A stretch of 64,000 bases of DNA. It comes from Nonlabens tegetincola (GTDB lineage Bacteria > Bacteroidota > Bacteroidia > Flavobacteriales > Flavobacteriaceae). The position numbers were made by a program, and so were the translations under genes. Shown here piece by piece: positions 1 to 64,000 of this stretch. The notes under the pieces are model-generated. The model ran no database searches. It was not told the origin of the DNA and worked only from the letters and a program-made list of their open reading frames with translations. Each line of letters starts with the position of its first letter. The stretch's first letter is position 1. The stretch lies in assembly GCF_002954355.1 (NCBI RefSeq), contig NZ_MQVV01000010.1:620001-684000 (forward strand). Direction: 5' to 3'.

Positions 1-3000
1 TACGGTATACATGTAGGTTATTTTGAAAACATAGAACCGTTAAATGATGATTCTGATAGTATCTTCTTTAATAGTACTTATGATAATACAGTGACCACTT
101 TGGAGTATGATAGACTTCGGTTTTTTGGACTCAATTTTAATAATCCAGGAATTGTAAACAGTAGTTATCTTAAAAACATAAGTCGTAAACATAAGGAGTT
201 AAAACCAAAACAAGGTTTTGTAGTAGGAGTCGTGAGCGATTATGATGGCCCTTTAGTAGGCGCAACAGTGAATGTAAAGGGAACGAATATAGCTACCACT
301 ACAGATTTTGATGGTCGTTATGAAATTGTTGCTCAAAAGGAGGATGTTTTGGTAGTTTCCTATGTAGGTTATGAGAGTAAAGAAATAATGGTAGGAGAGG
401 ATACGGTAATCAATGCATCTTTAAACTCTTCTTTGGATGAGGTTGTAGTTGTAGGCTATAGAACAACTAAAAAGCCGAAATTAACTTCTTCAGTATCTAT
501 AGTTACTTCTGATTCTATTGAGATGCTTCCAAATTCAGAAGTTATTCAAAGATTACAAGGTCAAGTGCCTGGTTTGCAAGTGCAATACTCAAGTGGTCAA
601 CCTGGTGCAAATCCACAGGTTTTAATAAGAGGAATATCATCTGGTCAAAGCAATATATCACCTTTATATATAGTTGATGGTGTTCCTGTGAATAAGGAAG
701 ACTTCAAAGGGCTTAATCCAGATGATATTAAAGAAATCGCAACTCTTAAAGATGCGGCAGCAACATCCATTTATGGTAATCGTGGAGCAAATGGAGTAAT
801 TGTGATATCAACCAAACAAGGTGTTTCAACTGCCGACATTGTTAATCAGGAAATAGAATTAAACAAAGTCAAGGCTAGAAAAAACCTAAAAGAAACTGCC
901 TTTTTCCTGCCACACTTAAAAACAGATAAACAGGGGAATCTTAAAGTAAGTTTTACGAGTCCAGAAATGCTTACCGAATGGAAATTTCGATTACTAGCCC
1001 ATAACAAACAAGGTCAGTTTGCACAACTCACTAAAACAGTGCGGACTCAAAAAGATTTGAGCATTGTTCCCAACGCACCGCGATTCTTAAGAGAAAAAGA
1101 TACCATTAAATTATCTACTAAAATAGCCAACCTTTCTGAGGAGGATTATAACGGTATAGCTCGATTACAATTATCAAGTGCAATTGATGGTTCAAGTATT
1201 GACGATAAATTTAATAATACTAGCGCTACTCAGAATTTTCAGGTAGATGCCGGTGGCAATACATCAGTAGCATGGACTTTTGTAGTCCCAGTAGGAGCGC
1301 CGCCAGTCACTTATAGAATTACTGCAAGTACGGGCAAGTTCTCAGATGGAGAAGAAAATGTATTGCCTGTTCTTACTAATCGCGACTTGGTTACTGAGAC
1401 ACAGTCAATGTGGGTAAGATCAGGTGTTAATAAAAGTTTCATCCTTAGCAATCTTAAAGAGAATAATTCCAGCACTTTAGAACATCATAAACTTACATTA
1501 GAATACACTTCAAACCCTGCATGGTACGCTATTAAAGCCTTACCTTATCTTAAGGAATATGAACACGAGTGTGCCGAACAGACTTTCTCTAGATATTTTG
1601 CCAATGCTACATCGGCACATATTTTAAACAGTCATCCAGAAGTGAAAAAGGTTTTTGACAAATGGGCAGCACTAGACGTTCCTTTATCAAAGTTGGAAAA
1701 GAATGATCAACTCAAATCCATTTTACTTACCCATACTCCATGGGTGCTAGATACGCAGGATGAAAAAGAACAGCTTAAAAGACTAGCAACTTTGTTTGAT
1801 CTGGATCGAACAGCTAGAGAGCAGAAACGTACTTTCAAAAAACTTAAGAAACTTCAAAATAATTCGGGATGGTTCCCATGGTTTAATGGCGGTGCAGACA
1901 ATGAATACATTTCTAGACATATAGTCTCGGGAATAGGTCGAATGGAACAACTGCAAATTAGACATGAAAATCAGGAAGAAATGAGGGCTATGTACGATAA
2001 AGGTGTTCATGCTCTTGATAAAAAATGGGAAAAGCAGTTCAAGAATCATCGTACCAATTATGGTCGTATTACAGATACAACTAAATTTAAAAGTCCTGAG
2101 GACTATAATTTCTATTACGGTTATTGGCATTACCAATATGCGCGCAGCTTTGGGATGTCTCAAAAAAGGCTGAAGCCTGTAACTGGAATTTTAAAGGAGT
2201 ATGAGGATTACGCTTTCGCGAAAGCAAAAACAGAATTTGCAACCCATACCAGGTATCAACAATTATTAATAGCACTTGTTTTACATCGCAATGGCTTTAC
2301 CAATGATGCTCAAAGGATTCTAGAAGGTTTAAAACAAATTGCTATTAATAGCGAGGCAAGAGGAATGTATTGGGAGAATACTAAATACGGCTGGAGATGG
2401 TACAACAATGATGTGAACACTGTTGCACTAGCTATTGAAGCTTTTGCTGAGATTACAGACGATCAAGAAACAGTAGAGTCTTTGAAGGTCTCTTTGATTA
2501 GAAGGGGACGAGCAAATAGATGGGATTCAACAAAGTCTACCGCTATGGCTTGTTACGCCTTATTGTTAAAAGGAGATAACTTCACTAGTATCAGCGCTGA
2601 ACCGCGTATTTATTGGGCAGGCAAAGATGTGATAAATGAAATGCTAAATGAAGACCAGGTTGAAGAGGGAACGGGATATTTTAAAACTAGTATAGACAAG
2701 GAAAAAATATCTAAAGATTATGCAACCGTTACGGTAGATAACAAATCGAGTACTACAGGTTATGGAGCCTTGTACTGGCAATATTTTGAAGACTTAGATA
2801 AGATTAAGGCGCATTCAGGTGATGGTCCACTTAAGGTTAAAAAACAATTATTTAAAAATATTACAAACGATGATGGTACTAGTTTGCAAGAAATCACTCA
2901 AGAAAACCCGGTTAAAATAGGTGATCTTATTACAGTGCGTATTATCATCACGGCGGTAGAGGATATGGAATACATTCACTTAAAGGACATGCGTAGCAGT

Positions 3001-3249
3001 GGCTTTGAACCAGTAGATGTTATTTCAAAGTATAAATGGCAAGATGGTTTAGGATATTATCAAAGTACCAAGGATGTAGCTTCTCATTTCTTTTTTGATG
3101 AAATTGGTAAAGGGACCTATGTATTTGATTATAACGTACGGGCAAACAATGCTGGTCAATTTTCTAATGGAATAACTCGAATAGAATCAATGTATGCTCC
3201 AGAATATGGAAGCCATAGTTCAGGTACTAGAGTAAATATTGTGGAATAA
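1..3249 (+). CDS. alpha-2-macroglobulin family protein with TonB-plug module (5' end outside window)
   Basis: The frame is open from base 1, so the gene starts upstream of the window and the first internal start codon (GTG at 91) is not the true start. About 1082 residues are visible. In order: a carboxypeptidase-D-like regulatory beta domain of SusC type (about residues 70-145, ending in a DEVVVVGY-like motif), a TonB-receptor plug-like domain (about 155-275, with LYIVDGVP and SIYGNRGANGVI), then macroglobulin and thioester-type alpha-helical domains to the end. The thioester motif is intact as CAEQ, with Cys at about visible residue 524. Bacterial A2M proteins trap attacking proteases in the envelope through this thioester. 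No TonB barrel follows the plug, so this is not an ordinary receptor. The role of the plug is unknown; it may dock the protein to an outer-membrane partner. A copy of the 14-bp palindrome encodes AFAKA at 2212. Confidence 0.85.
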   Translation, partial: YGIHVGYFENIEPLNDDSDSIFFNSTYDNTVTTLEYDRLRFFGLNFNNPGIVNSSYLKNISRKHKELKPKQGFVVGVVSDYDGPLVGATVNVKGTNIATTTDFDGRYEIVAQKEDVLVVSYVGYESKEIMVGEDTVINASLNSSLDEVVVVGYRTTKKPKLTSSVSIVTSDSIEMLPNSEVIQRLQGQVPGLQVQYSSGQPGANPQVLIRGISSGQSNISPLYIVDGVPVNKEDFKGLNPDDIKEIATLKDAAATSIYGNRGANGVIVISTKQGVSTADIVNQEIELNKVKARKNLKETAFFLPHLKTDKQGNLKVSFTSPEMLTEWKFRLLAHNKQGQFAQLTKTVRTQKDLSIVPNAPRFLREKDTIKLSTKIANLSEEDYNGIARLQLSSAIDGSSIDDKFNNTSATQNFQVDAGGNTSVAWTFVVPVGAPPVTYRITASTGKFSDGEENVLPVLTNRDLVTETQSMWVRSGVNKSFILSNLKENNSSTLEHHKLTLEYTSNPAWYAIKALPYLKEYEHECAEQTFSRYFANATSAHILNSHPEVKKVFDKWAALDVPLSKLEKNDQLKSILLTHTPWVLDTQDEKEQLKRLATLFDLDRTAREQKRTFKKLKKLQNNSGWFPWFNGGADNEYISRHIVSGIGRMEQLQIRHENQEEMRAMYDKGVHALDKKWEKQFKNHRTNYGRITDTTKFKSPEDYNFYYGYWHYQYARSFGMSQKRLKPVTGILKEYEDYAFAKAKTEFATHTRYQQLLIALVLHRNGFTNDAQRILEGLKQIAINSEARGMYWENTKYGWRWYNNDVNTVALAIEAFAEITDDQETVESLKVSLIRRGRANRWDSTKSTAMACYALLLKGDNFTSISAEPRIYWAGKDVINEMLNEDQVEEGTGYFKTSIDKEKISKDYATVTVDNKSSTTGYGALYWQYFEDLDKIKAHSGDGPLKVKKQLFKNITNDDGTSLQEITQENPVKIGDLITVRIIITAVEDMEYIHLKDMRSSGFEPVDVISKYKWQDGLGYYQSTKDVASHFFFDEIGKGTYVFDYNVRANNAGQFSNGITRIESMYAPEYGSHSSGTRVNIVE
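2212..2225. repeat. palindrome GCTTTCGCGAAAGC, copy 1
   Basis: Perfect 14-bp palindrome inside the A2M-like gene, read in frame as AFAKA. Confidence 0.95.
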
Positions 3250-3389
3250 TATAGGAATTCACATTTTACATAAGTATTTGTGGTTAGTGTCTAGCGAACT
3301 TTTTATCCTTTAAACGAAGAGTTTCTAAAGCACTGTATTAATTATCACATTTGTTTAGGTTTCTCTATTTTAGTCATGGAAAAACATTC

Positions 3390-3848
3390 ATGGACATAAA
3401 AATTAAAAAGATTACCGCTAGAGAAACCTATATAGTGCGCCATCCAGTATTGCGCCAGGGTAGACCTATAGATTCATGTTACTGTGAAGGTGATGATGAC
3501 TTAAGTACCATTCACCTAGGCGCAGTAATAAGTGATGAGGTTTACGGTGTAGCATCTTTTATGAAAATCATGGCTCCGGTTGCTTTTCCAGTACATTCAA
3601 AAACTCAGTACCAATTGCGTTGCATGGGTGTTGTAGAAAAAGCACAAGGAATGGGAATAGGAGCGCTTATCATGAAAAAAGGATTTCAATTACTACAAGA
3701 AAATCAAATTGATATTTTATGGTGTAATGCAAGAATTAATGCTGTTCCTTTCTATGAGAAATTAGGCTTTAGTGTCCAGGGTGAGATGTTTGACATACCA
3801 CTGGTAGGACCTCATTATAGAATGTGGAAAGAATTAAAAAGTATTTAA
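3390..3848 (+). CDS. GNAT family N-acetyltransferase
   Basis: A protein of about 152 residues with the GNAT acetyl-CoA-binding signature VVEKAQGMGIGALIMKKG in the middle, followed by CNARINAVPFYEKLGF, the typical beta6/alpha4 segment. GNAT enzymes transfer an acetyl group from acetyl-CoA to an amine; the substrate here cannot be read from the sequence. The open frame extends upstream to a TTG at 3351. I prefer ATG 3390, which gives the usual N-terminus MDIKIKKITARE. It lies 3 bp upstream of the M15 peptidase gene and is probably co-transcribed with it. Confidence 0.85.
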   Translation: MDIKIKKITARETYIVRHPVLRQGRPIDSCYCEGDDDLSTIHLGAVISDEVYGVASFMKIMAPVAFPVHSKTQYQLRCMGVVEKAQGMGIGALIMKKGFQLLQENQIDILWCNARINAVPFYEKLGFSVQGEMFDIPLVGPHYRMWKELKSI

Positions 3849-3851
3849 GAC

Positions 3852-4529
3852 ATGAAGCACCTATTTTTTGTTCTTCTTTTTTGTGTACTGGGCTCTCAAG
3901 ATAAGGGTAAGCTCACAGGGCAGTCACCTAATCCAAACAACTTGTTAGAGATTGAGGCGCAACAGGCATTTGATAGGATGAAAGCTGCTGCATTTAAAGA
4001 TGGTATTGAACTACAAGTTGTCTCTGGCTATCGCAGTTTTGAAAGGCAACAGGCTATATGGAACCGTAAATACAAACGGTATGAAAAGCAAGGTATGTTA
4101 CCCGATGCAATTTTTGATAAAATTGTAGAATACAGTACCGTGCCAGGAACATCACGCCATCATTGGGGTACCGATTTAGATATTATAGACGCTGCTGCTA
4201 CTTATAAAGGCGATGTTCTTGTTCCAAATAAATTTCATGGTAATGGCCCTTTTTGTAAAATGAAAGAATGGATGGAACTTCATGCCAGTAAATATGGATT
4301 TGAATTAGTTTATACCTTGAATGAAAATCGAACTGGATTCAACTATGAACCGTGGCATTATAGTTATGTTCCGCTTTCGCGAAAGCGGTATAAAAAATAT
4401 CTTGAAGAAATTGATCTAATACCTTTTTTACGCAGTCACAAAATATTAGGAATGAATAAAATAAGTGATGGGCGTTTAACTAGGTATCTCGAGGAGCATA
4501 TCAAAGGAATTAATCCAAAATTAAAATAG
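3852..4529 (+). CDS. M15 family (VanY-type) D-alanyl-D-alanine carboxypeptidase
   Basis: A 225-residue exported protein with an N-terminal hydrophobic signal sequence. It has the VanY/M15 zinc motifs: SGYRSFERQQ near residue 57, SRHHWGTDLDI (His and Asp zinc ligands, about 100-110) and EPWHY (third ligand, about 170). The family removes the terminal D-Ala from peptidoglycan stem peptides, so it probably trims cell wall in the periplasm. It begins 3 bp after the GNAT gene. A palindrome copy at 4373 encodes LSRKR just after the last zinc ligand. The substrate stereospecificity is inferred from family membership only. Confidence 0.88.
   Translation: MKHLFFVLLFCVLGSQDKGKLTGQSPNPNNLLEIEAQQAFDRMKAAAFKDGIELQVVSGYRSFERQQAIWNRKYKRYEKQGMLPDAIFDKIVEYSTVPGTSRHHWGTDLDIIDAAATYKGDVLVPNKFHGNGPFCKMKEWMELHASKYGFELVYTLNENRTGFNYEPWHYSYVPLSRKRYKKYLEEIDLIPFLRSHKILGMNKISDGRLTRYLEEHIKGINPKLK
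4373..4386. repeat. palindrome GCTTTCGCGAAAGC, copy 2
   Basis: Inside the M15 peptidase gene, read as LSRKR. Symmetry extends to 18 bp (4371-4388). Confidence 0.95.
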
Positions 4530-4554
4530 TAATTTTAAACCTAAATACTTAATT

Positions 4555-5322
4555 ATGAGAGGTGGATCCGGTAAAATAAGATTGTTTATAGGTATGGCTA
4601 TTGTAGCATTTGCCGTGCTTAAATATTGCGGTAGTGCCGAAACAAATGAGTTTACAGGAGAAACTCAATACATTGATCTTTCAGTAGAAGAAGAAATAGC
4701 ACTTGGATTGCAAGCAGCTCCTAGTATGATTGAGCAGCACGGTGGTTTACATCCCGATAATCGTGCTCAAACGCTAGTGGATCAAGTAGGTTTCAATCTG
4801 GTACAAAGTAGCATTGCCAAAGAATCCAATTATCAATGGGATTTTCATTTACTGGCCGATGATAGGACGATAAATGCATTTGCGCTTCCTGGCGGACAGT
4901 GTTTTATAACAGCAGCCTTATTTAATCAACTTCAAAATGAAGATCAGTTGGCCGGAGTTATGGGTCATGAAATAGGTCATGTGATTGCCAAGCACAGCGC
5001 TGCTAGAATGAGCCAGCAAGGGCTAGCCCAAGGAGTTATTACAGGTGTAAGTGTAGGAACCGAAGGTGGTGGACAAACTGCTGCTGCCGTTGCACAAATG
5101 TTGACCATGAAATATGGTAGGGACGATGAATTGCAAAGTGATGATCTAGGTGTAAAAATGATGATTGATGCAGGTTATGAACCTCAAGAAATGATAGGTG
5201 TGATGAAAATTTTAAAGCAAGCAGCTGGTCCTAATCGAGTTCCGGAATTTCAAAGCACCCATCCAGATCCAGACAATAGAATAGAGCGTATCAGGGAATC
5301 AATTAGAAAATATCGCGGCTAA
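4555..5322 (+). CDS. M48 family metalloprotease
   Basis: A 255-residue protein with one N-terminal hydrophobic segment (about residues 9-24) followed by Cys-Gly-Ser, so it is either membrane-anchored or a lipoprotein. The zinc site HEIGH lies at about residue 141, in MGHEIGHVIAKHSAARMSQ. The third ligand is probably the Glu of DELQSDD. A histidine in STHPDPDNRIERI near the C-terminus matches the conserved M48 tail. Family members such as BepA/LoiP act in envelope protein quality control. The stop codon overlaps the next start (TAATG), which implies translational coupling to the M91-like gene. Confidence 0.88.
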   Translation: MRGGSGKIRLFIGMAIVAFAVLKYCGSAETNEFTGETQYIDLSVEEEIALGLQAAPSMIEQHGGLHPDNRAQTLVDQVGFNLVQSSIAKESNYQWDFHLLADDRTINAFALPGGQCFITAALFNQLQNEDQLAGVMGHEIGHVIAKHSAARMSQQGLAQGVITGVSVGTEGGGQTAAAVAQMLTMKYGRDDELQSDDLGVKMMIDAGYEPQEMIGVMKILKQAAGPNRVPEFQSTHPDPDNRIERIRESIRKYRG

Positions 5323-5951
5323 TGAGTAGTATCAAAATTCTATGGAATAAAGAAGGTAAATGGCTGTTCGAGCCTTATCGTTATGAGAATAATCGATCTA
5401 TTCCAACTGATGCGAATAAATTTTTAAAAAACGTTTTCCTTACTTTAGATCATATTTGGGAAAAGCAAGCCTTATTACTAGAGTTTCCCGATGGTCGCAC
5501 CATAAATATCCTTGATGAATTTATGTCCCGTAATGACAAAAATTTAATCATACGCGATGGTGAGAAAAATCAATACGAGGGAACTCGTGATATTATTACT
5601 TTTTATGATGAGGTTGGAAGTGTGTTTAGAAAAGACTTGCGTAAACCTTGGATAAAATCAAATATGGGTCGCAATACCGCTGCCAGTATTCTGGCTCATG
5701 AATTTATTCACGCGTATCACGAGCAATTCGAGTACGAGGCTTATCACGCTAGAAAAAACCAACGATTCCCGGCCTGGAAGGTGCGTTATCCACATTTTCC
5801 TAACCAGGAAGAAGTGCTGGTTACCACAGATTTAGGTAATCAGGCCATACGCAAATTAGGTGATGATGAACGACAGCATTACAAGCGCAATTACTATCCT
5901 ACAAAAAGTCCTATTACACAAGAGCCTGCTAGTGAAGGTGAAGTAGTCTAG
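5322..5951 (+). CDS. M91-like putative zinc metalloprotease (HExxH)
   Basis: A 209-residue protein without a signal peptide. It has HEFIHAYHEQ at about residue 126, an HExxH zinc site of the type found in the NleD/M91 family. Further on, NQEEVLVTTDLGNQ resembles the conserved NxEE segment that follows the active site in that family. NleD is a type III effector protease, but M91-like domains also occur in non-pathogens and their function is mostly unknown. It starts on the last base of the M48 gene stop and is followed by a strong bidirectional terminator. The family assignment rests on motifs only. Confidence 0.6.
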   Translation: MSSIKILWNKEGKWLFEPYRYENNRSIPTDANKFLKNVFLTLDHIWEKQALLLEFPDGRTINILDEFMSRNDKNLIIRDGEKNQYEGTRDIITFYDEVGSVFRKDLRKPWIKSNMGRNTAASILAHEFIHAYHEQFEYEAYHARKNQRFPAWKVRYPHFPNQEEVLVTTDLGNQAIRKLGDDERQHYKRNYYPTKSPITQEPASEGEVV

Positions 5952-5974
5952 TATTGTAAAATTATTCTAATAAA

Positions 5975-6002
5975 AAAGCCGCTAGGAAACTAGCGGCTTT
6001 TG
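5975..6002. terminator. bidirectional intrinsic terminator
   Basis: A 12-bp stem (AAAAGCCGCTAG / CTAGCGGCTTTT) with a GAAA loop and T-runs on both strands, between two convergent genes. Confidence 0.9.
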
Positions 6003-6020
6003 TTTATTTTCTTGTTGAGA

Positions 6021-6956
6021 TTAAAAATTATAAACTACTTCTAGTTTATAATCTTTAAGAGATTTTTCTGCTTTTTCTAGGTCTTCTGTAAAGCCTAAAA
6101 TATATCCACCGCCGCCAGAGCCACATAATTTTAAATAATAGTCGCCTGTATCCAGTCCTTTTTTCCAAAGCTCATGAAACTGGGCAGGTATCATGGGTTT
6201 AAAGTTGTCTAGAACTACTTTAGAAAGATGTTTTACATTACCAAACAGTCCTTTAACATCACCGCTTAAGAAATCCTCTACGCACATGTCTGTATATTTT
6301 ACAAACTTGTCCTTTAACATCTTACGAAAACCTTCTTGTTTCATGTTTTCCATGAAAATGTTTACCATAGGAGCAGTTTCACCTACAATACCACTATCAA
6401 TTAAGAAAACAGCACCGTTACCCGACTGTTTTTGTGATGGAATTCCCGCAGGTTCAATATCTTCTTTACTATTAATTAGTATTGGTAAACTTAAATAAGA
6501 ATTTAATGGATCTAGACCAGAGCTTTTACCGTGAAAAAAGCTTTCCATTCTACCAAAAATACTCTTGAGTTCCAGTAATTTTTCTCTTGTAAGATTCTCG
6601 AGAACGGTAATTTTTTCCAAAGCATATTTATCGTAAATAGCTGCGACAAGAGCACCACTACTTCCTACACCATATCCTTGTGGGATGCTACTATCAAAGT
6701 ACATTCCAGCCTCTATATCTTTTTTGAGACTCGTGATATCAAAATTTGGAAAATCCGATCCTTTGCTCAATTCTTCTAGATGATTGGCAAAACGGCTTAA
6801 GTTCTTATTAGATTGTTGATTTTTTTCAGAAAGGTCATCACTTATTTTAAGTGCACCTTTATAAAAGTTGTAAGGGATTGAAAGACCTTTTGAGTCTTTG
6901 ATGATCCCGTACTCTCCAAAGAGTAAAATCTTAGAATAAAAAAGTGGTCCTTTCAT
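6021..6956 (-). CDS. mvk: mevalonate kinase (GHMP kinase)
   Basis: A 311-residue GHMP-family kinase. The N-terminus carries KILLFGEYGI, the ATP loop is GYGVGSSGALVAAIYDKY (about residues 94-111), and the C-terminal glycine motif is CGSGGGGYILGF (about 278-289). Mevalonate kinase phosphorylates mevalonate in the cytoplasmic isoprenoid pathway. Identification as mevalonate kinase rests on family features and on lying 5 bp downstream of the diphosphomevalonate decarboxylase gene, in the same transcript. Another GHMP kinase, probably the phosphomevalonate kinase, sits 3 kb away. Confidence 0.85.
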   Translation of the reverse strand: MKGPLFYSKILLFGEYGIIKDSKGLSIPYNFYKGALKISDDLSEKNQQSNKNLSRFANHLEELSKGSDFPNFDITSLKKDIEAGMYFDSSIPQGYGVGSSGALVAAIYDKYALEKITVLENLTREKLLELKSIFGRMESFFHGKSSGLDPLNSYLSLPILINSKEDIEPAGIPSQKQSGNGAVFLIDSGIVGETAPMVNIFMENMKQEGFRKMLKDKFVKYTDMCVEDFLSGDVKGLFGNVKHLSKVVLDNFKPMIPAQFHELWKKGLDTGDYYLKLCGSGGGGYILGFTEDLEKAEKSLKDYKLEVVYNF

Positions 6957-6961
6957 AAAAA

Positions 6962-8023
6962 TTAAGCTAGCAGTTTTGATGCTCCACTACCTATTTGATC
7001 ACAAATATACTGAGAGTTTTGACAATACACAGCCAATTTCTCGTTAATCCATTCATATACAGCAGTTCTGTGATTGTTAGGATACAGTAAATGAACGTTA
7101 GCTCCTGCATCTAGGGTAAAACACACAGGGATTTGCGTTTCTTTTCTATATTTCCAAATTTCTTCGATAATACGCAATGTATTAGGTTTCATTAATATGA
7201 AATAAGGATGAGAAGTCATCATCATTGCGTGTAAAGTGAGCGCTTCGCTTTCAGTGATTTTAATGAAGGTCTCGATATCGCCTTCCTGTAAAGCTTTTTT
7301 AAGTAGAGTAAGATTTTGCGGTGCTTGTTCAAATCTCGCTTTCGCGAAAGCGTGATTATTCATAAGCCCATGACCAACTGTAGAGCTTACCGTTTTTTGA
7401 CCTTTATCGACTAATAGAATAGTGTCGTGATAATTTTGAAACGTGGGATGCAATAATTTTGTTTGATCTACACCATACAAGTTTGAGCTACCTACTGTAT
7501 CATCGTGCTCACCCCAAACGACTAATTGACCTTGTAAACTGCGACAAGCGCTACCAGAACCTAATCTAGATAGGAATGACATTTTATCGTAATCTAAATC
7601 CAAACCAGTAAGTTGAGATTCAAAATCTATAATACAGGCGCTTAATGCAGCCATACTACTTGCGCTACTTGCTATTCCAGAACTGTGTGGAAATGTGTTG
7701 CGAGTATCAATATTGAAATAGTAATTCTTTATCCACGGGCTGTAAGAAGATATACGCTCAAAGAATGCTTTTATTTTGGGTGCAAAATCTGGTTTTTCAA
7801 CACCTTCATATGAAATTTTAAAACCGTGCTCGCCTTTAACAGCGTTTACTGTAGTAATGGTGCGGCAGGCGTTAAGTGTAAAGCTTATAGAGGGATTTGC
7901 GGGCAATTGCATGCCATGCTTTCCCCAGTATTTAACTAGTGCAATATTACTAGGTGCTTGCCATGTAGTAGTTAACGAGGTGATTTCCTTGATCTCTTGT
8001 TGAAGTATGAATTCTGTTTCCAA
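6962..8023 (-). CDS. mvaD: diphosphomevalonate decarboxylase
   Basis: A 353-residue protein with the family signature APSNIALVKYWGKHG (about residues 21-35) and the phosphate-binding loop PHSSGIASSASSMAALS (about 111-127). It converts diphosphomevalonate to isopentenyl diphosphate with ATP. The start is a TTG at 8023; no ATG is available before the conserved N-terminal motif. A perfect flavobacterial -7 motif lies 18 bp upstream, which supports this start and predicts a very short leader. It heads a two-gene operon with mevalonate kinase. A palindrome copy at 7338 encodes AFAKA. Confidence 0.92.
   Translation of the reverse strand: METEFILQQEIKEITSLTTTWQAPSNIALVKYWGKHGMQLPANPSISFTLNACRTITTVNAVKGEHGFKISYEGVEKPDFAPKIKAFFERISSYSPWIKNYYFNIDTRNTFPHSSGIASSASSMAALSACIIDFESQLTGLDLDYDKMSFLSRLGSGSACRSLQGQLVVWGEHDDTVGSSNLYGVDQTKLLHPTFQNYHDTILLVDKGQKTVSSTVGHGLMNNHAFAKARFEQAPQNLTLLKKALQEGDIETFIKITESEALTLHAMMMTSHPYFILMKPNTLRIIEEIWKYRKETQIPVCFTLDAGANVHLLYPNNHRTAVYEWINEKLAVYCQNSQYICDQIGSGASKLLA
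7338..7351. repeat. palindrome GCTTTCGCGAAAGC, copy 3
   Basis: Inside mvaD, read in frame as AFAKA. The 16-bp form is 7337-7352. Confidence 0.95.
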
Positions 8024-8040
8024 GATAATTTTGTTTAAAG

Positions 8041-8048
8041 CAAAGATA
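8041..8048 (-). promoter_or_regulatory. -7 promoter motif for mvaD-mvk
   Basis: On the minus strand this reads TATCTTTG, an exact match to the Bacteroidota -7 consensus TAnnTTTG, 18 bp before the TTG start. I see no clear TTG -33 element at the usual spacing. Confidence 0.4.
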
Positions 8049-8260
8049 GTCTACAAGACCTTAGTCTTCTAAATAGAGTAGGGCATTGTAAATATCTTCA
8101 TTAATTAAAATTAATTTTAAAAGGGTAGTGGTGCTTTTATTCATAGGTCCTATGGATCATTAAAAATGCTATAATCTCACTATTTTTAAAAATGTTGTAA
8201 CATTTGTGCTGGTAAGAGGTCAAATGAATTGTATTACTTTTAATTTGTCAAAAAACGTTT

Positions 8261-9514
8261 ATGGTATTTTTACGCTTGATTAAGGAAAGTCTGATTTTTG
8301 CGCTTAATGCTTTGCGTACTAATCTGTTAAGAGCTTTCTTGTCTTTGCTTGGGATTACCATTGGAATTTTTGCAATTATAGGTATTCTGGCAGCAGTTGA
8401 TTCACTAGAGAAAGAGATTGAAAGTGGCTTAAGCGCACTAGATATTTCTACAATCTATGTATTAAGATTTTCTTTTGGTCCAACAGAATTAGAACCATAT
8501 CAATTTGAAAACTGGCCCGACGTTAGTTATGATGAATTCCAAATGCTCGAGCGCAGTCTGCCAGATCTAGACGCCATTACCTACACGATGTTTATGTCAC
8601 CTGAAAACATCAAGTTTGAGGATAAAACAGCAACTGGTGTGAATATCATTCCAGGTACAGAATCCTTTTTTGACTTAGAAAAACTTAAACTTTCAGAAGG
8701 ACGATTTTTTAATGGTAGTGAATCCAACAGCGGTTCTCCAGTAGTAGTAATCGGTGCCGAAGTTGCCAATAGCTTATTTGGCAAAGCTAATCCTATAGGG
8801 AGAAGAGTACGGCTGTATGGGAATAAATTTACGGTTATAGGCGTACTTGAAAAGGAAGGAGCAGGAGCTAGCATAGGACCTTCCAAAGATGGTAGTGCTT
8901 ATTTACCTGTGAACTTTGTAAGAAGAATTTATGGTGATAACGATAGGACCAAAACAAGTGCCTTTATCTTGAAACCTAAAAAAGGAGCAGATCAGGATGA
9001 ATTCATCGCTATGCTAGAACAAAAACTAAGAAACTACCGAGGAATTAAACCCGATGAGTTAAGCACTTTTTTTATTAATCCACTTAAAGGATTTGCCGAC
9101 TTTATAGGCACGGTTACAAGTACACTTACTTTTATAGGTGTGATTATATCTGGATTTTCAATGCTAGTAGGTGGTTTTGGAATTGCAAACATCATGTTTG
9201 TGAGTGTTAAAGAGCGCACCAACTTAATTGGAATACAAAAGTCATTAGGAGCAAAAAGCTTTTTTATTTTGTTTCAATTTTTATTTGAATCTATTATTCT
9301 AGCCTTATTAGGCGGAGCTTTTGGTTTGTTATTCGTGTGGTTAGGAACTTTGATTGCAAGTAGTTTGACTGACGAATTTACCTTTATTCTAAGCTTGAAC
9401 AACATTTTGATAGGATGTAGTGTGAGTGCGTTTGTAGGTTTAATAGCAGGCATTATACCGGCCTTTTCTGCTGCACGTTTAGATCCTGTGGAGGCAATTA
9501 GATCTGGGATGTAA
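8261..9514 (+). CDS. MacB/FtsX-type ABC transporter permease
   Basis: A 417-residue inner-membrane protein of the MacB_PCD-FtsX architecture. It has one transmembrane segment near residues 24-45, a periplasmic domain of about 220 residues, then three transmembrane segments in the C-terminal FtsX domain (about 280-400). It ends with AARLDPVEAIRSGM, the typical family terminus. Such permeases do not move substrate through the membrane but couple cytoplasmic ATP hydrolysis to periplasmic work, for example lipoprotein or antibiotic efflux. No ATPase gene is adjacent, so the partner must be encoded elsewhere. The next gene starts 32 bp downstream. Confidence 0.88.
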   Translation: MVFLRLIKESLIFALNALRTNLLRAFLSLLGITIGIFAIIGILAAVDSLEKEIESGLSALDISTIYVLRFSFGPTELEPYQFENWPDVSYDEFQMLERSLPDLDAITYTMFMSPENIKFEDKTATGVNIIPGTESFFDLEKLKLSEGRFFNGSESNSGSPVVVIGAEVANSLFGKANPIGRRVRLYGNKFTVIGVLEKEGAGASIGPSKDGSAYLPVNFVRRIYGDNDRTKTSAFILKPKKGADQDEFIAMLEQKLRNYRGIKPDELSTFFINPLKGFADFIGTVTSTLTFIGVIISGFSMLVGGFGIANIMFVSVKERTNLIGIQKSLGAKSFFILFQFLFESIILALLGGAFGLLFVWLGTLIASSLTDEFTFILSLNNILIGCSVSAFVGLIAGIIPAFSAARLDPVEAIRSGM

Positions 9515-9546
9515 TTCCCTTTATACTTTACCTTACTTTTGTTCTA

Positions 9547-10464
9547 ATGAAAGTTTCTCAAATTGAACATAGTTTGCAGTTCTATGCAAATGGTAAATTT
9601 CTCATTACTGGGGAATATGTGGTGTTAGACGGAGTGCGTGGACTAGCAGTGCCCTTAAATTTAGGGCAACGTATTCAAATTACACCACGTACAGATCAAG
9701 CTATAATTTGGAAAAGTTTCAATGCCGATGGTGGTATTTGGTTTCACTGGCAAACTACGGTGAATTCTTGGAGTGAATCTTCAAGTGACTCAGTAACTCA
9801 AAAGCTTATAGATATACTTAAGCATGCCCAAGAGTTAGCTGGCAGCTTTATTTTGGATAAAGGTTGTGAAATAACAATGCATCTAGATTTTGATAGACAG
9901 TTTGGAATGGGTTCTAGCAGTACTTTGATTTCATTAATTGCTCAATGGTTTCAAGTTGATCCATACACATTACAATTTCAGTCTTTTGGAGGCAGTGGTT
10001 ATGATATTGCGTGCGCTACCTCAAACGGTCCCATTGTATATAGATATCATCCTGAGCAGCCTAGTTATGAATCTATAGATTTTGATCCTGATTTTAAAGA
10101 TGACTTATTTTTTGTGTACCTGAATCAAAAACAGGATAGCAGACAAAGTATCGCGAGATTTGATAAAGATTTGCTTTCAGAAAACGTTAGAATGCGTTTA
10201 AATCAAATACCAGACTTGTTAGTTTCATGCAAGGATTTAATTGAGTTTGAAAATATACTTCATGAGCATGAACAGCTTATCTCAAGACTTATTGGTCTAG
10301 AACCGGTTCAAAAGGTATTGTTTAATGATTATACCGGTGTTGTAAAATCATTAGGTGGTTGGGGTGGAGACTTTGTTCTTGCAACCGGTGATGAAGTAAA
10401 ACAAGAATATTTTAATAAGAAAGGATACGACGTTATTTATAAGTGGAAGGATATTGTATTATAA
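9547..10464 (+). CDS. GYDIA family GHMP kinase, probable phosphomevalonate kinase
   Basis: A 305-residue GHMP kinase. The N-terminus has GKFLITGEYVVLDG, the ATP loop is FGMGSSSTLISLIAQW (about residues 120-135), and GSGYDIACATSNGP (about 155-168) carries the GYDIA motif that names this flavobacterial subfamily. The genome segment already has mevalonate kinase and diphosphomevalonate decarboxylase 1.5-3.5 kb upstream, so the missing kinase step, phosphomevalonate to diphosphomevalonate, is the natural candidate. That assignment is inference from context. A bidirectional terminator follows directly. Confidence 0.75.
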   Translation: MKVSQIEHSLQFYANGKFLITGEYVVLDGVRGLAVPLNLGQRIQITPRTDQAIIWKSFNADGGIWFHWQTTVNSWSESSSDSVTQKLIDILKHAQELAGSFILDKGCEITMHLDFDRQFGMGSSSTLISLIAQWFQVDPYTLQFQSFGGSGYDIACATSNGPIVYRYHPEQPSYESIDFDPDFKDDLFFVYLNQKQDSRQSIARFDKDLLSENVRMRLNQIPDLLVSCKDLIEFENILHEHEQLISRLIGLEPVQKVLFNDYTGVVKSLGGWGGDFVLATGDEVKQEYFNKKGYDVIYKWKDIVL

Positions 10465-10484
10465 GAACTAGTATCAAGTAACAA

Positions 10485-10517
10485 AAAAAACGCCTCGATA
10501 AAATCGAGGCGTTTTTT
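10485..10517. terminator. bidirectional intrinsic terminator
   Basis: A 15-bp perfect stem built on CGCCTCGAT/ATCGAGGCG with a 3-base loop and A/T runs on both sides, between convergent genes. Confidence 0.92.
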
Positions 10518-10534
10518 ATATAAGGGTAAAAAGT

Positions 10535-12646
10535 CTAATAGAAATTCTTTCTATTGTCAACTATGTCTACTTTTTTCTTAAGTGCTTCAACTAATTTTGA
10601 GCTAGCTTGATTAGCATTTGTATCAGCTAATAATTTGGCCTGTGATGTGAAGTTTTCTAATTCTGGAGCTTCTGAAATACCAGTAAGGTTAATTACATAA
10701 ACTCCTTTTTCACCTGCTATAGGTGATGAAGTAGTACCTTTTGAAAGACCAAACGCTGTACCTACAACAACTGGTTCCTGACCAGCTCCCGGGATAGTAG
10801 GATTTTTACGATTGATTGAGGCTGCACTACGCACTGATTGACCTTGAGCCTTAGCAATAGCATTAATATCGTTGTTTGATATTTTAGCCATTATCATTTC
10901 TGCTTTCTTCTTATTACGTAGTATAGGAGTAACCGTAGCACTTGCTTCTTCACTAGACATGTTTCCTGCTTCACTTGCACGCGTTACTTTAACAATTACA
11001 ACTCCTTGTGGAGTGTCAAATTTCTCCATATCTCCAACCTCTGTTTCTTCATTGAATGCCCAACGAACAACCTCGCGATTCTTTTGAATCAATGGTAATG
11101 TTTCATCCATAGGCTTGATACTGGTTACTGGAGTAGTAGTCTTTTTAAACTCTTTAGCAGTTTCAGTAAAGTCACCAGATACTGCTGCTTGTTGAAACTT
11201 AATAGCTTCTTTTCTCATCGCTTTTGTAGTAGCTTTAGAAGGCTTAACAGCTTTTGAGATACTAGCAATTTTATAAAGATCTACAGGTGCTGCTGTATCG
11301 TCAATACGGATGATGTGGTATCCAAAACTAGACTCTGCTATTCCAATAGTTCCTTTGTCATTGTCATAAAGGAAATTTCTGAAACCTTCTGCAAAGTTTC
11401 TTGCGTTACCTGAGTAGGTTACCCAACCTATATCCTCAGCCTTAGCGATATTTGTATTTTCTTCAAAATATTCAAATTTTGAATCAAAACGTCCTTTGTT
11501 TTGACCTATTAAGTTAAAGATACTGTCAGCAACAGCTTTTGCTTCTTCTTTGGATCTTGTGATATTTGCAGCAGCTCTTTGAGCACCTTGATAAGCAACT
11601 AGTATGTGACGGTTTTGCACGCTATCCATTACAGATTTTTTGTCTTCTAATAGAGAAACCTTCATCATATCACGATCTTCATAAGGACCAAAAGTAGTGC
11701 CTAATTCTTGTGATATAATTGGTTTTACAGCAGTAGGTAAACGGCTTTCTAGCAGGTAGTCGCTAGAATAACTTTGTTCACTATACTGATTAACGTATTG
11801 TTGTACATCCTTTGCATTGTTGAATGCAGGGATTTTAGTAAAACTGTCGTTAGAACTATTGTAAACTGAGTCTGCTCTTAAACGTTTAGCTAAATCATTT
11901 TTTATAGCTTCCTTATCGCTATCGCTTGCTACATCAGCAAACAAGACCATTTGAAGATCTCTTTGTGCTTCTGTTTGAAACTCTTTAGAGTGAGATGCTA
12001 TGTATGATTCAATCTCAGATTTTGAAACTTCTACTGTGCTATCTGCGATAGTTGTGTATGGAATTTGGACATAGTTAAAACTACGCTGTTCATTTTCCAT
12101 TAAATAATCCATTCTAGCCTCTGCATTTGTACCTACAAATCCTGACTTAAGTAATTCAAAGAATTTCTCTTGCCTTAAATTTGATCGTACATCGTTTAAG
12201 TAGTTTTTCCAAGTTTGTGGATCATTTTGTAAAAAGCTTTCTTCATAAGTTTTGAAAGCTCCTTCGTTGAATGTTCCATCAGCGTTTTGAAACTGTGGAT
12301 TGCTTTCATAGAAAGAACGCACTTGATCTCTTACTTGTGCATCGGTTACCTGAATACCAGCTGCTTCCATTTGTTCTGATAGTACGGCATTGCGCACTTC
12401 AGAATTCCACACGCTATTTACAGCTTGTACAGTAGATCCACTAGGTCCCATATTACGAGACATGTTTTCTACTTTTTGTGCAAAATCTGTTTGATTGATT
12501 TCAACATCGCCCACATATCCGATTGATGTTTCTTGTTTTTGATCACTTGAAGTAAGTGCTCCTTGCACGATAAAGGCAAATAATGCCAGTGCTATTACTA
12601 ATATTAAGATCACGCCACGGCTTCTGATCTGTTGTAATATCGCCAT
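10535..12646 (-). CDS. PpiD/SurA-type peptidylprolyl isomerase, membrane-anchored chaperone
   Basis: A 703-residue protein with one N-terminal transmembrane anchor (about residues 11-31) and a large periplasmic part. A SurA-like N-terminal chaperone region (about 40-330) is followed by a parvulin domain (about 345-455) with HILVAYQG, EDIGWVTY and SSFGYHIIRID, the usual parvulin landmarks. A further C-terminal chaperone-like region follows. PpiD-type proteins help fold secreted and outer-membrane proteins at the periplasmic side of the Sec translocon. It is transcribed alone toward the terminator at 10.5 kb. Confidence 0.9.
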   Translation of the reverse strand: MAILQQIRSRGVILILVIALALFAFIVQGALTSSDQKQETSIGYVGDVEINQTDFAQKVENMSRNMGPSGSTVQAVNSVWNSEVRNAVLSEQMEAAGIQVTDAQVRDQVRSFYESNPQFQNADGTFNEGAFKTYEESFLQNDPQTWKNYLNDVRSNLRQEKFFELLKSGFVGTNAEARMDYLMENEQRSFNYVQIPYTTIADSTVEVSKSEIESYIASHSKEFQTEAQRDLQMVLFADVASDSDKEAIKNDLAKRLRADSVYNSSNDSFTKIPAFNNAKDVQQYVNQYSEQSYSSDYLLESRLPTAVKPIISQELGTTFGPYEDRDMMKVSLLEDKKSVMDSVQNRHILVAYQGAQRAAANITRSKEEAKAVADSIFNLIGQNKGRFDSKFEYFEENTNIAKAEDIGWVTYSGNARNFAEGFRNFLYDNDKGTIGIAESSFGYHIIRIDDTAAPVDLYKIASISKAVKPSKATTKAMRKEAIKFQQAAVSGDFTETAKEFKKTTTPVTSIKPMDETLPLIQKNREVVRWAFNEETEVGDMEKFDTPQGVVIVKVTRASEAGNMSSEEASATVTPILRNKKKAEMIMAKISNNDINAIAKAQGQSVRSAASINRKNPTIPGAGQEPVVVGTAFGLSKGTTSSPIAGEKGVYVINLTGISEAPELENFTSQAKLLADTNANQASSKLVEALKKKVDIVDNRKNFY

Positions 12647-12779
12647 TGTTCTTTAACTTTTTGTAATGAGGGCGAAAATAAGGTTTTCCCTGAAATTATG
12701 AAATAGAAAACGTATGCTATCTCAGTCGTTTTTAATACAAACTATTAAAGTATTGTTTTATGGTGAGGTTGTTAGGTGC

Positions 12780-12793
12780 GCTTTCGCGAAAGC
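12780..12793. repeat. palindrome GCTTTCGCGAAAGC, copy 4
   Basis: Intergenic, between the CorC-like and PpiD-like genes. The 16-bp form is 12779-12794. There is no T-run after it, so it is not a typical terminator. Confidence 0.95.
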
Positions 12794-12853
12794 GTAATTA
12801 CTAAAAGAAAGTTTTTTAACTAAAATGTTAGCAGTAGTTGACTAGTTTTTCTG

Positions 12854-14125
12854 CTATTCTGAATCGCCTACTTCTAGATGAACCAAATCAATTTTATTAT
12901 CTGATTTTTCCAAAATGGTAAAAGTGAAATGATCTATGGTTACATGATCTCCTTCTTCCGGTATTCCTTCTGTGGTGTTAACTATAAGTCCACCAATAGT
13001 CTCGTACTGCTCACTTTCTGGTAAATCTAATTTGTAGTTTTCATTAACTTGATCTACCTCTAATCTAGCACTTAGTTTAAAGGAGTTTTCGGTAAGTTGT
13101 GTGTCTATTAATGAATCGGTATCGTGCTCGTCTTCAATTTCACCAAATAGTTCTTCTACAATATCTTCTACTGTTATCAATCCACTTGTTCCACCATACT
13201 CATCTATAACGATCGCAATACTTTTATGTCTTTTAATCAACGTGTTGAGTACGTCCTTTGCCAGCATAGTTTCTGGGACGTTGACAACTTTACGTAACAC
13301 TTGGTCAATGGAATCTGGTGATTTAAAGAGGTCAAAGCTGTGAACATATCCTGTGATATTATCAATAGTGTCTTCGTGGATTAATACTTTAGAAAGTCCG
13401 GTAGAAACAAATTTTTTATTGAGTTCTTTGATACTGGTGTCCTTGTGGACGGCAATCATTTCGGTACGTGGTACCATAACTTCACGGGCCTTTAGATCTC
13501 CAAAATCTAATGCGTTTTGAAATATTTGTATTTCAGAATCTACTTCTTCTTGTTCTTGAGCGCTTTCCATTTGCTCAGTAATGTAATTCCCTAGCTCAAT
13601 TTTTGAGAAGGAAAGTTGTAATTGATCGCCATTTGACTTAAAAAAGGTTTTTAAAAAAAAGTCTGAAATTTGTATGCAAAACCATGAAATAGGCCAGAAA
13701 ATCAAATAAAACAAATAGGCTGGTACACAAAAGAATTTGAGTAGCTCGTTGCTGTAAATTTGAAAAAATACTTTGGGTAAAAATTCAGCTGTTAATAGGA
13801 TTACTATAGTCGATATCACAGTTTGTAGCAACAAACCTTGAAATCCTGTTGAAAGAGCAGGATACCATTGAGCAATTTGATCAAGAATTAAATCACCTGT
13901 AAGCATACTATATACTACTAGGGCAATGCTATTGCCTATAAGCATGGTGATTATAAACTTAGAAGGCTGTGCGGTTAGATTGCGTAATACTCGTCCTAAA
14001 AAATCCTCTTGACGTTTTTCAAGTTCAATATGGATTTTGTTGGACGATACATAAGCGATCTCCATTCCAGAGAAAAAAGCACTGAGAAGGAGCATGCTTA
14101 CTATGAGCACTATAGAGCTGATCAT
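12854..14125 (-). CDS. CNNM/CorC/HlyC family membrane protein
   Basis: A 423-residue protein. The N-terminal DUF21/CNNM domain has about four transmembrane segments (residues 1-165). Two CBS motifs follow (about 205-330), with VMVPRTEMIAVHKD and GTSGLITVEDIVEELFGEI. A CorC_HlyC domain closes the protein (about 340-420). Family members are linked to divalent-cation (Mg2+/Co2+) transport; the old name hemolysin is not informative. GldE of the gliding machinery belongs to the same family, but its usual neighbours (mutY, ssb, gldD) are absent. It is the last gene of a minus-strand run with a small membrane protein and lptC. Confidence 0.88.
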   Translation of the reverse strand: MISSIVLIVSMLLLSAFFSGMEIAYVSSNKIHIELEKRQEDFLGRVLRNLTAQPSKFIITMLIGNSIALVVYSMLTGDLILDQIAQWYPALSTGFQGLLLQTVISTIVILLTAEFLPKVFFQIYSNELLKFFCVPAYLFYLIFWPISWFCIQISDFFLKTFFKSNGDQLQLSFSKIELGNYITEQMESAQEQEEVDSEIQIFQNALDFGDLKAREVMVPRTEMIAVHKDTSIKELNKKFVSTGLSKVLIHEDTIDNITGYVHSFDLFKSPDSIDQVLRKVVNVPETMLAKDVLNTLIKRHKSIAIVIDEYGGTSGLITVEDIVEELFGEIEDEHDTDSLIDTQLTENSFKLSARLEVDQVNENYKLDLPESEQYETIGGLIVNTTEGIPEEGDHVTIDHFTFTILEKSDNKIDLVHLEVGDSE

Positions 14126-14127
14126 AT

Positions 14128-14319
14128 TTACTTATTGCGATCGTCAAATCTACGAATAAATCGCCTGCGGAAGAAAAACATAAACAGGGCTACCGCTGCC
14201 ATAAAAAGCATGAGGTAGGCACGGCTGCGTTCTACATTCCATTCTGTAATTGCTGTTATTAAACAAACGATAGCAAAGATTAAATAGATGTAAACGGAAT
14301 ATTTAAGTAGTTTTTTCAT
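14128..14319 (-). CDS. small two-span membrane protein
   Basis: A 63-residue protein with two hydrophobic segments (about 7-27 and 33-50) and a very basic tail, FFFRRRFIRRFDDRNK. It sits 2 bp after the lptC stop and 2 bp before the CorC-like gene, in a tightly packed operon, which supports it being real. I do not recognise a family. The basic C-terminus should remain in the cytoplasm by the positive-inside rule. Confidence 0.7.
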   Translation of the reverse strand: MKKLLKYSVYIYLIFAIVCLITAITEWNVERSRAYLMLFMAAVALFMFFFRRRFIRRFDDRNK

Positions 14320-14321
14320 AA

Positions 14322-14906
14322 TTATTGATTTGATATGAACGTGTCGTTAGGATTACGTGCATTTACTTTTTTAAGATCTTCACTAGCATCTAGCATGGTC
14401 GCCGATGTGTTCCCTAAATTAGACGCATCACTGTTTTTCACTAGTCTTGTTTCCCAAGGCTCGTGAGTAAAAACCCATTTATTTTTTTGATCCCAGTATA
14501 ACTGGTCACCATTAAAGGTATTACCGTCATGAGTGATTATCGTAACATCGCCTTGCATGTCAATCATATCAGTTATGTCGTAAAGATAGGCCTTGTTTGC
14601 GGTTATGGTAGTAACCTGTTGCTGGTTGTTAGTATACTCATACACTTTAACCTCTACACCATTTGGGAATTCTGTAAAGGGGAAGGAGTCGTTTGAATAA
14701 TCGTAGGCAACGGGACCAGCAATGCTCAATTTTAATCGAGTACTGTCCGTATGTTTAATGACCATGTTTGTTACCTCACCTATAGGCGAGTTGGTGCTAG
14801 TTTCCATTTTACGCACCTGTTTGAGATTATCCTCACAAGAAACCAAAAAAGCAATCACGACAATTGTCGTGATTGCTTTAAAATATATGTTTCGTTTTAT
14901 ACTCAT
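14322..14906 (-). CDS. lptC: LPS export periplasmic protein LptC
   Basis: A 194-residue protein with an N-terminal signal and lipobox (FLVSCEDN, Cys at about 24), followed by an all-beta region with NSPIGEVTNMVIKHTDS and ANKAYLYDITDMIDMQGDV, the LptC/OstA-like beta-jellyroll pattern. It links the LptBFG ABC transporter to LptA in moving lipopolysaccharide across the periplasm. Many flavobacterial LptC proteins are annotated as lipoproteins. Its start overlaps the stop of the TPR protein gene by one base (TAATG), so translation is probably coupled. Confidence 0.85.
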   Translation of the reverse strand: MSIKRNIYFKAITTIVVIAFLVSCEDNLKQVRKMETSTNSPIGEVTNMVIKHTDSTRLKLSIAGPVAYDYSNDSFPFTEFPNGVEVKVYEYTNNQQQVTTITANKAYLYDITDMIDMQGDVTIITHDGNTFNGDQLYWDQKNKWVFTHEPWETRLVKNSDASNLGNTSATMLDASEDLKKVNARNPNDTFISNQ

Positions 14907-16261
14907 TAAGGAGTAGGTACGGTTACTGATTCACCTACCCAACAGCTGAAGGTGATTCTCTTACCTGCCATACCAGCTAAGAATATATCTTGATTGCTAG
15001 GAGCAACACCGTTGTAACTAGCTGCTGCTTTGGCAGCAGTAGATCTTAAAGTAGGGTCTACACTAGCTGCTTTGTTTGCATATCTTGCTGCAATCCAGTT
15101 AACAGCTCTTTTTTCAAAAGGAGTGTTACCACAGCTGTTTGTACTTTGCGCTACCATACCTGCGATTCTTAAGAATGGTAATCCAAATGATGGTTTTGCT
15201 TGATTAGCAAGAATATATTCTCTTTTTGCTTTACCAAAAGAACCTTGCTTTCTTAAAAGTTCAGCTTTTTTGTAGTGAATATTTGCTACATATTTCTGGT
15301 CGATCCCTAGTGAAAGAGCTTCATCCCAGTACTTCAGTTTTTCAGCATTAGTTTTTGCGATGTTACCTAAACCATATGCAGTCATTGCACTAGGTTGTAA
15401 CTCGTGTAAAGCTTTTACAGAATTTACATATAAATCACTTTCTGTACAATCTTTCTTTTGTAACCTTCCAAGTACATTCTTTAACCAAGACATGTTTGAT
15501 TTGTTTGCATCAAAATCTTTTGAGTAAAGTGGGATTAAGTTATCACAGTCTGCAAGACTTCCAATAGTACCATTTACACTTTTCATTACGATACCATAGT
15601 TTTTCAAGTTTTTTTCTTGATTTTCTATGTTTTTCTTTTCGTCCTCTGTAATTGTTCCTTCTGCTTCCTTGTCTAATAGTTCAGATACTATCTTACTTCT
15701 CTCATTAGAAACATTGTCTAAATGTTCTGTTAGTGCATCGTAAACATTAAAAAGGTCTTCAAGGTTAAGAGCGTTTGCCTTATATTCCTTTTCAGCAAGT
15801 TTGAAATAGGTTATCAATCCATTAGGATCTGTAAAGTCTTCCTTTCCACTTGTAAAGGTTTCATTTAAATAGTTAAATTGATCAGACTGAGTACCTTGTT
15901 TGTACTTGTACATTACTCGACCTAGTTCAACTTTTTTCTTAGTAACGTTAATTTTATCGGCATACTTGTTAATTTGAGTTTCAAGCATGTTCATTAAACC
16001 TTTAACGTTCTCGTTTTGATCACCGATTTTTTTCTTCAATCTGTGCTCGTATATTCTTTCACCGTATTGATAAATAGCAGGGCTGGCATCTGGACAGTTC
16101 TGTACTAGCTGACCTAATTGCTTGTATGCTTCATCATAATTTTTTGCTTTAGCGTTTTCGGCATAGATGCTAAGCATCGTGTTGCAGTCTCCTGATTGCG
16201 CTTTCGCGAAAGCGAATCCCAAAACAACTAAGCTGAATAAAATGGTGTTTTTAAGTTTCAT
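14906..16261 (-). CDS. exported TPR-repeat protein
   Basis: A 451-residue protein with a signal peptide (residues 1-22) whose cleavage site is AFAKA followed by Q, encoded by a copy of the 14-bp palindrome. The mature part is helical and rich in Lys, Ala and Asn, with TPR-like units near residues 24-60 and 295-370. It lies between an outer-membrane barrel gene and lptC, which suggests an envelope role, perhaps as a scaffold in outer-membrane assembly. No enzymatic motif is visible, and its function is not known to me. Confidence 0.75.
   Translation of the reverse strand: MKLKNTILFSLVVLGFAFAKAQSGDCNTMLSIYAENAKAKNYDEAYKQLGQLVQNCPDASPAIYQYGERIYEHRLKKKIGDQNENVKGLMNMLETQINKYADKINVTKKKVELGRVMYKYKQGTQSDQFNYLNETFTSGKEDFTDPNGLITYFKLAEKEYKANALNLEDLFNVYDALTEHLDNVSNERSKIVSELLDKEAEGTITEDEKKNIENQEKNLKNYGIVMKSVNGTIGSLADCDNLIPLYSKDFDANKSNMSWLKNVLGRLQKKDCTESDLYVNSVKALHELQPSAMTAYGLGNIAKTNAEKLKYWDEALSLGIDQKYVANIHYKKAELLRKQGSFGKAKREYILANQAKPSFGLPFLRIAGMVAQSTNSCGNTPFEKRAVNWIAARYANKAASVDPTLRSTAAKAAASYNGVAPSNQDIFLAGMAGKRITFSCWVGESVTVPTP
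16200..16213. repeat. palindrome GCTTTCGCGAAAGC, copy 5
   Basis: Encodes the AFAKA of the TPR protein signal-peptidase site. The 16-bp form is 16199-16214. Confidence 0.95.
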
Positions 16262-16280
16262 AATTTTTATTGTTCTAATC

Positions 16281-17537
16281 TTAATTGTACTTTCTTTTAA
16301 TAAACCAACGATCGTTTAACGATAAACTAATTGATAAGCTGGCAAATGTTTCTTTTATAAGACCGGCATTTTCTGTTCCTCTCTGTCCTAATTCAAGTCC
16401 AATATTTGCATTTGAAAAAGAGCGATTGCCTCCTATAGGTAAACCCATTCCAAAAGATATGCCAAACTCGTTGATGTCCTCATTATTAAGAACAAGACCT
16501 GTTTCTTCAAAACGAGCTCCAAATCTATAAGTAACACGTTGCCAGTAACTTGTTAAACTATTGAAGTTTGGTATGTAATAACCACCTGCTCTTAAGGAGA
16601 TGGCATCTTTGAATGAACTGTTATTTGGGCTGAAGCTGCGATTAGATAAGCTGCTCTCACCTCGCATAGAAAACTCTCCACCAATCATCCAACTGCGTAA
16701 TTTCCCATAATTCAATCCTACAGTTAATTCAGAAGGAAGTGTAAGGTCTTCCTCATTTTCCTGTGGATCGCGAGCGTTAAATAAACTTTCTCCTGTTCCT
16801 GGGGTAAATGAAAAATTAGCAAGCACCGATGTGCTTTTTGCTACTAATTTGCTCTCTGGACTGTAAACGATACTTGCCTGCAAGCTGTGTTCATCGCCAA
16901 TGTTTTTTTCATAGTGTAAGGCTAAATTGTAGCTTAATCCACTAAAGTCGGTTTCGTTTGTCTCATTAGAGCCAAACTGGACTTGATTTGTAAGTACACT
17001 TGAGCTGTTTGTTTCTTGACCAAAATTATACCTTAACTCTGCACCAATACTTAAATTCTTTGTAAGCTCATGTCCAACTCCAAAGTAAGCTCTGGTAATG
17101 CTTCCTTCACCTGTGAAGTTGTAATACTCCGTATCAGTTAGGTCTCCGATGGTATATCCAACGGATTTAAAGGGAACTAATCCAAATCCTATTCCTGTTT
17201 TTGCATTGTTTCCTAGAGGTATACTTACATTCAAGTATTCTAAAGATGTAGAATCATAAGTGTCATTTTCACTTTCTGTTGATGCCCACGTCTCGGTGTG
17301 TAATAAACCTACGCTATAGTTAATTAGTTTTATTTTACCATAGGTGGCTGGGTTGTTCAAGGTAGTATGAATACTGTCCAAGTGAGTGCGTAGTCCACCC
17401 ATGCTTCGGTTTTCAATTGTTCCTTTAAAGGTTTGTTGGCCTAATCCAAAAAATGAATATGGCGATGAAGTACGAGATTGACCTAGCGCACAATTGATGC
17501 TTAATACTGTAATCACGAAGATGATACTTCTAATCAT
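16281..17537 (-). CDS. outer-membrane beta-barrel protein (FadL/OMPP1-like)
   Basis: A 418-residue protein with a signal peptide ending near CALGQ (residue 20) and then SSPYSFFGLGQ and RSMGGLRT, a start typical of flavobacterial FadL/PorV-like barrels. The rest alternates aromatic and polar residues as in amphipathic beta strands. It may be a hydrophobic-compound porin, but the substrate cannot be read. The gene overlaps the end of coaX by 8 bp and is followed 19 bp later by the TPR protein gene, in an apparent operon running from coaX to the CorC-like gene. Confidence 0.75.
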   Translation of the reverse strand: MIRSIIFVITVLSINCALGQSRTSSPYSFFGLGQQTFKGTIENRSMGGLRTHLDSIHTTLNNPATYGKIKLINYSVGLLHTETWASTESENDTYDSTSLEYLNVSIPLGNNAKTGIGFGLVPFKSVGYTIGDLTDTEYYNFTGEGSITRAYFGVGHELTKNLSIGAELRYNFGQETNSSSVLTNQVQFGSNETNETDFSGLSYNLALHYEKNIGDEHSLQASIVYSPESKLVAKSTSVLANFSFTPGTGESLFNARDPQENEEDLTLPSELTVGLNYGKLRSWMIGGEFSMRGESSLSNRSFSPNNSSFKDAISLRAGGYYIPNFNSLTSYWQRVTYRFGARFEETGLVLNNEDINEFGISFGMGLPIGGNRSFSNANIGLELGQRGTENAGLIKETFASLSISLSLNDRWFIKRKYN

Positions 17538-18261
17538 AAGTGTTGTTATAGATGTATAATTGATAAATGCCTTTGAGCATTAAATCAGGCTGGACAAAGA
17601 AACGGCTTTTTAGTTGTTTCTCCAACAACCTAGCATCGCCACCTGTTAGGAAAACTTGTAAATTTTCATCCATTTCTTGGTATTGATTTATAACTCCATC
17701 TAACTCTCTTGAAACTCCATTTACTACACCGCTATGAATGCTGTTTTCTGTTGAATTTCCCACGAAGTGTTCTGGCACCTTTTGCAGTAATAACGGGAGT
17801 TTTGCAGTATAATTATGTAGTGATTGGTATCTTAGTCTAACACCTGGACTTATGGCGCCTCCTAAGTATTGTCTTTTGATATTGACATAGTCATATGTGA
17901 TACAGGTTCCTAGGTCAATTATTAGTGCTGTTTGATCTTTGTTAATTAAGGTTAAAGCTCCAGTTACTAGTGCGATTCTGTCATTACCGAGTGTAGAACT
18001 TTGGTAATTATTTTCAAAGGGTAGCTTAATCTTATTGTTAATTTCAAAAACTTTAAAGGCTTGTTTTAGTTTATTAACGATGGTGTTGTCTTTAAAACCG
18101 ACGTTACAAAATGCAATTTCTTTTAAATCACTGTATAATTCAGATAGTTGCAAGAAATCATGAAGGAATTCTTCATGACTTGATCTATGGATATGGATAA
18201 AGCTGTCATCTTTTATTACAGCTGTTTTAATAGAGGTGTTACCTGCATCTACTATAAACAT
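17530..18261 (-). CDS. coaX: type III pantothenate kinase
   Basis: A 243-residue protein of the ASKHA fold. It starts with MFIVDAGNTSIKTA (phosphate-binding loop), has LIIDLGTCITYDYV at about residue 136 and GGAISPGVRLRYQSLH at about 156, which are standard CoaX motifs, and FLTGGDA at about 213. It performs the first step of coenzyme A synthesis, phosphorylation of pantothenate. It heads the minus-strand run that continues into the barrel, TPR, LptC and CorC-like genes. A perfect -7 motif lies about 30 bp upstream of its start. Confidence 0.93.
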   Translation of the reverse strand: MFIVDAGNTSIKTAVIKDDSFIHIHRSSHEEFLHDFLQLSELYSDLKEIAFCNVGFKDNTIVNKLKQAFKVFEINNKIKLPFENNYQSSTLGNDRIALVTGALTLINKDQTALIIDLGTCITYDYVNIKRQYLGGAISPGVRLRYQSLHNYTAKLPLLLQKVPEHFVGNSTENSIHSGVVNGVSRELDGVINQYQEMDENLQVFLTGGDARLLEKQLKSRFFVQPDLMLKGIYQLYIYNNTYD

Positions 18262-18289
18262 AGAAGAAATTATGGTTTAAAAACTGACG

Positions 18290-18297
18290 CAAATATA
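18290..18297 (-). promoter_or_regulatory. -7 promoter motif for coaX operon
   Basis: On the minus strand this reads TATATTTG, an exact TAnnTTTG match, 29 bp before the coaX start. A -33 TTG at canonical spacing is not obvious. Confidence 0.42.
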
Positions 18298-18416
18298 AGA
18301 GAAGCAAGAGCTTAGTAATTGTTATATAACTGTTATTAATTAAGTAAATAAACGAGTTATAAGAAATGTAAGAAAACGATTATTATTTAAATCAATCCAA
18401 AGATTATTAAAACAAA

Positions 18417-18440
18417 AAATCCCGAGTAAACTCGGGATTT
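18417..18440 (-). terminator. intrinsic terminator after tRNA-Phe
   Basis: A 10-bp stem (AAATCCCGAG / CTCGGGATTT) with a 4-base loop. On the minus strand it ends in a run of six T, directly downstream of the tRNA. Confidence 0.88.
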
Positions 18441-18443
18441 AAG

Positions 18444-18516
18444 TGGTACCTCCAGGAATCGAACCAGGGACACAAGGATTTTCAGTCCTTTGCTCTACCA
18501 ACTGAGCTAAGGTACC
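18444..18516 (-). tRNA. tRNA-Phe (anticodon GAA)
   Basis: A 73-nt cloverleaf with a perfect 7-bp acceptor stem (GGTACCT/AGGTACC) and discriminator A. The D arm is GCTC-AGTTGGTA-GAGC. The anticodon arm is AAGGA-CTGAAAA-TCCTT with anticodon GAA, and the T arm is CCTGG-TTCGATT-CCTGG. The CCA end is not encoded. It stands alone between coaX and murF and has its own terminator. Confidence 0.97.
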
Positions 18517-18570
18517 ATGCTGTATAGCGGGTGCAAATTTAATTAATTAATTCAATGTGCAAAGTGTTTT

Positions 18571-19833
18571 TTAATTTTTTTTGAATAAATCTTCAATTAA
18601 TCTTTCGAGAGCCATTCCTCTCGATCCTTTAATTAAAATAGTTGATTGATTGGTTTCAATTAAATGAGCGCTTTGTATGAATCCATCATAATCTGTGAAG
18701 GTGTGAATATTGTCAATGTTTACTTTAGAGAAATTAGACCCTATTAAAATAACCTCGTCGATAGCACTGTCCGCTGCGTATTGAGCAATTTTATTGTGTT
18801 CTACTTCTGAGTATTTTCCTAATTCAAACATGTCTCCCAAAATGGCAATTCGTCTATCAGCCTTTTGATTAATTAAGTTGTCTAAGGCTACCATCATGCT
18901 AGAGGGATTTGCGTTGTAGGCATCAAGTATAATTTTGGTATAGTTAATTTTAATTACTTGAGACCGGTTATTGGATGGTTGGTATGATTCTATTCCTCTA
19001 ACAATCTTTTCTGGTGAAACTCCTAACTCTTTTCCTATCGTGTAGGCAAATACCGCGTTCTTATAATTGTAAGTTCCTGTAAGTTGGCTTTTTATAAGTT
19101 GATTATCTATGGTGAATTGAATGAAAGGTTCTGTTTTATACAAGCTTGTGTTTTCTGGTGTTAATATTGAATTTACACCTGTGCTTCGGCTTATTTGTTC
19201 TGGATCCCATCGACCAATTATTGCTGTTTTGCTTTCACTTCTTAAGTAATCGTATAGTTCTGATTTACCCTTTTTAACGCCTTCAATACCGCCAAACCCT
19301 TCTAAATGTGCTTTGCCGTAATTAGTGATTAAACCATAATCTGGTTGTGCAATACCACATAAAAACGAAATTTCCTTTTGATGATTTGCGCCCATTTCTA
19401 CCACTCCTGCTTGAAGGTTGTTAGAAAAGCTCAACAAAGTAAGTGGTACTCCTATATGATTGTTTAGGTTTCCTTCTGTCCCTTTTACTTTGAATTCTTG
19501 CTTTAAAACTGATAAAATAAGCTCCTTAGTGGTTGTTTTACCATTACTTCCTGTTAAACCGATAATAGGAAATTTAAGCTGGTGTCGATGATGTCTTGCT
19601 AGATCTTGCAGTGTTTTTAGAACGTCATCAACTACTGTAAAAGAGGAGCCATTGATGGCTTTATCGCTTACTATGGCGTGTTTGGCTCCTAATTCTATTG
19701 CTTTAGTTGCATAGGTGTTTCCATCAAAATTTTCTCCAGACAATGCAAAGAACAAATTTCCTTCTTTAATTGTTCTCGTGTCTGTACTTATTCCTGTGCT
19801 TTCTAGGAATATTTTATAGAGTTCTTCAATCAT
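18571..19833 (-). CDS. murF: UDP-N-acetylmuramoyl-tripeptide--D-alanyl-D-alanine ligase
   Basis: A 420-residue Mur ligase. The N-terminal substrate domain has TDTRTIKEGNLFFALSGENFDG (about residues 17-38). The ATP loop is GLTGSNGKTTTKELI (about 93-107), and HIGVPLTLLSF and VVEMGANHQKEI follow. The C-terminal domain carries DAYNANPSSM and ILGDMFELG. It adds D-Ala-D-Ala to the peptidoglycan precursor in the cytoplasm. In flavobacteria murF often lies next to gldJ, as here. Confidence 0.94.
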   Translation of the reverse strand: MIEELYKIFLESTGISTDTRTIKEGNLFFALSGENFDGNTYATKAIELGAKHAIVSDKAINGSSFTVVDDVLKTLQDLARHHRHQLKFPIIGLTGSNGKTTTKELILSVLKQEFKVKGTEGNLNNHIGVPLTLLSFSNNLQAGVVEMGANHQKEISFLCGIAQPDYGLITNYGKAHLEGFGGIEGVKKGKSELYDYLRSESKTAIIGRWDPEQISRSTGVNSILTPENTSLYKTEPFIQFTIDNQLIKSQLTGTYNYKNAVFAYTIGKELGVSPEKIVRGIESYQPSNNRSQVIKINYTKIILDAYNANPSSMMVALDNLINQKADRRIAILGDMFELGKYSEVEHNKIAQYAADSAIDEVILIGSNFSKVNIDNIHTFTDYDGFIQSAHLIETNQSTILIKGSRGMALERLIEDLFKKN

Positions 19834-19854
19834 AATGTAAATATAGAAACAAAA

Positions 19855-19879
19855 AAAGACCGCTTAAAAAGCGGTCTTT
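19855..19879 (-). terminator. intrinsic terminator after gldJ
   Basis: An 11-bp stem (AAAGACCGCTT / AAGCGGTCTTT) with a 3-base loop and a T-run on the minus strand, between gldJ and murF. Confidence 0.88.
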
Positions 19880-19901
19880 AAAGATTTATGTAAAGTGCTA
19901 T

Positions 19902-21596
19902 TTAGTTTCTAGCTCTCTTAGTCTTTTTAGCTTTAGAACCAACACGTGACATAGCACAACGGAATCCGATGTCGTCACTAGCCATATCTTGTGGATAGAA
20001 TCTTCTTGTTGCTGGATCTAGCCAGTAAGCTCTATCTCTCCAAGATCCACCTTTGTAAACTCGTACTTGATTGTTAATTAAGGTAGTTCTACTGTTTGAA
20101 GAATCATATTGGCGATCTAGTTTTCCAATTGAATCAGCCTCTACAGAGTGCTGTGGTGAGTTGTACATGCGCTTATTCGCATCTCTCAAGGCATCTTTAC
20201 TATCAAAATATTTAGTAGATTGAGCGTCTCCATCACGGAAATCACGATTGTCACTACGATCAAAATTAGTTCTTAAATAAGTTTCATTTTCATCAACTGG
20301 TTGTTGCTGTATTTGACCAGGAAGTGCTCTTGCAATCGTCTTTCCATTGCTCAATGTGTCATAAGGAATAGAGTCAGTTGATACGACAGCAATCATTCCG
20401 TCTGGTCCAATTTTGTTTTTAGTGTATTGGTTACCTCTGTAGTAGTTAAAATCGTTAAATTCATCATCAACTATAGGACGATAAACGTCTGCAACCCATT
20501 CCGACACATTACCTGCCATTTCATACACTCCAAAGTCATTAGGGCTGTAAAATTTAACCGGTGCTGTAATGTCTGCTCCGTCATCACTCCATCCAGCAAC
20601 TCCACCGTAATCTCCGTCACCTTGTTTAAAGTTAGCTAAATGATCACCACGCGTTGTACGTTTTCCGCTACGTGTATATTGACCATCCCATGGGTATTTT
20701 TTTCTACCACGAATAGCATTGTATTCTCTGTTTCCTACGTTAGCTAATGCTGCGTATTCCCATTCTGCTTCTGTAGGTAGACGATATGCTGGTAAAATGA
20801 TTCCATCTTTTCTTGTTACATATAAACCACTAGCTTCTCCAGTTCCATCGCCAGCTTTAGCAGCCTTTGCTGTTTTCTTTTTTTCTAAAGATTGCGAGCG
20901 CTTACCACCTCTTAATTTTTCATCATCTCCTCCATAAGTTAGAGTAGGTGCGTTTAAGTAGGTTTCAGTATTGAAAGTAGACCCAGCTTCTTGATTAGCC
21001 AAGGCATCTTTTGCGGTGTAGCCTTCTTGATTTAATATTAATTCATTAACACGATCGGTTCTCCAGTCGGCATATTCTACTGCTTGTACCCATGATACTC
21101 CAACTACAGGATAGTTTTGATATGCTGGATGGCGCAGGTAGTTTTTAGTCATTTCTTCGTTGTATCCCAAACGATTTCTCCATACTAATGTGTCTGGCAC
21201 AACACCGTCATATATTTTACGGTATTCCTCATCCTCTGGTGGGAATACAGTTTTAACCCAATCAAGCATCTCAAGATACATACCATTGGTAACTTCAGTC
21301 TCATCAATGTAGAAGGATTGAACATGTTGTTGATTTGGTGTGTTGTTCCAGTCGTGCATTGGATCATCTTTCACACGTCCCATGGTAAAGGTTCCTCCTT
21401 CAATAAAGACTAAACCAGGTCCAGTTGCCTGCTCCTTGTATTTAGTATTAAGTTCAAAACCACCGTTTTTACCTGTAACGTCCCAGCCTGTTCCTCTGGA
21501 TGTTGTAGTGTATTCATTACCGCCACCACCACAGCTTACTAATAGGGCTGCTATTACTGCTGTGAACAACGCTTTAACCGCAAAATACTTTCTCAT
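19902..21596 (-). CDS. gldJ: gliding motility lipoprotein GldJ
   Basis: A 564-residue lipoprotein with a lipobox at LLVSCGGGG (Cys at about 22). The mature part has the formylglycine-generating-enzyme (SUMF1) fold: FIEGGTFTMG near residue 66, YRLPTEAEWEYAALANVG near 270, FGVYEMAGNVSEWVADVYRP near 355 and a C-terminal GGSWRDRAYW...FRCAMSR. GldJ is a structural component of gliding and T9SS in Bacteroidota and affects GldK levels; the enzyme fold is not known to be catalytic there. It is divergent from porU with 198 bp between them, the usual flavobacterial arrangement. Confidence 0.93.
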   Translation of the reverse strand: MRKYFAVKALFTAVIAALLVSCGGGGNEYTTTSRGTGWDVTGKNGGFELNTKYKEQATGPGLVFIEGGTFTMGRVKDDPMHDWNNTPNQQHVQSFYIDETEVTNGMYLEMLDWVKTVFPPEDEEYRKIYDGVVPDTLVWRNRLGYNEEMTKNYLRHPAYQNYPVVGVSWVQAVEYADWRTDRVNELILNQEGYTAKDALANQEAGSTFNTETYLNAPTLTYGGDDEKLRGGKRSQSLEKKKTAKAAKAGDGTGEASGLYVTRKDGIILPAYRLPTEAEWEYAALANVGNREYNAIRGRKKYPWDGQYTRSGKRTTRGDHLANFKQGDGDYGGVAGWSDDGADITAPVKFYSPNDFGVYEMAGNVSEWVADVYRPIVDDEFNDFNYYRGNQYTKNKIGPDGMIAVVSTDSIPYDTLSNGKTIARALPGQIQQQPVDENETYLRTNFDRSDNRDFRDGDAQSTKYFDSKDALRDANKRMYNSPQHSVEADSIGKLDRQYDSSNSRTTLINNQVRVYKGGSWRDRAYWLDPATRRFYPQDMASDDIGFRCAMSRVGSKAKKTKRARN

Positions 21597-21679
21597 TTTT
21601 TAAGAATACTTTTTGAAAATAGTCCCGCAATATAACAACTTCATATTAATTCAAAAGGAATTATTGAAATAAATCGCGT

Positions 21680-21687
21680 TACTTTTG
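21680..21687 (+). promoter_or_regulatory. -7 promoter motif toward porU
   Basis: TACTTTTG matches TAnnTTTG exactly, 108 bp before porU. A TTG lies upstream, but only 13 bp away, which is shorter than usual. Confidence 0.3.
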
Positions 21688-21794
21688 TCGTTAAAGCCTA
21701 AATAACGTCGTCCAGTTGTTTTTATTTTATGGATATCTTAAAAATTGTTGGTCAAAGTAAATAATATGTAACTCGCATTATCGTTAAAATTCGG

Positions 21795-24700
21795 ATGAAG
21801 CACTTTTCTTTAATTTTACTAATTCTAAGTTTTTTTGTGCCCAAAGCTCAAAATATCGATGAACAACTAACTTGGATTGATAATTATACTTATTCTATTA
21901 ATGGCGAGGATATTGTCATGCCATATTGTGGAGATAACTGCTCTTTAATTGAAACCGGGTTAGTGTTTCACAAAAATTATATAGATATCCCGCTTGCTCA
22001 ACCAGGATCAGCACAGGTGGTTTCTGTACAAAAAACGGTCATTCCCGATTCTAATGTTGGTTTTTTAAGGACGTTGACGCTTCCTTCTCAATTTGAAGTT
22101 TTTTTAGAAACTTCGCTTTCGCGAAAGCGTAATTATACCACACTAAAAGTTCCAGTAATTTTAAAGGAAGGTTCAAATTATTACAAAGTAACAGGTTTTC
22201 AAATTTCCTATAGAGAAAGAACGGCTGCTTTATTGCCTAAAAATACTACCTATGGTAATTCCTTATTAGCATCTGGGGAATGGTTTAAGTTTCAGGTTAA
22301 TAATACAGGTGTTCACAGAATTACTAGAGGTTTTTTATCTAGTTTGGGTATGGATGTTAATAGTATAGATCCATCTAGATTAAAAATTTACGGTCAGGGC
22401 GGAAGGTCATTGCCACTAGCTAACAATGAAAATTTATATTACGATCCTGCGGAGATTCCTATAAGAGTAATTGGTGAATCTGATGGAAGTTTTGATTCGG
22501 GTGATGAAATTTTATTTTATGCTACAGCGAGTGATACTGAATATGTTGAGGAAAATGATAGTTTTATCAATCCATACTCCGACGAGTCTATTTATTACAT
22601 CACAGCTCAAGGTAATCCTGGAAAAAGGATTTTAAGTGCTATACAGCCTACCGGGAATGTTACTGTAACTTATACAGATTATGATAAGGTTTATCACCAT
22701 GAGGTGGATGAACGCAATATCGCAGCTTTAGGTAGGACATGGTATGGTGAGAGATTTTCATTTGAACCAGATCAAAGCTTCGAATTTGACCTGGATAATG
22801 TAAACACGGCTAGAGATGCCAGGGTTATTGTCAAAACAGCATCTATATCTGATACTCCTGTTTCGTTTGAGATTTCTTATAACAATTCTGTAATTGGGAC
22901 GAGTAATTTAACGGGCTTAGTTATTGGTGGTCAGCGTTCAAATATTTTTGCTGGAAGAACCGCTACTTTTAATTCAAGTTTTAATCCGATGAGTGGAACA
23001 GCTATTATAGATTTATCTTTTGATAATGGTGGCAATCCAGGAGCTCGTGGGTTTTTGAATTATATAAGGTTAAACGTACCTACTTTATTGCAAGGTACTG
23101 GTGAACAGTTCGTTTTTCAAAACACTGACGCTTCAACCAACACCGGTATTGGAGAATATCAGATATCTAATGCAGCTACTATAAACGAAATCTGGGATAT
23201 TACAGATCCATTTAACACCACTAGAATTGTCAATTCAAATAATCAATCAACTTTTTCTTTTAAATCTTCATTAGGGTCACCACGTCAATTTGTTGTTGTT
23301 GAGGATGGGGATTATTTCCCGGTTATTAGAATGAATGAGTCTAGAGTACAAAATAGTAACCTTAAAGGAACAGTTTTTTTAGACAATGCAGGTACTTTTA
23401 AAGATATAGATTACTTAATTATTACTCCGCAGTTTTTAAAATCTCAGGCAGATAGATTAGCTAACTTCCATATCCTAGAGAATAATTTAAATACAAAGGT
23501 TGTTACTCTTCAGGCGATTTATGATGAGTTTTCTAATGGAATGCAGGATATTTCTGCTATAAGAAATTTCATCAAGTATGTTTATGATAATGCATCGTCA
23601 CCAGCAAATAGATTACAATTTGTAAATCTTTTTGGTGATGCCAGTTATGATTATAAGGATAGAATAAGTGTTAGAGATAATATTGTTCCCATTTATTTGA
23701 GTGAGTCCAGTGTGTCGTTAATCACCAGCTATGCGCTAGATGATTTTTTTGTTTTAATGGACGATAATGAAGGTAATGTTGGTGTAAATGGAGGATTGCC
23801 TGATATTGCTGTAGGAAGAATGATTGTAAGTGATCTTACAGAAGCACGTGAAATGGTAGATAAAGTAATTTCCTATCAACAAGAACCTGCATTTGATCCT
23901 TGGAGAAACAGGGTGACGTTAATTGCAGATGATGTTGATGAATTAGGTGATAGAGTTCTACAAGAAAGCGTTAATCAATTAGCGACTGAAATTGCCACAA
24001 ATAGGCCAGACTTAAACGTTGATAAAATTTTACTCGATAGTTATATTCAGGTTAACAATGCTGGTGGTCCTAGGTATCCTGCAGCTGTATCTAATATAGA
24101 AGATGCTTTTGAAAGAGGTTCTTTGGTAGTTAATTATTTTGGGCATGGAAATGAAGATGGACTTGCTCGTGAGTTTGTTATTACTCAAAATTCTGCTAGG
24201 GATTATAGGAATCCTAATAATTTACCTTTATTCATAAGTGTGACTTGTGAGTTTACTAGATTTGATAATCCACTGCGAGAAAGTGGTGGAGAGGTGATAT
24301 ACCTTAACCCTAATGGTGGCGTAATCGCCTCGGTTGCGACAAATAGACTTATTTTAATTAGTGCAGGTACAAGGTTGAACGAGGTACTCGATCAATATTT
24401 GTATGATTACAATAATACGGTGCAGGTAAGCATGGCAGAGGCGTTGAGAAGAGCCAAGGTAGATCCTGCCTTTGGTAGTTTAACTGGAGCAAGAGTTGTC
24501 GCCTTTGTAGGAGATCCAGCGTTAAAACTAGCCTCTCCAAAACCTCAAGTGATTCTTACCGCAGTTAACGGTGTGCCGGTTTCTGGTCCTACTTCAACCT
24601 TACGAGCTTTAGATAGGGTTACACTAAGTGGTGAGGTTCAGGACATTGCAGGAGCTCGAATCAATAACTATAATGGTACTGTTTCTGTAACGGTATTTGA

Positions 24701-25643
24701 TAAGTTGATTGATAGGGTTACAAATGCTAATGATAATATAGAATCTTCCCCTGGAAATTTAATTATTCTCCCTTTTACGGAACAAGGAGAAGTCTTGTTT
24801 AGAGGTCAAGCGACGGTGGAAAATGGTGTTTTTGATATTGAGTTTATTTTGCCTAGAGATACTCAAATACCAGTTGGTTCTGGTAGAGTTTCCTTTTATT
24901 CAAAAAGGTCAACTATTCTAGAAGATCAAAATGGTTACTCTCTCGATGTTCAAATTGGTGGTATAAATCCAAATGCCGCAAATGACGACATGCCACCACA
25001 AATGCAATTGTATATGAATGACACAAACTTTGTCAATGGTGGTGTCACGGATTCTAATCCATTTCTCCTCGCTCTTTTAAGTGATGATAGTGGAATTAAT
25101 ACCAGCAGTGGGATAGGTCATGATATCACCGCAGTGTTAGATGGAGATGATGCTAATCCTTTTATCTTAAATGATTACTACGAGGCCGATGTTGATAGTT
25201 TCACAAGTGGTCAAGTGTATTTTCCTTTACGAGATATAGAGCCAGGATTGCATACACTTGAGGTTTGTGCTTGGGATGTTTATAATAATTCTGTATGTGA
25301 AGAAATTCAATTCTTAGTGTCAGAAAATGAAGGAATTGAGCTTACTAGAGTTTTAAATTACCCTAATCCCTTTACTAATTATACAGAATTTTGGTTCAAT
25401 CATAATAGACCGTTTGAGCCGCTGGATGTTCAAGTTCAAGTTTTAACCGTTACAGGAAAAGTAGTTTGGACCAAAAATCAAACCATTACAACATCTGGAT
25501 TTACCTCACGAGAAATAACATGGGATGGACGAGATGATTTTGGTCAACGTTTAGGAAAAGGGGTGTATATTTATAAGATTACGGTAAATTCCACGTTAAC
25601 TAATCAGTCTGCCAGTAAAATAGAGAAACTGGTCTTAATTTAA
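21795..25643 (+). CDS. porU: type IX secretion system sortase PorU
   Basis: A 1282-residue exported protein with a signal peptide (residues 1-18, ending PKAQ) and a central gingipain-like C25 peptidase domain (about 545-920). The catalytic pair is His784 in YFGHGNEDG and Cys818 in SVTCEFTRFDNP. The C-terminus has YPNPFTNYTEF and a FlgD-like GRDDFGQRLGKGVYIYKI, resembling a T9SS C-terminal signal domain. PorU removes the C-terminal signal of T9SS cargo at the cell surface and attaches cargo to anionic LPS. The porV gene follows with 43 bp between. A palindrome at 22115 encodes LSRKR in the N-terminal part. Confidence 0.95.
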   Translation: MKHFSLILLILSFFVPKAQNIDEQLTWIDNYTYSINGEDIVMPYCGDNCSLIETGLVFHKNYIDIPLAQPGSAQVVSVQKTVIPDSNVGFLRTLTLPSQFEVFLETSLSRKRNYTTLKVPVILKEGSNYYKVTGFQISYRERTAALLPKNTTYGNSLLASGEWFKFQVNNTGVHRITRGFLSSLGMDVNSIDPSRLKIYGQGGRSLPLANNENLYYDPAEIPIRVIGESDGSFDSGDEILFYATASDTEYVEENDSFINPYSDESIYYITAQGNPGKRILSAIQPTGNVTVTYTDYDKVYHHEVDERNIAALGRTWYGERFSFEPDQSFEFDLDNVNTARDARVIVKTASISDTPVSFEISYNNSVIGTSNLTGLVIGGQRSNIFAGRTATFNSSFNPMSGTAIIDLSFDNGGNPGARGFLNYIRLNVPTLLQGTGEQFVFQNTDASTNTGIGEYQISNAATINEIWDITDPFNTTRIVNSNNQSTFSFKSSLGSPRQFVVVEDGDYFPVIRMNESRVQNSNLKGTVFLDNAGTFKDIDYLIITPQFLKSQADRLANFHILENNLNTKVVTLQAIYDEFSNGMQDISAIRNFIKYVYDNASSPANRLQFVNLFGDASYDYKDRISVRDNIVPIYLSESSVSLITSYALDDFFVLMDDNEGNVGVNGGLPDIAVGRMIVSDLTEAREMVDKVISYQQEPAFDPWRNRVTLIADDVDELGDRVLQESVNQLATEIATNRPDLNVDKILLDSYIQVNNAGGPRYPAAVSNIEDAFERGSLVVNYFGHGNEDGLAREFVITQNSARDYRNPNNLPLFISVTCEFTRFDNPLRESGGEVIYLNPNGGVIASVATNRLILISAGTRLNEVLDQYLYDYNNTVQVSMAEALRRAKVDPAFGSLTGARVVAFVGDPALKLASPKPQVILTAVNGVPVSGPTSTLRALDRVTLSGEVQDIAGARINNYNGTVSVTVFDKLIDRVTNANDNIESSPGNLIILPFTEQGEVLFRGQATVENGVFDIEFILPRDTQIPVGSGRVSFYSKRSTILEDQNGYSLDVQIGGINPNAANDDMPPQMQLYMNDTNFVNGGVTDSNPFLLALLSDDSGINTSSGIGHDITAVLDGDDANPFILNDYYEADVDSFTSGQVYFPLRDIEPGLHTLEVCAWDVYNNSVCEEIQFLVSENEGIELTRVLNYPNPFTNYTEFWFNHNRPFEPLDVQVQVLTVTGKVVWTKNQTITTSGFTSREITWDGRDDFGQRLGKGVYIYKITVNSTLTNQSASKIEKLVLI
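22115..22128. repeat. palindrome GCTTTCGCGAAAGC, copy 6
   Basis: Inside porU, read as LSRKR. The 16-bp form is 22114-22129. Confidence 0.95.
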
Positions 25644-25658
25644 ATAGAATGAATAGGC

Positions 25659-25666
25659 TATATTTG
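25659..25666 (+). promoter_or_regulatory. -7 promoter motif for porV
   Basis: TATATTTG matches TAnnTTTG exactly, 20 bp before the porV ATG, so porV may have its own promoter besides read-through from porU. No clear -33 TTG is seen. Confidence 0.4.
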
Positions 25667-25686
25667 CCTTTCACAAAAAGTATTTG

Positions 25687-26862
25687 ATGAAAAAAATTTT
25701 TCTAGTTTTTGTTGCGTTTTATTTTGCATTACCCAGCACAACAAGCGCACAAGAGAACGATACTCGAGTAATCACAACAGCTTTACCATTTTTAAGAATT
25801 GCCGGTGATCCACGCGCAGCTGGATTAGGCGATATGGGAGTAGCAACTAGTCCAGATGCTTGGTCACAGCAATGGAATCCAGCTAAATATGCTTTCATAG
25901 AAAGAGAGCATAAACTAGGTGTTGCTTATACACCTTATTTAGGTAATTTAGTTGATGATATAGCAATAGCTCAGTTAGTATATGCTCAACGACTCAATGA
26001 ATACAGCGCTTTTTCAGGAAGTCTAAGGTATTTCAGTTTAGGTTCAATTACCCTAAGACAGGATCCTAATGATCCTGGAAGAGAGGAAAATCCCAACGAA
26101 TTTATTATTGATGGTACTTATGCACTTAAGCTGTCAGAACAGTTTTCTATGGCAGTAACAGGTCGCTACCTACGTTCTGATTTAAGAATACAAGGAGTAG
26201 ATAATGATGCTAGTGCTGCAAATAGTTTTGGTGTTGATATTAGTGGTTATTACCAAAGTGAAGAAATAGCTTACACAGATTTTAATGGTCGCTGGCGTGG
26301 AGGATTCAATATAAGTAATATAGGTCCTAAAGTTTCCTACGATCAAGGTGGTCAAGAAAACTTCATCCCAACAAATTTAGCTTTAGGTGGTGGATTTGAC
26401 TTTATCTTAAACGATGGTTTTAGTAAAGTATCCGTGATGGCCGAAGTAAATAAATTATTAGTTCCTACACCACCGATTAGAGAAGATGGTGATGCTGATG
26501 GAGATGGTATTCCTAGAGAGATTATTTCTGGACAAGACGACGATGTTTCTTTCATTACTGGTATGTTTCAGTCATTTGGTGATGCACCAGGTGGTTTTGA
26601 AGAAGAGCTTAGAGAGTTTACATGGGCAATAGGGGCAGAATATACATACAACGATGCATTTGCATTACGTACCGGTTATTTTAACGAGGCAGATGACAAA
26701 GGAGCGCGTAAATTCTTAGCTCTAGGTGCAGGATTTAAATTCTCTGAAATAGGAATTGACCTGTCTTACTTGTTCTCGACAAGTCGCGTGCAAAGTCCAC
26801 TAGAAGGAACATTAAGATTCGGTCTTACCTTCAATTTTGGAGATGAATTTGATGAGTGGTAG
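25687..26862 (+). CDS. porV: type IX secretion outer-membrane protein PorV (LptO)
   Basis: A 391-residue FadL-like barrel with a signal peptide ending TTSAQ (residue 20). The mature start has LPFLRIAGDPRAAGLGDMGVAT and QQWNPAKYAF, hallmark PorV sequences. PorV works with PorU as the shuttle that collects T9SS cargo from the SprA (Sov) translocon and brings it to the attachment complex. The reading frame has a TTG directly before the ATG at 25687; I use the ATG. The stop is directly followed by the cytidine deaminase start (0 bp). Confidence 0.95.
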   Translation: MKKIFLVFVAFYFALPSTTSAQENDTRVITTALPFLRIAGDPRAAGLGDMGVATSPDAWSQQWNPAKYAFIEREHKLGVAYTPYLGNLVDDIAIAQLVYAQRLNEYSAFSGSLRYFSLGSITLRQDPNDPGREENPNEFIIDGTYALKLSEQFSMAVTGRYLRSDLRIQGVDNDASAANSFGVDISGYYQSEEIAYTDFNGRWRGGFNISNIGPKVSYDQGGQENFIPTNLALGGGFDFILNDGFSKVSVMAEVNKLLVPTPPIREDGDADGDGIPREIISGQDDDVSFITGMFQSFGDAPGGFEEELREFTWAIGAEYTYNDAFALRTGYFNEADDKGARKFLALGAGFKFSEIGIDLSYLFSTSRVQSPLEGTLRFGLTFNFGDEFDEW

Positions 26863-27348
26863 ATGAGTAAGAAATTAAATATATCGACCTCATTAGAGGT
26901 TTATGAAAATCTTCAGGAGCTAGCTTCTGAGGATTTTTTATTGATGGAACACGCTGTCAAAGCACGTTCTAGGGCTTATGCTCCTTATTCTGAATTTGCA
27001 GTAGGTTGCGCTATTTTATTAGAAAATAATGAAATAGTCACTGGGAACAATCAAGAAAATGCTGCTTATCCTAGTGGTTTGTGTGCAGAGCGTGTAGCCC
27101 TTTTCTATGCAGGTTCTCAATATCCCGGTGTGCCGGTTAAAAAAATGGCTTTAACAGCTGGTCCCATGTCTTCAGATTTCTTTAAACCAGTACCACCATG
27201 CGGTGCTTGTAGGCAAGTAATTAGTGAATATGAGAAACGTCAAGAAAATGGAATTGAGATATATTTCATGGGTACTGGCGGTAAGGTAGTTAAGGCCAGT
27301 TCAATGGAATCGTTACTTCCTTTAAGCTTTGATAAAAATTACCTATAA
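26863..27348 (+). CDS. cdd: cytidine deaminase
   Basis: A 161-residue protein with the deaminase zinc motifs CAERVALFYAG (Cys74, catalytic Glu76) and PPCGACRQVISEY (two Cys ligands, about residues 110-113). YAPYSEFAVGCAILLENN is the typical N-terminal substrate loop. It converts cytidine to uridine in pyrimidine salvage. It abuts porV with no gap. The gldJ-porU-porV-cdd-pdh gene order looks like a conserved flavobacterial block, so the link to T9SS is probably positional only. Confidence 0.93.
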   Translation: MSKKLNISTSLEVYENLQELASEDFLLMEHAVKARSRAYAPYSEFAVGCAILLENNEIVTGNNQENAAYPSGLCAERVALFYAGSQYPGVPVKKMALTAGPMSSDFFKPVPPCGACRQVISEYEKRQENGIEIYFMGTGGKVVKASSMESLLPLSFDKNYL

Positions 27349-27381
27349 CGTTTGCGATGTTTTTAACGTCGTTATGGGTTT

Positions 27382-27409
27382 TTGGTTAGGCATTTTATCT
27401 CTATTTTTG
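27382..27409 (+). promoter_or_regulatory. promoter of pdhA operon
   Basis: TTG at 27382-27384 and TATTTTTG at 27402-27409 (exact TAnnTTTG), 17 bp apart, fit the Bacteroidota -33/-7 pattern. The predicted leader is about 80 nt and contains palindrome copy 7. Confidence 0.55.
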
Positions 27410-27462
27410 TTTTCGCTTTTATAAAAGGTAGTAGCCTTAAATAAAGGTTGAATCTTGATTAC

Positions 27463-27476
27463 GCTTTCGCGAAAGC
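27463..27476. repeat. palindrome GCTTTCGCGAAAGC, copy 7
   Basis: In the predicted 5' leader of pdhA, 21 bp before the start codon. The 16-bp form is 27462-27477. Confidence 0.95.
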
Positions 27477-27497
27477 GCACTAACAAAGACAACGTAA

Positions 27498-28496
27498 ATG
27501 AAAAAAGTTACTAAAGAAGTATTACTCAACTGGTACGAGGAAATGCTTTTCTGGAGAAAGTTTGAGGACAAACTTGCACAAGTTTACATCCAACAAAAGG
27601 TACGTGGGTTTTTACACCTGTACAACGGTCAAGAAGCTATTCTTGCAGGATGTTTACACGCTATGGAATTAGGTAAGGATCGTATGATTACCGCTTACCG
27701 TAACCACGTTCAACCTATAGGATTAGGTGTAGATCCCAAAAAAGTAATGGCCGAATTGTATGGAAAGGCTACTGGAACCTCTCAAGGATTAGGTGGATCC
27801 ATGCACATATTTTCACCAGAACATAATTTCTTTGGAGGTCATGGTATCGTAGGAGGACAAATCCCTCTAGGAGCTGGAATGGCTTTTGGAGATAAGTACA
27901 ACAATCATGACGCAGTAACACTTACTTTTTTTGGTGATGGTGCAGCACGTCAAGGTTCTCTTCACGAGACATTTAACCTAGCGATGCTTTGGAAATTACC
28001 AGTTGTTTTTTGTGTAGAAAACAATGGTTATGCCATGGGGACCAGTGTAGAGCGCAGTGCTAATCATACTGATATCTGGAAATTAGGATTAGGATATGAA
28101 ATGCCATGTGGACCGGTAGACGCGATGAATCCAGAAAAAGTAGCTGAAGCGATGCATGAGGCTATTGAGCGAGCAAGATCTGGCGGTGGACCTACTTTCC
28201 TTGAATTAAAAACGTACCGATACCGCGGTCACTCAATGAGTGATGCTCAAAAGTACCGTACGAAAGATGAGGTAGCCGAATATCAAAAAATTGATCCTAT
28301 TACGCAGGTGAAAGATCGTTTAATAGAAGAGCACGGTGTGAGTGAGGATGAAATAAAATCAATGGACAAGCGCGTGAAAGAGCGTGTTGCAGAATGTGAA
28401 AAGTTTGCCGAAGAGTCACCTTGGCCAGAAAAGAGTGTGATGTTTGATTCAGTATACGAGCAAGAAGACTATCCATTTTTACCAGCAAAATTATAA
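27498..28496 (+). CDS. pdhA: pyruvate dehydrogenase E1 component, alpha subunit
   Basis: A 332-residue thiamine-diphosphate enzyme subunit. The TPP motif GDGAARQGSLHETFNLA runs to VENNGYAMGT (about residues 150-185), and RYRGHSMSDAQKYR (about 242-255) is the regulatory/active-site loop of E1 alpha. With E1 beta it decarboxylates pyruvate and passes the acetyl group to E2 lipoate. The gene for E1 beta is not in this window, so it must be elsewhere. The E2 gene follows after 2 bp. Confidence 0.94.
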   Translation: MKKVTKEVLLNWYEEMLFWRKFEDKLAQVYIQQKVRGFLHLYNGQEAILAGCLHAMELGKDRMITAYRNHVQPIGLGVDPKKVMAELYGKATGTSQGLGGSMHIFSPEHNFFGGHGIVGGQIPLGAGMAFGDKYNNHDAVTLTFFGDGAARQGSLHETFNLAMLWKLPVVFCVENNGYAMGTSVERSANHTDIWKLGLGYEMPCGPVDAMNPEKVAEAMHEAIERARSGGGPTFLELKTYRYRGHSMSDAQKYRTKDEVAEYQKIDPITQVKDRLIEEHGVSEDEIKSMDKRVKERVAECEKFAEESPWPEKSVMFDSVYEQEDYPFLPAKL

Positions 28497-28498
28497 TT

Positions 28499-30157
28499 AT
28501 GGCAGAAATTGTAAACATGCCAAGATTAAGCGACACCATGGAAGAAGGTGTTGTGGCAGCGTGGCTTAAGCAAGTAGGTGATCAAGTTGAAGAAGGTGAT
28601 ATTCTAGCAGAAATTGAAACAGACAAGGCTACCATGGAATTTGAATCATTTCAAAGTGGTACCTTATTACACATAGGTGTTCAAGAAGGTGAAACCGCAC
28701 CAGTTGATTCGCTTTTATGTATAATCGGTGAAGAAGGTGAGGATATTCAAGCTTTACTAGATGGCGCTGGCGATTCATCCAATACAGAAAACGAAGATTC
28801 TTCTAATACTCAAGATTCAAATGAAGATAAGAGCGATGAAGCTTCATCTTCAACCGATGATTCTAATGATTTACCTGATGGAGTGGAAATTATTACTATG
28901 CCGCGATTGAGTGATACCATGGAAGAAGGTACAGTTGCAAGCTGGTTGAAAAAAGAAGGTGATCAAGTTGAAGAAGGTGATATCCTTGCAGAAATTGAAA
29001 CAGATAAGGCTACCATGGAGTTTGAGTCTTTTCATAGTGGAACTCTTCTTAAAATTGGTATACAAGAAGGAGAAACTGCTGCTGTAGACGCTTTGTTAGC
29101 TATCATTGGTCCTGAAGGAACAGATGTTTCCAATGTATCCTTAGATGGGACTTCTAATTCTTCAAAAAAGAAGGAAGAGAAAAAAGAAGCACCGGCCAAA
29201 GAAGAACCAAAATCTCAACCAAAAAAGCAAGAGCCTAAGAAGGAAGAAACAAAGACTGTTTCTAATTCTAATTCAAGTAACTCAACTTCTAGTAGCAATA
29301 CAGGCCGTGTTTTTGCATCGCCACTAGCAAAGAAGATGGCTCAGGATAAGGGAATCGACTTGTCGCAGGTTCAAGGTTCTGGAGAAAATGGTCGTATCAT
29401 TAAAAAGGATATAGAAAGTTTTACTCCTGGAACTTCTACAGGTGCCTCTCAACCTGCTTTTCAAGCTGTTGGAGAAGAGACATTTGTTGAAATGGCAAAT
29501 TCTCAAATGCGCAAGACCATCGCAAAACGTTTGAGCCAGTCCAAATTTACAGCACCACACTATTATCTAGGAATTGAACTAGATATGGATAATGCTATTG
29601 CAAGTAGAAAGGCAATTAATGAGTTGCCAGATACTAAGGTGAGTTTTAATGATATGGTTATTAAAGCAGCTGCAATGGCATTGAGAAAACATCCACAGGT
29701 GAATACTCAATGGACAGATAAAAATACCATTCAGGCGAAGCACATTCATGTAGGAGTTGCTGTTGCCGTTGATGATGGTTTACTGGTTCCAGTGTTACCG
29801 TTTGCAGATCAAATGAGTATGCAACAAATAGGTGCAAAAGTAAAAGAGCTAGCTGTTAAAGCCCGTAATAAAAAATTACAACCTAAGGAAATGGAAGGTA
29901 GTACTTTTACTATTTCAAATCTTGGAATGTTTGGTATTACAGAATTTACTTCTATAATCAATCAGCCTAACAGTGCTATCATGTCAGTAGGTACTATCGT
30001 TCAAAAACCAGTGGTTAAGAACGGTCAGATTGTAGTTGGTAATACTATGAAAATCACTTTAGCTTGTGATCACCGTACAGTTGATGGTGCAACAGGAGCT
30101 GCATTCTTACAAACATTTAAACAATACATGGAAAACCCTATCGTTATGTACGTATAG
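28499..30157 (+). CDS. pdhC: pyruvate dehydrogenase E2, dihydrolipoamide acetyltransferase
   Basis: A 552-residue protein with two N-terminal lipoyl domains (about residues 2-78 and 133-210), each with the lipoylation site ETDKATMEFES. A Ser/Asp-rich linker lies between them. A Lys/Glu- and then Ser/Asn-rich linker leads to an E3-binding domain (about 275-312, VFASPLAKKMAQDKGIDL). The catalytic domain ends with CDHRTVDGATGAAF, the HxxxDG active site. It carries the acetyl group to CoA. The two lipoyl domains are nearly identical at DNA level. A strong terminator follows the stop. Confidence 0.95.
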   Translation: MAEIVNMPRLSDTMEEGVVAAWLKQVGDQVEEGDILAEIETDKATMEFESFQSGTLLHIGVQEGETAPVDSLLCIIGEEGEDIQALLDGAGDSSNTENEDSSNTQDSNEDKSDEASSSTDDSNDLPDGVEIITMPRLSDTMEEGTVASWLKKEGDQVEEGDILAEIETDKATMEFESFHSGTLLKIGIQEGETAAVDALLAIIGPEGTDVSNVSLDGTSNSSKKKEEKKEAPAKEEPKSQPKKQEPKKEETKTVSNSNSSNSTSSSNTGRVFASPLAKKMAQDKGIDLSQVQGSGENGRIIKKDIESFTPGTSTGASQPAFQAVGEETFVEMANSQMRKTIAKRLSQSKFTAPHYYLGIELDMDNAIASRKAINELPDTKVSFNDMVIKAAAMALRKHPQVNTQWTDKNTIQAKHIHVGVAVAVDDGLLVPVLPFADQMSMQQIGAKVKELAVKARNKKLQPKEMEGSTFTISNLGMFGITEFTSIINQPNSAIMSVGTIVQKPVVKNGQIVVGNTMKITLACDHRTVDGATGAAFLQTFKQYMENPIVMYV

Positions 30158-30184
30158 CGTTTAATTATTGATGAGCTATATGAG

Positions 30185-30214
30185 CGCCAGTTCTTGCTAG
30201 AACTGGCGTTTTTT
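30185..30214 (+). terminator. intrinsic terminator after pdhC
   Basis: A 10-bp stem (CGCCAGTTCT / AGAACTGGCG) with a TGCT loop and six T. Confidence 0.92.
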
Positions 30215-30260
30215 ATTGCAACAACTACTATCTATCTCGAGATATGTCTAGTAGTTAGAT

Positions 30261-31190
30261 TTATTTAAATAATTGCCTTTCGAGTAAAAAGGTTGTAAGT
30301 ACTACGTCAAAGCTTTTTTTGATGTCTACAGGCATGTATTTAATTCGGTTTTGTCCACAGCGCACTCTTAGTCTACTAAAATACTCTTGAATCGCCTTTT
30401 TGTAATCCTCTTTAATATTATCGGCATAAAGATTAATGTGGTCTCCTGTTTCAACATCTACAAATCGGCTAGGAGTATTTGGAAAATCAAAATTTAGCTC
30501 GGTAGTACTATCAAAGGTGTGAAAAAGTACAACATCGTGCTTGTTGTATTTAAGGTGTCTGAGTGCTTCAAAAAGTTCATTTTCATGCGTGTCACCCTGA
30601 AACATATCGGTAAATAAAAAAATGAGCGATCGGCGCTTAATTTTCTCTGCTATTTCGTGAAGATACTTATAAGTGTCGGTTCCCGATCCTGATGGTTGTT
30701 GCACACATGTTTTTCCTAATATATCTAAAAGCATGTTATGGTGACGATCACTACCTTTTTCAGGTGCATAGTATTCATAACTGTCTGAATAAATACTTAA
30801 TCCTACAGCATCGCGCTGTTTTTTAAGTACGTTCATAATTGCAGCACAGGCTAGAGAGGAATATGCTATTTTATTTAAGGACGTAAGAGAAAAATCTTTG
30901 ATAAGTGGATAATGCATGCTAGGACTATTATCTACAATTAAATGACATCTTAAATTAGTTTCCTCATCAAATCGTTTGGTATATAATTTATCTGTTTTGG
31001 CATAAAGTTTCCAGTCGATATGTCTTGTGCTTTCTCCTGGATTGTAAATTTTGTGCTCAGCAAACTCTGCACTAAAACCGTGAAAAGGAGATTTATGCAT
31101 ACCGCTTATATATCCTTCTACTACTTGACTGGCAAGTAAAGCGAGATTTTTAAATCCTGAAGTTTTATTGAGTTCTTGCTGTAAATTCAT
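30261..31190 (-). CDS. DUF58 domain protein
   Basis: A 309-residue protein with the DUF58 core YNPGESTRHIDWKLYAKTD (about residues 50-68) and RFDEETNLRCHLIVDNSPSM (about 74-93), which also looks like the start of a von Willebrand A fold with a partly kept metal site. No transmembrane segment is visible. DUF58 proteins are usually encoded with MoxR ATPases and VWA proteins and are thought to act in envelope or complex assembly. Here the gene stands without a MoxR neighbour, which is somewhat unusual. Function unknown. Confidence 0.85.
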   Translation of the reverse strand: MNLQQELNKTSGFKNLALLASQVVEGYISGMHKSPFHGFSAEFAEHKIYNPGESTRHIDWKLYAKTDKLYTKRFDEETNLRCHLIVDNSPSMHYPLIKDFSLTSLNKIAYSSLACAAIMNVLKKQRDAVGLSIYSDSYEYYAPEKGSDRHHNMLLDILGKTCVQQPSGSGTDTYKYLHEIAEKIKRRSLIFLFTDMFQGDTHENELFEALRHLKYNKHDVVLFHTFDSTTELNFDFPNTPSRFVDVETGDHINLYADNIKEDYKKAIQEYFSRLRVRCGQNRIKYMPVDIKKSFDVVLTTFLLERQLFK

Positions 31191-31260
31191 ATTGTGAATA
31201 TAGTCAATCGTTTTATAACCAACTGTAAAAAGGGTTAAGTGGTTATGTATTTGAAATTAC

Positions 31261-31274
31261 GCTTTCGCGAAAGC
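31261..31274. repeat. palindrome GCTTTCGCGAAAGC, copy 8
   Basis: Intergenic, between trxA and the DUF58 gene. The 16-bp form is 31260-31275. Confidence 0.95.
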
Positions 31275-31312
31275 GAACTAAAACACAAATATTGTAGTAA
31301 ACTCATGTAAAT

Positions 31313-31347
31313 AAAAAAGCCCATTCTTGCATAGAATGGGCTTTTTT
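31313..31347 (-). terminator. intrinsic terminator after trxA
   Basis: A 15-bp stem (AAAAAAGCCCATTCT and its complement) with a TGCAT loop and T-runs on both strands, just after the trxA stop. Confidence 0.92.
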
Positions 31348-31364
31348 ATTTAGTGTATAATTAC

Positions 31365-31682
31365 TTATAGTTGCTTGTCTATAGCCTCTGCATAAACACT
31401 TTTTTGTGCAACACCTACCTGGCGATCAACGATTTCTCCGTTTTTAAAAACTAGTACAGTTGGGATATTACGTACGCCATATTTTGCAGCAAACTCTTGA
31501 TTTGCATCAACATCAATTTTACCTACAACAGCTTTTCCATCATACTCATTTGATAGCTCATCGATGATAGGTCCAACCATGCGACATGGGCCACACCATG
31601 CTGCCCAAAAATCTACCATTACTGGCTTATCGCTGTTTAATACTGTTTCTTCAAAGTTTGCATCTGTTATTTCTAGTGCCAT
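31365..31682 (-). CDS. trxA: thioredoxin
   Basis: A 105-residue thioredoxin with the active site WCGPC (Trp29 to Cys33) and the cis-proline loop RNIPTVLVFKNG. The length is that of classic cytoplasmic TrxA and there is no signal peptide. It reduces protein disulfides, for example in ribonucleotide reductase. It is transcribed after dnaE on the same strand, but a perfect -7 motif in the gap suggests its own promoter. Confidence 0.95.
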   Translation of the reverse strand: MALEITDANFEETVLNSDKPVMVDFWAAWCGPCRMVGPIIDELSNEYDGKAVVGKIDVDANQEFAAKYGVRNIPTVLVFKNGEIVDRQVGVAQKSVYAEAIDKQL

Positions 31683-31704
31683 TTTCTAAATTTTTTATTA
31701 CATA

Positions 31705-31712
31705 CAAAGTTA
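31705..31712 (-). promoter_or_regulatory. -7 promoter motif for trxA
   Basis: On the minus strand this reads TAACTTTG (exact TAnnTTTG), 22 bp before the trxA start. A second match, TACTTTTG, lies at 31715-31722. No -33 TTG at normal spacing. Confidence 0.35.
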
Positions 31713-31790
31713 AGCAAAAGTAAGGCCGTAATTTATCTTATCTTATTATAGTTGCTTATACTAGTATCTACTTAAATAATAAGCTGCCAA

Positions 31791-34700
31791 TTAACCAACC
31801 TTGTACGTGATATTTAGATTATCTAGCATGTCTAATAATTCTGAATTCACGCTTACTTTTTGCATTCTCGAGGTCATGTCTAATGCAATTTTTTCTTCAT
31901 GATCTCTAATATTTATATACAAGAATTGTTCTCCTGAGTGCTTATCTAATACTTTCTTCAAGGTTTGAATCTTAGATTCTAACACCTCATTTAAGCTAAA
32001 TTCTAAAGTTAAATTTTTTGCTGCGTGCTGCATCACATCTTGCAGTTGCTGCATTTGAATAAAACTTAACCTAGGATCGCGAGGCTTTCCTGTTTTTTTA
32101 TCAATCCATCCTTGCTGTACAGTGACTTTACAATGAACAAATGTGTTAGGTATAAGGAAGTGCCTGAATTTTAAATATTCTTCTCCAAACATTCTAAATT
32201 CATGAGATTCATCATAATCCTCTAGGGTAAACATTCCCCATGGTTTATTTTGTTTACTCATCATGTGACTAACGCTAGAAATTACACCAGCAAAGGTGAG
32301 TTCTTTACCTACCAATTCAGGTAACACTTTCATTGCATTTAAATTTGAGTTGCAAAAAAATTGCATCTCTTTTTTATAATCATCAAGCGGATGTCCAGAA
32401 ATGTAAATACCTACTACTTCTTTTTCTCTTTTAAGTTTTTCCATGGTGCCCCAACTTTCACACACGGGCAACATAGGCTCTGGTATTTGTACCTCGCTTG
32501 CCTCGCCAAATATGCTCATTTGAGCGCTGTTTTCATTTTCTTGGTACTTCTGAGCATACTTGATTACTTGCTCAAGAAATGTTTGACCATTGTCTGCTGC
32601 ATGAAAGTATAATGATCTGTTTTCACCACCTAGGCTATCAAAACCTCCGCTTAGAGCTAGTGCTTCAAATGATTTTTTGTTAGCAGCTCTCAAGTCTATG
32701 CGTTTACCTAAATCAAAGATGCTTTTGTAGGGTCCGTCTTTTCGGTTTTCGATGATTGTCATTACAGCGCCATGACCTAATCCTTTTACCGCACCCATAC
32801 CAAATCGTACAGCACCTTCCTTATTCACGGTAAATTTGTAATTAGATTCATTGACATCGGGTCCCAAAACGTCTAGCCCCATACGTCTGCACTCATCCAT
32901 AAACTTAGTCACATCCTTAATATTATTCATATTATTGGATAGCGTCGCTGCCATAAATTCTGCTGGATAATTGGCTTTGAGGTAAGCTGTTTGATAAGCA
33001 ATCCAGGCATAGCAGGTGGAATGCGATTTATTAAATGCGTAAGAGGCAAATGCTTCCCAATCTTTCCATATCTTTTCTAGAACTTCTCTATCGTGTCCAT
33101 TTTTTTCTCCGGCATCTAGAAATTTAGGCTTCATCTTCATCAATGTAGCCATTTGCTTTTTACCCATTGCTTTGCGCAGGACATCGGCATCACCTTTTGA
33201 GAAATTAGCTAGTTTTTGTGACAGGAGCATCACCTGCTCTTGATAAACTGTAATTCCATAGGTTTCTGCTAGGTATTCCTCACACGCTTCTAGGTCATAA
33301 ACGATTTCTTTATCACCGTGTTTACGAGCAATAAATTCTGGAATATACTCCAAAGGACCTGGTCGATAAAGGGCGTTCATTGCAATAAGATCAGGGAATT
33401 GAGTAGGCTTCAATTCTCTCATATATTTTTGCATTCCCACACTTTCATATTGAAAGATACCTGTGGTTTCTCCACGTTGAAATAATTCGTAGGTCTTTGG
33501 ATCGTCTAGTGGTATGGCCTCAATATCAATTTCAATTCCATGTCGCTCCTTTATAATGGCCACCGTATCTTTTATTTGGGATAAGGTTTTAAGCCCTAGG
33601 AAGTCCATTTTTAACAAACCGGCGCTTTCTACTACCTCGTTATCAAATTGAGTAACATATAAATCCGAGTTTTTTGCTGTTGCTACAGGGACAAAATTGG
33701 TTAGATCGTCGGGAGTAATTATGACACCACAAGCATGAACACCTGTATTACGTACTGAACCTTCTAGAATTCTAGCTTTTTGTATAGTGTCTGCAGTAAG
33801 GTCATTTCCTTCTGATAACTGTAACAATTCCCTTACATTGTCAGCGTCTTCTCCTCTAAATTTAGAGCCTATTTCTTTTTCCTCGAGAGCAAACATTTTT
33901 TTAAGCTTGGCAAAATCAGGAATTAGCTTTGCTACTCTATCAGCATCCATTAACGGGAGATCCAGTGCTCTAGCCGTGTCTCGTATAGATGATTTTGCAG
34001 CCATCGTACCGTAAGTGATGATTTGGGCTACTTGATTGGAACCATATTTCTCAATAACATAGTCCATTACTTTATATCGATTTTCATCATCAAAATCAAT
34101 ATCAATATCTGGCATTGATACACGATCTGGATTTAGGAAACGCTCAAAAAGTAAATCATAATGTATGGGATCAACATTGGTAATTTTTAAACAATAGGCC
34201 ACAGCACTACCTGCGGCACTACCACGTCCAGGCCCAACGGCAACGCCCATATCTCTTGCTGCTTTAATAAAATCCCAAACAATAAGAAAATAACCTGGGT
34301 AACCCGTTTTGGCAATAACATCAAGTTCAAAATCTAATCGTTCTTTGATGTCGTCAGTTAATTCTTCTCCATAACGTTCTTTGGCTCCTTCATAGGTAAG
34401 AAATCTTAAGTAGGCGTTCTCACCATTTTTGGTTCCCTTAGTAGCATCATCGGGATCTATAAAACGTTCAGGTATATCAAATGCAGGTAATAATACATCA
34501 CGAGCAAGTTCAAAGGGTTCAATTTTGTCAATTACTTCCTTGATATTAAGAATAGCATCTGGCAGGTCTTTAAAAAGCTCTTTCATTTCTTCAGAGCTTT
34601 TAAAATAGTATTGATTATTTGGTAAACCATACCTGTAACCACGTCCACGACCTATAGGTGTAGATTGTTTTTCTCCATCTCTTACACATAGTAAGATATC

Positions 34701-36137
34701 GTGAGCGTTTGCATCTTCTTTGTGGATGTAGTACGTGTTATTGGTTGCAACTATTTTGATATCATGCTTTCGCGAAAGCGCAATTAAAACTTGATTTGCT
34801 CTAGTTTCATCCTCTTGACCATGCCTCATAATCTCAATGTAAAGGTCATCGCCAAAGTTTTGTTTCCACCAAAGCAGAGCTTCTTCAGCCTGCTTTTCAC
34901 CAATATTCAAAATTTTTGAAGGGACCTCACCGTATAGGTTACCGGTAAGCACAATTAGGTCGTCCTTATACTGAAGCAATAATTCTTTATCGATACGCGG
35001 TACGTAGTAAAACCCATCGGTAAAAGCCTTACTAGCAAGTTTTGCAAGGTTATGGTAACCCTTTTTATTCTTGGCAAGAATAACGATTTGATATCCATTG
35101 TCTTTAATAGACTTGTCATTCATGTTTTCACAAACCTGAAATTCACAACCTATTATGGCCTTAAGCGGTTCACGCTCCTCTTCACCATCTGCAAGTGTTT
35201 TATTTACTGCTTGAATGGCTCTCACAAAATGAAATGCACCCATCATGTTTGCATGATCGGTCATGGCAACAGCGGTCATGTTATTGGCTGCTGCAGCTTC
35301 GGCAAGGTCTTTTACACTAGCTGTTGATTGTAGAATAGAAAATTGACTGTGATTGTGTAAATGAACAAAGGGCGCATCACTTAATTCAGCTAAATTTTCT
35401 TTTATTTCTTGATTGGATACTACAGGTTCCTCATCCTTTTTAAGCGCAGCACTTGCTTTTTGTAGATTAACATGTTTTAATCCTACAGGAGCGATAGTAG
35501 ATGGGTTGCTTTGTTTGAATCTAAGGAAATAATCCTCTTCAACATCTAGTTGTTCCCTTGTGTACTGTTGTTTTCTAACCAGTTCAAGGAAGCATCGTGT
35601 TGTTGCCTCAACATCGGCAGTTGCATTGTGTGCTTCACTAAATGGTTCTCCAAATAAAAATTCATGTAATTCGGTAAGGGTAGGAAGTTTAAACTTTCCT
35701 CCACGTCCACCTGGAATTTGACATAACTGTGCAGTATGTTCTGTACAGGTATCTAGAACTGGAATTTCTTGAAGCTGATTGGCTATTTGTGCTCGCACAA
35801 ACTCTGATCCAGTAACCATTAAGTCAAAATTCAAGTTTTGACCTACCACAAATTTTGTTTTTGATAGGGCAATATTGAATTTTTCTAGCATTTCCTCGAG
35901 CGCTATTCCTTGCTCTTGGGCTAGTTGTGTCGATATTCCATGTACACGTTCTGAATCATATGGGATGTCAAATCCATCAGGTTTGATCAAATAATCTTCA
36001 TGTTCAATAAGATTACCCATTTCATCATGTAACTGCCATGCAATTTGAACTACACGTGGCCAGTTATCTGTATCGGTTATAGGTGCGTCCCATCGTTTGG
36101 GTAAACCGGTAGTTTCAGTATCAAAAATTAAGTACAT
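31791..36137 (-). CDS. dnaE: DNA polymerase III alpha subunit with N-terminal DnaQ-like exonuclease
   Basis: A 1448-residue protein, longer than the roughly 1160 of E. coli DnaE. The extra N-terminal part (about residues 1-190) is a DEDD-type 3'-5' exonuclease starting MYLIFDTETTGLPKRW, with VVGQNLNFDLMV and NATADVEATTRCFLEL. A PHP domain follows (about 255-470, VHLHNHSQFSILQ). The polymerase core has VGPGRGSAAGSAVAY and catalytic aspartates in PDIDIDFDDENRY. An OB-fold and tau-binding region complete it. It is the replicative polymerase with proofreading fused in cis. A palindrome copy at 34766 encodes ALSRKHD within the PHP region. Confidence 0.95.
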   Translation of the reverse strand: MYLIFDTETTGLPKRWDAPITDTDNWPRVVQIAWQLHDEMGNLIEHEDYLIKPDGFDIPYDSERVHGISTQLAQEQGIALEEMLEKFNIALSKTKFVVGQNLNFDLMVTGSEFVRAQIANQLQEIPVLDTCTEHTAQLCQIPGGRGGKFKLPTLTELHEFLFGEPFSEAHNATADVEATTRCFLELVRKQQYTREQLDVEEDYFLRFKQSNPSTIAPVGLKHVNLQKASAALKKDEEPVVSNQEIKENLAELSDAPFVHLHNHSQFSILQSTASVKDLAEAAAANNMTAVAMTDHANMMGAFHFVRAIQAVNKTLADGEEEREPLKAIIGCEFQVCENMNDKSIKDNGYQIVILAKNKKGYHNLAKLASKAFTDGFYYVPRIDKELLLQYKDDLIVLTGNLYGEVPSKILNIGEKQAEEALLWWKQNFGDDLYIEIMRHGQEDETRANQVLIALSRKHDIKIVATNNTYYIHKEDANAHDILLCVRDGEKQSTPIGRGRGYRYGLPNNQYYFKSSEEMKELFKDLPDAILNIKEVIDKIEPFELARDVLLPAFDIPERFIDPDDATKGTKNGENAYLRFLTYEGAKERYGEELTDDIKERLDFELDVIAKTGYPGYFLIVWDFIKAARDMGVAVGPGRGSAAGSAVAYCLKITNVDPIHYDLLFERFLNPDRVSMPDIDIDFDDENRYKVMDYVIEKYGSNQVAQIITYGTMAAKSSIRDTARALDLPLMDADRVAKLIPDFAKLKKMFALEEKEIGSKFRGEDADNVRELLQLSEGNDLTADTIQKARILEGSVRNTGVHACGVIITPDDLTNFVPVATAKNSDLYVTQFDNEVVESAGLLKMDFLGLKTLSQIKDTVAIIKERHGIEIDIEAIPLDDPKTYELFQRGETTGIFQYESVGMQKYMRELKPTQFPDLIAMNALYRPGPLEYIPEFIARKHGDKEIVYDLEACEEYLAETYGITVYQEQVMLLSQKLANFSKGDADVLRKAMGKKQMATLMKMKPKFLDAGEKNGHDREVLEKIWKDWEAFASYAFNKSHSTCYAWIAYQTAYLKANYPAEFMAATLSNNMNNIKDVTKFMDECRRMGLDVLGPDVNESNYKFTVNKEGAVRFGMGAVKGLGHGAVMTIIENRKDGPYKSIFDLGKRIDLRAANKKSFEALALSGGFDSLGGENRSLYFHAADNGQTFLEQVIKYAQKYQENENSAQMSIFGEASEVQIPEPMLPVCESWGTMEKLKREKEVVGIYISGHPLDDYKKEMQFFCNSNLNAMKVLPELVGKELTFAGVISSVSHMMSKQNKPWGMFTLEDYDESHEFRMFGEEYLKFRHFLIPNTFVHCKVTVQQGWIDKKTGKPRDPRLSFIQMQQLQDVMQHAAKNLTLEFSLNEVLESKIQTLKKVLDKHSGEQFLYINIRDHEEKIALDMTSRMQKVSVNSELLDMLDNLNITYKVG
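34766..34779. repeat. palindrome GCTTTCGCGAAAGC, copy 9
   Basis: Inside dnaE, read as LSRK; the left flank lacks the C of the 16-bp form. Confidence 0.95.
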
Positions 36138-36367
36138 AAATCCTTCTCCTAGGGTAATTGTGTGGCGTAAAAATGCGTTAACTCTTTTATATTAAAGACC
36201 TGACTATCTGATCGATAATCAACACTTGTTATATAAAAAAGCAGTTTTTAAAGATAGGAGAGAAGTACTGTTTTTTAAAATATAGTTATGAACAGTTTTG
36301 AATGAAATAAGGGGTTATGTATTTAATCGAAATGACCCAATTATCAGTAATAAAACAAATGCTTGAT

Positions 36368-37051
36368 TTAAGGTGTGCTACTACTTACTTGAAGTACCTT
36401 ACCATTGTAAAATTGATTACCTGTGAGTGCAAAGTTCATGATATAGGCGGCCATGTCATCAGGCTGTAAGGGTGCTTTGTAGCCAGGAAAAGCTTCTTCG
36501 AGCATTTCGGTTTGTACCGCACCTAGAGCAAGTGTGTTAAACGAGGGACCGTTTTCTTTATATTCTTCAGCTAGTAATTCGAATAGTGTGATTACGGCAG
36601 CTTTGGCGCTGCTGTATGCTGCAAGACCAGGAAATTTTGCACTACCTTGAATGCCACCCATCGAACTTATTGCAATTACATGACTATCCTTACTTAAAAT
36701 TGGCAATAAGGATTGCGTAAGTGCGGCAACTCCAAATACATTGACAGCATAGCAATTTTGAAAATCAGTATTAGTAAGCTGATCAAAAGGTTTGTTTACT
36801 AGCATTCCTGCATTATGAATCACTATATCAACATGATCCCATTTATTTTTAATGGTTTTAGCTGTATCCTCTATACTACCTGTAGAAGTAAGATCTGTTG
36901 ATATCGCTAGAACTGTATTACGTTCCATTGCTTCTAAGGAATCTAGCTTTCGCGAAAGCGCTATAACTTCATGTCCAGCGTTTGAAAATTGTCTTACTAG
37001 TTCAAACCCAATCCCACGACTGGCGCCCGTTATAATTACTCTTTTACTCAT
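36368..37051 (-). CDS. SDR family short-chain oxidoreductase
   Basis: A 227-residue classical SDR with the NAD(P) motif GASRGIGFELV (about residues 8-18), HNAGMLVNKP (about 79-88), the catalytic Ser in AISSMGG and the YSSAKAA (YxxxK) motif at about residue 146. The substrate is unknown. Its start lies 1 bp after the M28 peptidase stop, so the two are co-transcribed. A palindrome copy at 36946 encodes ALSRKL in the cofactor-binding half. Confidence 0.88.
   Translation of the reverse strand: MSKRVIITGASRGIGFELVRQFSNAGHEVIALSRKLDSLEAMERNTVLAISTDLTSTGSIEDTAKTIKNKWDHVDIVIHNAGMLVNKPFDQLTNTDFQNCYAVNVFGVAALTQSLLPILSKDSHVIAISSMGGIQGSAKFPGLAAYSSAKAAVITLFELLAEEYKENGPSFNTLALGAVQTEMLEEAFPGYKAPLQPDDMAAYIMNFALTGNQFYNGKVLQVSSSTP
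36946..36959. repeat. palindrome GCTTTCGCGAAAGC, copy 10
   Basis: Inside the SDR gene, read as LSRK. Confidence 0.95.
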
Positions 37052-37052
37052 T

Positions 37053-38045
37053 TTAATTAAGTTGAGGTGCTGTCTTGTTTACGATGTGAAAGATTCCAGG
37101 TGTTACAGCATTTATAACTTGTGCCATGTGATCTGTATTTACTAATTCTTTTTCATCACCTACTTTGTGATAATGATCAAAGTTGGTAAAATCAAAGGTG
37201 CAAAAGGTTTGTGCTGGTATGTTGTGTTGCTCATAGAAAGGGTAGTTGTCTGACCTTTTAAACAAATTGAATTGCTCAGCTTGTGGAAGTTTTCCAGTTA
37301 CTATTTTATCACTGTTTGCGGTATTGAACAATTCACCCATGTTTGATGTGTCATAACCAGTAAGATAGGCAATGTAATCTTTGTCTACCATAGGAGTTCC
37401 TGTCATTTCAAAATTGACCATTGCCACTACGTTTACACCTTCATTTTTCATACGTGTAGCAAGATGTTTAGAACCTAAAAGGCCCATTTCTTCTGCACTG
37501 AATAAGGCGAAAATAATGGTTCGTCTATTAAAGTCTAATTGCCTGAAAATTCTAGCGATTTCCATAACAGTTGCTGTACCAGTAGCATTATCATTGGCGC
37601 CATTTGCAATTTTATCTTCACCTTGGGCATTTTTAATGATACCAATGTGATCGTAATGAGCTCCTATAACAACAACCTCATCACTAAGGTTTTTGTCAGA
37701 GCCAGGTAAAATACCAACTACATTAAAGGCTTTTATAGAATCTTGAACGCTAAATGTATCAATATAACTATCGCCGTAACGCTCTAGATCCATCATTGTC
37801 ATTTGATCAACCAAGTAATCTGCAGCTTTTGCAATTCCAGGTGTTCCTGTCATTCTACCTTCTAATTCATCTTGTGCTAGATAGTTAACAATGTTTTCTA
37901 AATTCTCTTTTTTTGCCATCGGGATTTTAATCTCGGATAACTGTTTTACAGATTCTGCGGCTTTTTCTACAGAGGTTATTTTAGAGCTCGAGTTGCATGA
38001 GAACGTTAAAACTGTAACGACAAAAAGTAGTAATATCTTTTTCAT
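37053..38045 (-). CDS. M28 family zinc aminopeptidase lipoprotein
   Basis: A 330-residue lipoprotein with lipobox LTFSCNSS (Cys17). The M28 zinc ligands are visible: IGAHYDHIG (His/Asp), ANDNATGTATVMEIAR (bridging Asp), FSAEEMGLLGSKH (Glu-Glu) and VNFEMTGTP in place of the usual NxDM segment. A distal His near NFDHYHKVGDE completes the set. It probably releases N-terminal residues from peptides at the envelope. It is the first gene of a two-gene run with the SDR. Confidence 0.9.
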   Translation of the reverse strand: MKKILLLFVVTVLTFSCNSSSKITSVEKAAESVKQLSEIKIPMAKKENLENIVNYLAQDELEGRMTGTPGIAKAADYLVDQMTMMDLERYGDSYIDTFSVQDSIKAFNVVGILPGSDKNLSDEVVVIGAHYDHIGIIKNAQGEDKIANGANDNATGTATVMEIARIFRQLDFNRRTIIFALFSAEEMGLLGSKHLATRMKNEGVNVVAMVNFEMTGTPMVDKDYIAYLTGYDTSNMGELFNTANSDKIVTGKLPQAEQFNLFKRSDNYPFYEQHNIPAQTFCTFDFTNFDHYHKVGDEKELVNTDHMAQVINAVTPGIFHIVNKTAPQLN

Positions 38046-38133
38046 TGGATGGTTTTGAGTGTAAAGATAATAACTTACTAAGGTTTAAAGAAAAGGGCTG
38101 AGCTGAGAAATTTTACATTAGTATGGAAAAAAT

Positions 38134-38158
38134 AAAAGCTGCTAAAATAGCAGCTTTT
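38134..38158 (-). terminator. intrinsic terminator
   Basis: An 11-bp stem (AAAAGCTGCTA / TAGCAGCTTTT) with a 3-base loop, followed on the minus strand by TTTTATTTTTT. It ends the amylase transcript or the candidate RNA. Confidence 0.75.
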
Positions 38159-38256
38159 AATAATCAAATGAATTATGAAATGCGTTGACTTTCCACAGAT
38201 CAGTGAACTAGGGAATCGCTGCCCTGCTTCAAGCCAACAGGACACGAATTTCTTTA
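38134..38256 (-). ncRNA. candidate structured RNA (6S-Flavo-like?)
   Basis: The 284-bp gap between the M28 gene and the amylase stop contains a stretch that is more GC-rich than usual intergenic DNA. On the minus strand GAAAT (38252-38248) pairs with ATTTC (38181-38177), and 8 bp pair between GTTGGCTT (38238-38231) and AAGTCAAC (38191-38184), one pair being G-U. These enclose about 39 nt with smaller hairpins. A T-rich terminator follows at 38158-38134. The layout of a closing stem, a large internal region and a terminator recalls 6S-type RNA, but I cannot match a family from memory. It could also be the amylase mRNA tail. Confidence 0.3.
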
Positions 38257-38329
38257 ATTATCATTTTATTCTATAAAAAGTAGAATCGATGCCTTTTCAA
38301 ATCGATTAAAATCAATTTTATAGGTTTAA

Positions 38330-41083
38330 TTACTTGATATATAGTTTGTTTTGAGATATTCTTCCATTTAAACTAGCTTGAACAAAGTATAGTCCAGATT
38401 TAAGATCAGAGATATCATAATTTATAGTTTCATGCTCAAATGTTTTCACTACCTGACCTAATGTGTTATAGATTATTACTTGGTCTATTTCAGTATCGCT
38501 TTGAATGTTGAAACTACTTTGAGCTGGATTAGGGTAAATAATGAAAGACGATTTTAACTGTTCCTGAACTTCTTCATTACTCAACGGATTATTAAGAGGA
38601 GTTGTGGTGTACAATTTGTACTCTCCAGGTTGCAATGAAATTCCAGTAGTAGTATTAGTAACGTTCACAACCGCATTGTTATTGAAGTAATCATACCAAA
38701 CTCCTGTTTGTTGAAAATTAGGATTTGCTGTTTGCGCAGTTACTGCAAAATTTGCTAGAACTACTGCATCAAAATTAGGTCCATTTAAATTGATGGTTTT
38801 AACCAGCCCAGAAACATTTAAGTTATTGTTTGTATTGTTAAAAGTTTCAGGATATAAGGTTTTAAAGTTTATAAATGTAGCTGTTGCATCATATACGTCT
38901 AATCGATCCTGGTCAGTATCGTATCCTAATGTCCAAGCTACTGGTTTGCGACCTGTTCTACCATTTTGGTCTATGTCAATTTCATATCCTAGCTCACCAA
39001 ATTGCCAAAGCATTTTAGGTCCAGGAATGCTGTAAAGAATTGCTGAAATGGCTTCTTGTCTATCCAATGCTACAGGAACATTTTGAACGTTATGAGAAGA
39101 GTTTGCAGCATTACCAAATTGTAAGTTTTTATACATTAATCGTTGCTCGTCGTGACTCTCTGCATAGGCTATAAGATGCTGGTCATTGAAACTTCTTGAT
39201 GTGTAATAACTTCTAAAGACATTGGAATTAGATGAGAATCCCATGCTGTTTTGATTGAATTCGTCGGTCATTTTTCCCCAAAGCATAAATCCATCATTGG
39301 CTAGTGCGGCTTCCTCATTTTGTCCTCCTAAGTGTTCAAGAATCATGTATATGTCGTTAGAATTATTGTTCCAGATAGTATTCTTATAATCATTCAGAAT
39401 ATTGACTCTACTTTGGTCATAAGCATTCCAAGCACCAATATTTCCTAGGGTATTGTTTTGGGTAAAACCTTTAGATAAATCAAATCTAAAACCGTCAATT
39501 TTATATTCATCTATCCAATATTGTAGGGTTTGTTTAACGTAGTCTCTAGTCCAATTACTTTCATGATTGAAATCATATCCTACATTGAAATCGTGTCTAG
39601 CAGTCGGATTTAAATAGGGATTATTTGCTGCTGGTCTAAAATTTGCTTGATCCCACCACATTTGACATAGTGGGCTTTGAGAGAAGGCATGATTATAAAC
39701 AACATCTAGTATAACAGCGATACCTTTTGAATGACATAAATCTACCAGTTCCTTAAATTTTACAGGAGTTCCGTAGGTTTTATCAATAGCCATGTGGAAC
39801 TTAGGGTTGTAACCCCAACTATCTGCTCCTTCAAATTCATTTAGGGGCATGAATTGAAGAGCATTAATACCTAAATCGGCTAGGTAATCTATTCTATTAA
39901 TTATTTCTTGGTAGCTATCGTTTTCAGAAAAATCTCGTACCAAAATTTCATAAATAACTAAATTTTCTTGATCTGGACGTTGAAAATTAGTCACATTCCA
40001 ATTATAAGGAGTAGCTTGATAGGTCCATAGCGATATATCTCCTGTAGTCTCTCCCGTAGGATAAGGATAAATGTTATCAAAATTACCAGGCTTAATGAAT
40101 TGGTCAAATCCATTATCCAGAATCAAACGACTATATGGATCGGCTATCTTAATACTGTAATCTACTAAGTATTGATAGGCAAACTCAGTTCCTGCAGAAA
40201 ACTGTGTAGAAGGAACGGTAACCCAAAAATAATCACCATCCTTATTCATTTGATAAGGAAGATCCAAATCCCAATTGCTGAAGCTTCCTAAAAGCATTAC
40301 ATCTGTTTTGCCTGGTGCTGCTAATAAGAAAGTAACACTACCGTCCGCATTTTCATTCACACCGTTTTTCAATCCTGCTGGTCTAGCAATACTTTGTGTA
40401 GTATTTGGTACATAAACCGATACTTGATCGGTAACTGTTGTTGTTCCATTATCTGCATTAACTGCAATTGTGTAATTGCCTGGATTTGAAAATGTGTATG
40501 AAGTAGAAATACTAGAACCACTTGTTGTCGCTACACTATTTCCATTTACGGCAAGATCTAATGTTGCGTTTTGGGTACAGTCTGCACTTAGGTTTATGGT
40601 TTGGTTTAAATTTATAATCTCACCGTCCTGTGGGCTGGTGATTGAAGTGTTTAAACCAGGTAGGAAAACGTCTATAAAAATATCGGGTGATGTTTGATTA
40701 GTTCCTGCAGCGTTTCTTATAACCAGACAAATTTCTGAGATTACGTCTCCTGGCTGTGCGTTGTAAAAAGTTTCTAAAGTTCCTGGTAAGGTTGCTTGAT
40801 ACATGTTACCGCCAGTATTGACAAACTGTGGTTGAGCAGTGTTGTCACCCCAGTTTCCTACTACATTGGACCAGCGTGTTCCATTAATGTTGGCTCCTGT
40901 GTGAGCATAAAAATTTCCAGATTCGTTTTCTAAAGGAGTTCCTGTTGCATCAAATATTAGTGTTACTTGATCTTGTTGTGTAGGTATTGATGGGTTTGTG
41001 GTTACTTGCGCTTTCGCGAAAGCGAACCCAAAAATCACAGCTAATAAAAGGTAAAAGTTTTTCATAGAATTAATCGTTATCAA
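38330..41083 (-). CDS. secreted alpha-amylase (GH13) with CBM48-like domain and T9SS sorting tail
   Basis: A 917-residue protein with a signal peptide ending AFAKA followed by Q (palindrome copy 11), beta-sandwich and Ig-like N-terminal regions, a CBM48-like domain (about 245-335, MLLGSFSNWDLDLPYQM) and a GH13 barrel from about 370. The conserved regions are VILDVVYNHAF (I), DGFRFDLSKGF (II, nucleophile Asp), MILEHLGG (III, acid Glu) and AESHDEQRL (IV). The C-terminal 75 residues from FIIYPNPAQSSF to LYIK are a type A T9SS sorting domain. It should cut starch at the cell surface or outside. It lies downstream of the SusCDE-like genes after a terminator. Confidence 0.93.
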   Translation of the reverse strand: MITINSMKNFYLLLAVIFGFAFAKAQVTTNPSIPTQQDQVTLIFDATGTPLENESGNFYAHTGANINGTRWSNVVGNWGDNTAQPQFVNTGGNMYQATLPGTLETFYNAQPGDVISEICLVIRNAAGTNQTSPDIFIDVFLPGLNTSITSPQDGEIINLNQTINLSADCTQNATLDLAVNGNSVATTSGSSISTSYTFSNPGNYTIAVNADNGTTTVTDQVSVYVPNTTQSIARPAGLKNGVNENADGSVTFLLAAPGKTDVMLLGSFSNWDLDLPYQMNKDGDYFWVTVPSTQFSAGTEFAYQYLVDYSIKIADPYSRLILDNGFDQFIKPGNFDNIYPYPTGETTGDISLWTYQATPYNWNVTNFQRPDQENLVIYEILVRDFSENDSYQEIINRIDYLADLGINALQFMPLNEFEGADSWGYNPKFHMAIDKTYGTPVKFKELVDLCHSKGIAVILDVVYNHAFSQSPLCQMWWDQANFRPAANNPYLNPTARHDFNVGYDFNHESNWTRDYVKQTLQYWIDEYKIDGFRFDLSKGFTQNNTLGNIGAWNAYDQSRVNILNDYKNTIWNNNSNDIYMILEHLGGQNEEAALANDGFMLWGKMTDEFNQNSMGFSSNSNVFRSYYTSRSFNDQHLIAYAESHDEQRLMYKNLQFGNAANSSHNVQNVPVALDRQEAISAILYSIPGPKMLWQFGELGYEIDIDQNGRTGRKPVAWTLGYDTDQDRLDVYDATATFINFKTLYPETFNNTNNNLNVSGLVKTINLNGPNFDAVVLANFAVTAQTANPNFQQTGVWYDYFNNNAVVNVTNTTTGISLQPGEYKLYTTTPLNNPLSNEEVQEQLKSSFIIYPNPAQSSFNIQSDTEIDQVIIYNTLGQVVKTFEHETINYDISDLKSGLYFVQASLNGRISQNKLYIK
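41010..41023. repeat. palindrome GCTTTCGCGAAAGC, copy 11
   Basis: Encodes the AFAKA of the amylase signal-peptidase site. The 16-bp form is 41009-41024. Confidence 0.95.
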
Positions 41084-41109
41084 AAAAGGGCTGTATAAAC
41101 AGCCCTTTT
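41084..41109 (-). terminator. intrinsic terminator after susE/F-like gene
   Basis: An 11-bp stem (AAAAGGGCTGT / ACAGCCCTTTT) with a 4-base loop and six T on the minus strand. It may reduce expression of the downstream amylase relative to susCD. Confidence 0.82.
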
Positions 41110-41128
41110 AAGTTATAAATAAACATGA

Positions 41129-42247
41129 TTATCTAACAGGAATTAAGATATAACGTCCATCTAAGTCATTAAAATAGATATCGTATGTTCCTGGCTCAAC
41201 AGGAATGTTAGGCCCGTCTTGAGTACCTTGACCTGTAAGTTCAGTATCAGAACCCCAGTTAACAGCCCAGTCATCATTTGCACGGAACTTCATAAAACCA
41301 CTGATTAAACTTACGTTTGTGATGCTCCATTTATGAGGATCAAATGTGCTTTGAACCATATCTGTGTCAGATCCCCATCCTGTAGGAGTTCCATCTCCAA
41401 TTATTCCTACCGAAGTATAGGTAGTTGCACTTGCTCCATTTGCATTAGGGGCAATACTGAAACTTGAAGATCCTTGAGATGAGTTAGTTACACCTGTAAT
41501 GTCGATAGTGAAATCGTAGTAACCATCTGCTGGAATTGAGAATACTCCTGGATCAGATCCAGCACCATCGTTAAGACCTACAGCTCCATTGCTTTCACCA
41601 TATTGTGGTTGCCAGAAGCCAGGTGAAGTTAAAATTTTAAAAGCATCACCTACAAAGTATCCTGAATAATAGAAAACGTTGTCGTTTGCTGGATCTCTGT
41701 AAAGAGCAGGATTATCATTATCATTATTCCATCCTGGGGCAGTTGCTGCACCTACTAGATATAAGTCTGTAAATGGGTATGCAGAAAATGGAGTAATAAT
41801 TGCATTCACTAAATTTGAAATAACAGGTTCAACAGCAGGATCTGCTACTGATGCTACTAATCTGATAGAATAGTTTCCTGGTGTAGCATGTTCACCACCT
41901 AGTTGAGTTGCGGCATTATTTAAAGTGCTGTACAGAATGGCTAAATTGTTCTCAGTAGTAGAGCCTATTACTTCTGGTGCACTAAAATCACCGTTTTCCA
42001 CGTCCATTTGTAACTCGTAATTAACCTGAACTGGAACTTCCATTTCTAAATCATTCCAAACAAATCTTTCTGCTAGAGTATTACCGTTTGTTTCTGTAAC
42101 TTCAAAGTTGACAACGTCTGGCGACAGCATTACTTCTCCGCTAGGAGCAGTATTGATTGTGAATTCTTCACTGTCATTATCTTCACATGATATGATTCCT
42201 GCAATGGCAAGGAATGCAAACATTATAACTGATATTTTTTTCATCAT
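41129..42247 (-). CDS. SusE/SusF-like starch-binding outer-membrane lipoprotein
   Basis: A 372-residue lipoprotein with lipobox AGIISCEDN (Cys at about 21). A SusE N-terminal Ig-like domain (about 30-150, GEVMLSPDVVNFEV) is followed by two carbohydrate-binding-like modules with the aromatic patterns YLVGAATAPGWNNDND and VGIIGDGTPTGWGSDTDM. SusE/F proteins hold starch at the cell surface near SusCD. It follows susD after 15 bp. Either of two adjacent ATG codons can serve as the start. Confidence 0.88.
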   Translation of the reverse strand: MMKKISVIMFAFLAIAGIISCEDNDSEEFTINTAPSGEVMLSPDVVNFEVTETNGNTLAERFVWNDLEMEVPVQVNYELQMDVENGDFSAPEVIGSTTENNLAILYSTLNNAATQLGGEHATPGNYSIRLVASVADPAVEPVISNLVNAIITPFSAYPFTDLYLVGAATAPGWNNDNDNPALYRDPANDNVFYYSGYFVGDAFKILTSPGFWQPQYGESNGAVGLNDGAGSDPGVFSIPADGYYDFTIDITGVTNSSQGSSSFSIAPNANGASATTYTSVGIIGDGTPTGWGSDTDMVQSTFDPHKWSITNVSLISGFMKFRANDDWAVNWGSDTELTGQGTQDGPNIPVEPGTYDIYFNDLDGRYILIPVR

Positions 42248-42262
42248 TAATTATATTAAAGG

Positions 42263-43858
42263 TTAGTAACCTGGATTTTGGTTTAAATTAGGGTTAAGAC
42301 TTACTTCTTGAGCAGGTATAGGAAGAATGTTTCTAAATGGAGCTGTCGTCGTTCCACTTTGTACGTTTCCTTTCCAAGTCCAAACTTTTCCTGTAGTAAA
42401 TTGGTTAAAACGAATTAAATCTTGTCTTCTGTGAGTTTCCCAGTGTAATTCTCTGGCTCTTTCATCAAGAAGGAAATCTAAATCTATATTGCTCGCGCTT
42501 ATGTTACCGCTTGTATTTCCATAAGCTCGCTCTCTAAGTTGGTTTATATATCCTTCAGCAGTGTTGATGTCACCACCAGAACCACCTCTTACAACTGCTT
42601 CGGCATACATCAAATACGCATCTGCTAGTCGGTAAACAGGGAAATCGATATCAACAAAGTCGCCAACTGGATCACTACCTGCCACACCATTTACTGTAAC
42701 ATTACGGAATTTTTCAATGGCATAACCATCTTTGAATCTTCCAACATCTTGAATTTCTAATTCTTGATCATCGGTAAAGAATGCCTCGCGGCCATCAGCG
42801 CTATTTTCCATTCCAGGAAACAATTCAACAAATTCTTTTGTGGTTCTTATTCCACCCCAACCACCATTCACACCAAAGTTGGCAGCATTCATATCACCAC
42901 CTATAGGCGCATGAGTAAGGTAAGTAGTACCTCCAAAGGTTTGAGTGTTTAATCCATCAAAATTGATGGTCCAAATAAATTCATTTTGGCTACCATTTGA
43001 ATTGTTGTCTGCAAGAAACAAGTTATGATAAGGGTCTGAAGGAATTGAATAGCCAGCTCCAATTACTTTGTTAAGTTGAATAATGGCGTCATCATATCGT
43101 GCATTACCAGTATAAACTTCACTATTCAAATAAATTTTAGCTAGTGTCATCCAAAGAGCTCCCTTATCTGCTCTTCCATATTCATTAGCTCTAGCATCAA
43201 CCATTTGATCTTCAATAGCAACTAATTCGGATTCAATGAAGTCAAATAACTCTGTTCTTGACAATACTGGAGGAAAAGCCGCTGGATCGCTATTCTCATC
43301 TGTAAAAGGCATTTGACCAAAAAGGTCCATACCGTGATAATAGGAGTAAGCTCTTAAGAATCTTGCCTCTGCTCTGTATTCAGCAACATCAGCTCTTAAG
43401 TCTGCAGGAATGTTGTATTCGTCCAGTTTAGCATCGGTACTAAGTCTTAGGAACTCATTACAAACTGCTATTTGGTAATTAATTCTTGAGAACATGGCGT
43501 TGATAAATTCATTACCATCTGTCCATACATGCCAGTGTAGATCCTTAATCGTACCATCGTTCCATGCGATTATAGCTTCATCAGTAGTTAGCTCTTGCAT
43601 GTTCCAATATAATCTTAGGTAATTTGAAAAACCACCATCGATACCACTAATATCAGCGTCACCATCTCCACCTGCTTGCCCACCAACTGCTAACCCGGCA
43701 TAAGCCTTTGCAATTAGTCCTCGGTAAGTTGCAGGATCTTGAAATAGCTGTTGTTCTGTCAATCTGTTATCTCTAGGCTCTACTGTCAAAGCATCATCAC
43801 ATGCAGTGAAAGCTAGCATTCCTACAAATAACAAGATTATCGATTTGTACATTTTCAT
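42263..43858 (-). CDS. SusD/RagB family nutrient-binding lipoprotein
   Basis: A 531-residue lipoprotein with lipobox FTACDDAL (Cys at about 20) and the SusD pattern: an N-terminal NRLTEQQLFQDPATYRGLIA TPR-like region, FLRAYSYYHGMDLFG in the middle and the C-terminal LLDERARELHWETHRRQDLI. SusD is the lid that delivers glycans to SusC. It is 17 bp after susC, so the pair is co-translated from one message. Confidence 0.95.
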   Translation of the reverse strand: MKMYKSIILLFVGMLAFTACDDALTVEPRDNRLTEQQLFQDPATYRGLIAKAYAGLAVGGQAGGDGDADISGIDGGFSNYLRLYWNMQELTTDEAIIAWNDGTIKDLHWHVWTDGNEFINAMFSRINYQIAVCNEFLRLSTDAKLDEYNIPADLRADVAEYRAEARFLRAYSYYHGMDLFGQMPFTDENSDPAAFPPVLSRTELFDFIESELVAIEDQMVDARANEYGRADKGALWMTLAKIYLNSEVYTGNARYDDAIIQLNKVIGAGYSIPSDPYHNLFLADNNSNGSQNEFIWTINFDGLNTQTFGGTTYLTHAPIGGDMNAANFGVNGGWGGIRTTKEFVELFPGMENSADGREAFFTDDQELEIQDVGRFKDGYAIEKFRNVTVNGVAGSDPVGDFVDIDFPVYRLADAYLMYAEAVVRGGSGGDINTAEGYINQLRERAYGNTSGNISASNIDLDFLLDERARELHWETHRRQDLIRFNQFTTGKVWTWKGNVQSGTTTAPFRNILPIPAQEVSLNPNLNQNPGY

Positions 43859-43875
43859 ATTCTTGCTTTATTGAG

Positions 43876-46761
43876 TTATTTAATATTGAAGTTTAATCCA
43901 AAAATCAAACCTCTGTTTCTTGGAAATAAATTGTTATCTATACCACCGAATACTTCAGGATCTATCCCATCGTAATCTGTAATTACAAATAAATTAGTAC
44001 CTGTAACAGAAGCTCTTACATCAACTTTGTCGCCTGGGAAGTTGTATCCTAACGAAATGTTATCCAATTTTAAGAAATCAGCTTTTTGAACGTAGTAATC
44101 TGAAAACAAGCGTTGTTGACTAAATTCTGTGTTTTGAATATCAGTCGGTGAATTTAGATAAATAGGGTTCTGAGTGTTGCTTGGGAAAACGCTACCAAAG
44201 TTTGCTGCATTTGACGCTACGTTGTTGTAGTTATAACCTCCGGCAGCACCTCTGAAAGTAAAGTTTAAGTCAAAGTTTTTATAGTTTACTCTAGATGAAA
44301 AACCATAGTAAACATCGTGGTTAGCTTTTTTATATCTTATACGATCAGCATCGTTGATAATTCCGTTTTGATCAACGTCTACAAAAACTCCATCTAAAGG
44401 ATTACCATCTTGATCGTACACTTGACGGAATACATGGAAGGTAGTTGGGTCTGATCCTACAGCCCATTCTTGAATGTTATTACCTGTTCCACCAGATATT
44501 CCACCTACTTGTACAGGTTCATTGGTCGCACCAGCTAGGTCTGTAATTTCAATTTCTTGGAAAGTAACATTACCACTAACATTCCAATTAAAGTTTTCAT
44601 TGCGTATTACGTCAAGTGCTGCACTAGCTTCAATACCTCTACTCAATGTAGATCCTGCGTTTTGAAAACTACCATTCTCTAATCCACCAGCTGGTAGAGG
44701 TCCAAATAAAAGAAGGTCACTAGTTTCTCGATAGAATGCATCAACCGTACCAGTTAAACGGTCATCAAAGAATCCTAGATCGATACCAACGTTATACTGA
44801 TCGGTTGTTTCCCATTTAAGATCAATAGCTCCTTCAGGACGTATAGTTTGTACAAAATCATTCCCAAACTGTACTTGTGCTTGATTTTGACCTGGAGTAA
44901 ATACAGATAAAAAGGCAAATGACACAGGAATATCTTGTTGTCCAGTTTGTCCATAGCCACCACGAATCTTAAGTCTTGAAATAACTCCACTATTTTGAAC
45001 AAAATCAGTATTAGTTAATTTAATAGCAGCATTGGCACCATAAAAGTTTGCCCAACGGTTGTTTTCTGAAAATCGTGAACTTCCGTTTCTAGAGTAACTA
45101 CCAGATAAAATTAAAAGATCTTTAATGTCGAATGTAGCACGAGCAAAACCCGTTACCAAGGTAGTTTCATTTACTGAGAAAGGATTGTCTTGAAATCCGG
45201 TGTTTGTAAGTGTTCTACCACCATCAGCACGATAGAAGTCCTGATAACTACCACCTATAGTAAGATCCATTTTTGTGTCAATTGCATCAATAGCTCGTTT
45301 ATAATCTAAGCGACCATCAAGCAATTGGTTTCTTCTTATCCCATTGTTGTAATTTTGACTTGCAAATCTGAAACCAGCTCCAGAATTAGCATCTCTTATA
45401 GAATAACTATCGTATTCATTGTAATCGATACCTGCGTTACCTACAAACCTTAAACCTGGGATTTGGCTGATTTTATAATCTAAGTTCATGTTTAAACGAG
45501 CTTGTGAATTGTCATTTTGAGCATCCAAGCTATTTAATAAACCTAATGGGTTACGAGGCGCATTTGGTTCTGGACCAGAATCGTTAGTGAATTCAAAATA
45601 ACCACCATAAATATCATTACCACTAAAGATAGGTTGAGTAGGGTCAAAAACCACCGCAGCACCTACAGCTCCAGCATCAGCAAATCGGCGTTCCTCTTGA
45701 GATAGTTGTGATGTGAACGTTAGTTTTATGTCATTGTTAAATCTATGAACTGCGTTTAGACTCAAAGACAATCTTTCGTATCCAGATCTTAAAAGAGTAC
45801 CATTCTCATTAGTATAACCTAATGACGCACGTACTGAGGTTTTTTCAAAACCCTTTTCAGCTGTTATATTGTGAACAGCTCTAGTTGCGTTTTGATAAAT
45901 GGCGTTTTGCCAGTCTGTATTTGCATCACCTAGTATTGATGTATCACGACCTTCATCCTCTACCAATTGTCTGAATTCTGTTGCATCTAGTACTTCAATA
46001 TAATTTTGCACCTTTTCAACAGCATATTGAACTCCATATGATAATCTTAAATCGCTATTAAGTTTAGCTTTTTTAGTAGTTATCAGGATTACACCATTTG
46101 ATGCTCTATTACCATAAATGGCCGTTGCACTGGCATCTTTAAGAATAGTAAATGATTCAATATCATTTGGGTTAATAGAATTAAGATTTGCATTTTGTTG
46201 ATCTAGTGGAACACCATCAACTACTATAAGAGCATCTGCATTTCCTCCAAGTGTAGAACCTGGGCGTACTCTTATAACTGGTCCATCTCCAGGACTACCA
46301 CTAGCGGCTGTTACTTGTACACCAGCTGCCTTACCAGCAATTAATTGTCCCGGTGAAACAATGGCACCTTTATTAAATTCTTCTGAGTCTACAGTAGTTT
46401 GAGCTGCGGTAACATTAGCTTTTGTAGTACTACCGTATCCTATTAAAACTACAGTGTCTAATTCTGAAGGACTTTCCTCCAACGCTGCATTGATGGTCGA
46501 TTGACCGGTGTAAGCTACACTTTGCGAGGTGTAACCCAGGTAAGTGAAAACGATAACTGCTCCATCGCTCACATTATTAAGGGTGTAATTTCCATCAAAG
46601 TCGGTAGAGGTTCCATTTTGTGTACCTTCTACGACAACCGATGCTCCTAAAATTGGGAGTCCGGTTTGAGCATCTGTAACTTTCCCTTTTACAGCGCTTT
46701 GTGCTAGCGCAATAATTGGAAACAATAGGGCAAGTAATGCTATTTTAAAATTTCTAATCAT
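43876..46761 (-). CDS. SusC/RagA family TonB-dependent transporter
   Basis: A 961-residue TonB-dependent receptor with a signal peptide ending IALAQS (about residue 22), a CarboxypepD_reg domain (about 23-105, GKVTDAQTGLPILGASVVVEG), a plug domain (about 115-225, LIVVDGVPLDQQN and AIYGNRASNGVILIT) and a 22-strand barrel. It imports maltodextrin using TonB energy, together with SusD. Gene order C-D-E/F-amylase on this strand, with LacI, carrier, maltose phosphorylase and more amylases on the other, supports an alpha-glucan substrate. Confidence 0.95.
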   Translation of the reverse strand: MIRNFKIALLALLFPIIALAQSAVKGKVTDAQTGLPILGASVVVEGTQNGTSTDFDGNYTLNNVSDGAVIVFTYLGYTSQSVAYTGQSTINAALEESPSELDTVVLIGYGSTTKANVTAAQTTVDSEEFNKGAIVSPGQLIAGKAAGVQVTAASGSPGDGPVIRVRPGSTLGGNADALIVVDGVPLDQQNANLNSINPNDIESFTILKDASATAIYGNRASNGVILITTKKAKLNSDLRLSYGVQYAVEKVQNYIEVLDATEFRQLVEDEGRDTSILGDANTDWQNAIYQNATRAVHNITAEKGFEKTSVRASLGYTNENGTLLRSGYERLSLSLNAVHRFNNDIKLTFTSQLSQEERRFADAGAVGAAVVFDPTQPIFSGNDIYGGYFEFTNDSGPEPNAPRNPLGLLNSLDAQNDNSQARLNMNLDYKISQIPGLRFVGNAGIDYNEYDSYSIRDANSGAGFRFASQNYNNGIRRNQLLDGRLDYKRAIDAIDTKMDLTIGGSYQDFYRADGGRTLTNTGFQDNPFSVNETTLVTGFARATFDIKDLLILSGSYSRNGSSRFSENNRWANFYGANAAIKLTNTDFVQNSGVISRLKIRGGYGQTGQQDIPVSFAFLSVFTPGQNQAQVQFGNDFVQTIRPEGAIDLKWETTDQYNVGIDLGFFDDRLTGTVDAFYRETSDLLLFGPLPAGGLENGSFQNAGSTLSRGIEASAALDVIRNENFNWNVSGNVTFQEIEITDLAGATNEPVQVGGISGGTGNNIQEWAVGSDPTTFHVFRQVYDQDGNPLDGVFVDVDQNGIINDADRIRYKKANHDVYYGFSSRVNYKNFDLNFTFRGAAGGYNYNNVASNAANFGSVFPSNTQNPIYLNSPTDIQNTEFSQQRLFSDYYVQKADFLKLDNISLGYNFPGDKVDVRASVTGTNLFVITDYDGIDPEVFGGIDNNLFPRNRGLIFGLNFNIK

Positions 46762-46810
46762 GAATAATGGTTTGAATTAGTATTGAATCTTCTTCACACA
46801 CGCCACGAAA

Positions 46811-46824
46811 TTATGTAAACATAA
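46811..46824 (-). promoter_or_regulatory. inverted repeat TTATGT-AA-ACATAA over the susC promoter
   Basis: A 6-bp inverted repeat with a 2-bp spacer. On the minus strand it contains TATGTTTA (46816-46823), one base off the -7 consensus, placed about 55 bp before susC. The same half-sites recur before the MFS gene at 48027. Confidence 0.4.
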
Positions 46825-46829
46825 TGTTA

Positions 46830-46843
46830 AGAGAACGTTTTCG
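46830..46843. promoter_or_regulatory. probable LacI-family operator O1
   Basis: AGAGAACGTTTTCG matches 12 of 14 bases of the perfect palindrome at 46857. It lies 6 bp from the susC -7-like motif, a position that would block transcription. Confidence 0.6.
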
Positions 46844-46856
46844 TTCTGTGATTTTA

Positions 46857-46870
46857 CGAAAACGTTTTCG
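46857..46870. promoter_or_regulatory. probable LacI-family operator O2
   Basis: CGAAAACGTTTTCG is a perfect palindrome with a central CG, typical of LacI/GalR operators. Its centre is 27 bp from O1. Both lie between susC and the divergent lacI-type gene. Confidence 0.7.
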
Positions 46871-46915
46871 GCTCGTTATAGTGTTATTTTATCATTATAT
46901 TTAGATGGAATTTAC

Positions 46916-46929
46916 GCTTTCGCGAAAGC
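46916..46929. repeat. palindrome GCTTTCGCGAAAGC, copy 12
   Basis: Intergenic, 55 bp before the lacI-type gene. The 16-bp form is 46915-46930. Its sequence differs from the AACGTT core of the operators nearby. Confidence 0.95.
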
Positions 46930-46984
46930 GTAACACCTTATATTAGCATAATCGTAAAGAACTACAAGTAATTGTTTAAGTAGC

Positions 46985-48007
46985 ATGGCTCAAAAATTAA
47001 CGCTAAAAAAAATAGCTCAAGACCTTAAAGTTTCCATTTCGACAGTTTCTAAAGCTCTAAGGGACTCTTATGAAATAAGTGAGGAGACTAGAAAAAAAAT
47101 TCAGGAATATGCTAAACAGTATAATTACAAGCCTAACAGTATAGCACTGTCCTTAAAAAATCAAAAGACGAAAAAAATAGGGATTATCATCCCTGAAATT
47201 GTGCATCACTTTTTTGCAACTGTTATTTCTGGTGTAGAGCATGTTGCCAATGAAAAAGGTTATCAAGTGATTATTTGCCTAAGTGGTGAAAGTTTTGATA
47301 AGGAAGTAGTTAATATGGAAATGCTGGCAAATGGAAGTATTGATGGGTTTATTCTAAGTCTATCTAAAGAAACAATGTCAAAGCAGGATTTTCACCACTT
47401 GCGAGAGGTGATTAATCAAGGAATGCCTATCGTAATGTTTGATCGTGTTGCCGATGATATTCCTGGTGACAAAATTATTATTGACGATGTAACAGCTGCT
47501 AGTGAGGCAACGGACTTCTTAATGCGTAAGGCTAAAAAGAATGTAGGTATATTAAGTACAGTAGATTATGTCAATGTTGGGAGATTGCGTACACAAGGGT
47601 ATTCAGAGGCTTTAATGAAACGCGGTGTAGAGGTGAATCAAGATCTTATTTTGAAAATTGAAGACATTGATCATTGTGATGAATTGATAGAAAAGTTTAT
47701 AGATAATAATCCATCATTAGATGGTATAGTGGCTGTGAATGAGTTGTTTGCAGTAACGGCTAGTAAAATACTAACACGCAAAGGAAAAAGAATCCCAGAT
47801 GATGTCGCTATAGTTGCTTTTACTGATGGTATGTTGTCTAAATACTCTAACCCATCTCTTACAACTATAGGTCAAAATGGGTACGAAATGGGTGGGATTG
47901 CAGCGGCTAAATTAATTGATAGATTAGAACAAGATCAAAAAGATGAGGAACGCTACGAAACCGTTATCGTAAAAACTTCTTTAATAGAAAGGGAAAGTAC
48001 ACCTTAA
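46985..48007 (+). CDS. LacI-family transcriptional regulator of the glucan locus
   Basis: A 340-residue regulator. The N-terminal helix-turn-helix is LTLKKIAQDLKVSISTVSKA (residues 5-24), the hinge helix is NSIALSLKNQKT (about 52-63) and a periplasmic-binding-protein-like sugar domain follows (about 65-335, KIGIIIPEIVHHFF and VAFTDGMLSKYSNPSLTTI). It probably represses susC and the rightward genes until maltose or a related sugar binds. Its position directly beside two AACGTT-centred palindromes supports this. It replaces the membrane sensor SusR of Bacteroides. Confidence 0.9.
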   Translation: MAQKLTLKKIAQDLKVSISTVSKALRDSYEISEETRKKIQEYAKQYNYKPNSIALSLKNQKTKKIGIIIPEIVHHFFATVISGVEHVANEKGYQVIICLSGESFDKEVVNMEMLANGSIDGFILSLSKETMSKQDFHHLREVINQGMPIVMFDRVADDIPGDKIIIDDVTAASEATDFLMRKAKKNVGILSTVDYVNVGRLRTQGYSEALMKRGVEVNQDLILKIEDIDHCDELIEKFIDNNPSLDGIVAVNELFAVTASKILTRKGKRIPDDVAIVAFTDGMLSKYSNPSLTTIGQNGYEMGGIAAAKLIDRLEQDQKDEERYETVIVKTSLIERESTP

Positions 48008-48026
48008 TAAAGTAGATTTGTATTGT

Positions 48027-48042
48027 TTATGTTTTTACATAA
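48027..48042 (+). promoter_or_regulatory. inverted repeat TTATGT-TTTT-ACATAA before the MFS gene
   Basis: Same half-sites as at 46811 but a 4-bp spacer. It contains TATGTTTT, a weak -7-like sequence, 90 bp before the MFS start. Confidence 0.35.
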
Positions 48043-48060
48043 ATACAGACTTATTTTCTT

Positions 48061-48075
48061 CACACACACACACAC
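48061..48075. repeat. (CA)7 dinucleotide tract
   Basis: Seven CA units plus a C in the leader between the lacI-type gene and the MFS carrier gene. Short, but the only tract of this kind I noticed in the window. Confidence 0.85.
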
Positions 48076-48131
48076 CAAGATAAGTCTAACAAATAAAATA
48101 GGCTTGTCGTTTTAAATTAAAATTAAACGAT

Positions 48132-49481
48132 ATGCAAAAGCGCAGAATGGGTTTCTGGGAAATGTGGAACATGAGTTTCGGATTTCTGGGAATTCAAATG
48201 GGTTTCGCGTTACAAAATGCAAACGCAAGTAGAATACTTCAAATTTTTGGTGCAGATGTGCACCAGCTTTCCTGGTTTTGGTTGATTGCTCCTTTTATGG
48301 GATTGATCGTTCAACCTATCATAGGTCATTATAGTGATAATACCTGGACCAGATTTGGTAGAAGAAAACCATTTTTTCTATTAGGAGCAGTTTTAGCCTC
48401 AGTAGGAATGGTGTTTATACCACAAGCAGATATTTTCATCGCCTTTCTTCCAGCTTTATGGGTAGGCGCAGGAATGTTAATGATCATGGATGCTTCTTTT
48501 AACATTGCCATGGAACCGTTTAGAGCGCTAGTTGCAGATAACCTGTCTGATGAGCAGGCTACACAAGGTTTCAGTATTCAAACTGTATTAATAGGAATAG
48601 GTGCTGTAGTAGGATCCTGGTTGCCTTGGGCATTAGTTAATTGGTTCAATGTTGAAAAAACCGCTCCAGAAGGAACTGTTCCAGACAATTTGATTTGGTC
48701 CTTTGTAATAGGAGCTTTGGTTTTAGTGATCTCCATTCTTATTACCATTTTTACTACTAAGGAATACACACCAGAAGAATTGCAAGCTTTTGAAAAGGTA
48801 AACGATACAGGTGCCAAATCTGAAGTAGTTAGAGAGGCAAAATTAACAGACATCTTCTCTGACTTTGCAAAAATGCCTGAGATGATGAAACAGCTTAGTT
48901 GGGTTCAATTTTTCTCGTGGTTTGCACTTTTTGGAATGTGGGTTTATGCAACGCCAGCAGTTGCACAACACATTTATGAATTACCTTATACAGATACGCA
49001 AAGTGAAAGCTATCAAGAAGCTGGAAACTGGATCGGTATATTGTTTGGGATTTACAATGGTGTATCTGCAGTAGTTGCTTTCGTATTACCTGTTATTGCA
49101 AAACGCATTACCAGAAAACGCACGCACGCTTATTCCCTACTTCTAGGTGGAATAGGGCTGTTGCTTATTTATGTCATGCCAGATCAAAACTGGTTAATTC
49201 TACCTATGCTATTAGTTGGTATTGCTTGGGCTAGTATTTTATCCATGCCTTATGCCATGCTAGCTGGTTCTATTTCACCTAAAAAAATGGGTGTTTACAT
49301 GGGTATTTTCAATTTCTTTATCGTAGTGCCACAAATCATTAACGGTATCATCGGTGGACCATTAATTAAGTACGCCTACGGCAATCAAGCGATTTATGCA
49401 TTAGTAGTTAGTGGTATCAGCTTTCTCATCGCCGGATTCCTTGCCTTCAGAATTAAAGACACACAAAACTTACCAGCCTAA
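48132..49481 (+). CDS. MFS sugar transporter (probable maltose/maltodextrin carrier)
   Basis: A 449-residue protein with about 12 transmembrane segments and the motif WTRFGRRKPFFLLGA between segments 2 and 3, as in the GPH/SLC45-like sugar symporters. FGFLGIQMGFALQNANASRI near the N-terminus is typical of bacterial maltose-type members. It should carry maltose or short maltodextrins from periplasm to cytoplasm, next to maltose phosphorylase. The stop overlaps the pgmB start (TAATG). Confidence 0.88.
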   Translation: MQKRRMGFWEMWNMSFGFLGIQMGFALQNANASRILQIFGADVHQLSWFWLIAPFMGLIVQPIIGHYSDNTWTRFGRRKPFFLLGAVLASVGMVFIPQADIFIAFLPALWVGAGMLMIMDASFNIAMEPFRALVADNLSDEQATQGFSIQTVLIGIGAVVGSWLPWALVNWFNVEKTAPEGTVPDNLIWSFVIGALVLVISILITIFTTKEYTPEELQAFEKVNDTGAKSEVVREAKLTDIFSDFAKMPEMMKQLSWVQFFSWFALFGMWVYATPAVAQHIYELPYTDTQSESYQEAGNWIGILFGIYNGVSAVVAFVLPVIAKRITRKRTHAYSLLLGGIGLLLIYVMPDQNWLILPMLLVGIAWASILSMPYAMLAGSISPKKMGVYMGIFNFFIVVPQIINGIIGGPLIKYAYGNQAIYALVVSGISFLIAGFLAFRIKDTQNLPA

Positions 49482-50146
49482 TGAAAAATAAAAAAGCATT
49501 CATATTTGATTTAGACGGCGTGGTAGTTGACACTGCAAAATTTCACTTTGTAGCATGGCAACGACTAGCGGCTGATATCGGAATAAATTTTACAGAAAAG
49601 GAAAACGAGCAACTTAAAGGAGTTTCTAGAGTTGACTCGCTTAAAAAAATTCTAGAATGGGGTAATAAATCATTGCCGCAAGAAGAGTTTGATCAAAAAT
49701 TAATAGAAAAAAATAATCAGTATCTCTCTTTAATTGAAGGTCTCTCGGTAAACGATATTTTACCAGGAGTGCATTCTTTTTTATTGGATTTAAAGGCAAA
49801 ATCTCAACCTATTGCTTTAGGTAGTGCCAGTAAGAACGCTCGTCCTATTCTAAAAAAGTTGGGAATAATAGACCTATTTGATGTTATCGTTGATGGGACT
49901 AACGTAACCAAGGCAAAACCAAATCCAGAAGTCTTCTTGAGTGCTTGCAGTCAACTAGGATATAAGGCTGCAGATAGTATCGTATTTGAAGATAGTCAAG
50001 CAGGAGTTCAAGCTGCAAATACTGCCGGTATGATATCAATTGGATTGGGAGATCAAACAAACTTAAATGAAGCCGATGCTGTATTTCAATCCTTTGAAGA
50101 AATGCCATCGGATTACATAAAAACACTATTGAATACACAGAAATAA
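49481..50146 (+). CDS. pgmB: beta-phosphoglucomutase
   Basis: A 221-residue HAD-family mutase. The catalytic aspartates lie in FIFDLDGVVVDTAKFHFVAW (Asp10 and Asp12), followed by LKGVSRVDSL, GSASKNARPILKKLG, KAKPNPEVFL and VFEDSQAGVQAA, all standard for beta-PGM. It converts beta-glucose 1-phosphate, the product of maltose phosphorylase, to glucose 6-phosphate. It overlaps both neighbours by one base (TAATG on each side), so carrier, mutase and phosphorylase are translationally coupled. Confidence 0.94.
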   Translation: MKNKKAFIFDLDGVVVDTAKFHFVAWQRLAADIGINFTEKENEQLKGVSRVDSLKKILEWGNKSLPQEEFDQKLIEKNNQYLSLIEGLSVNDILPGVHSFLLDLKAKSQPIALGSASKNARPILKKLGIIDLFDVIVDGTNVTKAKPNPEVFLSACSQLGYKAADSIVFEDSQAGVQAANTAGMISIGLGDQTNLNEADAVFQSFEEMPSDYIKTLLNTQK

Positions 50147-52449
50147 TGAATCAAGAGTATATTAAACCAGATGCGTGGTCGATTATAGAAGAAGGATGGA
50201 GTCCTTCCATGGTTAAATCAAGCGAAAGCCTTTTTTCCATAGGAAACGGTGCAATGGGACAAAGAGCAAATTTTGAAGAACAATATAGTGGTGATACATT
50301 TCAAGGTAGTTATGTAGCAGGTGTGTATTATCCAGATAAAACAAGAGTAGGCTGGTGGAAAAATGGTTACCCAGAATACTTTGCCAAAGTATTGAACTCT
50401 CCTAATTTCATAGGAATAGATGTTTTTATAGACGGTTTACCTCTAGATCTTGCTCAAGTTCAAGAAGTAAGAGAATTTAGGCGCGAGCTTAACATGAAAG
50501 AAGGTTGGTACGAGCGCAGTTTTATAGCTCAAATTTCTGATGACAAAGAAATCAAGGTTGAATCACGACGTTTCTTAAGTCTTAAACACGATGAATTAGG
50601 AGTTATAAATTATAAAGTAACTGCAGTAAAAGGAGATTTAAGCATCACCTTCCAGCCTTATATAGATGCTGGTATCACAAATGAAGATTCAAATTGGGAC
50701 GATGCATTTTGGGCTATTGAAGAGTTATACTCAGATCAACATCAAGGTATGATACGCAGCCGCACTAATAAGACGAATTTTCACGTAGCAACCTACATGC
50801 AGTCAGAATTGCTCAAAGATGAGGAACACATTCAATACGCCACTCATCTAGATCAAAACGATACAACCGTGCGTCATGAAGCTAGTGGTGATATCGCTCA
50901 AGGCGAAAGCTTAACTTTAAGAAAATATGCAGGTTATGTAAGTAGTCTTAATCATAACAAATACGAATTGTTTGATGCAAGTAAAAAGATATTAGCATTA
51001 GCAACTGAGCATGGTTATGAAAAGTTGTTTAATGAACAAGTAGAAGAATGGTCTAATATTTGGGAAATGGCAGATATCACTATTGATGGTGATTTAAAGG
51101 CACAACAAGGTATACGTTTCAATATTTTCCAGTTAAATCAAACTTATTTAGGTAAAGACAGTAGGTTAAATATTGGTCCTAAAGGATTTACAGGTGAAAA
51201 ATATGGAGGCTCGACCTATTGGGACACTGAAGCATATTGTATCCCATTTTATATGGCTACAAAGGATCAACAAGTAGCTCGTAATCTATTAAAATACCGA
51301 TACGATCAATTAGATAAAGCAATAGAAAATGCAGAAAAACTAGGCTTTACAAATGGTGCTGCTCTTTACCCAATGGTAACCATGAATGGTGAAGAAAGCC
51401 ATAACGAGTGGGAAATCACTTTTGAAGAAATACACCGTAATGGTGCCATGGTATTTGCAATCTACAATTATGTACGTTATACAGGTGATTACAGTTATGT
51501 TCCAGAAATGGGGCTAGAGGTCATGATTGCAATTGCTAGGTTTTGGCATCAACGAGCTACATTTTCTCAAAAAGCTGGTAAATTCATGATATTAGGAGTT
51601 ACTGGACCTAATGAATATGAGAATAATGTTAACAACAACTGGTATACCAATTACATAGCAAAATGGTGTATTGACCAAGCTGTTGAACATTTAGACAAAG
51701 TGAAAGATGGTTACCCAGAAGATTATGACCGTATTATAAGTCTAACAAAACTTACTGGATCAGAGCGTGCTTCTTGGCAAGAAGTTTCTGATGGTATGTA
51801 TTTTCCATACGATGAAGAATATGGAGTATACCTACAACAAGATGGATTTATGGATAAGGAGATTATCCCAGTTTCAAAATTACATCATTCACAACGACCT
51901 ATTAATCAAAAATGGTCGTGGGACCGTATACTACGCAGCTGTTACATCAAACAAGCCGATGTACTTCAAGGATTCTATTTCTTTGAAGATCATTTTTCTA
52001 AGGCAGAACTTGAAAAGCATTTTGATTTTTATGAGCCACTTACGGTTCATGAAAGTTCACTTTCTCCATGTGTACACAGTATTCAGGCTGCAAAACTTGA
52101 TCGCATGGATCAGGCTTATGAGTTCTACTTACGTACCTCTAGACTAGATCTAGATGATTACAATAAGGAAGTTGAAGAAGGCTGTCATATCACTAGTATG
52201 GCAGGAACCTGGATGAGTATTGTAGAAGGTTTTGGTGGATTACAAATTAAGGATGACACGCCTCATTTTACCACTAAATTACCTAAGGAATGGGCAGGTT
52301 TTTCATTCAAAATAAATTTTAGAGATCAAATTTTAAATGTACAAGTGACCCAGCAAGGAACTCAAGTACAGCTTAAAGGCGATCAACCACAGGATGTAGT
52401 TGTCAACGGTAAAAAAATAACCCTACAACCACAAGTCATCACCGCTTAA
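50146..52449 (+). CDS. maltose phosphorylase (GH65)
   Basis: A 767-residue cytoplasmic GH65 protein with FSIGNGAMGQRANFEEQYSG at the N-terminus, the catalytic segment NEWEITFEEIHRNGAM (about residues 423-438, general acid Glu) and LGVTGPNEYENNVNNNWYTN (about 484-503). It splits maltose with phosphate into glucose and beta-glucose 1-phosphate. GH65 also includes kojibiose and trehalose phosphorylases; maltose is favoured because of the glucan locus. A terminator follows. Confidence 0.9.
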   Translation: MNQEYIKPDAWSIIEEGWSPSMVKSSESLFSIGNGAMGQRANFEEQYSGDTFQGSYVAGVYYPDKTRVGWWKNGYPEYFAKVLNSPNFIGIDVFIDGLPLDLAQVQEVREFRRELNMKEGWYERSFIAQISDDKEIKVESRRFLSLKHDELGVINYKVTAVKGDLSITFQPYIDAGITNEDSNWDDAFWAIEELYSDQHQGMIRSRTNKTNFHVATYMQSELLKDEEHIQYATHLDQNDTTVRHEASGDIAQGESLTLRKYAGYVSSLNHNKYELFDASKKILALATEHGYEKLFNEQVEEWSNIWEMADITIDGDLKAQQGIRFNIFQLNQTYLGKDSRLNIGPKGFTGEKYGGSTYWDTEAYCIPFYMATKDQQVARNLLKYRYDQLDKAIENAEKLGFTNGAALYPMVTMNGEESHNEWEITFEEIHRNGAMVFAIYNYVRYTGDYSYVPEMGLEVMIAIARFWHQRATFSQKAGKFMILGVTGPNEYENNVNNNWYTNYIAKWCIDQAVEHLDKVKDGYPEDYDRIISLTKLTGSERASWQEVSDGMYFPYDEEYGVYLQQDGFMDKEIIPVSKLHHSQRPINQKWSWDRILRSCYIKQADVLQGFYFFEDHFSKAELEKHFDFYEPLTVHESSLSPCVHSIQAAKLDRMDQAYEFYLRTSRLDLDDYNKEVEEGCHITSMAGTWMSIVEGFGGLQIKDDTPHFTTKLPKEWAGFSFKINFRDQILNVQVTQQGTQVQLKGDQPQDVVVNGKKITLQPQVITA

Positions 52450-52468
52450 TGATGAATTAGCTTAACCG

Positions 52469-52498
52469 AACCTAGTCCTTGAATGGGCTAGGTTTTTT
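52469..52498 (+). terminator. intrinsic terminator after maltose phosphorylase
   Basis: A 10-bp stem (AACCTAGTCC / GGGCTAGGTT, one G-T pair) with a 6-base loop and a run of T. Confidence 0.85.
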
Positions 52499-52510
52499 AT
52501 TTTTCGAATT

Positions 52511-54427
52511 ATGATTAGACTGAAACAAGTTCATATTGTAAGTTTATTATTTGTGATTTTCGCTTTCGCGAAAGCGATCTCACAACAATCATCCATAGAC
52601 CGCATTGAACCACCATTCTGGTGGGCAGATATGGAACATGCCGAGGTTGAGGTAATGTTTTATGGACAAAATATTGGAAAAGCTGAGGTCAAAAGTGATT
52701 TACCAATCCTTAAAATACGAAGAACTGAAAACTTGAATTATCTCTTCGTTACATTTGACACGACAAATCAAAATCATGGAGAATACGCTATCACCATGAA
52801 TGTAGGAGACACTTACTTTACCTCTAAATATGAACTCAAGAAGCGCAGTCTAAATTCAAAGTATCGAAAAGGTTTTGATAGCAGTGACGCCATTTATCTT
52901 TTAATGCCAGATCGATTTGCAAATGGAAATCCAGAAAACGATAGTCATCCAGAAACTATTGAAAAACTAAATAGAAGTTTTAAAGGTGGTAGACATGGTG
53001 GTGATATACAAGGTATTATTGATCATCTAGATTACATTAGTGAATTGGGAGCTACCGCAATATGGAGTACTCCATTACTAGAGGATAATGATAAACAGTA
53101 TTCCTATCATACCTATGCGCAAAGTGATTTATATAAAATTGATCCTCGCTATGGTACCAATGAAGATTATAAACGATTAGCCAGTGAATTACATAAGCGT
53201 GATATGAAATTGATTATGGATTATGTGACAAATCACTGGGGTGCAACGCACTGGATGATGCAAGATTTACCAACGGCGACATGGATTCATCAATTTGATG
53301 ATAACGACGGTAAGGAATTTCCAGTTCCTGGGTATGCAAATTCTAGCTATAGACAAACCACACAAATGGATCCAAATAAATCTCAAATTGACGATACCTA
53401 TGCCGAGAAAGGTTGGTTTGTAAGTACCATGCCAGATATTAATCAAAGTGAACCATTAGCTCTAAATTATCTTATCCAAAACGCTATATGGTGGATTGAG
53501 TATGCAGATTTAGATGGATTCAGAGTAGATACCTATTCCTATAATGAAAAGAAAGGAATCGCAGACTGGACCAAAGCTATCATGAAGGAATATCCGTATT
53601 TTAATATCGTAGGAGAAACCTGGATGCATGATCAATCACAAATAGCTTTTTGGCAAAAGGATAGTCCTATAGGAGCTATTCAAAGTTATAATTCAGGATT
53701 ACCTAGTGTTATGGACTTCACTTTACACGATGCAATTATGAAAGCATTTAAAGAGAACGACCAGCAATGGGATAAGGGAATGGTAAGAATTTATGAGAAC
53801 TTTGTAAATGATTTCCTATATGCAGATGTCAACAATATTTTACTATTCGCTGGTAATCATGATACAAATAGAATCAATGGTGATGGATTATATGATGGCG
53901 ATGTAAATAACTATAAACTGGCTTTGACACTAGTTCTTACCGCTCGTGGAATACCTCAAATTTATTATGGCGATGAAATAGGAATGGGAGGAAATCGTGA
54001 TACCAGTGGTGATGGTGATATACGTCGCGACTTTCCTGGTGGCTGGCAGGATGATGAAGTAAATGCCTTTAAAAAAAGAACAAAGTTCCAAAAACCATTC
54101 TATGAATTTACTAAAAAGCTACTGAATTATAGAAAAGGAAAACCTGTTCTACACGACGGTAAGTTTTTACATTATGTGCCAGAAAACAATTGTTATGTAT
54201 ATTTTAGATACTCTGATTCTAGCAGAGTAATGGTGGTGATCAATAACAATCCTGAAAAAGTAACTTTAAATTTAGATAGGTTTAAAGAAGGATTACAAGA
54301 TGTTAATGAAGGCCTAGATATACTCTCAGGAAAAAAGATAGATATGGGAAATACGTTATCTGTTTCGGGTAAAACTAGTATGGTCATCGATCTTGATAAA
54401 CCTAAAAAAGGACCTCGCTTTTTCTAA
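52511..54427 (+). CDS. periplasmic GH13 alpha-glucosidase/neopullulanase (SusA-like)
   Basis: A 638-residue protein with a signal peptide ending AFAKAISQ (palindrome copy 13). A cyclomaltodextrinase-type N-terminal domain (about 30-120, IDRIEPPFWWADMEHAEVEV) leads into a GH13 barrel. Regions: LIMDYVTNHWGATHW (I), DGFRVDTYSYNE (II), NIVGETWMHD (III) and FAGNHDTNR (IV). All catalytic residues are present. As with SusA, it probably degrades imported maltodextrin in the periplasm. It starts 62 bp after maltose phosphorylase, beyond a terminator. Confidence 0.92.
   Translation: MIRLKQVHIVSLLFVIFAFAKAISQQSSIDRIEPPFWWADMEHAEVEVMFYGQNIGKAEVKSDLPILKIRRTENLNYLFVTFDTTNQNHGEYAITMNVGDTYFTSKYELKKRSLNSKYRKGFDSSDAIYLLMPDRFANGNPENDSHPETIEKLNRSFKGGRHGGDIQGIIDHLDYISELGATAIWSTPLLEDNDKQYSYHTYAQSDLYKIDPRYGTNEDYKRLASELHKRDMKLIMDYVTNHWGATHWMMQDLPTATWIHQFDDNDGKEFPVPGYANSSYRQTTQMDPNKSQIDDTYAEKGWFVSTMPDINQSEPLALNYLIQNAIWWIEYADLDGFRVDTYSYNEKKGIADWTKAIMKEYPYFNIVGETWMHDQSQIAFWQKDSPIGAIQSYNSGLPSVMDFTLHDAIMKAFKENDQQWDKGMVRIYENFVNDFLYADVNNILLFAGNHDTNRINGDGLYDGDVNNYKLALTLVLTARGIPQIYYGDEIGMGGNRDTSGDGDIRRDFPGGWQDDEVNAFKKRTKFQKPFYEFTKKLLNYRKGKPVLHDGKFLHYVPENNCYVYFRYSDSSRVMVVINNNPEKVTLNLDRFKEGLQDVNEGLDILSGKKIDMGNTLSVSGKTSMVIDLDKPKKGPRFF
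52562..52575. repeat. palindrome GCTTTCGCGAAAGC, copy 13
   Basis: Encodes AFAKA at the signal-peptidase site of the SusA-like enzyme. The 16-bp form is 52561-52576. Confidence 0.95.
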
Positions 54428-54479
54428 TAAAGTAATAAAAATTTAAATGGCACTCGTGTCTTTTACTAAACCAAAAACT

Positions 54480-56828
54480 ATGAAAAATTTAATTTATGTA
54501 TTGCTGGTTTTTCTTTTCGTAAGTTGTTCATCAAACGAAAAAGAGCAATACGATACTAGATCAAGTGTCATAAAAACCATTACCACTCCTATCTATGCTG
54601 GTCAAGATAAAACCGAAGTGGTTTTGACTGACTACATTACTGATGTTACTATTATTGATAGTATTACCTATGGTAATGGCGTAACTGGTGTAGAAGAAGT
54701 CGATAACAATGAAAGTATTAAGATTATTCTAGAAGAAAATGCACCGTTTGTATCATTGATCACTTTATGGACTGATGGAATACGCAATGATATACCTGTC
54801 TATAAGTCAATGTCTAAAACTATACCTATCAATTATTATGGTGATGCTAATAATGAAAACGTACAGCTTAAAGGAGAATTTACTAATTGGGCGCCTGTAG
54901 ATCTTGAAAAAGAAGGTAATAGATTAGTCTATCATGCCACTGTTCCACAAGGAAAGTTTCAGTATATTTTCATGAAAAATGGACAGGAGGAACTGCTTTC
55001 AGGTCAGGAGGAAGATGTGGTAAGCAATGGAATGGGTGGCTTCAATCGAGTGCTAGATAATAGTCGTAAGGCTGCTCCAGCCAGATTGCAATATGGTGAA
55101 GTAATTGAAAGTGGTTTTACCTTTAATGCAACAGGTCAACTAGATAATGTTCTTGTTTTATTTGAAAACCAACTTATAGATTTTCAAAAAGAAGGAAACA
55201 GGTACCAAGTTAAATTGCCAAAAAAAGATTTTACAAACAATATTCACCACACACAACTAGTTCGCGTTTTTGCAAGCGATAATAATGGTCGCTCAAATGA
55301 TTTACTGATTCCTGTTCAGGATGGTCATGTGGTAACTGAACCTTCTAGATTAACTCGCAGCGATTTTCATAATCAAGTACTTTATTTTATGATGGTAGAT
55401 CGCTTCCTAGATGGCGATACTAGTAATACAAAACCAGTTGATGATCCAGAGATATTACCACAAGCAAATTATAAAGGTGGAGATCTTGCAGGTGTGCTAC
55501 AAAAATTGAAAGAAGGTTATTTCAGTAAAATGGGAATCAATACCATATGGCTGTCGCCAATTACTCAAAACCCTGAAGGAGCTTATGGTCTATGGCCAGA
55601 GCCTAAAACTAAATTTAGTGGTTATCATGGTTATTGGCCTGTGTCTAATACAAAAATTGATTATCGATTTGGTGATGAGAAAACTTTGAAAGCATTGATT
55701 GACGAGGCTCACAAGCAAGATGTTAATGTTATACTAGACTATGTGGCAAATCACGTTCATAAAGAACATCCGGTTTATCAAGAACACCCAGAATGGGCTA
55801 CTGATTTATATCTGCCAGATGGCAGTTTAAATACTGAAAGATGGGACGATCATAGATTAACCACTTGGTTTGATACGTTTATGCCTACGCTGGATTTAGA
55901 GAATCCCGAGGTGACTGAGGTTATGGTTGACAGTGCCTTGCATTGGGTGACAAATTATCAATTAGATGGTTTTAGACACGATGCTACAAAGCATGTTCCA
56001 GAGCTGTATTGGCGTACATTAACTAAGAAAATTAAAGAACAAACAAATAGGCCTATATATCAAATTGGAGAAACTTATGGATCTTACGACCTTATACGCA
56101 GCTACGTGAGTACCGGTATGCTAGATGCACAATTTGATTTCAATATGTATGATGCTGCTGTTTCCGCTTTCGCGAAAGCGGACAATTCCTACGGTAATTT
56201 AACCGAGATATTGCAAAAAGGTCTCGACTATTACGGTTACCACCATTTAATGGGGAACATCTCGGGTAATCAAGATCGCGCTCGTTTTATAAGTTACGCA
56301 AGTGGTGATGTGAAATTTGAAGAAGACGCTAAAGCTGCTGGATGGACTCGCGATATAGGTATGAGTGATGAATCATCTTATGGTAGACTGGCAATGTTAC
56401 ACGCTTTTAATATGACGATTCCAGGAGTTCCAGTAATCTATTACGGAGATGAATATGGTAGTATAGGGGCAAACGATCCTGATAACCGTAGAATGATGAA
56501 ATTTGATAATCTATCAAGCAATGAACAAGAACTTAAAAATCAAGTAAAATCACTTGTGTATTTACGACGTAATTCGATGAGTCTATTGTATGGTGATACC
56601 GAGATTTTATCAGATGCAAATGGTATATTAGGAATAAAAAGAACTTATTTTAACGAAACAACCTATATATTCTTTAATGAAAATAAGATTTCATTAAATG
56701 CTTACAAGCGCAATGACAAGGAAGAGGTGAAAATTGTGATCAATGGTATAGAAGACCCTAATTACATACAGGTAAAGCCTGAATCCTTTACAATCGTGCA
56801 AACTAAAAAGGTACCAATAAAACAATAA
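54480..56828 (+). CDS. GH13 amylase-family lipoprotein with atypical region IV
   Basis: A 782-residue lipoprotein (lipobox LFVSCSSN, Cys17). The frame reaches an ATG at 54447; I choose ATG 54480 because it gives a normal lipoprotein signal. A CBM-like N-terminal part (about 105-190, VQLKGEFTNWAPVDLEKEG) precedes a GH13 barrel. Regions: VILDYVANHVHKEHP (I), DGFRHDATKHVPE (II), IYQIGETYGSYD (III). Region IV reads ISGNQDRARF, with Gln where most GH13 have His. The nucleophile and acid remain, so activity is likely. A palindrome at 56166 encodes AFAKA. Confidence 0.88.
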   Translation: MKNLIYVLLVFLFVSCSSNEKEQYDTRSSVIKTITTPIYAGQDKTEVVLTDYITDVTIIDSITYGNGVTGVEEVDNNESIKIILEENAPFVSLITLWTDGIRNDIPVYKSMSKTIPINYYGDANNENVQLKGEFTNWAPVDLEKEGNRLVYHATVPQGKFQYIFMKNGQEELLSGQEEDVVSNGMGGFNRVLDNSRKAAPARLQYGEVIESGFTFNATGQLDNVLVLFENQLIDFQKEGNRYQVKLPKKDFTNNIHHTQLVRVFASDNNGRSNDLLIPVQDGHVVTEPSRLTRSDFHNQVLYFMMVDRFLDGDTSNTKPVDDPEILPQANYKGGDLAGVLQKLKEGYFSKMGINTIWLSPITQNPEGAYGLWPEPKTKFSGYHGYWPVSNTKIDYRFGDEKTLKALIDEAHKQDVNVILDYVANHVHKEHPVYQEHPEWATDLYLPDGSLNTERWDDHRLTTWFDTFMPTLDLENPEVTEVMVDSALHWVTNYQLDGFRHDATKHVPELYWRTLTKKIKEQTNRPIYQIGETYGSYDLIRSYVSTGMLDAQFDFNMYDAAVSAFAKADNSYGNLTEILQKGLDYYGYHHLMGNISGNQDRARFISYASGDVKFEEDAKAAGWTRDIGMSDESSYGRLAMLHAFNMTIPGVPVIYYGDEYGSIGANDPDNRRMMKFDNLSSNEQELKNQVKSLVYLRRNSMSLLYGDTEILSDANGILGIKRTYFNETTYIFFNENKISLNAYKRNDKEEVKIVINGIEDPNYIQVKPESFTIVQTKKVPIKQ
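56166..56179. repeat. palindrome GCTTTCGCGAAAGC, copy 14
   Basis: Inside the GH13 lipoprotein gene, read as AFAKA. Symmetry extends to 18 bp (56164-56181). Confidence 0.95.
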
Positions 56829-56892
56829 TCGGAATATATTAGCACTACACTATTTAAACTTACAATTTTATAATACCAGAAAATTAAAAACT

Positions 56893-58323
56893 ATGAAAAA
56901 CCTATTGTATTTGTTTCTAGCCTGTTTACTCTTTACAGCTTGTGAAAAGGATAAACAGAAGGAAGATGTAAACGTTGAAGAAGAATCTACGGTTTATACA
57001 CCTATTCAAGATAGTGAATTAGAAACGGCTATTATTTATGAAGCAAACATAAGACAGTATTCTCAAGAGGGAACATTTAATCAGTTTACTAAGGATATTC
57101 CTGAATTGAAAAAGCTAGGCGTTAAAGTCATATGGTTAATGCCTATTTTTCCTGTTTCAGAAAAAAATAGAAAGGCCAAAGGTGATTTGATGGTTCATGA
57201 TATTAAAGACCCTAAAGAAAGAGAAAAGTACCTAGGTAGTTACTATGCCGTTGCGGATTACCAAGCTGTTAATCCAGATTATGGTACACAAGAAGATTTG
57301 AGAAAATTAATAACCACTGCACATGATAATGGCATGTATGTTATTCTAGATTGGGTAGCAAATCATACTGGCTGGGATAACTGGTGGATTAATGAACATC
57401 CAGAATTTTATACAAAAAATGAAAAAGGAGAAATAATTCATCCTAAAGGAACGGACTGGACCGATACTGCAGACTTGAATTACGATAACGAGAACTTAAG
57501 ATTAGCCATGATAGATGCGATGTCTTATTGGGTTAAAGAATTTGATGTAGATGGTTTTAGATGTGACGTGGCACATGAAGTTCCTACAGACTTCTGGAAC
57601 GAAGCGTCTGGTCAACTTCATAATATCAAGCCTTTATTTATGCTAGCAGAAAGTGAAAAGAAAGATCTATTTAAGCAGGCTTTTGATATGGGTTATAATT
57701 GGGAAGGTCATCACATTATGAATGAGATGGCTCAAGGAAAAGTTAAACCTAATGCGTGGTCTGATTATATGGAACGTGTAAAAGAAAACTATGAAGCCGA
57801 TGATATTCTTATGAACTTCATTACCAATCATGATGAGAATAGTTGGAATGGTACTGTAAAAGAACGTATGGGTAATAAGGCTAACTTGTTTCTTGCCTTT
57901 CAGTATGCTATTCCTGGAATGCCGTTGATTTATTCAGGTCAAGAATATGGAATGGACCATAGATTAAAATTCTTTGAAAAAGATACTATTCCAAAAACAA
58001 AAGGCGATGTATGGAAAAAAATGGAGATTTTGGCTAAAGCTAAAGAAACCATACCTGCCTTACATGGTGGAAAGGACGATGCAGATTACATTACCTTACA
58101 ACAAGAAAGTGGAGATGAAATTATTGCGTTTAAAAGGGTAAACGGTGAATCGACTATTTACTTTATGGGAAATCCAACAGATGTAAAAACAAGCACAACC
58201 TTTAAAATGGGCGATATAAAAGTGCGTGATATTATGACAGGAGCTACAGCACAATTAAGGGAGAATCAAATAATTGATTTGCCTTCTGGAGCCTTCAGAT
58301 TTTTAGAAGTAGTTAATGAATAA
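56893..58323 (+). CDS. GH13 alpha-amylase lipoprotein (SusG-like)
   Basis: A 476-residue lipoprotein (LLFTACEKD, Cys at about 17) formed almost entirely by the GH13 catalytic barrel and a short C-terminal beta domain. Regions: YVILDWVANHTGWDNWW (I), DGFRCDVAHEVP (II), FMLAESEKKD (III) and FITNHDENSW (IV), all complete. No separate starch-binding module is seen, unlike SusG. It is the last gene of the rightward arm and is followed by a strong bidirectional terminator. Confidence 0.92.
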   Translation: MKNLLYLFLACLLFTACEKDKQKEDVNVEEESTVYTPIQDSELETAIIYEANIRQYSQEGTFNQFTKDIPELKKLGVKVIWLMPIFPVSEKNRKAKGDLMVHDIKDPKEREKYLGSYYAVADYQAVNPDYGTQEDLRKLITTAHDNGMYVILDWVANHTGWDNWWINEHPEFYTKNEKGEIIHPKGTDWTDTADLNYDNENLRLAMIDAMSYWVKEFDVDGFRCDVAHEVPTDFWNEASGQLHNIKPLFMLAESEKKDLFKQAFDMGYNWEGHHIMNEMAQGKVKPNAWSDYMERVKENYEADDILMNFITNHDENSWNGTVKERMGNKANLFLAFQYAIPGMPLIYSGQEYGMDHRLKFFEKDTIPKTKGDVWKKMEILAKAKETIPALHGGKDDADYITLQQESGDEIIAFKRVNGESTIYFMGNPTDVKTSTTFKMGDIKVRDIMTGATAQLRENQIIDLPSGAFRFLEVVNE

Positions 58324-58342
58324 CCGCTCAAAATTATCAAGT

Positions 58343-58378
58343 AAAAAAGGCCTGCTCGATATCGAGCAGGCCTTTTTT
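58343..58378. terminator. bidirectional intrinsic terminator
   Basis: A 36-bp perfect inverted repeat with GC core GGCCTGCTCGAT and A/T runs on both ends, between convergent genes. Confidence 0.93.
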
Positions 58379-58388
58379 GTTCCAGCGA

Positions 58389-58610
58389 CTAATTATCGTC
58401 TGTTTTTATTTTTTCAACATTACCATCTTCATCGTACTTGATTTTAGTATCTGTACCATCTTCATTTTCTAACTTGACCTTATCTTCTTTAGATTTAATT
58501 TCATCGGCATTTTCAATCAAATCATTAGCCTGCTCCTCAGGAGTTTTTTCATCTCTGCAAGCGGTTAAACACAATAAGGTGATTCCGGCGATTAATAAAC
58601 TTTTTTTCAT
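58389..58610 (-). CDS. small acidic lipoprotein
   Basis: A 73-residue protein with a lipoprotein signal (LLCLTACRDE, Cys at about 18). The mature part is short, strongly charged and Asp/Glu/Lys-rich, ending KYDEDGNVEKIKTDDN. No family is recognised. The clear signal, a convergent terminator directly after it and gene-like spacing support it. It could be an envelope stress or ion-binding protein, but nothing in the sequence decides this. Confidence 0.75.
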   Translation of the reverse strand: MKKSLLIAGITLLCLTACRDEKTPEEQANDLIENADEIKSKEDKVKLENEDGTDTKIKYDEDGNVEKIKTDDN

Positions 58611-58779
58611 AATCCAGGTTTGTTAATGTTAGTATTATTTAAAACTAGACAAAAGTTTTATTCGTAGTTAGTATATTAAGATAGTTTTGGCATGTGGGAA
58701 ATAAGAGCATTTTCCTGATTAGAGGTCATCAATTTGTGAGATCTATTCCCTAACTTGGCAGTGAAAAATTATAATTAAG

Positions 58780-59115
58780 ATGCAAAAAACATATTACGAC
58801 CCTAAAGACCTAAAGAAATTTGGTAAAATAAGTGAATGGAATGAGCAACTAGGAGAAAAATTCTTTGACTATTACGGGAAAGTATTTGAAGAAGGTGCTC
58901 TCACAGCTAGAGAAAAGTCTCTAATAGCCTTAGCAGTTTCTCATGCTGTTCAATGCCCTTACTGTATTGATGCTTATACAGGTGATGGATTACAGCGAGG
59001 AATAACCAAAGAAGAAATGATGGAAGCGGTTCATGTAGCTGGTGCTATACGCGGTGGAGCGACTTTGGTACATGGTGTCCAAATGATGAATAAAGTGAAT
59101 AAATTAGAAATGTAG
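58780..59115 (+). CDS. arsenosugar biosynthesis-associated peroxidase-like protein (CMD family)
   Basis: A 111-residue carboxymuconolactone-decarboxylase/AhpD-like protein with the redox motif AVSHAVQCPYCIDAYTGDG (CxxC at about residues 66-69, with a following acidic residue). The family name comes from its regular neighbourhood with arsS and arsM, which are present 0.8-2 kb downstream here. It probably takes part in thiol-linked redox steps of arsenosugar formation; its exact reaction is unknown to me. Confidence 0.85.
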   Translation: MQKTYYDPKDLKKFGKISEWNEQLGEKFFDYYGKVFEEGALTAREKSLIALAVSHAVQCPYCIDAYTGDGLQRGITKEEMMEAVHVAGAIRGGATLVHGVQMMNKVNKLEM

Positions 59116-59168
59116 ATGCATCCTTAAACTTGGCTAGTCTGCAAAACAGGTAACTCCTAACACTGATA

Positions 59169-59783
59169 TTGGAAAAATTAAAACCTTTATTTTATCAAAC
59201 CTTTGAGAAATATTGTAACGATAGAAATTACATGAATTTGTGCTGGGATGAGGTAATAAAGAACTACTCAAATAAAAAACGTTTCTATCATAATTTGAAT
59301 CATCTTCAACACATGTTCAATGAATTACAAGAGGTTGAAGATTTTATAGAGAGTATTGATTCCGTTCGATTAGCAGTTTTTTATCATGATTTAATTTATA
59401 AAGTTACTTCTACAGAAAACGAGGAGCAAAGTTCAGAAGCTTTTGAAAAAAGGATTTCAAAGACTCGTTTTGAGCATGTAGATTTAGTCAAGGAAATGAT
59501 AATAGCAACAAAATTTCATGATAAAACCCTTAATTCAGATAGTAGGTATTTTTTAGATAGTGATTTAGCTGTTTTAGGAAGTTCTTCTTCCCAATACGAC
59601 GAGTACACTAGATTAATTAGAAAGGAATATCAAATATATCCTACTTTCTTATATAGAAGAGGAAGATTAAAAGTGTTAAGAGCATTACTAAACAAACCTA
59701 TTTATCAAACAGATTACTTTACAAGTAAGTATGAAAAACAAGCACAAAGAAATTTAAAGAGAGAACTTCAAACATTAGTTTAA
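59169..59783 (+). CDS. HD-domain metal-dependent phosphohydrolase-like protein
   Basis: A 204-residue protein starting at a TTG (59169); the first internal ATG would cut into the conserved N-terminus. It has RFYHNLNHLQHMF (metal-binding His, about residues 38-50), VFYHDLIYKV (HD pair, about 75-84) and ATKFHDKTLNSDSRYFLDSDLAVLG (about 115-139), the pattern of the predicted metal-dependent HD superfamily related to COG4339. It lies between two arsenosugar genes on the same strand. Its role there is unknown. Its neighbours at 53 and 85 bp suggest co-transcription. Confidence 0.75.
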   Translation: MEKLKPLFYQTFEKYCNDRNYMNLCWDEVIKNYSNKKRFYHNLNHLQHMFNELQEVEDFIESIDSVRLAVFYHDLIYKVTSTENEEQSSEAFEKRISKTRFEHVDLVKEMIIATKFHDKTLNSDSRYFLDSDLAVLGSSSSQYDEYTRLIRKEYQIYPTFLYRRGRLKVLRALLNKPIYQTDYFTSKYEKQAQRNLKRELQTLV

Positions 59784-59868
59784 GAAAAAGAGTTACAATT
59801 TTGTGATATGTAGTTTGTAACTATGCAGCTATCTACATATTTTCAATTAAGAATAGCAAAAAGCAGAT

Positions 59869-60933
59869 ATGGCAGTAAATACTAAGGTATCCTTAAAGAA
59901 GAGAGAAAGTGAACTAGCAGCAATTGCTAAACAAATGGAGGTTTTAAATGGAGAGCCTTTTAGTGATGGTGAGTTACCAACTTTTGCAAATAAGATAAAA
60001 GAAACAAACCAGTTTCCTCTTAGACCCAAAAAGTTAGAAATATTACAAGTCAACGTGGGCTATATGTGTAATCAGGTTTGTGCACACTGTCATGTAGATG
60101 CTGGTCCCGATCGCAAGGAAATAATGACTAGAGAAACCATGTCACAAATTCTCGATGTGATAAAAACTACTGGTGCTCATACCCTAGATTTAACTGGTGG
60201 TGCCCCAGAAATGAACCCTAATTTTAGATGGTTTGTAGAACAAGCAAGCGCTGCAGGTATTCAAGATTTTATCGTACGCAGTAACCTTACTATCATACGA
60301 GCAAATCCTAAGTATTACGATCTGCCAGATTTCTTTAAAAAACACAATATACATGTAGTGAGCTCCATGCCACACTGGACTCGTGGTAAAACCGATAAGC
60401 AAAGAGGTGATGGTGTTTTTGATAAATCCATTAAAGCGCTGCAAGAACTCAATGAACGTGGATATGGAATGCCAGGTAGCGACCTTAAATTAGATCTGGT
60501 TTACAATCCTAGTGGTGCTTTTTTGCCTGGTGATCAAGCGAGTATGGAAAAGGATTTTAAAGCTGCTTTGTTAGAAGATTTTAATATTCAGTTTCATAAC
60601 CTTTTTGCAATTACTAACTTGCCTATATCCAGATTTTTAGATTACTTAGTAGCAAGTGAAAATTATGAGGATTACATGTATGCCTTGGTTGAGGCTTATA
60701 ATCCTACAGCTGTACAAAATGTGATGTGTACAAATACAATTAGTGTGTCTTGGGATGGATGGTTATACGATTGTGATTTTAATCAAATGCTTGATCTTAA
60801 AGTGAATCATAAAATAAAACATATTAAAGATTATCAAGAAGATTTACTTCTAGATCGTAATATTGTTATTTCTCAACATTGTTATGGATGTACCGCTGGT
60901 GCAGGAAGTAGCTGTCAAGGAACAGTTGCCTAA
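59869..60933 (+). CDS. arsS: arsenosugar biosynthesis radical SAM protein ArsS
   Basis: A 354-residue radical SAM protein with the iron-sulfur motif YMCNQVCAHCHVDAGPDR (CxxxCxxC, about residues 66-73) and DLTGGAPEMNPNFRW. The C-terminal region holds further cysteines in VMCTNTISVSWDGWLYDCDFNQ and QHCYGCTAGAGSSCQG, probably binding a second cluster. ArsS is thought to join the 5'-deoxyadenosyl group to methylated arsenic as the core of arsenosugars. The arsM-type gene follows after 62 bp that include palindrome copy 15. Confidence 0.92.
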   Translation: MAVNTKVSLKKRESELAAIAKQMEVLNGEPFSDGELPTFANKIKETNQFPLRPKKLEILQVNVGYMCNQVCAHCHVDAGPDRKEIMTRETMSQILDVIKTTGAHTLDLTGGAPEMNPNFRWFVEQASAAGIQDFIVRSNLTIIRANPKYYDLPDFFKKHNIHVVSSMPHWTRGKTDKQRGDGVFDKSIKALQELNERGYGMPGSDLKLDLVYNPSGAFLPGDQASMEKDFKAALLEDFNIQFHNLFAITNLPISRFLDYLVASENYEDYMYALVEAYNPTAVQNVMCTNTISVSWDGWLYDCDFNQMLDLKVNHKIKHIKDYQEDLLLDRNIVISQHCYGCTAGAGSSCQGTVA

Positions 60934-60952
60934 TTATTGATTATTTTATCAC

Positions 60953-60966
60953 GCTTTCGCGAAAGC
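60953..60966. repeat. palindrome GCTTTCGCGAAAGC, copy 15
   Basis: Between arsS and the arsM-type gene. The 16-bp form is 60952-60967. Confidence 0.95.
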
Positions 60967-60995
60967 GTAAACAAAACAGATTAAAAAATAAATTA

Positions 60996-61964
60996 ATGAG
61001 TTATTTAAACGCTACAGAAGAATTATATAGAGACGCAGCACTAACACCAGATGTGGGATTGTGCTGTACTACAAATCCAGTATGGGAATTACCAGGGCTA
61101 AAAATCCCTAGAATTATGCAAGAAATGAATTACGGTTGTGGTTCTACGGTTCATGCAAGGGATCTTACAAATAGTCCAAGGGTTTTATACGTAGGTGTAG
61201 GTGGTGGAATGGAATTATTACAATTCTCTTATTTCTCAAGACAAAAAGGCGGTGTTGTAGGTGTAGATGTGGTGCCAGAAATGTTAGAAGCATCTCGTAA
61301 AAACTTTAAAATCGCCGAGGAACAAAACGACTGGTTCAAAAGTGAATTTGTTGAATTACACAAAGGTGATGCCTTAAACTTACCAGTTGCCGATAACTCT
61401 ATAGACGTTGCAGCGCAAAACTGCTTGTTCAATATTTTTAAGGAGGAAGATTTAAAGAAAGCTATAGAAGAAATGTACCGTGTATTAAAACCGCATGGTC
61501 GATTAGTGATGAGCGATCCTACATGTGAGCAAGAGATGAATGAAACCTTGCGTAATGACGACAGGTTGAGAGCACTTTGTTTAAGCGGTTCATTACCTAT
61601 AGATCAATATGTAAAAGCTCTGACTGATGTAGGTTTCGGTACCATAGAAATAAGAGCTAGAAAACCTTATCGTATTTTGGATCCTAAAAATTATCCTACC
61701 GATGAATTGATTTATATAGAAAGTATTGAAGTAGCTGCTATTAAAGATCCAATGCCAGAAGATGGACCATGTATATTCACAGGTAAAGCTGCTATTTACT
61801 ACGGCGATGAAAGACAGTTTGATGATGGTAAAGGACATGTTTTATTACAAAACCAGCCACTAGCTATTTGTGATAAAACGGCTGGTGCTCTTGCCGCATT
61901 AGGTCGCGATGATATTTATATTAGTGAAAGTACTTACCATTACGATGGTGGTGGTTGCTGCTAG
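60996..61964 (+). CDS. arsM: arsenosugar-type arsenite methyltransferase ArsM
   Basis: A 322-residue SAM-dependent methyltransferase. The N-terminus has a Cys-Cys pair (DVGLCCTTNP, about residues 20-29) and a third Cys in MNYGCGSTVHARDL. The SAM loop is VLYVGVGGGMELLQFS (about 66-81), followed by VVGVDVVPEMLEAS and AAQNCLFNIFKEEDL, where a Cys aligns with the catalytic region. The protein ends GGGCC, a second possible arsenic-binding pair. It should methylate arsenite before ArsS acts. A terminator follows. Confidence 0.88.
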   Translation: MSYLNATEELYRDAALTPDVGLCCTTNPVWELPGLKIPRIMQEMNYGCGSTVHARDLTNSPRVLYVGVGGGMELLQFSYFSRQKGGVVGVDVVPEMLEASRKNFKIAEEQNDWFKSEFVELHKGDALNLPVADNSIDVAAQNCLFNIFKEEDLKKAIEEMYRVLKPHGRLVMSDPTCEQEMNETLRNDDRLRALCLSGSLPIDQYVKALTDVGFGTIEIRARKPYRILDPKNYPTDELIYIESIEVAAIKDPMPEDGPCIFTGKAAIYYGDERQFDDGKGHVLLQNQPLAICDKTAGALAALGRDDIYISESTYHYDGGGCC

Positions 61965-61988
61965 ATGACAACATATATTGTAACTTAG

Positions 61989-62025
61989 AGCGTAGAGATT
62001 TACTTCTCTGCGCTTTTACTTTTTA
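61989..62025 (+). terminator. intrinsic terminator after arsM
   Basis: A 10-bp stem (AGCGTAGAGA / TCTCTGCGCT, one G-T pair) with a 6-base loop, then TTTTACTTTTT. Confidence 0.8.
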
Positions 62026-62038
62026 AATATAACGAGAA

Positions 62039-62215
62039 ATGATTCCAGCTTGGTTTTATAAATTATTGATAACAATGAGTGTGATATGCCTAATTTTAAT
62101 AGGCTATCGCATCGTTTCGGGAGAACAAAATCGCAGTTTTATATGGTATGCGTTTTTATTTTTAATGGCAATTTGGTTTGGTATGCGTCAATTGAGAATG
62201 TCCAATAAAAAGTAA
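62039..62215 (+). CDS. small two-span membrane protein (58 aa)
   Basis: ATG at 62039, stop TAA at 62213-62215, just touching the convergent nuclease gene. The 58 residues start MIPAWFYKLLITMSVICLIL and contain two hydrophobic segments (about 8-22 and 34-48) with a basic tail, MRQLRMSNKK. The gene fills the space between the arsM terminator and the nuclease. No family is recognised; I believe it is real because of its clean membrane-protein composition. Confidence 0.55.
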   Translation: MIPAWFYKLLITMSVICLILIGYRIVSGEQNRSFIWYAFLFLMAIWFGMRQLRMSNKK

Positions 62216-63037
62216 TTACCATCCACGAGTATCCCTACTAGATTCTAGCTCCTTCTCAATAGTATCTGGTAGCTGTGAGAAAAAATCGATTCCAGTAAGC
62301 GATTCAATTTGATCCACAGAACTCACATATTTATAAATACTCTCATTTGACGCACGATGAGGTAAAAGAAATGCTAGCATCTTTCCTCCATCGTTAGTTT
62401 GTCGGTATAATATTTTATAATACTGTTCTGGTACACTTACGTTATCAAACCCTATGCTTTTCAATCCTCTTTTTAATACGGGACCAGTAACCACATACAG
62501 TTGGTCATGCTTTTTTGCATAATACCTTGTTTTTTGTTCTAGGCGATTCCATATACCAGCGTTGAATTCATGCTCTTGCGGTGATATGTTTGAGGTTAAA
62601 AATGTTTCTTCATACGCTGCTTTTGTCGCCCTGCGATCACCTGCGGGAACTAGATGACCTCGGTCATAACCACTGTTCTTGTAATTCTTCCAATGAGCAG
62701 CTTCAGTAGTGATTTTATCATCTATCTCAAAGTAAGGTCTTTTAAAATCAACCTCTTTAATATCACTTTTATTAAGAATGTGTGCTGTCCATTCTGCTTG
62801 TTCATGTAATTCATTATACGACAAGCTATAAGTGTGATGATGAACAACCTGATTGCCAGAAGTAGGTAAGAAATCTTTTCTACTCAATTTTTTAATACCT
62901 TGATTATTAAAGTCGCGACTGGCAAAATCTTCTTGTTCCAGATTATCCTGTGACTCTTGTTTATCTATTTTTTGTTCCCAAAGAATAAAGCCTATGGCGC
63001 ATAAAAAAATTAAAATAGGATAAACGAATTTTCTCAT
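62216..63037 (-). CDS. DNA/RNA non-specific endonuclease (NUC1 family)
   Basis: A 273-residue protein with one N-terminal hydrophobic segment (about 5-21) acting as signal or anchor, then a betabeta-alpha-metal nuclease domain. The catalytic motif is YDRGHLVPAGDRRA (DRGH, about residues 125-138), followed by NISPQEHEFNAGIWNRLEQ with the metal-binding Asn. Such nucleases cut extracellular DNA and RNA for nutrient use or defence. It ends 2 bp before the start of the convergent small gene region and lies 2 bp downstream of the OppC-like gene on the same strand. Confidence 0.9.
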   Translation of the reverse strand: MRKFVYPILIFLCAIGFILWEQKIDKQESQDNLEQEDFASRDFNNQGIKKLSRKDFLPTSGNQVVHHHTYSLSYNELHEQAEWTAHILNKSDIKEVDFKRPYFEIDDKITTEAAHWKNYKNSGYDRGHLVPAGDRRATKAAYEETFLTSNISPQEHEFNAGIWNRLEQKTRYYAKKHDQLYVVTGPVLKRGLKSIGFDNVSVPEQYYKILYRQTNDGGKMLAFLLPHRASNESIYKYVSSVDQIESLTGIDFFSQLPDTIEKELESSRDTRGW

Positions 63038-63039
63038 AG

Positions 63040-64000
63040 TTAGATCTTTTTTACATCCAAGGCATCACGTAGAGCATTACCTAATAACATGAATGCCATT
63101 ACAAGCGTCATGATTGCGATACCAGGAATAATTGCAAGATAGGCCTTATCTAGAATTATGTATTGATAATGGTCCTTTATCATACTACCCCAACTGGGCA
63201 TGGGTGGCTGCGCACCAATTCCTAGAAAACTAAGTCCGCTTTCAATGAGAATAGCTGCCGCAAAATTTGCGGCACTTATTACAATGATAGGCGCTGTTAT
63301 GTTGGGTAAAATGTGTCGGGTAATAATACGCCAGTCATTAAATCCCAAAGCTCTAGCTGCGGTTACATACTGATATTCTTTGGCTACTATAACTTGACCG
63401 CGTACAACTCTCGCAACTTCAACCCACATAGTTAAGCCTACCGCTATAAAAACGGTAAAAAAACTTTTTTCCAAGGCTATACTTATTGCTATTACCATCA
63501 ATAGGGTAGGGATAGACCAAGTTACATTTATCAACCACATAATGGCGTTGTCTATTTTACCGCCGTAATATCCTGCAATTGCTCCTAATGACATTCCAAT
63601 TAATAATGAAATAAGAACAGCAATAAAGCCTATTGATATGCTAATACGTGCTCCTATGAGCATACGGCTTAATAAATCGCGGCCATATTTATCAGTTCCT
63701 AGTAGAAAGGTCTTTGTTGCGGTTGCGCTTTCGCGAAAGCGTGTCATATCCATCACTTTGCCCCATTCATGCATCACTGGCTGGTAAGGTTTTACCTCAT
63801 TGTCAGGATCAAAAGGAGTATAATGAATTATACCATCGATCAATTTAAGTTTAGTAAATGGAATTTCTTCTACAGTTGATGTGCTACCGGATAAAAAGGA
63901 CCAAAAATTAGAATCTTCCTTTTGTATAGGTAAAATCATCATTTTAGTAGAAAATCCAGGTGGTTGCGAATGAATGGAAAGATGCATTTGATTAGCATTG
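63040..64000 (-). CDS. OppC/DppC-type peptide ABC transporter permease (5' end outside window)
   Basis: The frame stays open to the window edge, so the gene starts beyond base 64000; about 320 residues are visible. After an extracytoplasmic stretch (QMHLSIHSQPPGFSTK) come five or so membrane segments and the EAA loop AARALGFNDWRIITRHILPN, the contact site for the ATPase. FLGIGAQPPMPSWG and NALRDALDVKKI are typical OppC endings. It forms half of an oligopeptide or dipeptide import channel. A palindrome copy at 63727 is read as RFRES. Confidence 0.88.
   Translation of the reverse strand, partial: NANQMHLSIHSQPPGFSTKMMILPIQKEDSNFWSFLSGSTSTVEEIPFTKLKLIDGIIHYTPFDPDNEVKPYQPVMHEWGKVMDMTRFRESATATKTFLLGTDKYGRDLLSRMLIGARISISIGFIAVLISLLIGMSLGAIAGYYGGKIDNAIMWLINVTWSIPTLLMVIAISIALEKSFFTVFIAVGLTMWVEVARVVRGQVIVAKEYQYVTAARALGFNDWRIITRHILPNITAPIIVISAANFAAAILIESGLSFLGIGAQPPMPSWGSMIKDHYQYIILDKAYLAIIPGIAIMTLVMAFMLLGNALRDALDVKKI
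63727..63740. repeat. palindrome GCTTTCGCGAAAGC, copy 16
   Basis: Inside the OppC-like gene, read in the third frame as RFRES. The 16-bp form is 63726-63741. Confidence 0.95.

Follow-up and report, generated by a model that had tools for sequence, protein, structure and literature searches.

Uptake sequences have been described in two families, the Pasteurellaceae and the Neisseriaceae, according to excerpts of PMC7811141. Those of the Pasteurellaceae (USS; e.g., Haemophilus influenzae) occur in hundreds to thousands of relatively evenly spaced copies, consist of a core plus weaker flanking tracts, are fewer in coding sequence, and accumulate in temperate but not in likely-lytic phages (excerpts of PMC7811141 and PMC6776037); the features of the sites themselves recur in the motif described here, and a similar distribution among phages is suggested by few lineages. 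Those of the Neisseriaceae (DUS) likewise are exact motifs that are found genome-wide and are common to related genera, and their reader is the pilin ComP (PMC3868556, in excerpt). HIP1 of cyanobacteria, like the present motif a highly iterated GC-rich palindrome found within and between genes, is 8 bp long and tied to methyltransferases (PMC4390886, in excerpt), while the motif described here has 14–16 bp and extended flanks. Here, we analyzed this palindrome in a 64-kb stretch of the Nonlabens tegetincola genome (referred to as the window), in the complete genome, and in related genomes and phages; G numbers designate individual genomes of the comparison. To our knowledge, none of the known USS or DUS is palindromic.

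Copy Number, Chance Expectation, and Taxonomic Range

A total of 16 exact copies of the 14-bp palindrome were found in the window (Table 1), compared to no copy in any of 100 dinucleotide shuffles; since the total was still 16 when up to two mismatches were allowed, the window is free of near-copies. Flanking C and G bases extended 13 of the 16 copies to a 16-bp form, and mapping to open reading frames (ORFs) placed 11 copies within ORFs and five between them, so the preliminary description of this DNA was accurate in copy number, positions, extension, and placement; even spacing, symmetric flanks, copies in temperate phages, and a narrow taxonomic range were not part of it. All 16 occurrences of TTCGCGAA in the window fell within the motif. 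The motif also accounts for the repeated occurrence of the peptides AFAKA, LSRK, and FRES in the encoded proteins, which could pass for protein motifs.

Table 1. Copies of the 14-bp palindrome in the window, with their context and the state of the aligned site in relatives.
Positions	Strand	16-bp form	Location	Flanks; aligned sites in relatives
2212..2225	.	no	large ORF (TonB-plug/alpha-2-macroglobulin-like, by eye), frame AFAKA	flanks C/A
4373..4386	.	yes	ORF 3852-4529, frame LSRK	
7338..7351	.	yes	ORF 6962-8023, frame AFAKA	
12780..12793	.	yes	intergenic	
16200..16213	.	yes	apparent signal peptide (GFAFAKAQ, by eye) of ORF 14906-16261	
22115..22128	.	yes	ORF 21795-25643, frame LSRK	
27463..27476	.	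yes	intergenic	
31261..31274	.	yes	intergenic	intact in congener G394
34766..34779	.	no	DNA polymerase III alpha gene (31791-36137), frame LSRK	flanks T/G; intact in G394; substituted in G242 and G010, no protein gap
36946..36959	.	no	ORF 36368-37051, frame LSRK	flanks A/G
41010..41023	.	yes	apparent signal peptide (by eye) of ORF 38330-41083	intact in G394 and G010
46916..46929	.	yes	intergenic	intact in G394; one mismatch in G010
52562..52575	.	yes	apparent signal peptide (by eye) of ORF 52511-54427	not intact in G394 (gapped alignment)
56166..56179	.	yes	ORF 54447-56828, frame AFAKA	intact in G394; four substitutions in G010
60953..60966	.	yes	intergenic	three mismatches in G010
63727..63740	.	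yes	ORF 63040-63987, frame FRES	

The N. tegetincola genome (3.03 Mb) contained 577 copies and no match to the motif read backwards. Three congeners (genomes inferred to be Nonlabens) contained 578, 664 (G242), and 609 copies, a Dokdonia genome contained 857, and a genome of a third genus (G190) contained 408; the remaining 391 of 397 genomes of the family contained 0–19 copies each. The reversed pattern was absent from 396 of the 397 genomes and present once in the other, and the 16-mer exceeded 12 copies only in Nonlabens and Dokdonia among the 395 genomes of the order that were counted. A sample of 400,886 bases held 81 copies, while Markov models of order 0–5 trained on motif-masked DNA predicted at most 0.00061; an order-5 model with the motif left in the training predicted 0.48. 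Markov expectation and reversed-pattern control together rule out a composition artefact. Two outcomes that would have counted against the preliminary description, a genome-wide count no higher than the Markov expectation and confinement to the window, are both contradicted by these counts.

Copies in low-count genomes of the family were often clustered, for example in a copper-resistance island in G078; we read these clusters as transfers from motif-rich donors. A low-powered scan for dialects, in which 20 other genomes (17 genera) were each sampled by a single 20-kb stretch (that of G341 contained 96 N), found no other repeated palindrome of at least 10 bases, and the stretch from G076 carried the same motif. 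The 8-mer TTGGCCAA occurred 11 times in G201 and six times in G215, close to its maximal-order expectation (9.2 and 5.4, respectively). Neither the 14-mer nor the 16-mer was found in the literature searched, outside of which lay most subscription papers and preprints; to this extent, the motif is undescribed in flavobacteria, as had been presumed.

Flanks, Origin, and Spacing of the Copies

Each copy is set in a symmetric frame of ~50 bp that is T/G-rich on the 5′ side and A/C-rich on the 3′ side; the T/G fraction at positions −18 to −3 was ~0.7 both in coding sites (n = 102) and in noncoding ones (n = 56). Because the 3′ flank is A/C-rich rather than T-rich on both strands, and because 54 of 81 copies from the N. 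tegetincola genome are located in ORFs, a terminator function was rejected. A mobile element (i.e., a REP or other mobile palindrome) was rejected because copies in the conserved genes compared align without protein gaps; no clean insertion was seen. The preliminary description had dismissed both of these possibilities.

Copies arise by substitution. The copies in DnaE and in ORF 54447-56828 align without protein gaps to relatives in which that copy is missing, and a phage terminase copy showed no protein gap in comparison with Peternella_1. Gapped alignments were observed for copy 52562 and for copy 41010 versus G394, both located in variable signal peptides; among the in-gene copies of the window, aligned relatives were available for DnaE, ORF 54447-56828, 41010, and 52562. 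Once present, copies are retained in a position-specific manner: eight of nine aligned sites were intact between N. tegetincola and G394, as compared to 2.9% of other 14-mers, and nine of nine were intact between G242 and G010, as compared to 30.9% of other 14-mers.

One alternative is a HIP1-like process, in which DNA methylation plus mismatch repair would make and keep the palindrome. HIP1 is a highly iterated GC-rich palindrome as well (PMC4390886, in excerpt), and its deviations favour end bases, as do the one-mismatch copies in Dokdonia (5/8) and the deviations in G242 (2/3); for Dokdonia donghaensis DSW-1T, sequencing by PacBio is reported in PMC4974333. However, only 1 of 16 deviations in the N. 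tegetincola genome and 3 of 12 in G190 affected an end base, and 8 of the 16 N. tegetincola deviations were a T to C change at position 5. Moreover, neither of the methyltransferase families PF00145 and PF01555 was matched in G242, PF00145 was missing in G190, and PF01555 was missing in G000, G394, and G206; hence, unlike for HIP1, the six motif-rich genomes share no C5 or N6/N4 methyltransferase of these two families. We consider a HIP1-like origin quite improbable, and among the three analogies proposed in the preliminary description (uptake signals, HIP1, and chromosome organisation), HIP1 fits worst since motif-rich G242 matched neither of these two main families.

Spacing between copies is even. 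Of 145 gaps, ~36 would be expected to be shorter than 1.4 kb, but none was, and the coefficient of variation (CV) of gap length was 0.48 versus 0.98 for random placement; spacing was looser in Dokdonia, where 4 of 42 gaps were <1.4 kb. In the N. tegetincola genome, 27 of 81 copies were located outside ORFs, which corresponds to an excess over the 6.7% of bases found there, and only 7 of 18 copies in G242 were within ORFs; G190 showed no noncoding excess (3 of 21 copies outside ORFs). An uptake sequence would be expected to be scarce in newly acquired host DNA. The long motif-free gaps that were read held, by eye, either an SOS cassette or genes that looked conserved, among them those of the respiratory chain; an origin of these gaps as foreign DNA was unsupported, their contents being not obviously new DNA. 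A toy model of saturating drive came near the observed pattern in 2 of its 24 parameter sets, with fragments of 3–4 kb; per 3 Mb, these two sets yielded 689 and 563 sites, with CVs of 0.43 and 0.42 and with <1% of gaps shorter than 1.4 kb. Such a model does not require an exclusion as strict as that observed at 1.4 kb.

Even spacing with short gaps nearly missing, dyad symmetry with long symmetric flanks, strong retention, and copies that showed no preference for any one region of a sampled 720-kb contig would also be consistent with a chromosome-organisation site, i.e., a dyad bound every 4–5 kb by a nucleoid protein that spaces loops or domains, with host selection keeping the sites. The half-site is presumably parS/Noc-like (TTTC...GAAA half-sites, 14–16-bp palindromes), although the spacer is two bases shorter than in parS/Noc and the copies are far more numerous. 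Exactly one ParB_N match was found in each of the six motif-rich genomes, with no additional ParB/Noc paralog, and ~600 individually selected 14-bp sites would represent a heavy selective load. In addition, temperate phages carry the motif near host density in structural genes (see below), which is poorly explained by selection at the level of the host. We consider chromosome organisation unlikely.

Presence of the Motif in Phages

Two groups of temperate phages carry the motif, one Mu-like (with transposase, MuB, and a CI-like repressor) and one consisting of siphophages with an integrase. Both are represented by metagenomic contigs with presumed hosts; motif densities were 0.153 per kb in the Mu-like group and 0.172 per kb in the siphophage group, as compared to 0.202 per kb in the host, and the copies fell in the phages' own structural genes. 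No copies, even with two mismatches allowed, were found in two Nonlabens-host phages that have no annotated integrase and, being ~98% identical over 32 kb, represent one lineage, nor in Winogradskyella phage Peternella_1 and Cellulophaga phage phi39:1. Similarly, 24 relatives of the siphophage group (46–58% capsid identity), all belonging to one cluster of similar sequences, contained no copy in 238 kb. Uptake sequences of the Pasteurellaceae are likewise found in temperate and not in likely-lytic phages (PMC6776037, in excerpt). The distribution seen here is as expected for an uptake sequence, but the phage comparison covers few independent lineages, with a single integrase-free one from a Nonlabens host.

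The presence of the motif in temperate phages would also be compatible with a self-marker, where a nuclease or other defence system spares tagged DNA and temperate phages copy the tag to pass. However, the two motif-free Nonlabens phages were isolated on a Nonlabens (Persicivirga) strain, which would speak against a self-marker if that strain itself carries the motif, and we know of no defence system that spares DNA by such a tag; a self-marker of this kind appears highly improbable.

Candidate Readers and a Proposed Uptake Tag

A Chi-like recombination hotspot would be read on either strand by an AddAB-type nuclease, which would then switch to recombination, and would be favoured wherever DNA is repaired; it could likewise spread by recombination bias. 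The density of the motif resembles that of Chi in E. coli, the AddB-like family PF12705 was matched in 20 of 20 genomes, most of which had a second, AddA-sized match, and genes for recombination proteins (ERF and YqaJ) are present in the Nonlabens phages that are free of the motif. Yet motif-free relatives have the same nuclease, even spacing is not predicted by this explanation, and known Chi sites are directional, strand-biased, and non-palindromic sequences of 5–8 nt, whereas the motif is a perfect palindrome of 14 bp. We therefore regard a Chi-like role as improbable.

The T4P/T2SS platform family PF00482 had no match in five of the six motif-rich genomes, in contrast to what would be expected of USS and DUS systems; membership of the motif in the USS/DUS class is thus unproven, and the machine that reads the known uptake sequences seems, judged by this one family, to be absent in those five genomes. 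ComEC was found in 31 of 32 genomes and DprA in 20 of 20, including all six motif-rich ones; as both also occur in motif-free genomes, their presence proves nothing. These family searches found no reader gene for the palindrome, and the literature searched held no record of competence in Nonlabens or Dokdonia; within the family, Riemerella columbina is competent and takes its own DNA in preference (PMC7965970, in excerpt). The motif further differs from USS in being a 14-bp palindrome with dyad-symmetric flanks that is present at ~1 copy per 5 kb; USS are present at ~1 per kb and are often close together.

Among the three analogies mentioned above, the uptake signal fits best. We judge it about as likely as not that the palindrome serves for self-recognition in the manner of DNA uptake signals, as a tag that spreads through biased exchange of DNA. 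Fragments with one copy would be favoured for import and recombination by a sequence-specific reader, which, given the dyad symmetry of the entire ~50-bp site, is probably a dimer; tagged alleles would therefore displace untagged ones. New copies would appear by point mutation where protein or spacer tolerates it, mutated copies would be restored, and accumulation would end once each few-kb fragment holds one copy. Phages resident in the chromosome would share this DNA traffic and gain the tag, while strictly lytic phages would not. We infer here that uptake is the biased step and that the motif-rich bacteria are naturally competent. More tentatively, the motif may represent the first DNA self-recognition (uptake) sequence in Bacteroidota and the first palindromic one, with a dimeric receptor rather than a type IV pilin as its reader; in that reading, marine flavobacteria would possess a separate DNA-import machine.

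The motif is genome-wide, evenly spaced, and nearly error-free in a few related marine flavobacteria, and is present in some temperate phages. If the proposed uptake tag is true, it would add a third, independent, and palindromic case, located in the Bacteroidota, suggesting that biased DNA exchange marks genomes more generally, and it would point to a new reader of uptake sequences. The tag may also mark phages that reside as prophages in these hosts as well as islands derived from them, and transformation of these marine bacteria might become easier with constructs that include it.

Abundance and taxonomic range of the palindrome

The 16 exact copies of the 14-bp palindrome GCTTTCGCGAAAGC reported for the window in the preliminary description were all recovered in place (none in 100 shuffles), 13 of them in the C- and G-flanked 16-bp form CGCTTTCGCGAAAGCG, with five between genes and 11 inside ORFs, as it had stated; near-copies differing at one or two positions were absent from the window. 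The whole-genome count that it proposed yielded 577 copies in 3,028,293 bases of the Nonlabens tegetincola genome, where the motif read backwards, as a control, had none. In a 400,886-base sample of this genome, 81 exact, 16 one-mismatch, and three two-mismatch copies were present; the exact copies exceed every Markov model, with at most 0.00061 expected at orders 0–5 when the motif was masked in training and 0.48 at order 5 when it was left in. Besides the apparent signal peptides listed in the table, other coding places carry the motif as LSRK or FRES; the recurring AFAKA, LSRK, and FRES peptides reflect the DNA motif and not protein function. Another palindrome, the 8-mer TTGGCCAA (11 and six copies per 20 kb in stretches of genomes G201 [L236] and G215 [L229], respectively), is probably not a second tag, as its counts are close to the maximal-order expectations (9.2 and 5.4); it therefore looks like codon use.

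The proposed count in related genomes found at least one copy in 80 of 397 genomes of the family, including that of N. tegetincola. All four Nonlabens genomes drawn are rich in the motif (577, 578, 664, and 609 copies), as are, outside the genus, a Dokdonia genome (857) and G190, from a third genus (408); two genomes of a single genus (G076 and G287) have 16 and 19, G051 has 17, and the remaining 71 have one to nine each. A 22-bp extended form occurs in at least 117 stretches of species-representative contigs (L105–L221); by their titles, the matches listed belong to Dokdonia or Nonlabens, except strain BBFL7 and one Flavobacteriaceae MAG. Among 395 genomes of the order, a draw that excluded G190 and the Nonlabens genomes G242 and G394, the 16-mer is abundant only in Nonlabens and Dokdonia (464, 495, and 630 copies); G076 has 12 and all others zero to three. 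The G076 region in the table is likely a large transferred island. The 933-bp distance between two copies in the G078 resistance island recurs in G087, G101, and G215, suggesting that one island was passed among genera from a motif-rich donor. In a DnaE tree of 41 genomes, the six motif-rich genomes fall into two groups, Nonlabens versus G190 and Dokdonia; the motif may have a single origin in both.

Features observed in motif-bearing stretches
Feature	Position in stretch	Genome position	Content
Motif at hydrophobic end of apparent signal peptide	window, 16200		(F)AFAKA
Motif at hydrophobic end of apparent signal peptide	window, 41010		(F)AFAKA
Motif at hydrophobic end of apparent signal peptide	window, 52562		(F)AFAKA
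16-mer cluster	partly L224, L272	G076:C3, about 32–120 kb	Ten listed copies (of 12) on one contig, spaced as in a motif-rich host
Copper/heavy-metal resistance island	L063, 6985–17735	within G078:C1:2820001–2840000	Four motif copies (genome total); by eye, P-type ATPases, CusA-like pump, multicopper oxidase, TolC-like protein
Motif-free gap, 14.3 kb (longest seen)	L253, 5600–19890	G000:C10 (N. tegetincola), 55.6–69.9 kb	By eye, apparent SOS mutagenesis cassette (LexA-like, DinB-like, second DnaE) and mutS
Motif-free gap, 11.7 kb	L037, 7605–19261	G000:C10, 527.6–539.3 kb	Apparent respiratory-chain operon (oxidase, quinol-oxidising complex) and ruvB

Anatomy, spacing, and origin of the sites

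Beyond the core, the site in N. tegetincola continues with dyad symmetry (C at −1, 0.90; T at −3, 0.77; T at −4, 0.70) into a C-poor, T/G-rich tract reaching about −18, with an A/C-rich mirror on the other side, for a whole of about 50 bp; the pattern recurs in three congeners and Dokdonia and is weaker in G190. The flank T/G fraction is 0.70 at 102 coding and 0.68 at 56 noncoding copies, versus 0.51 genome-wide; because both classes are equally strong, codon use is not the cause of the flanks. Exact, one-mismatch, and two-mismatch copies number 43, 8, and 12 in 160 kb of Dokdonia and 21, 12, and 10 in 220 kb of G190 (L056–L059 and L258–L264; GC 0.46), where one-mismatch copies per exact copy are thus more frequent than in Dokdonia or N. 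tegetincola; whatever maintains the motif in G190 may act less strongly there or no longer at all. Transitions make up 13 of the 16 one-mismatch copies in N. tegetincola (eight being T to C at position 5) and five of 12 in G190, and the end base is altered in five of eight in Dokdonia.

Over two stretches of the large N. tegetincola contig (145 gaps), the coefficients of variation of spacing are 0.475 and 0.486, versus about 0.98 for random placement, and every gap is at least 1,407 bp long, against an expectation of 19.6 and 16.4 gaps below 1,400 bp in the two stretches. Gaps under 1.4 kb were also counted in the congeners (G242, 0/17; G010, 1/13; G394, 0/15), in G190 (0/18 versus 2.5 expected), and in Dokdonia (4/42 versus 13.8; minimum 449 bp). 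The picture would follow from whatever process gives tag-bearing alleles an advantage, saturates within a few kb, and works on DNA residing in the chromosome, including prophages. A toy model in which a site gains favour only where covering fragments contain no second site approaches the observed numbers in two of 24 parameter sets (3–4 kb fragments), and is neutral as to the biased process. The content of the 11.7-kb gap is as expected if constrained genes take few tags.

Aligned sites are intact in eight of nine cases between N. tegetincola and G394 (other 14-mers, 1,202 of 42,082, 2.9%) and in nine of nine between G242 and G010 (other 14-mers, 30.9%), although in some noncoding alignments the motif itself may have provided the anchor; the remaining pairs gave 1/2 (N. 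tegetincola and G242), 1/5 (N. tegetincola and G010), 0/1 (G394 and G242), and 1/5 (G394 and G010). Eleven comparisons with a motif-less relative showed score differences of 1–4 in ten and 6 in one (the gapped site at window position 52562); four of the 11 concern the DnaE site, where the nucleotide alignment shifts slightly and the protein does not. These low differences and the unshifted protein indicate that copies, where this can be judged, arise in place by substitution and not by insertion, which bears out the earlier view that the motif is not a mobile element. Copies outside ORFs number 27/81 in N. tegetincola, 11/18 in G242, 5/16 in G394, 5/14 in G010, 13/43 in Dokdonia, and 3/21 in G190, genomes with noncoding base fractions of 0.067–0.127 by a simple ORF caller.

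Motif-bearing phages

Among 2.9 million viral contigs, the 16-mer was found in 41 stretches on 30 contigs, 18 of which hold at least two copies of the 14-mer within those stretches and 12 only one; seven of these 12, with GC above 0.5, may be chance matches. The multi-copy contigs include a Mu-like group (terminase and portal on L084; on L073, a transposase of Mu type, MuB, and a CI-like repressor; L104, from the same phage, has a motif copy and the surrounding flanks in common with L073), a siphophage group (portal, capsid, and tape measure on L094; integrase on L072, with a 99% identical capsid), and a third group with the same kinds of head genes. Match-centred stretches inflate density (6 in 27.9 kb, 4 in 18.5 kb); stretches picked by terminase or capsid gave 0.153 and 0.172 per kb, versus 0.202 in the N. 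tegetincola genome.

By capsid, five near-identical motif-bearing loci hold 14 copies in 81,415 bases, and none was found in 24 relatives at 46–58% identity (one cluster of similar sequences; 238,147 bases) or in six remoter ones (66,061 bases). By terminase, three identical loci hold seven copies in 45,701 bases, two loci at 74% hold four in 43,018, and one at 34% holds none in 16,659. No copies occur in Winogradskyella phage Peternella_1 (transposable and related to the Mu-like group, with 54.5% terminase identity), in Cellulophaga phage phi39:1, or in two phages infecting a strain of Nonlabens (Persicivirga), which lack an annotated integrase and, aligning at about 98% over 32 kb, represent one lineage. 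Since relatives without copies stand beside motif-bearing loci, the motif is not a phage-family property; most likely it follows the host. Pasteurellaceae uptake sequences are reported to build up in temperate phages and not in large, likely lytic ones (PMC6776037). That the motif marks self DNA for a defence system is very improbable.

Candidate processes

The motif invites comparison with parS, Noc sites, and Chi sequences. A role in chromosome organisation is doubtful, and a Chi-like role, with which AddB-like nucleases in 20 of 20 genomes are consistent, is unlikely; a HIP1-like site is less probable still, as G242, with its 664 copies, has no PF00145 or PF01555 match. DNA uptake as the biased process has close to an even chance. 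Biased uptake is the established process leaving such marks (PMC7811141), and Riemerella columbina, of the same family, is reported to be competent and to prefer its own DNA, the k-mers given there being AT-rich only and up to 10 bases (PMC7965970). Against uptake, five of the six motif-rich genomes have no match to the pilus platform family (PF00482); ComEC is present in 31 of 32 genomes and DprA in 20 of 20, but neither is informative.

Neither the 14-mer nor the 16-mer appears in the open-access literature searched, and word searches found no paper on such a motif for Nonlabens or Dokdonia, in agreement with the preliminary description, which named no described function for it in flavobacteria. 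A genome-wide self tag is of a known kind; a palindromic tag with symmetric flanks, in Bacteroidota and without the usual pilus, would be a new form of it.
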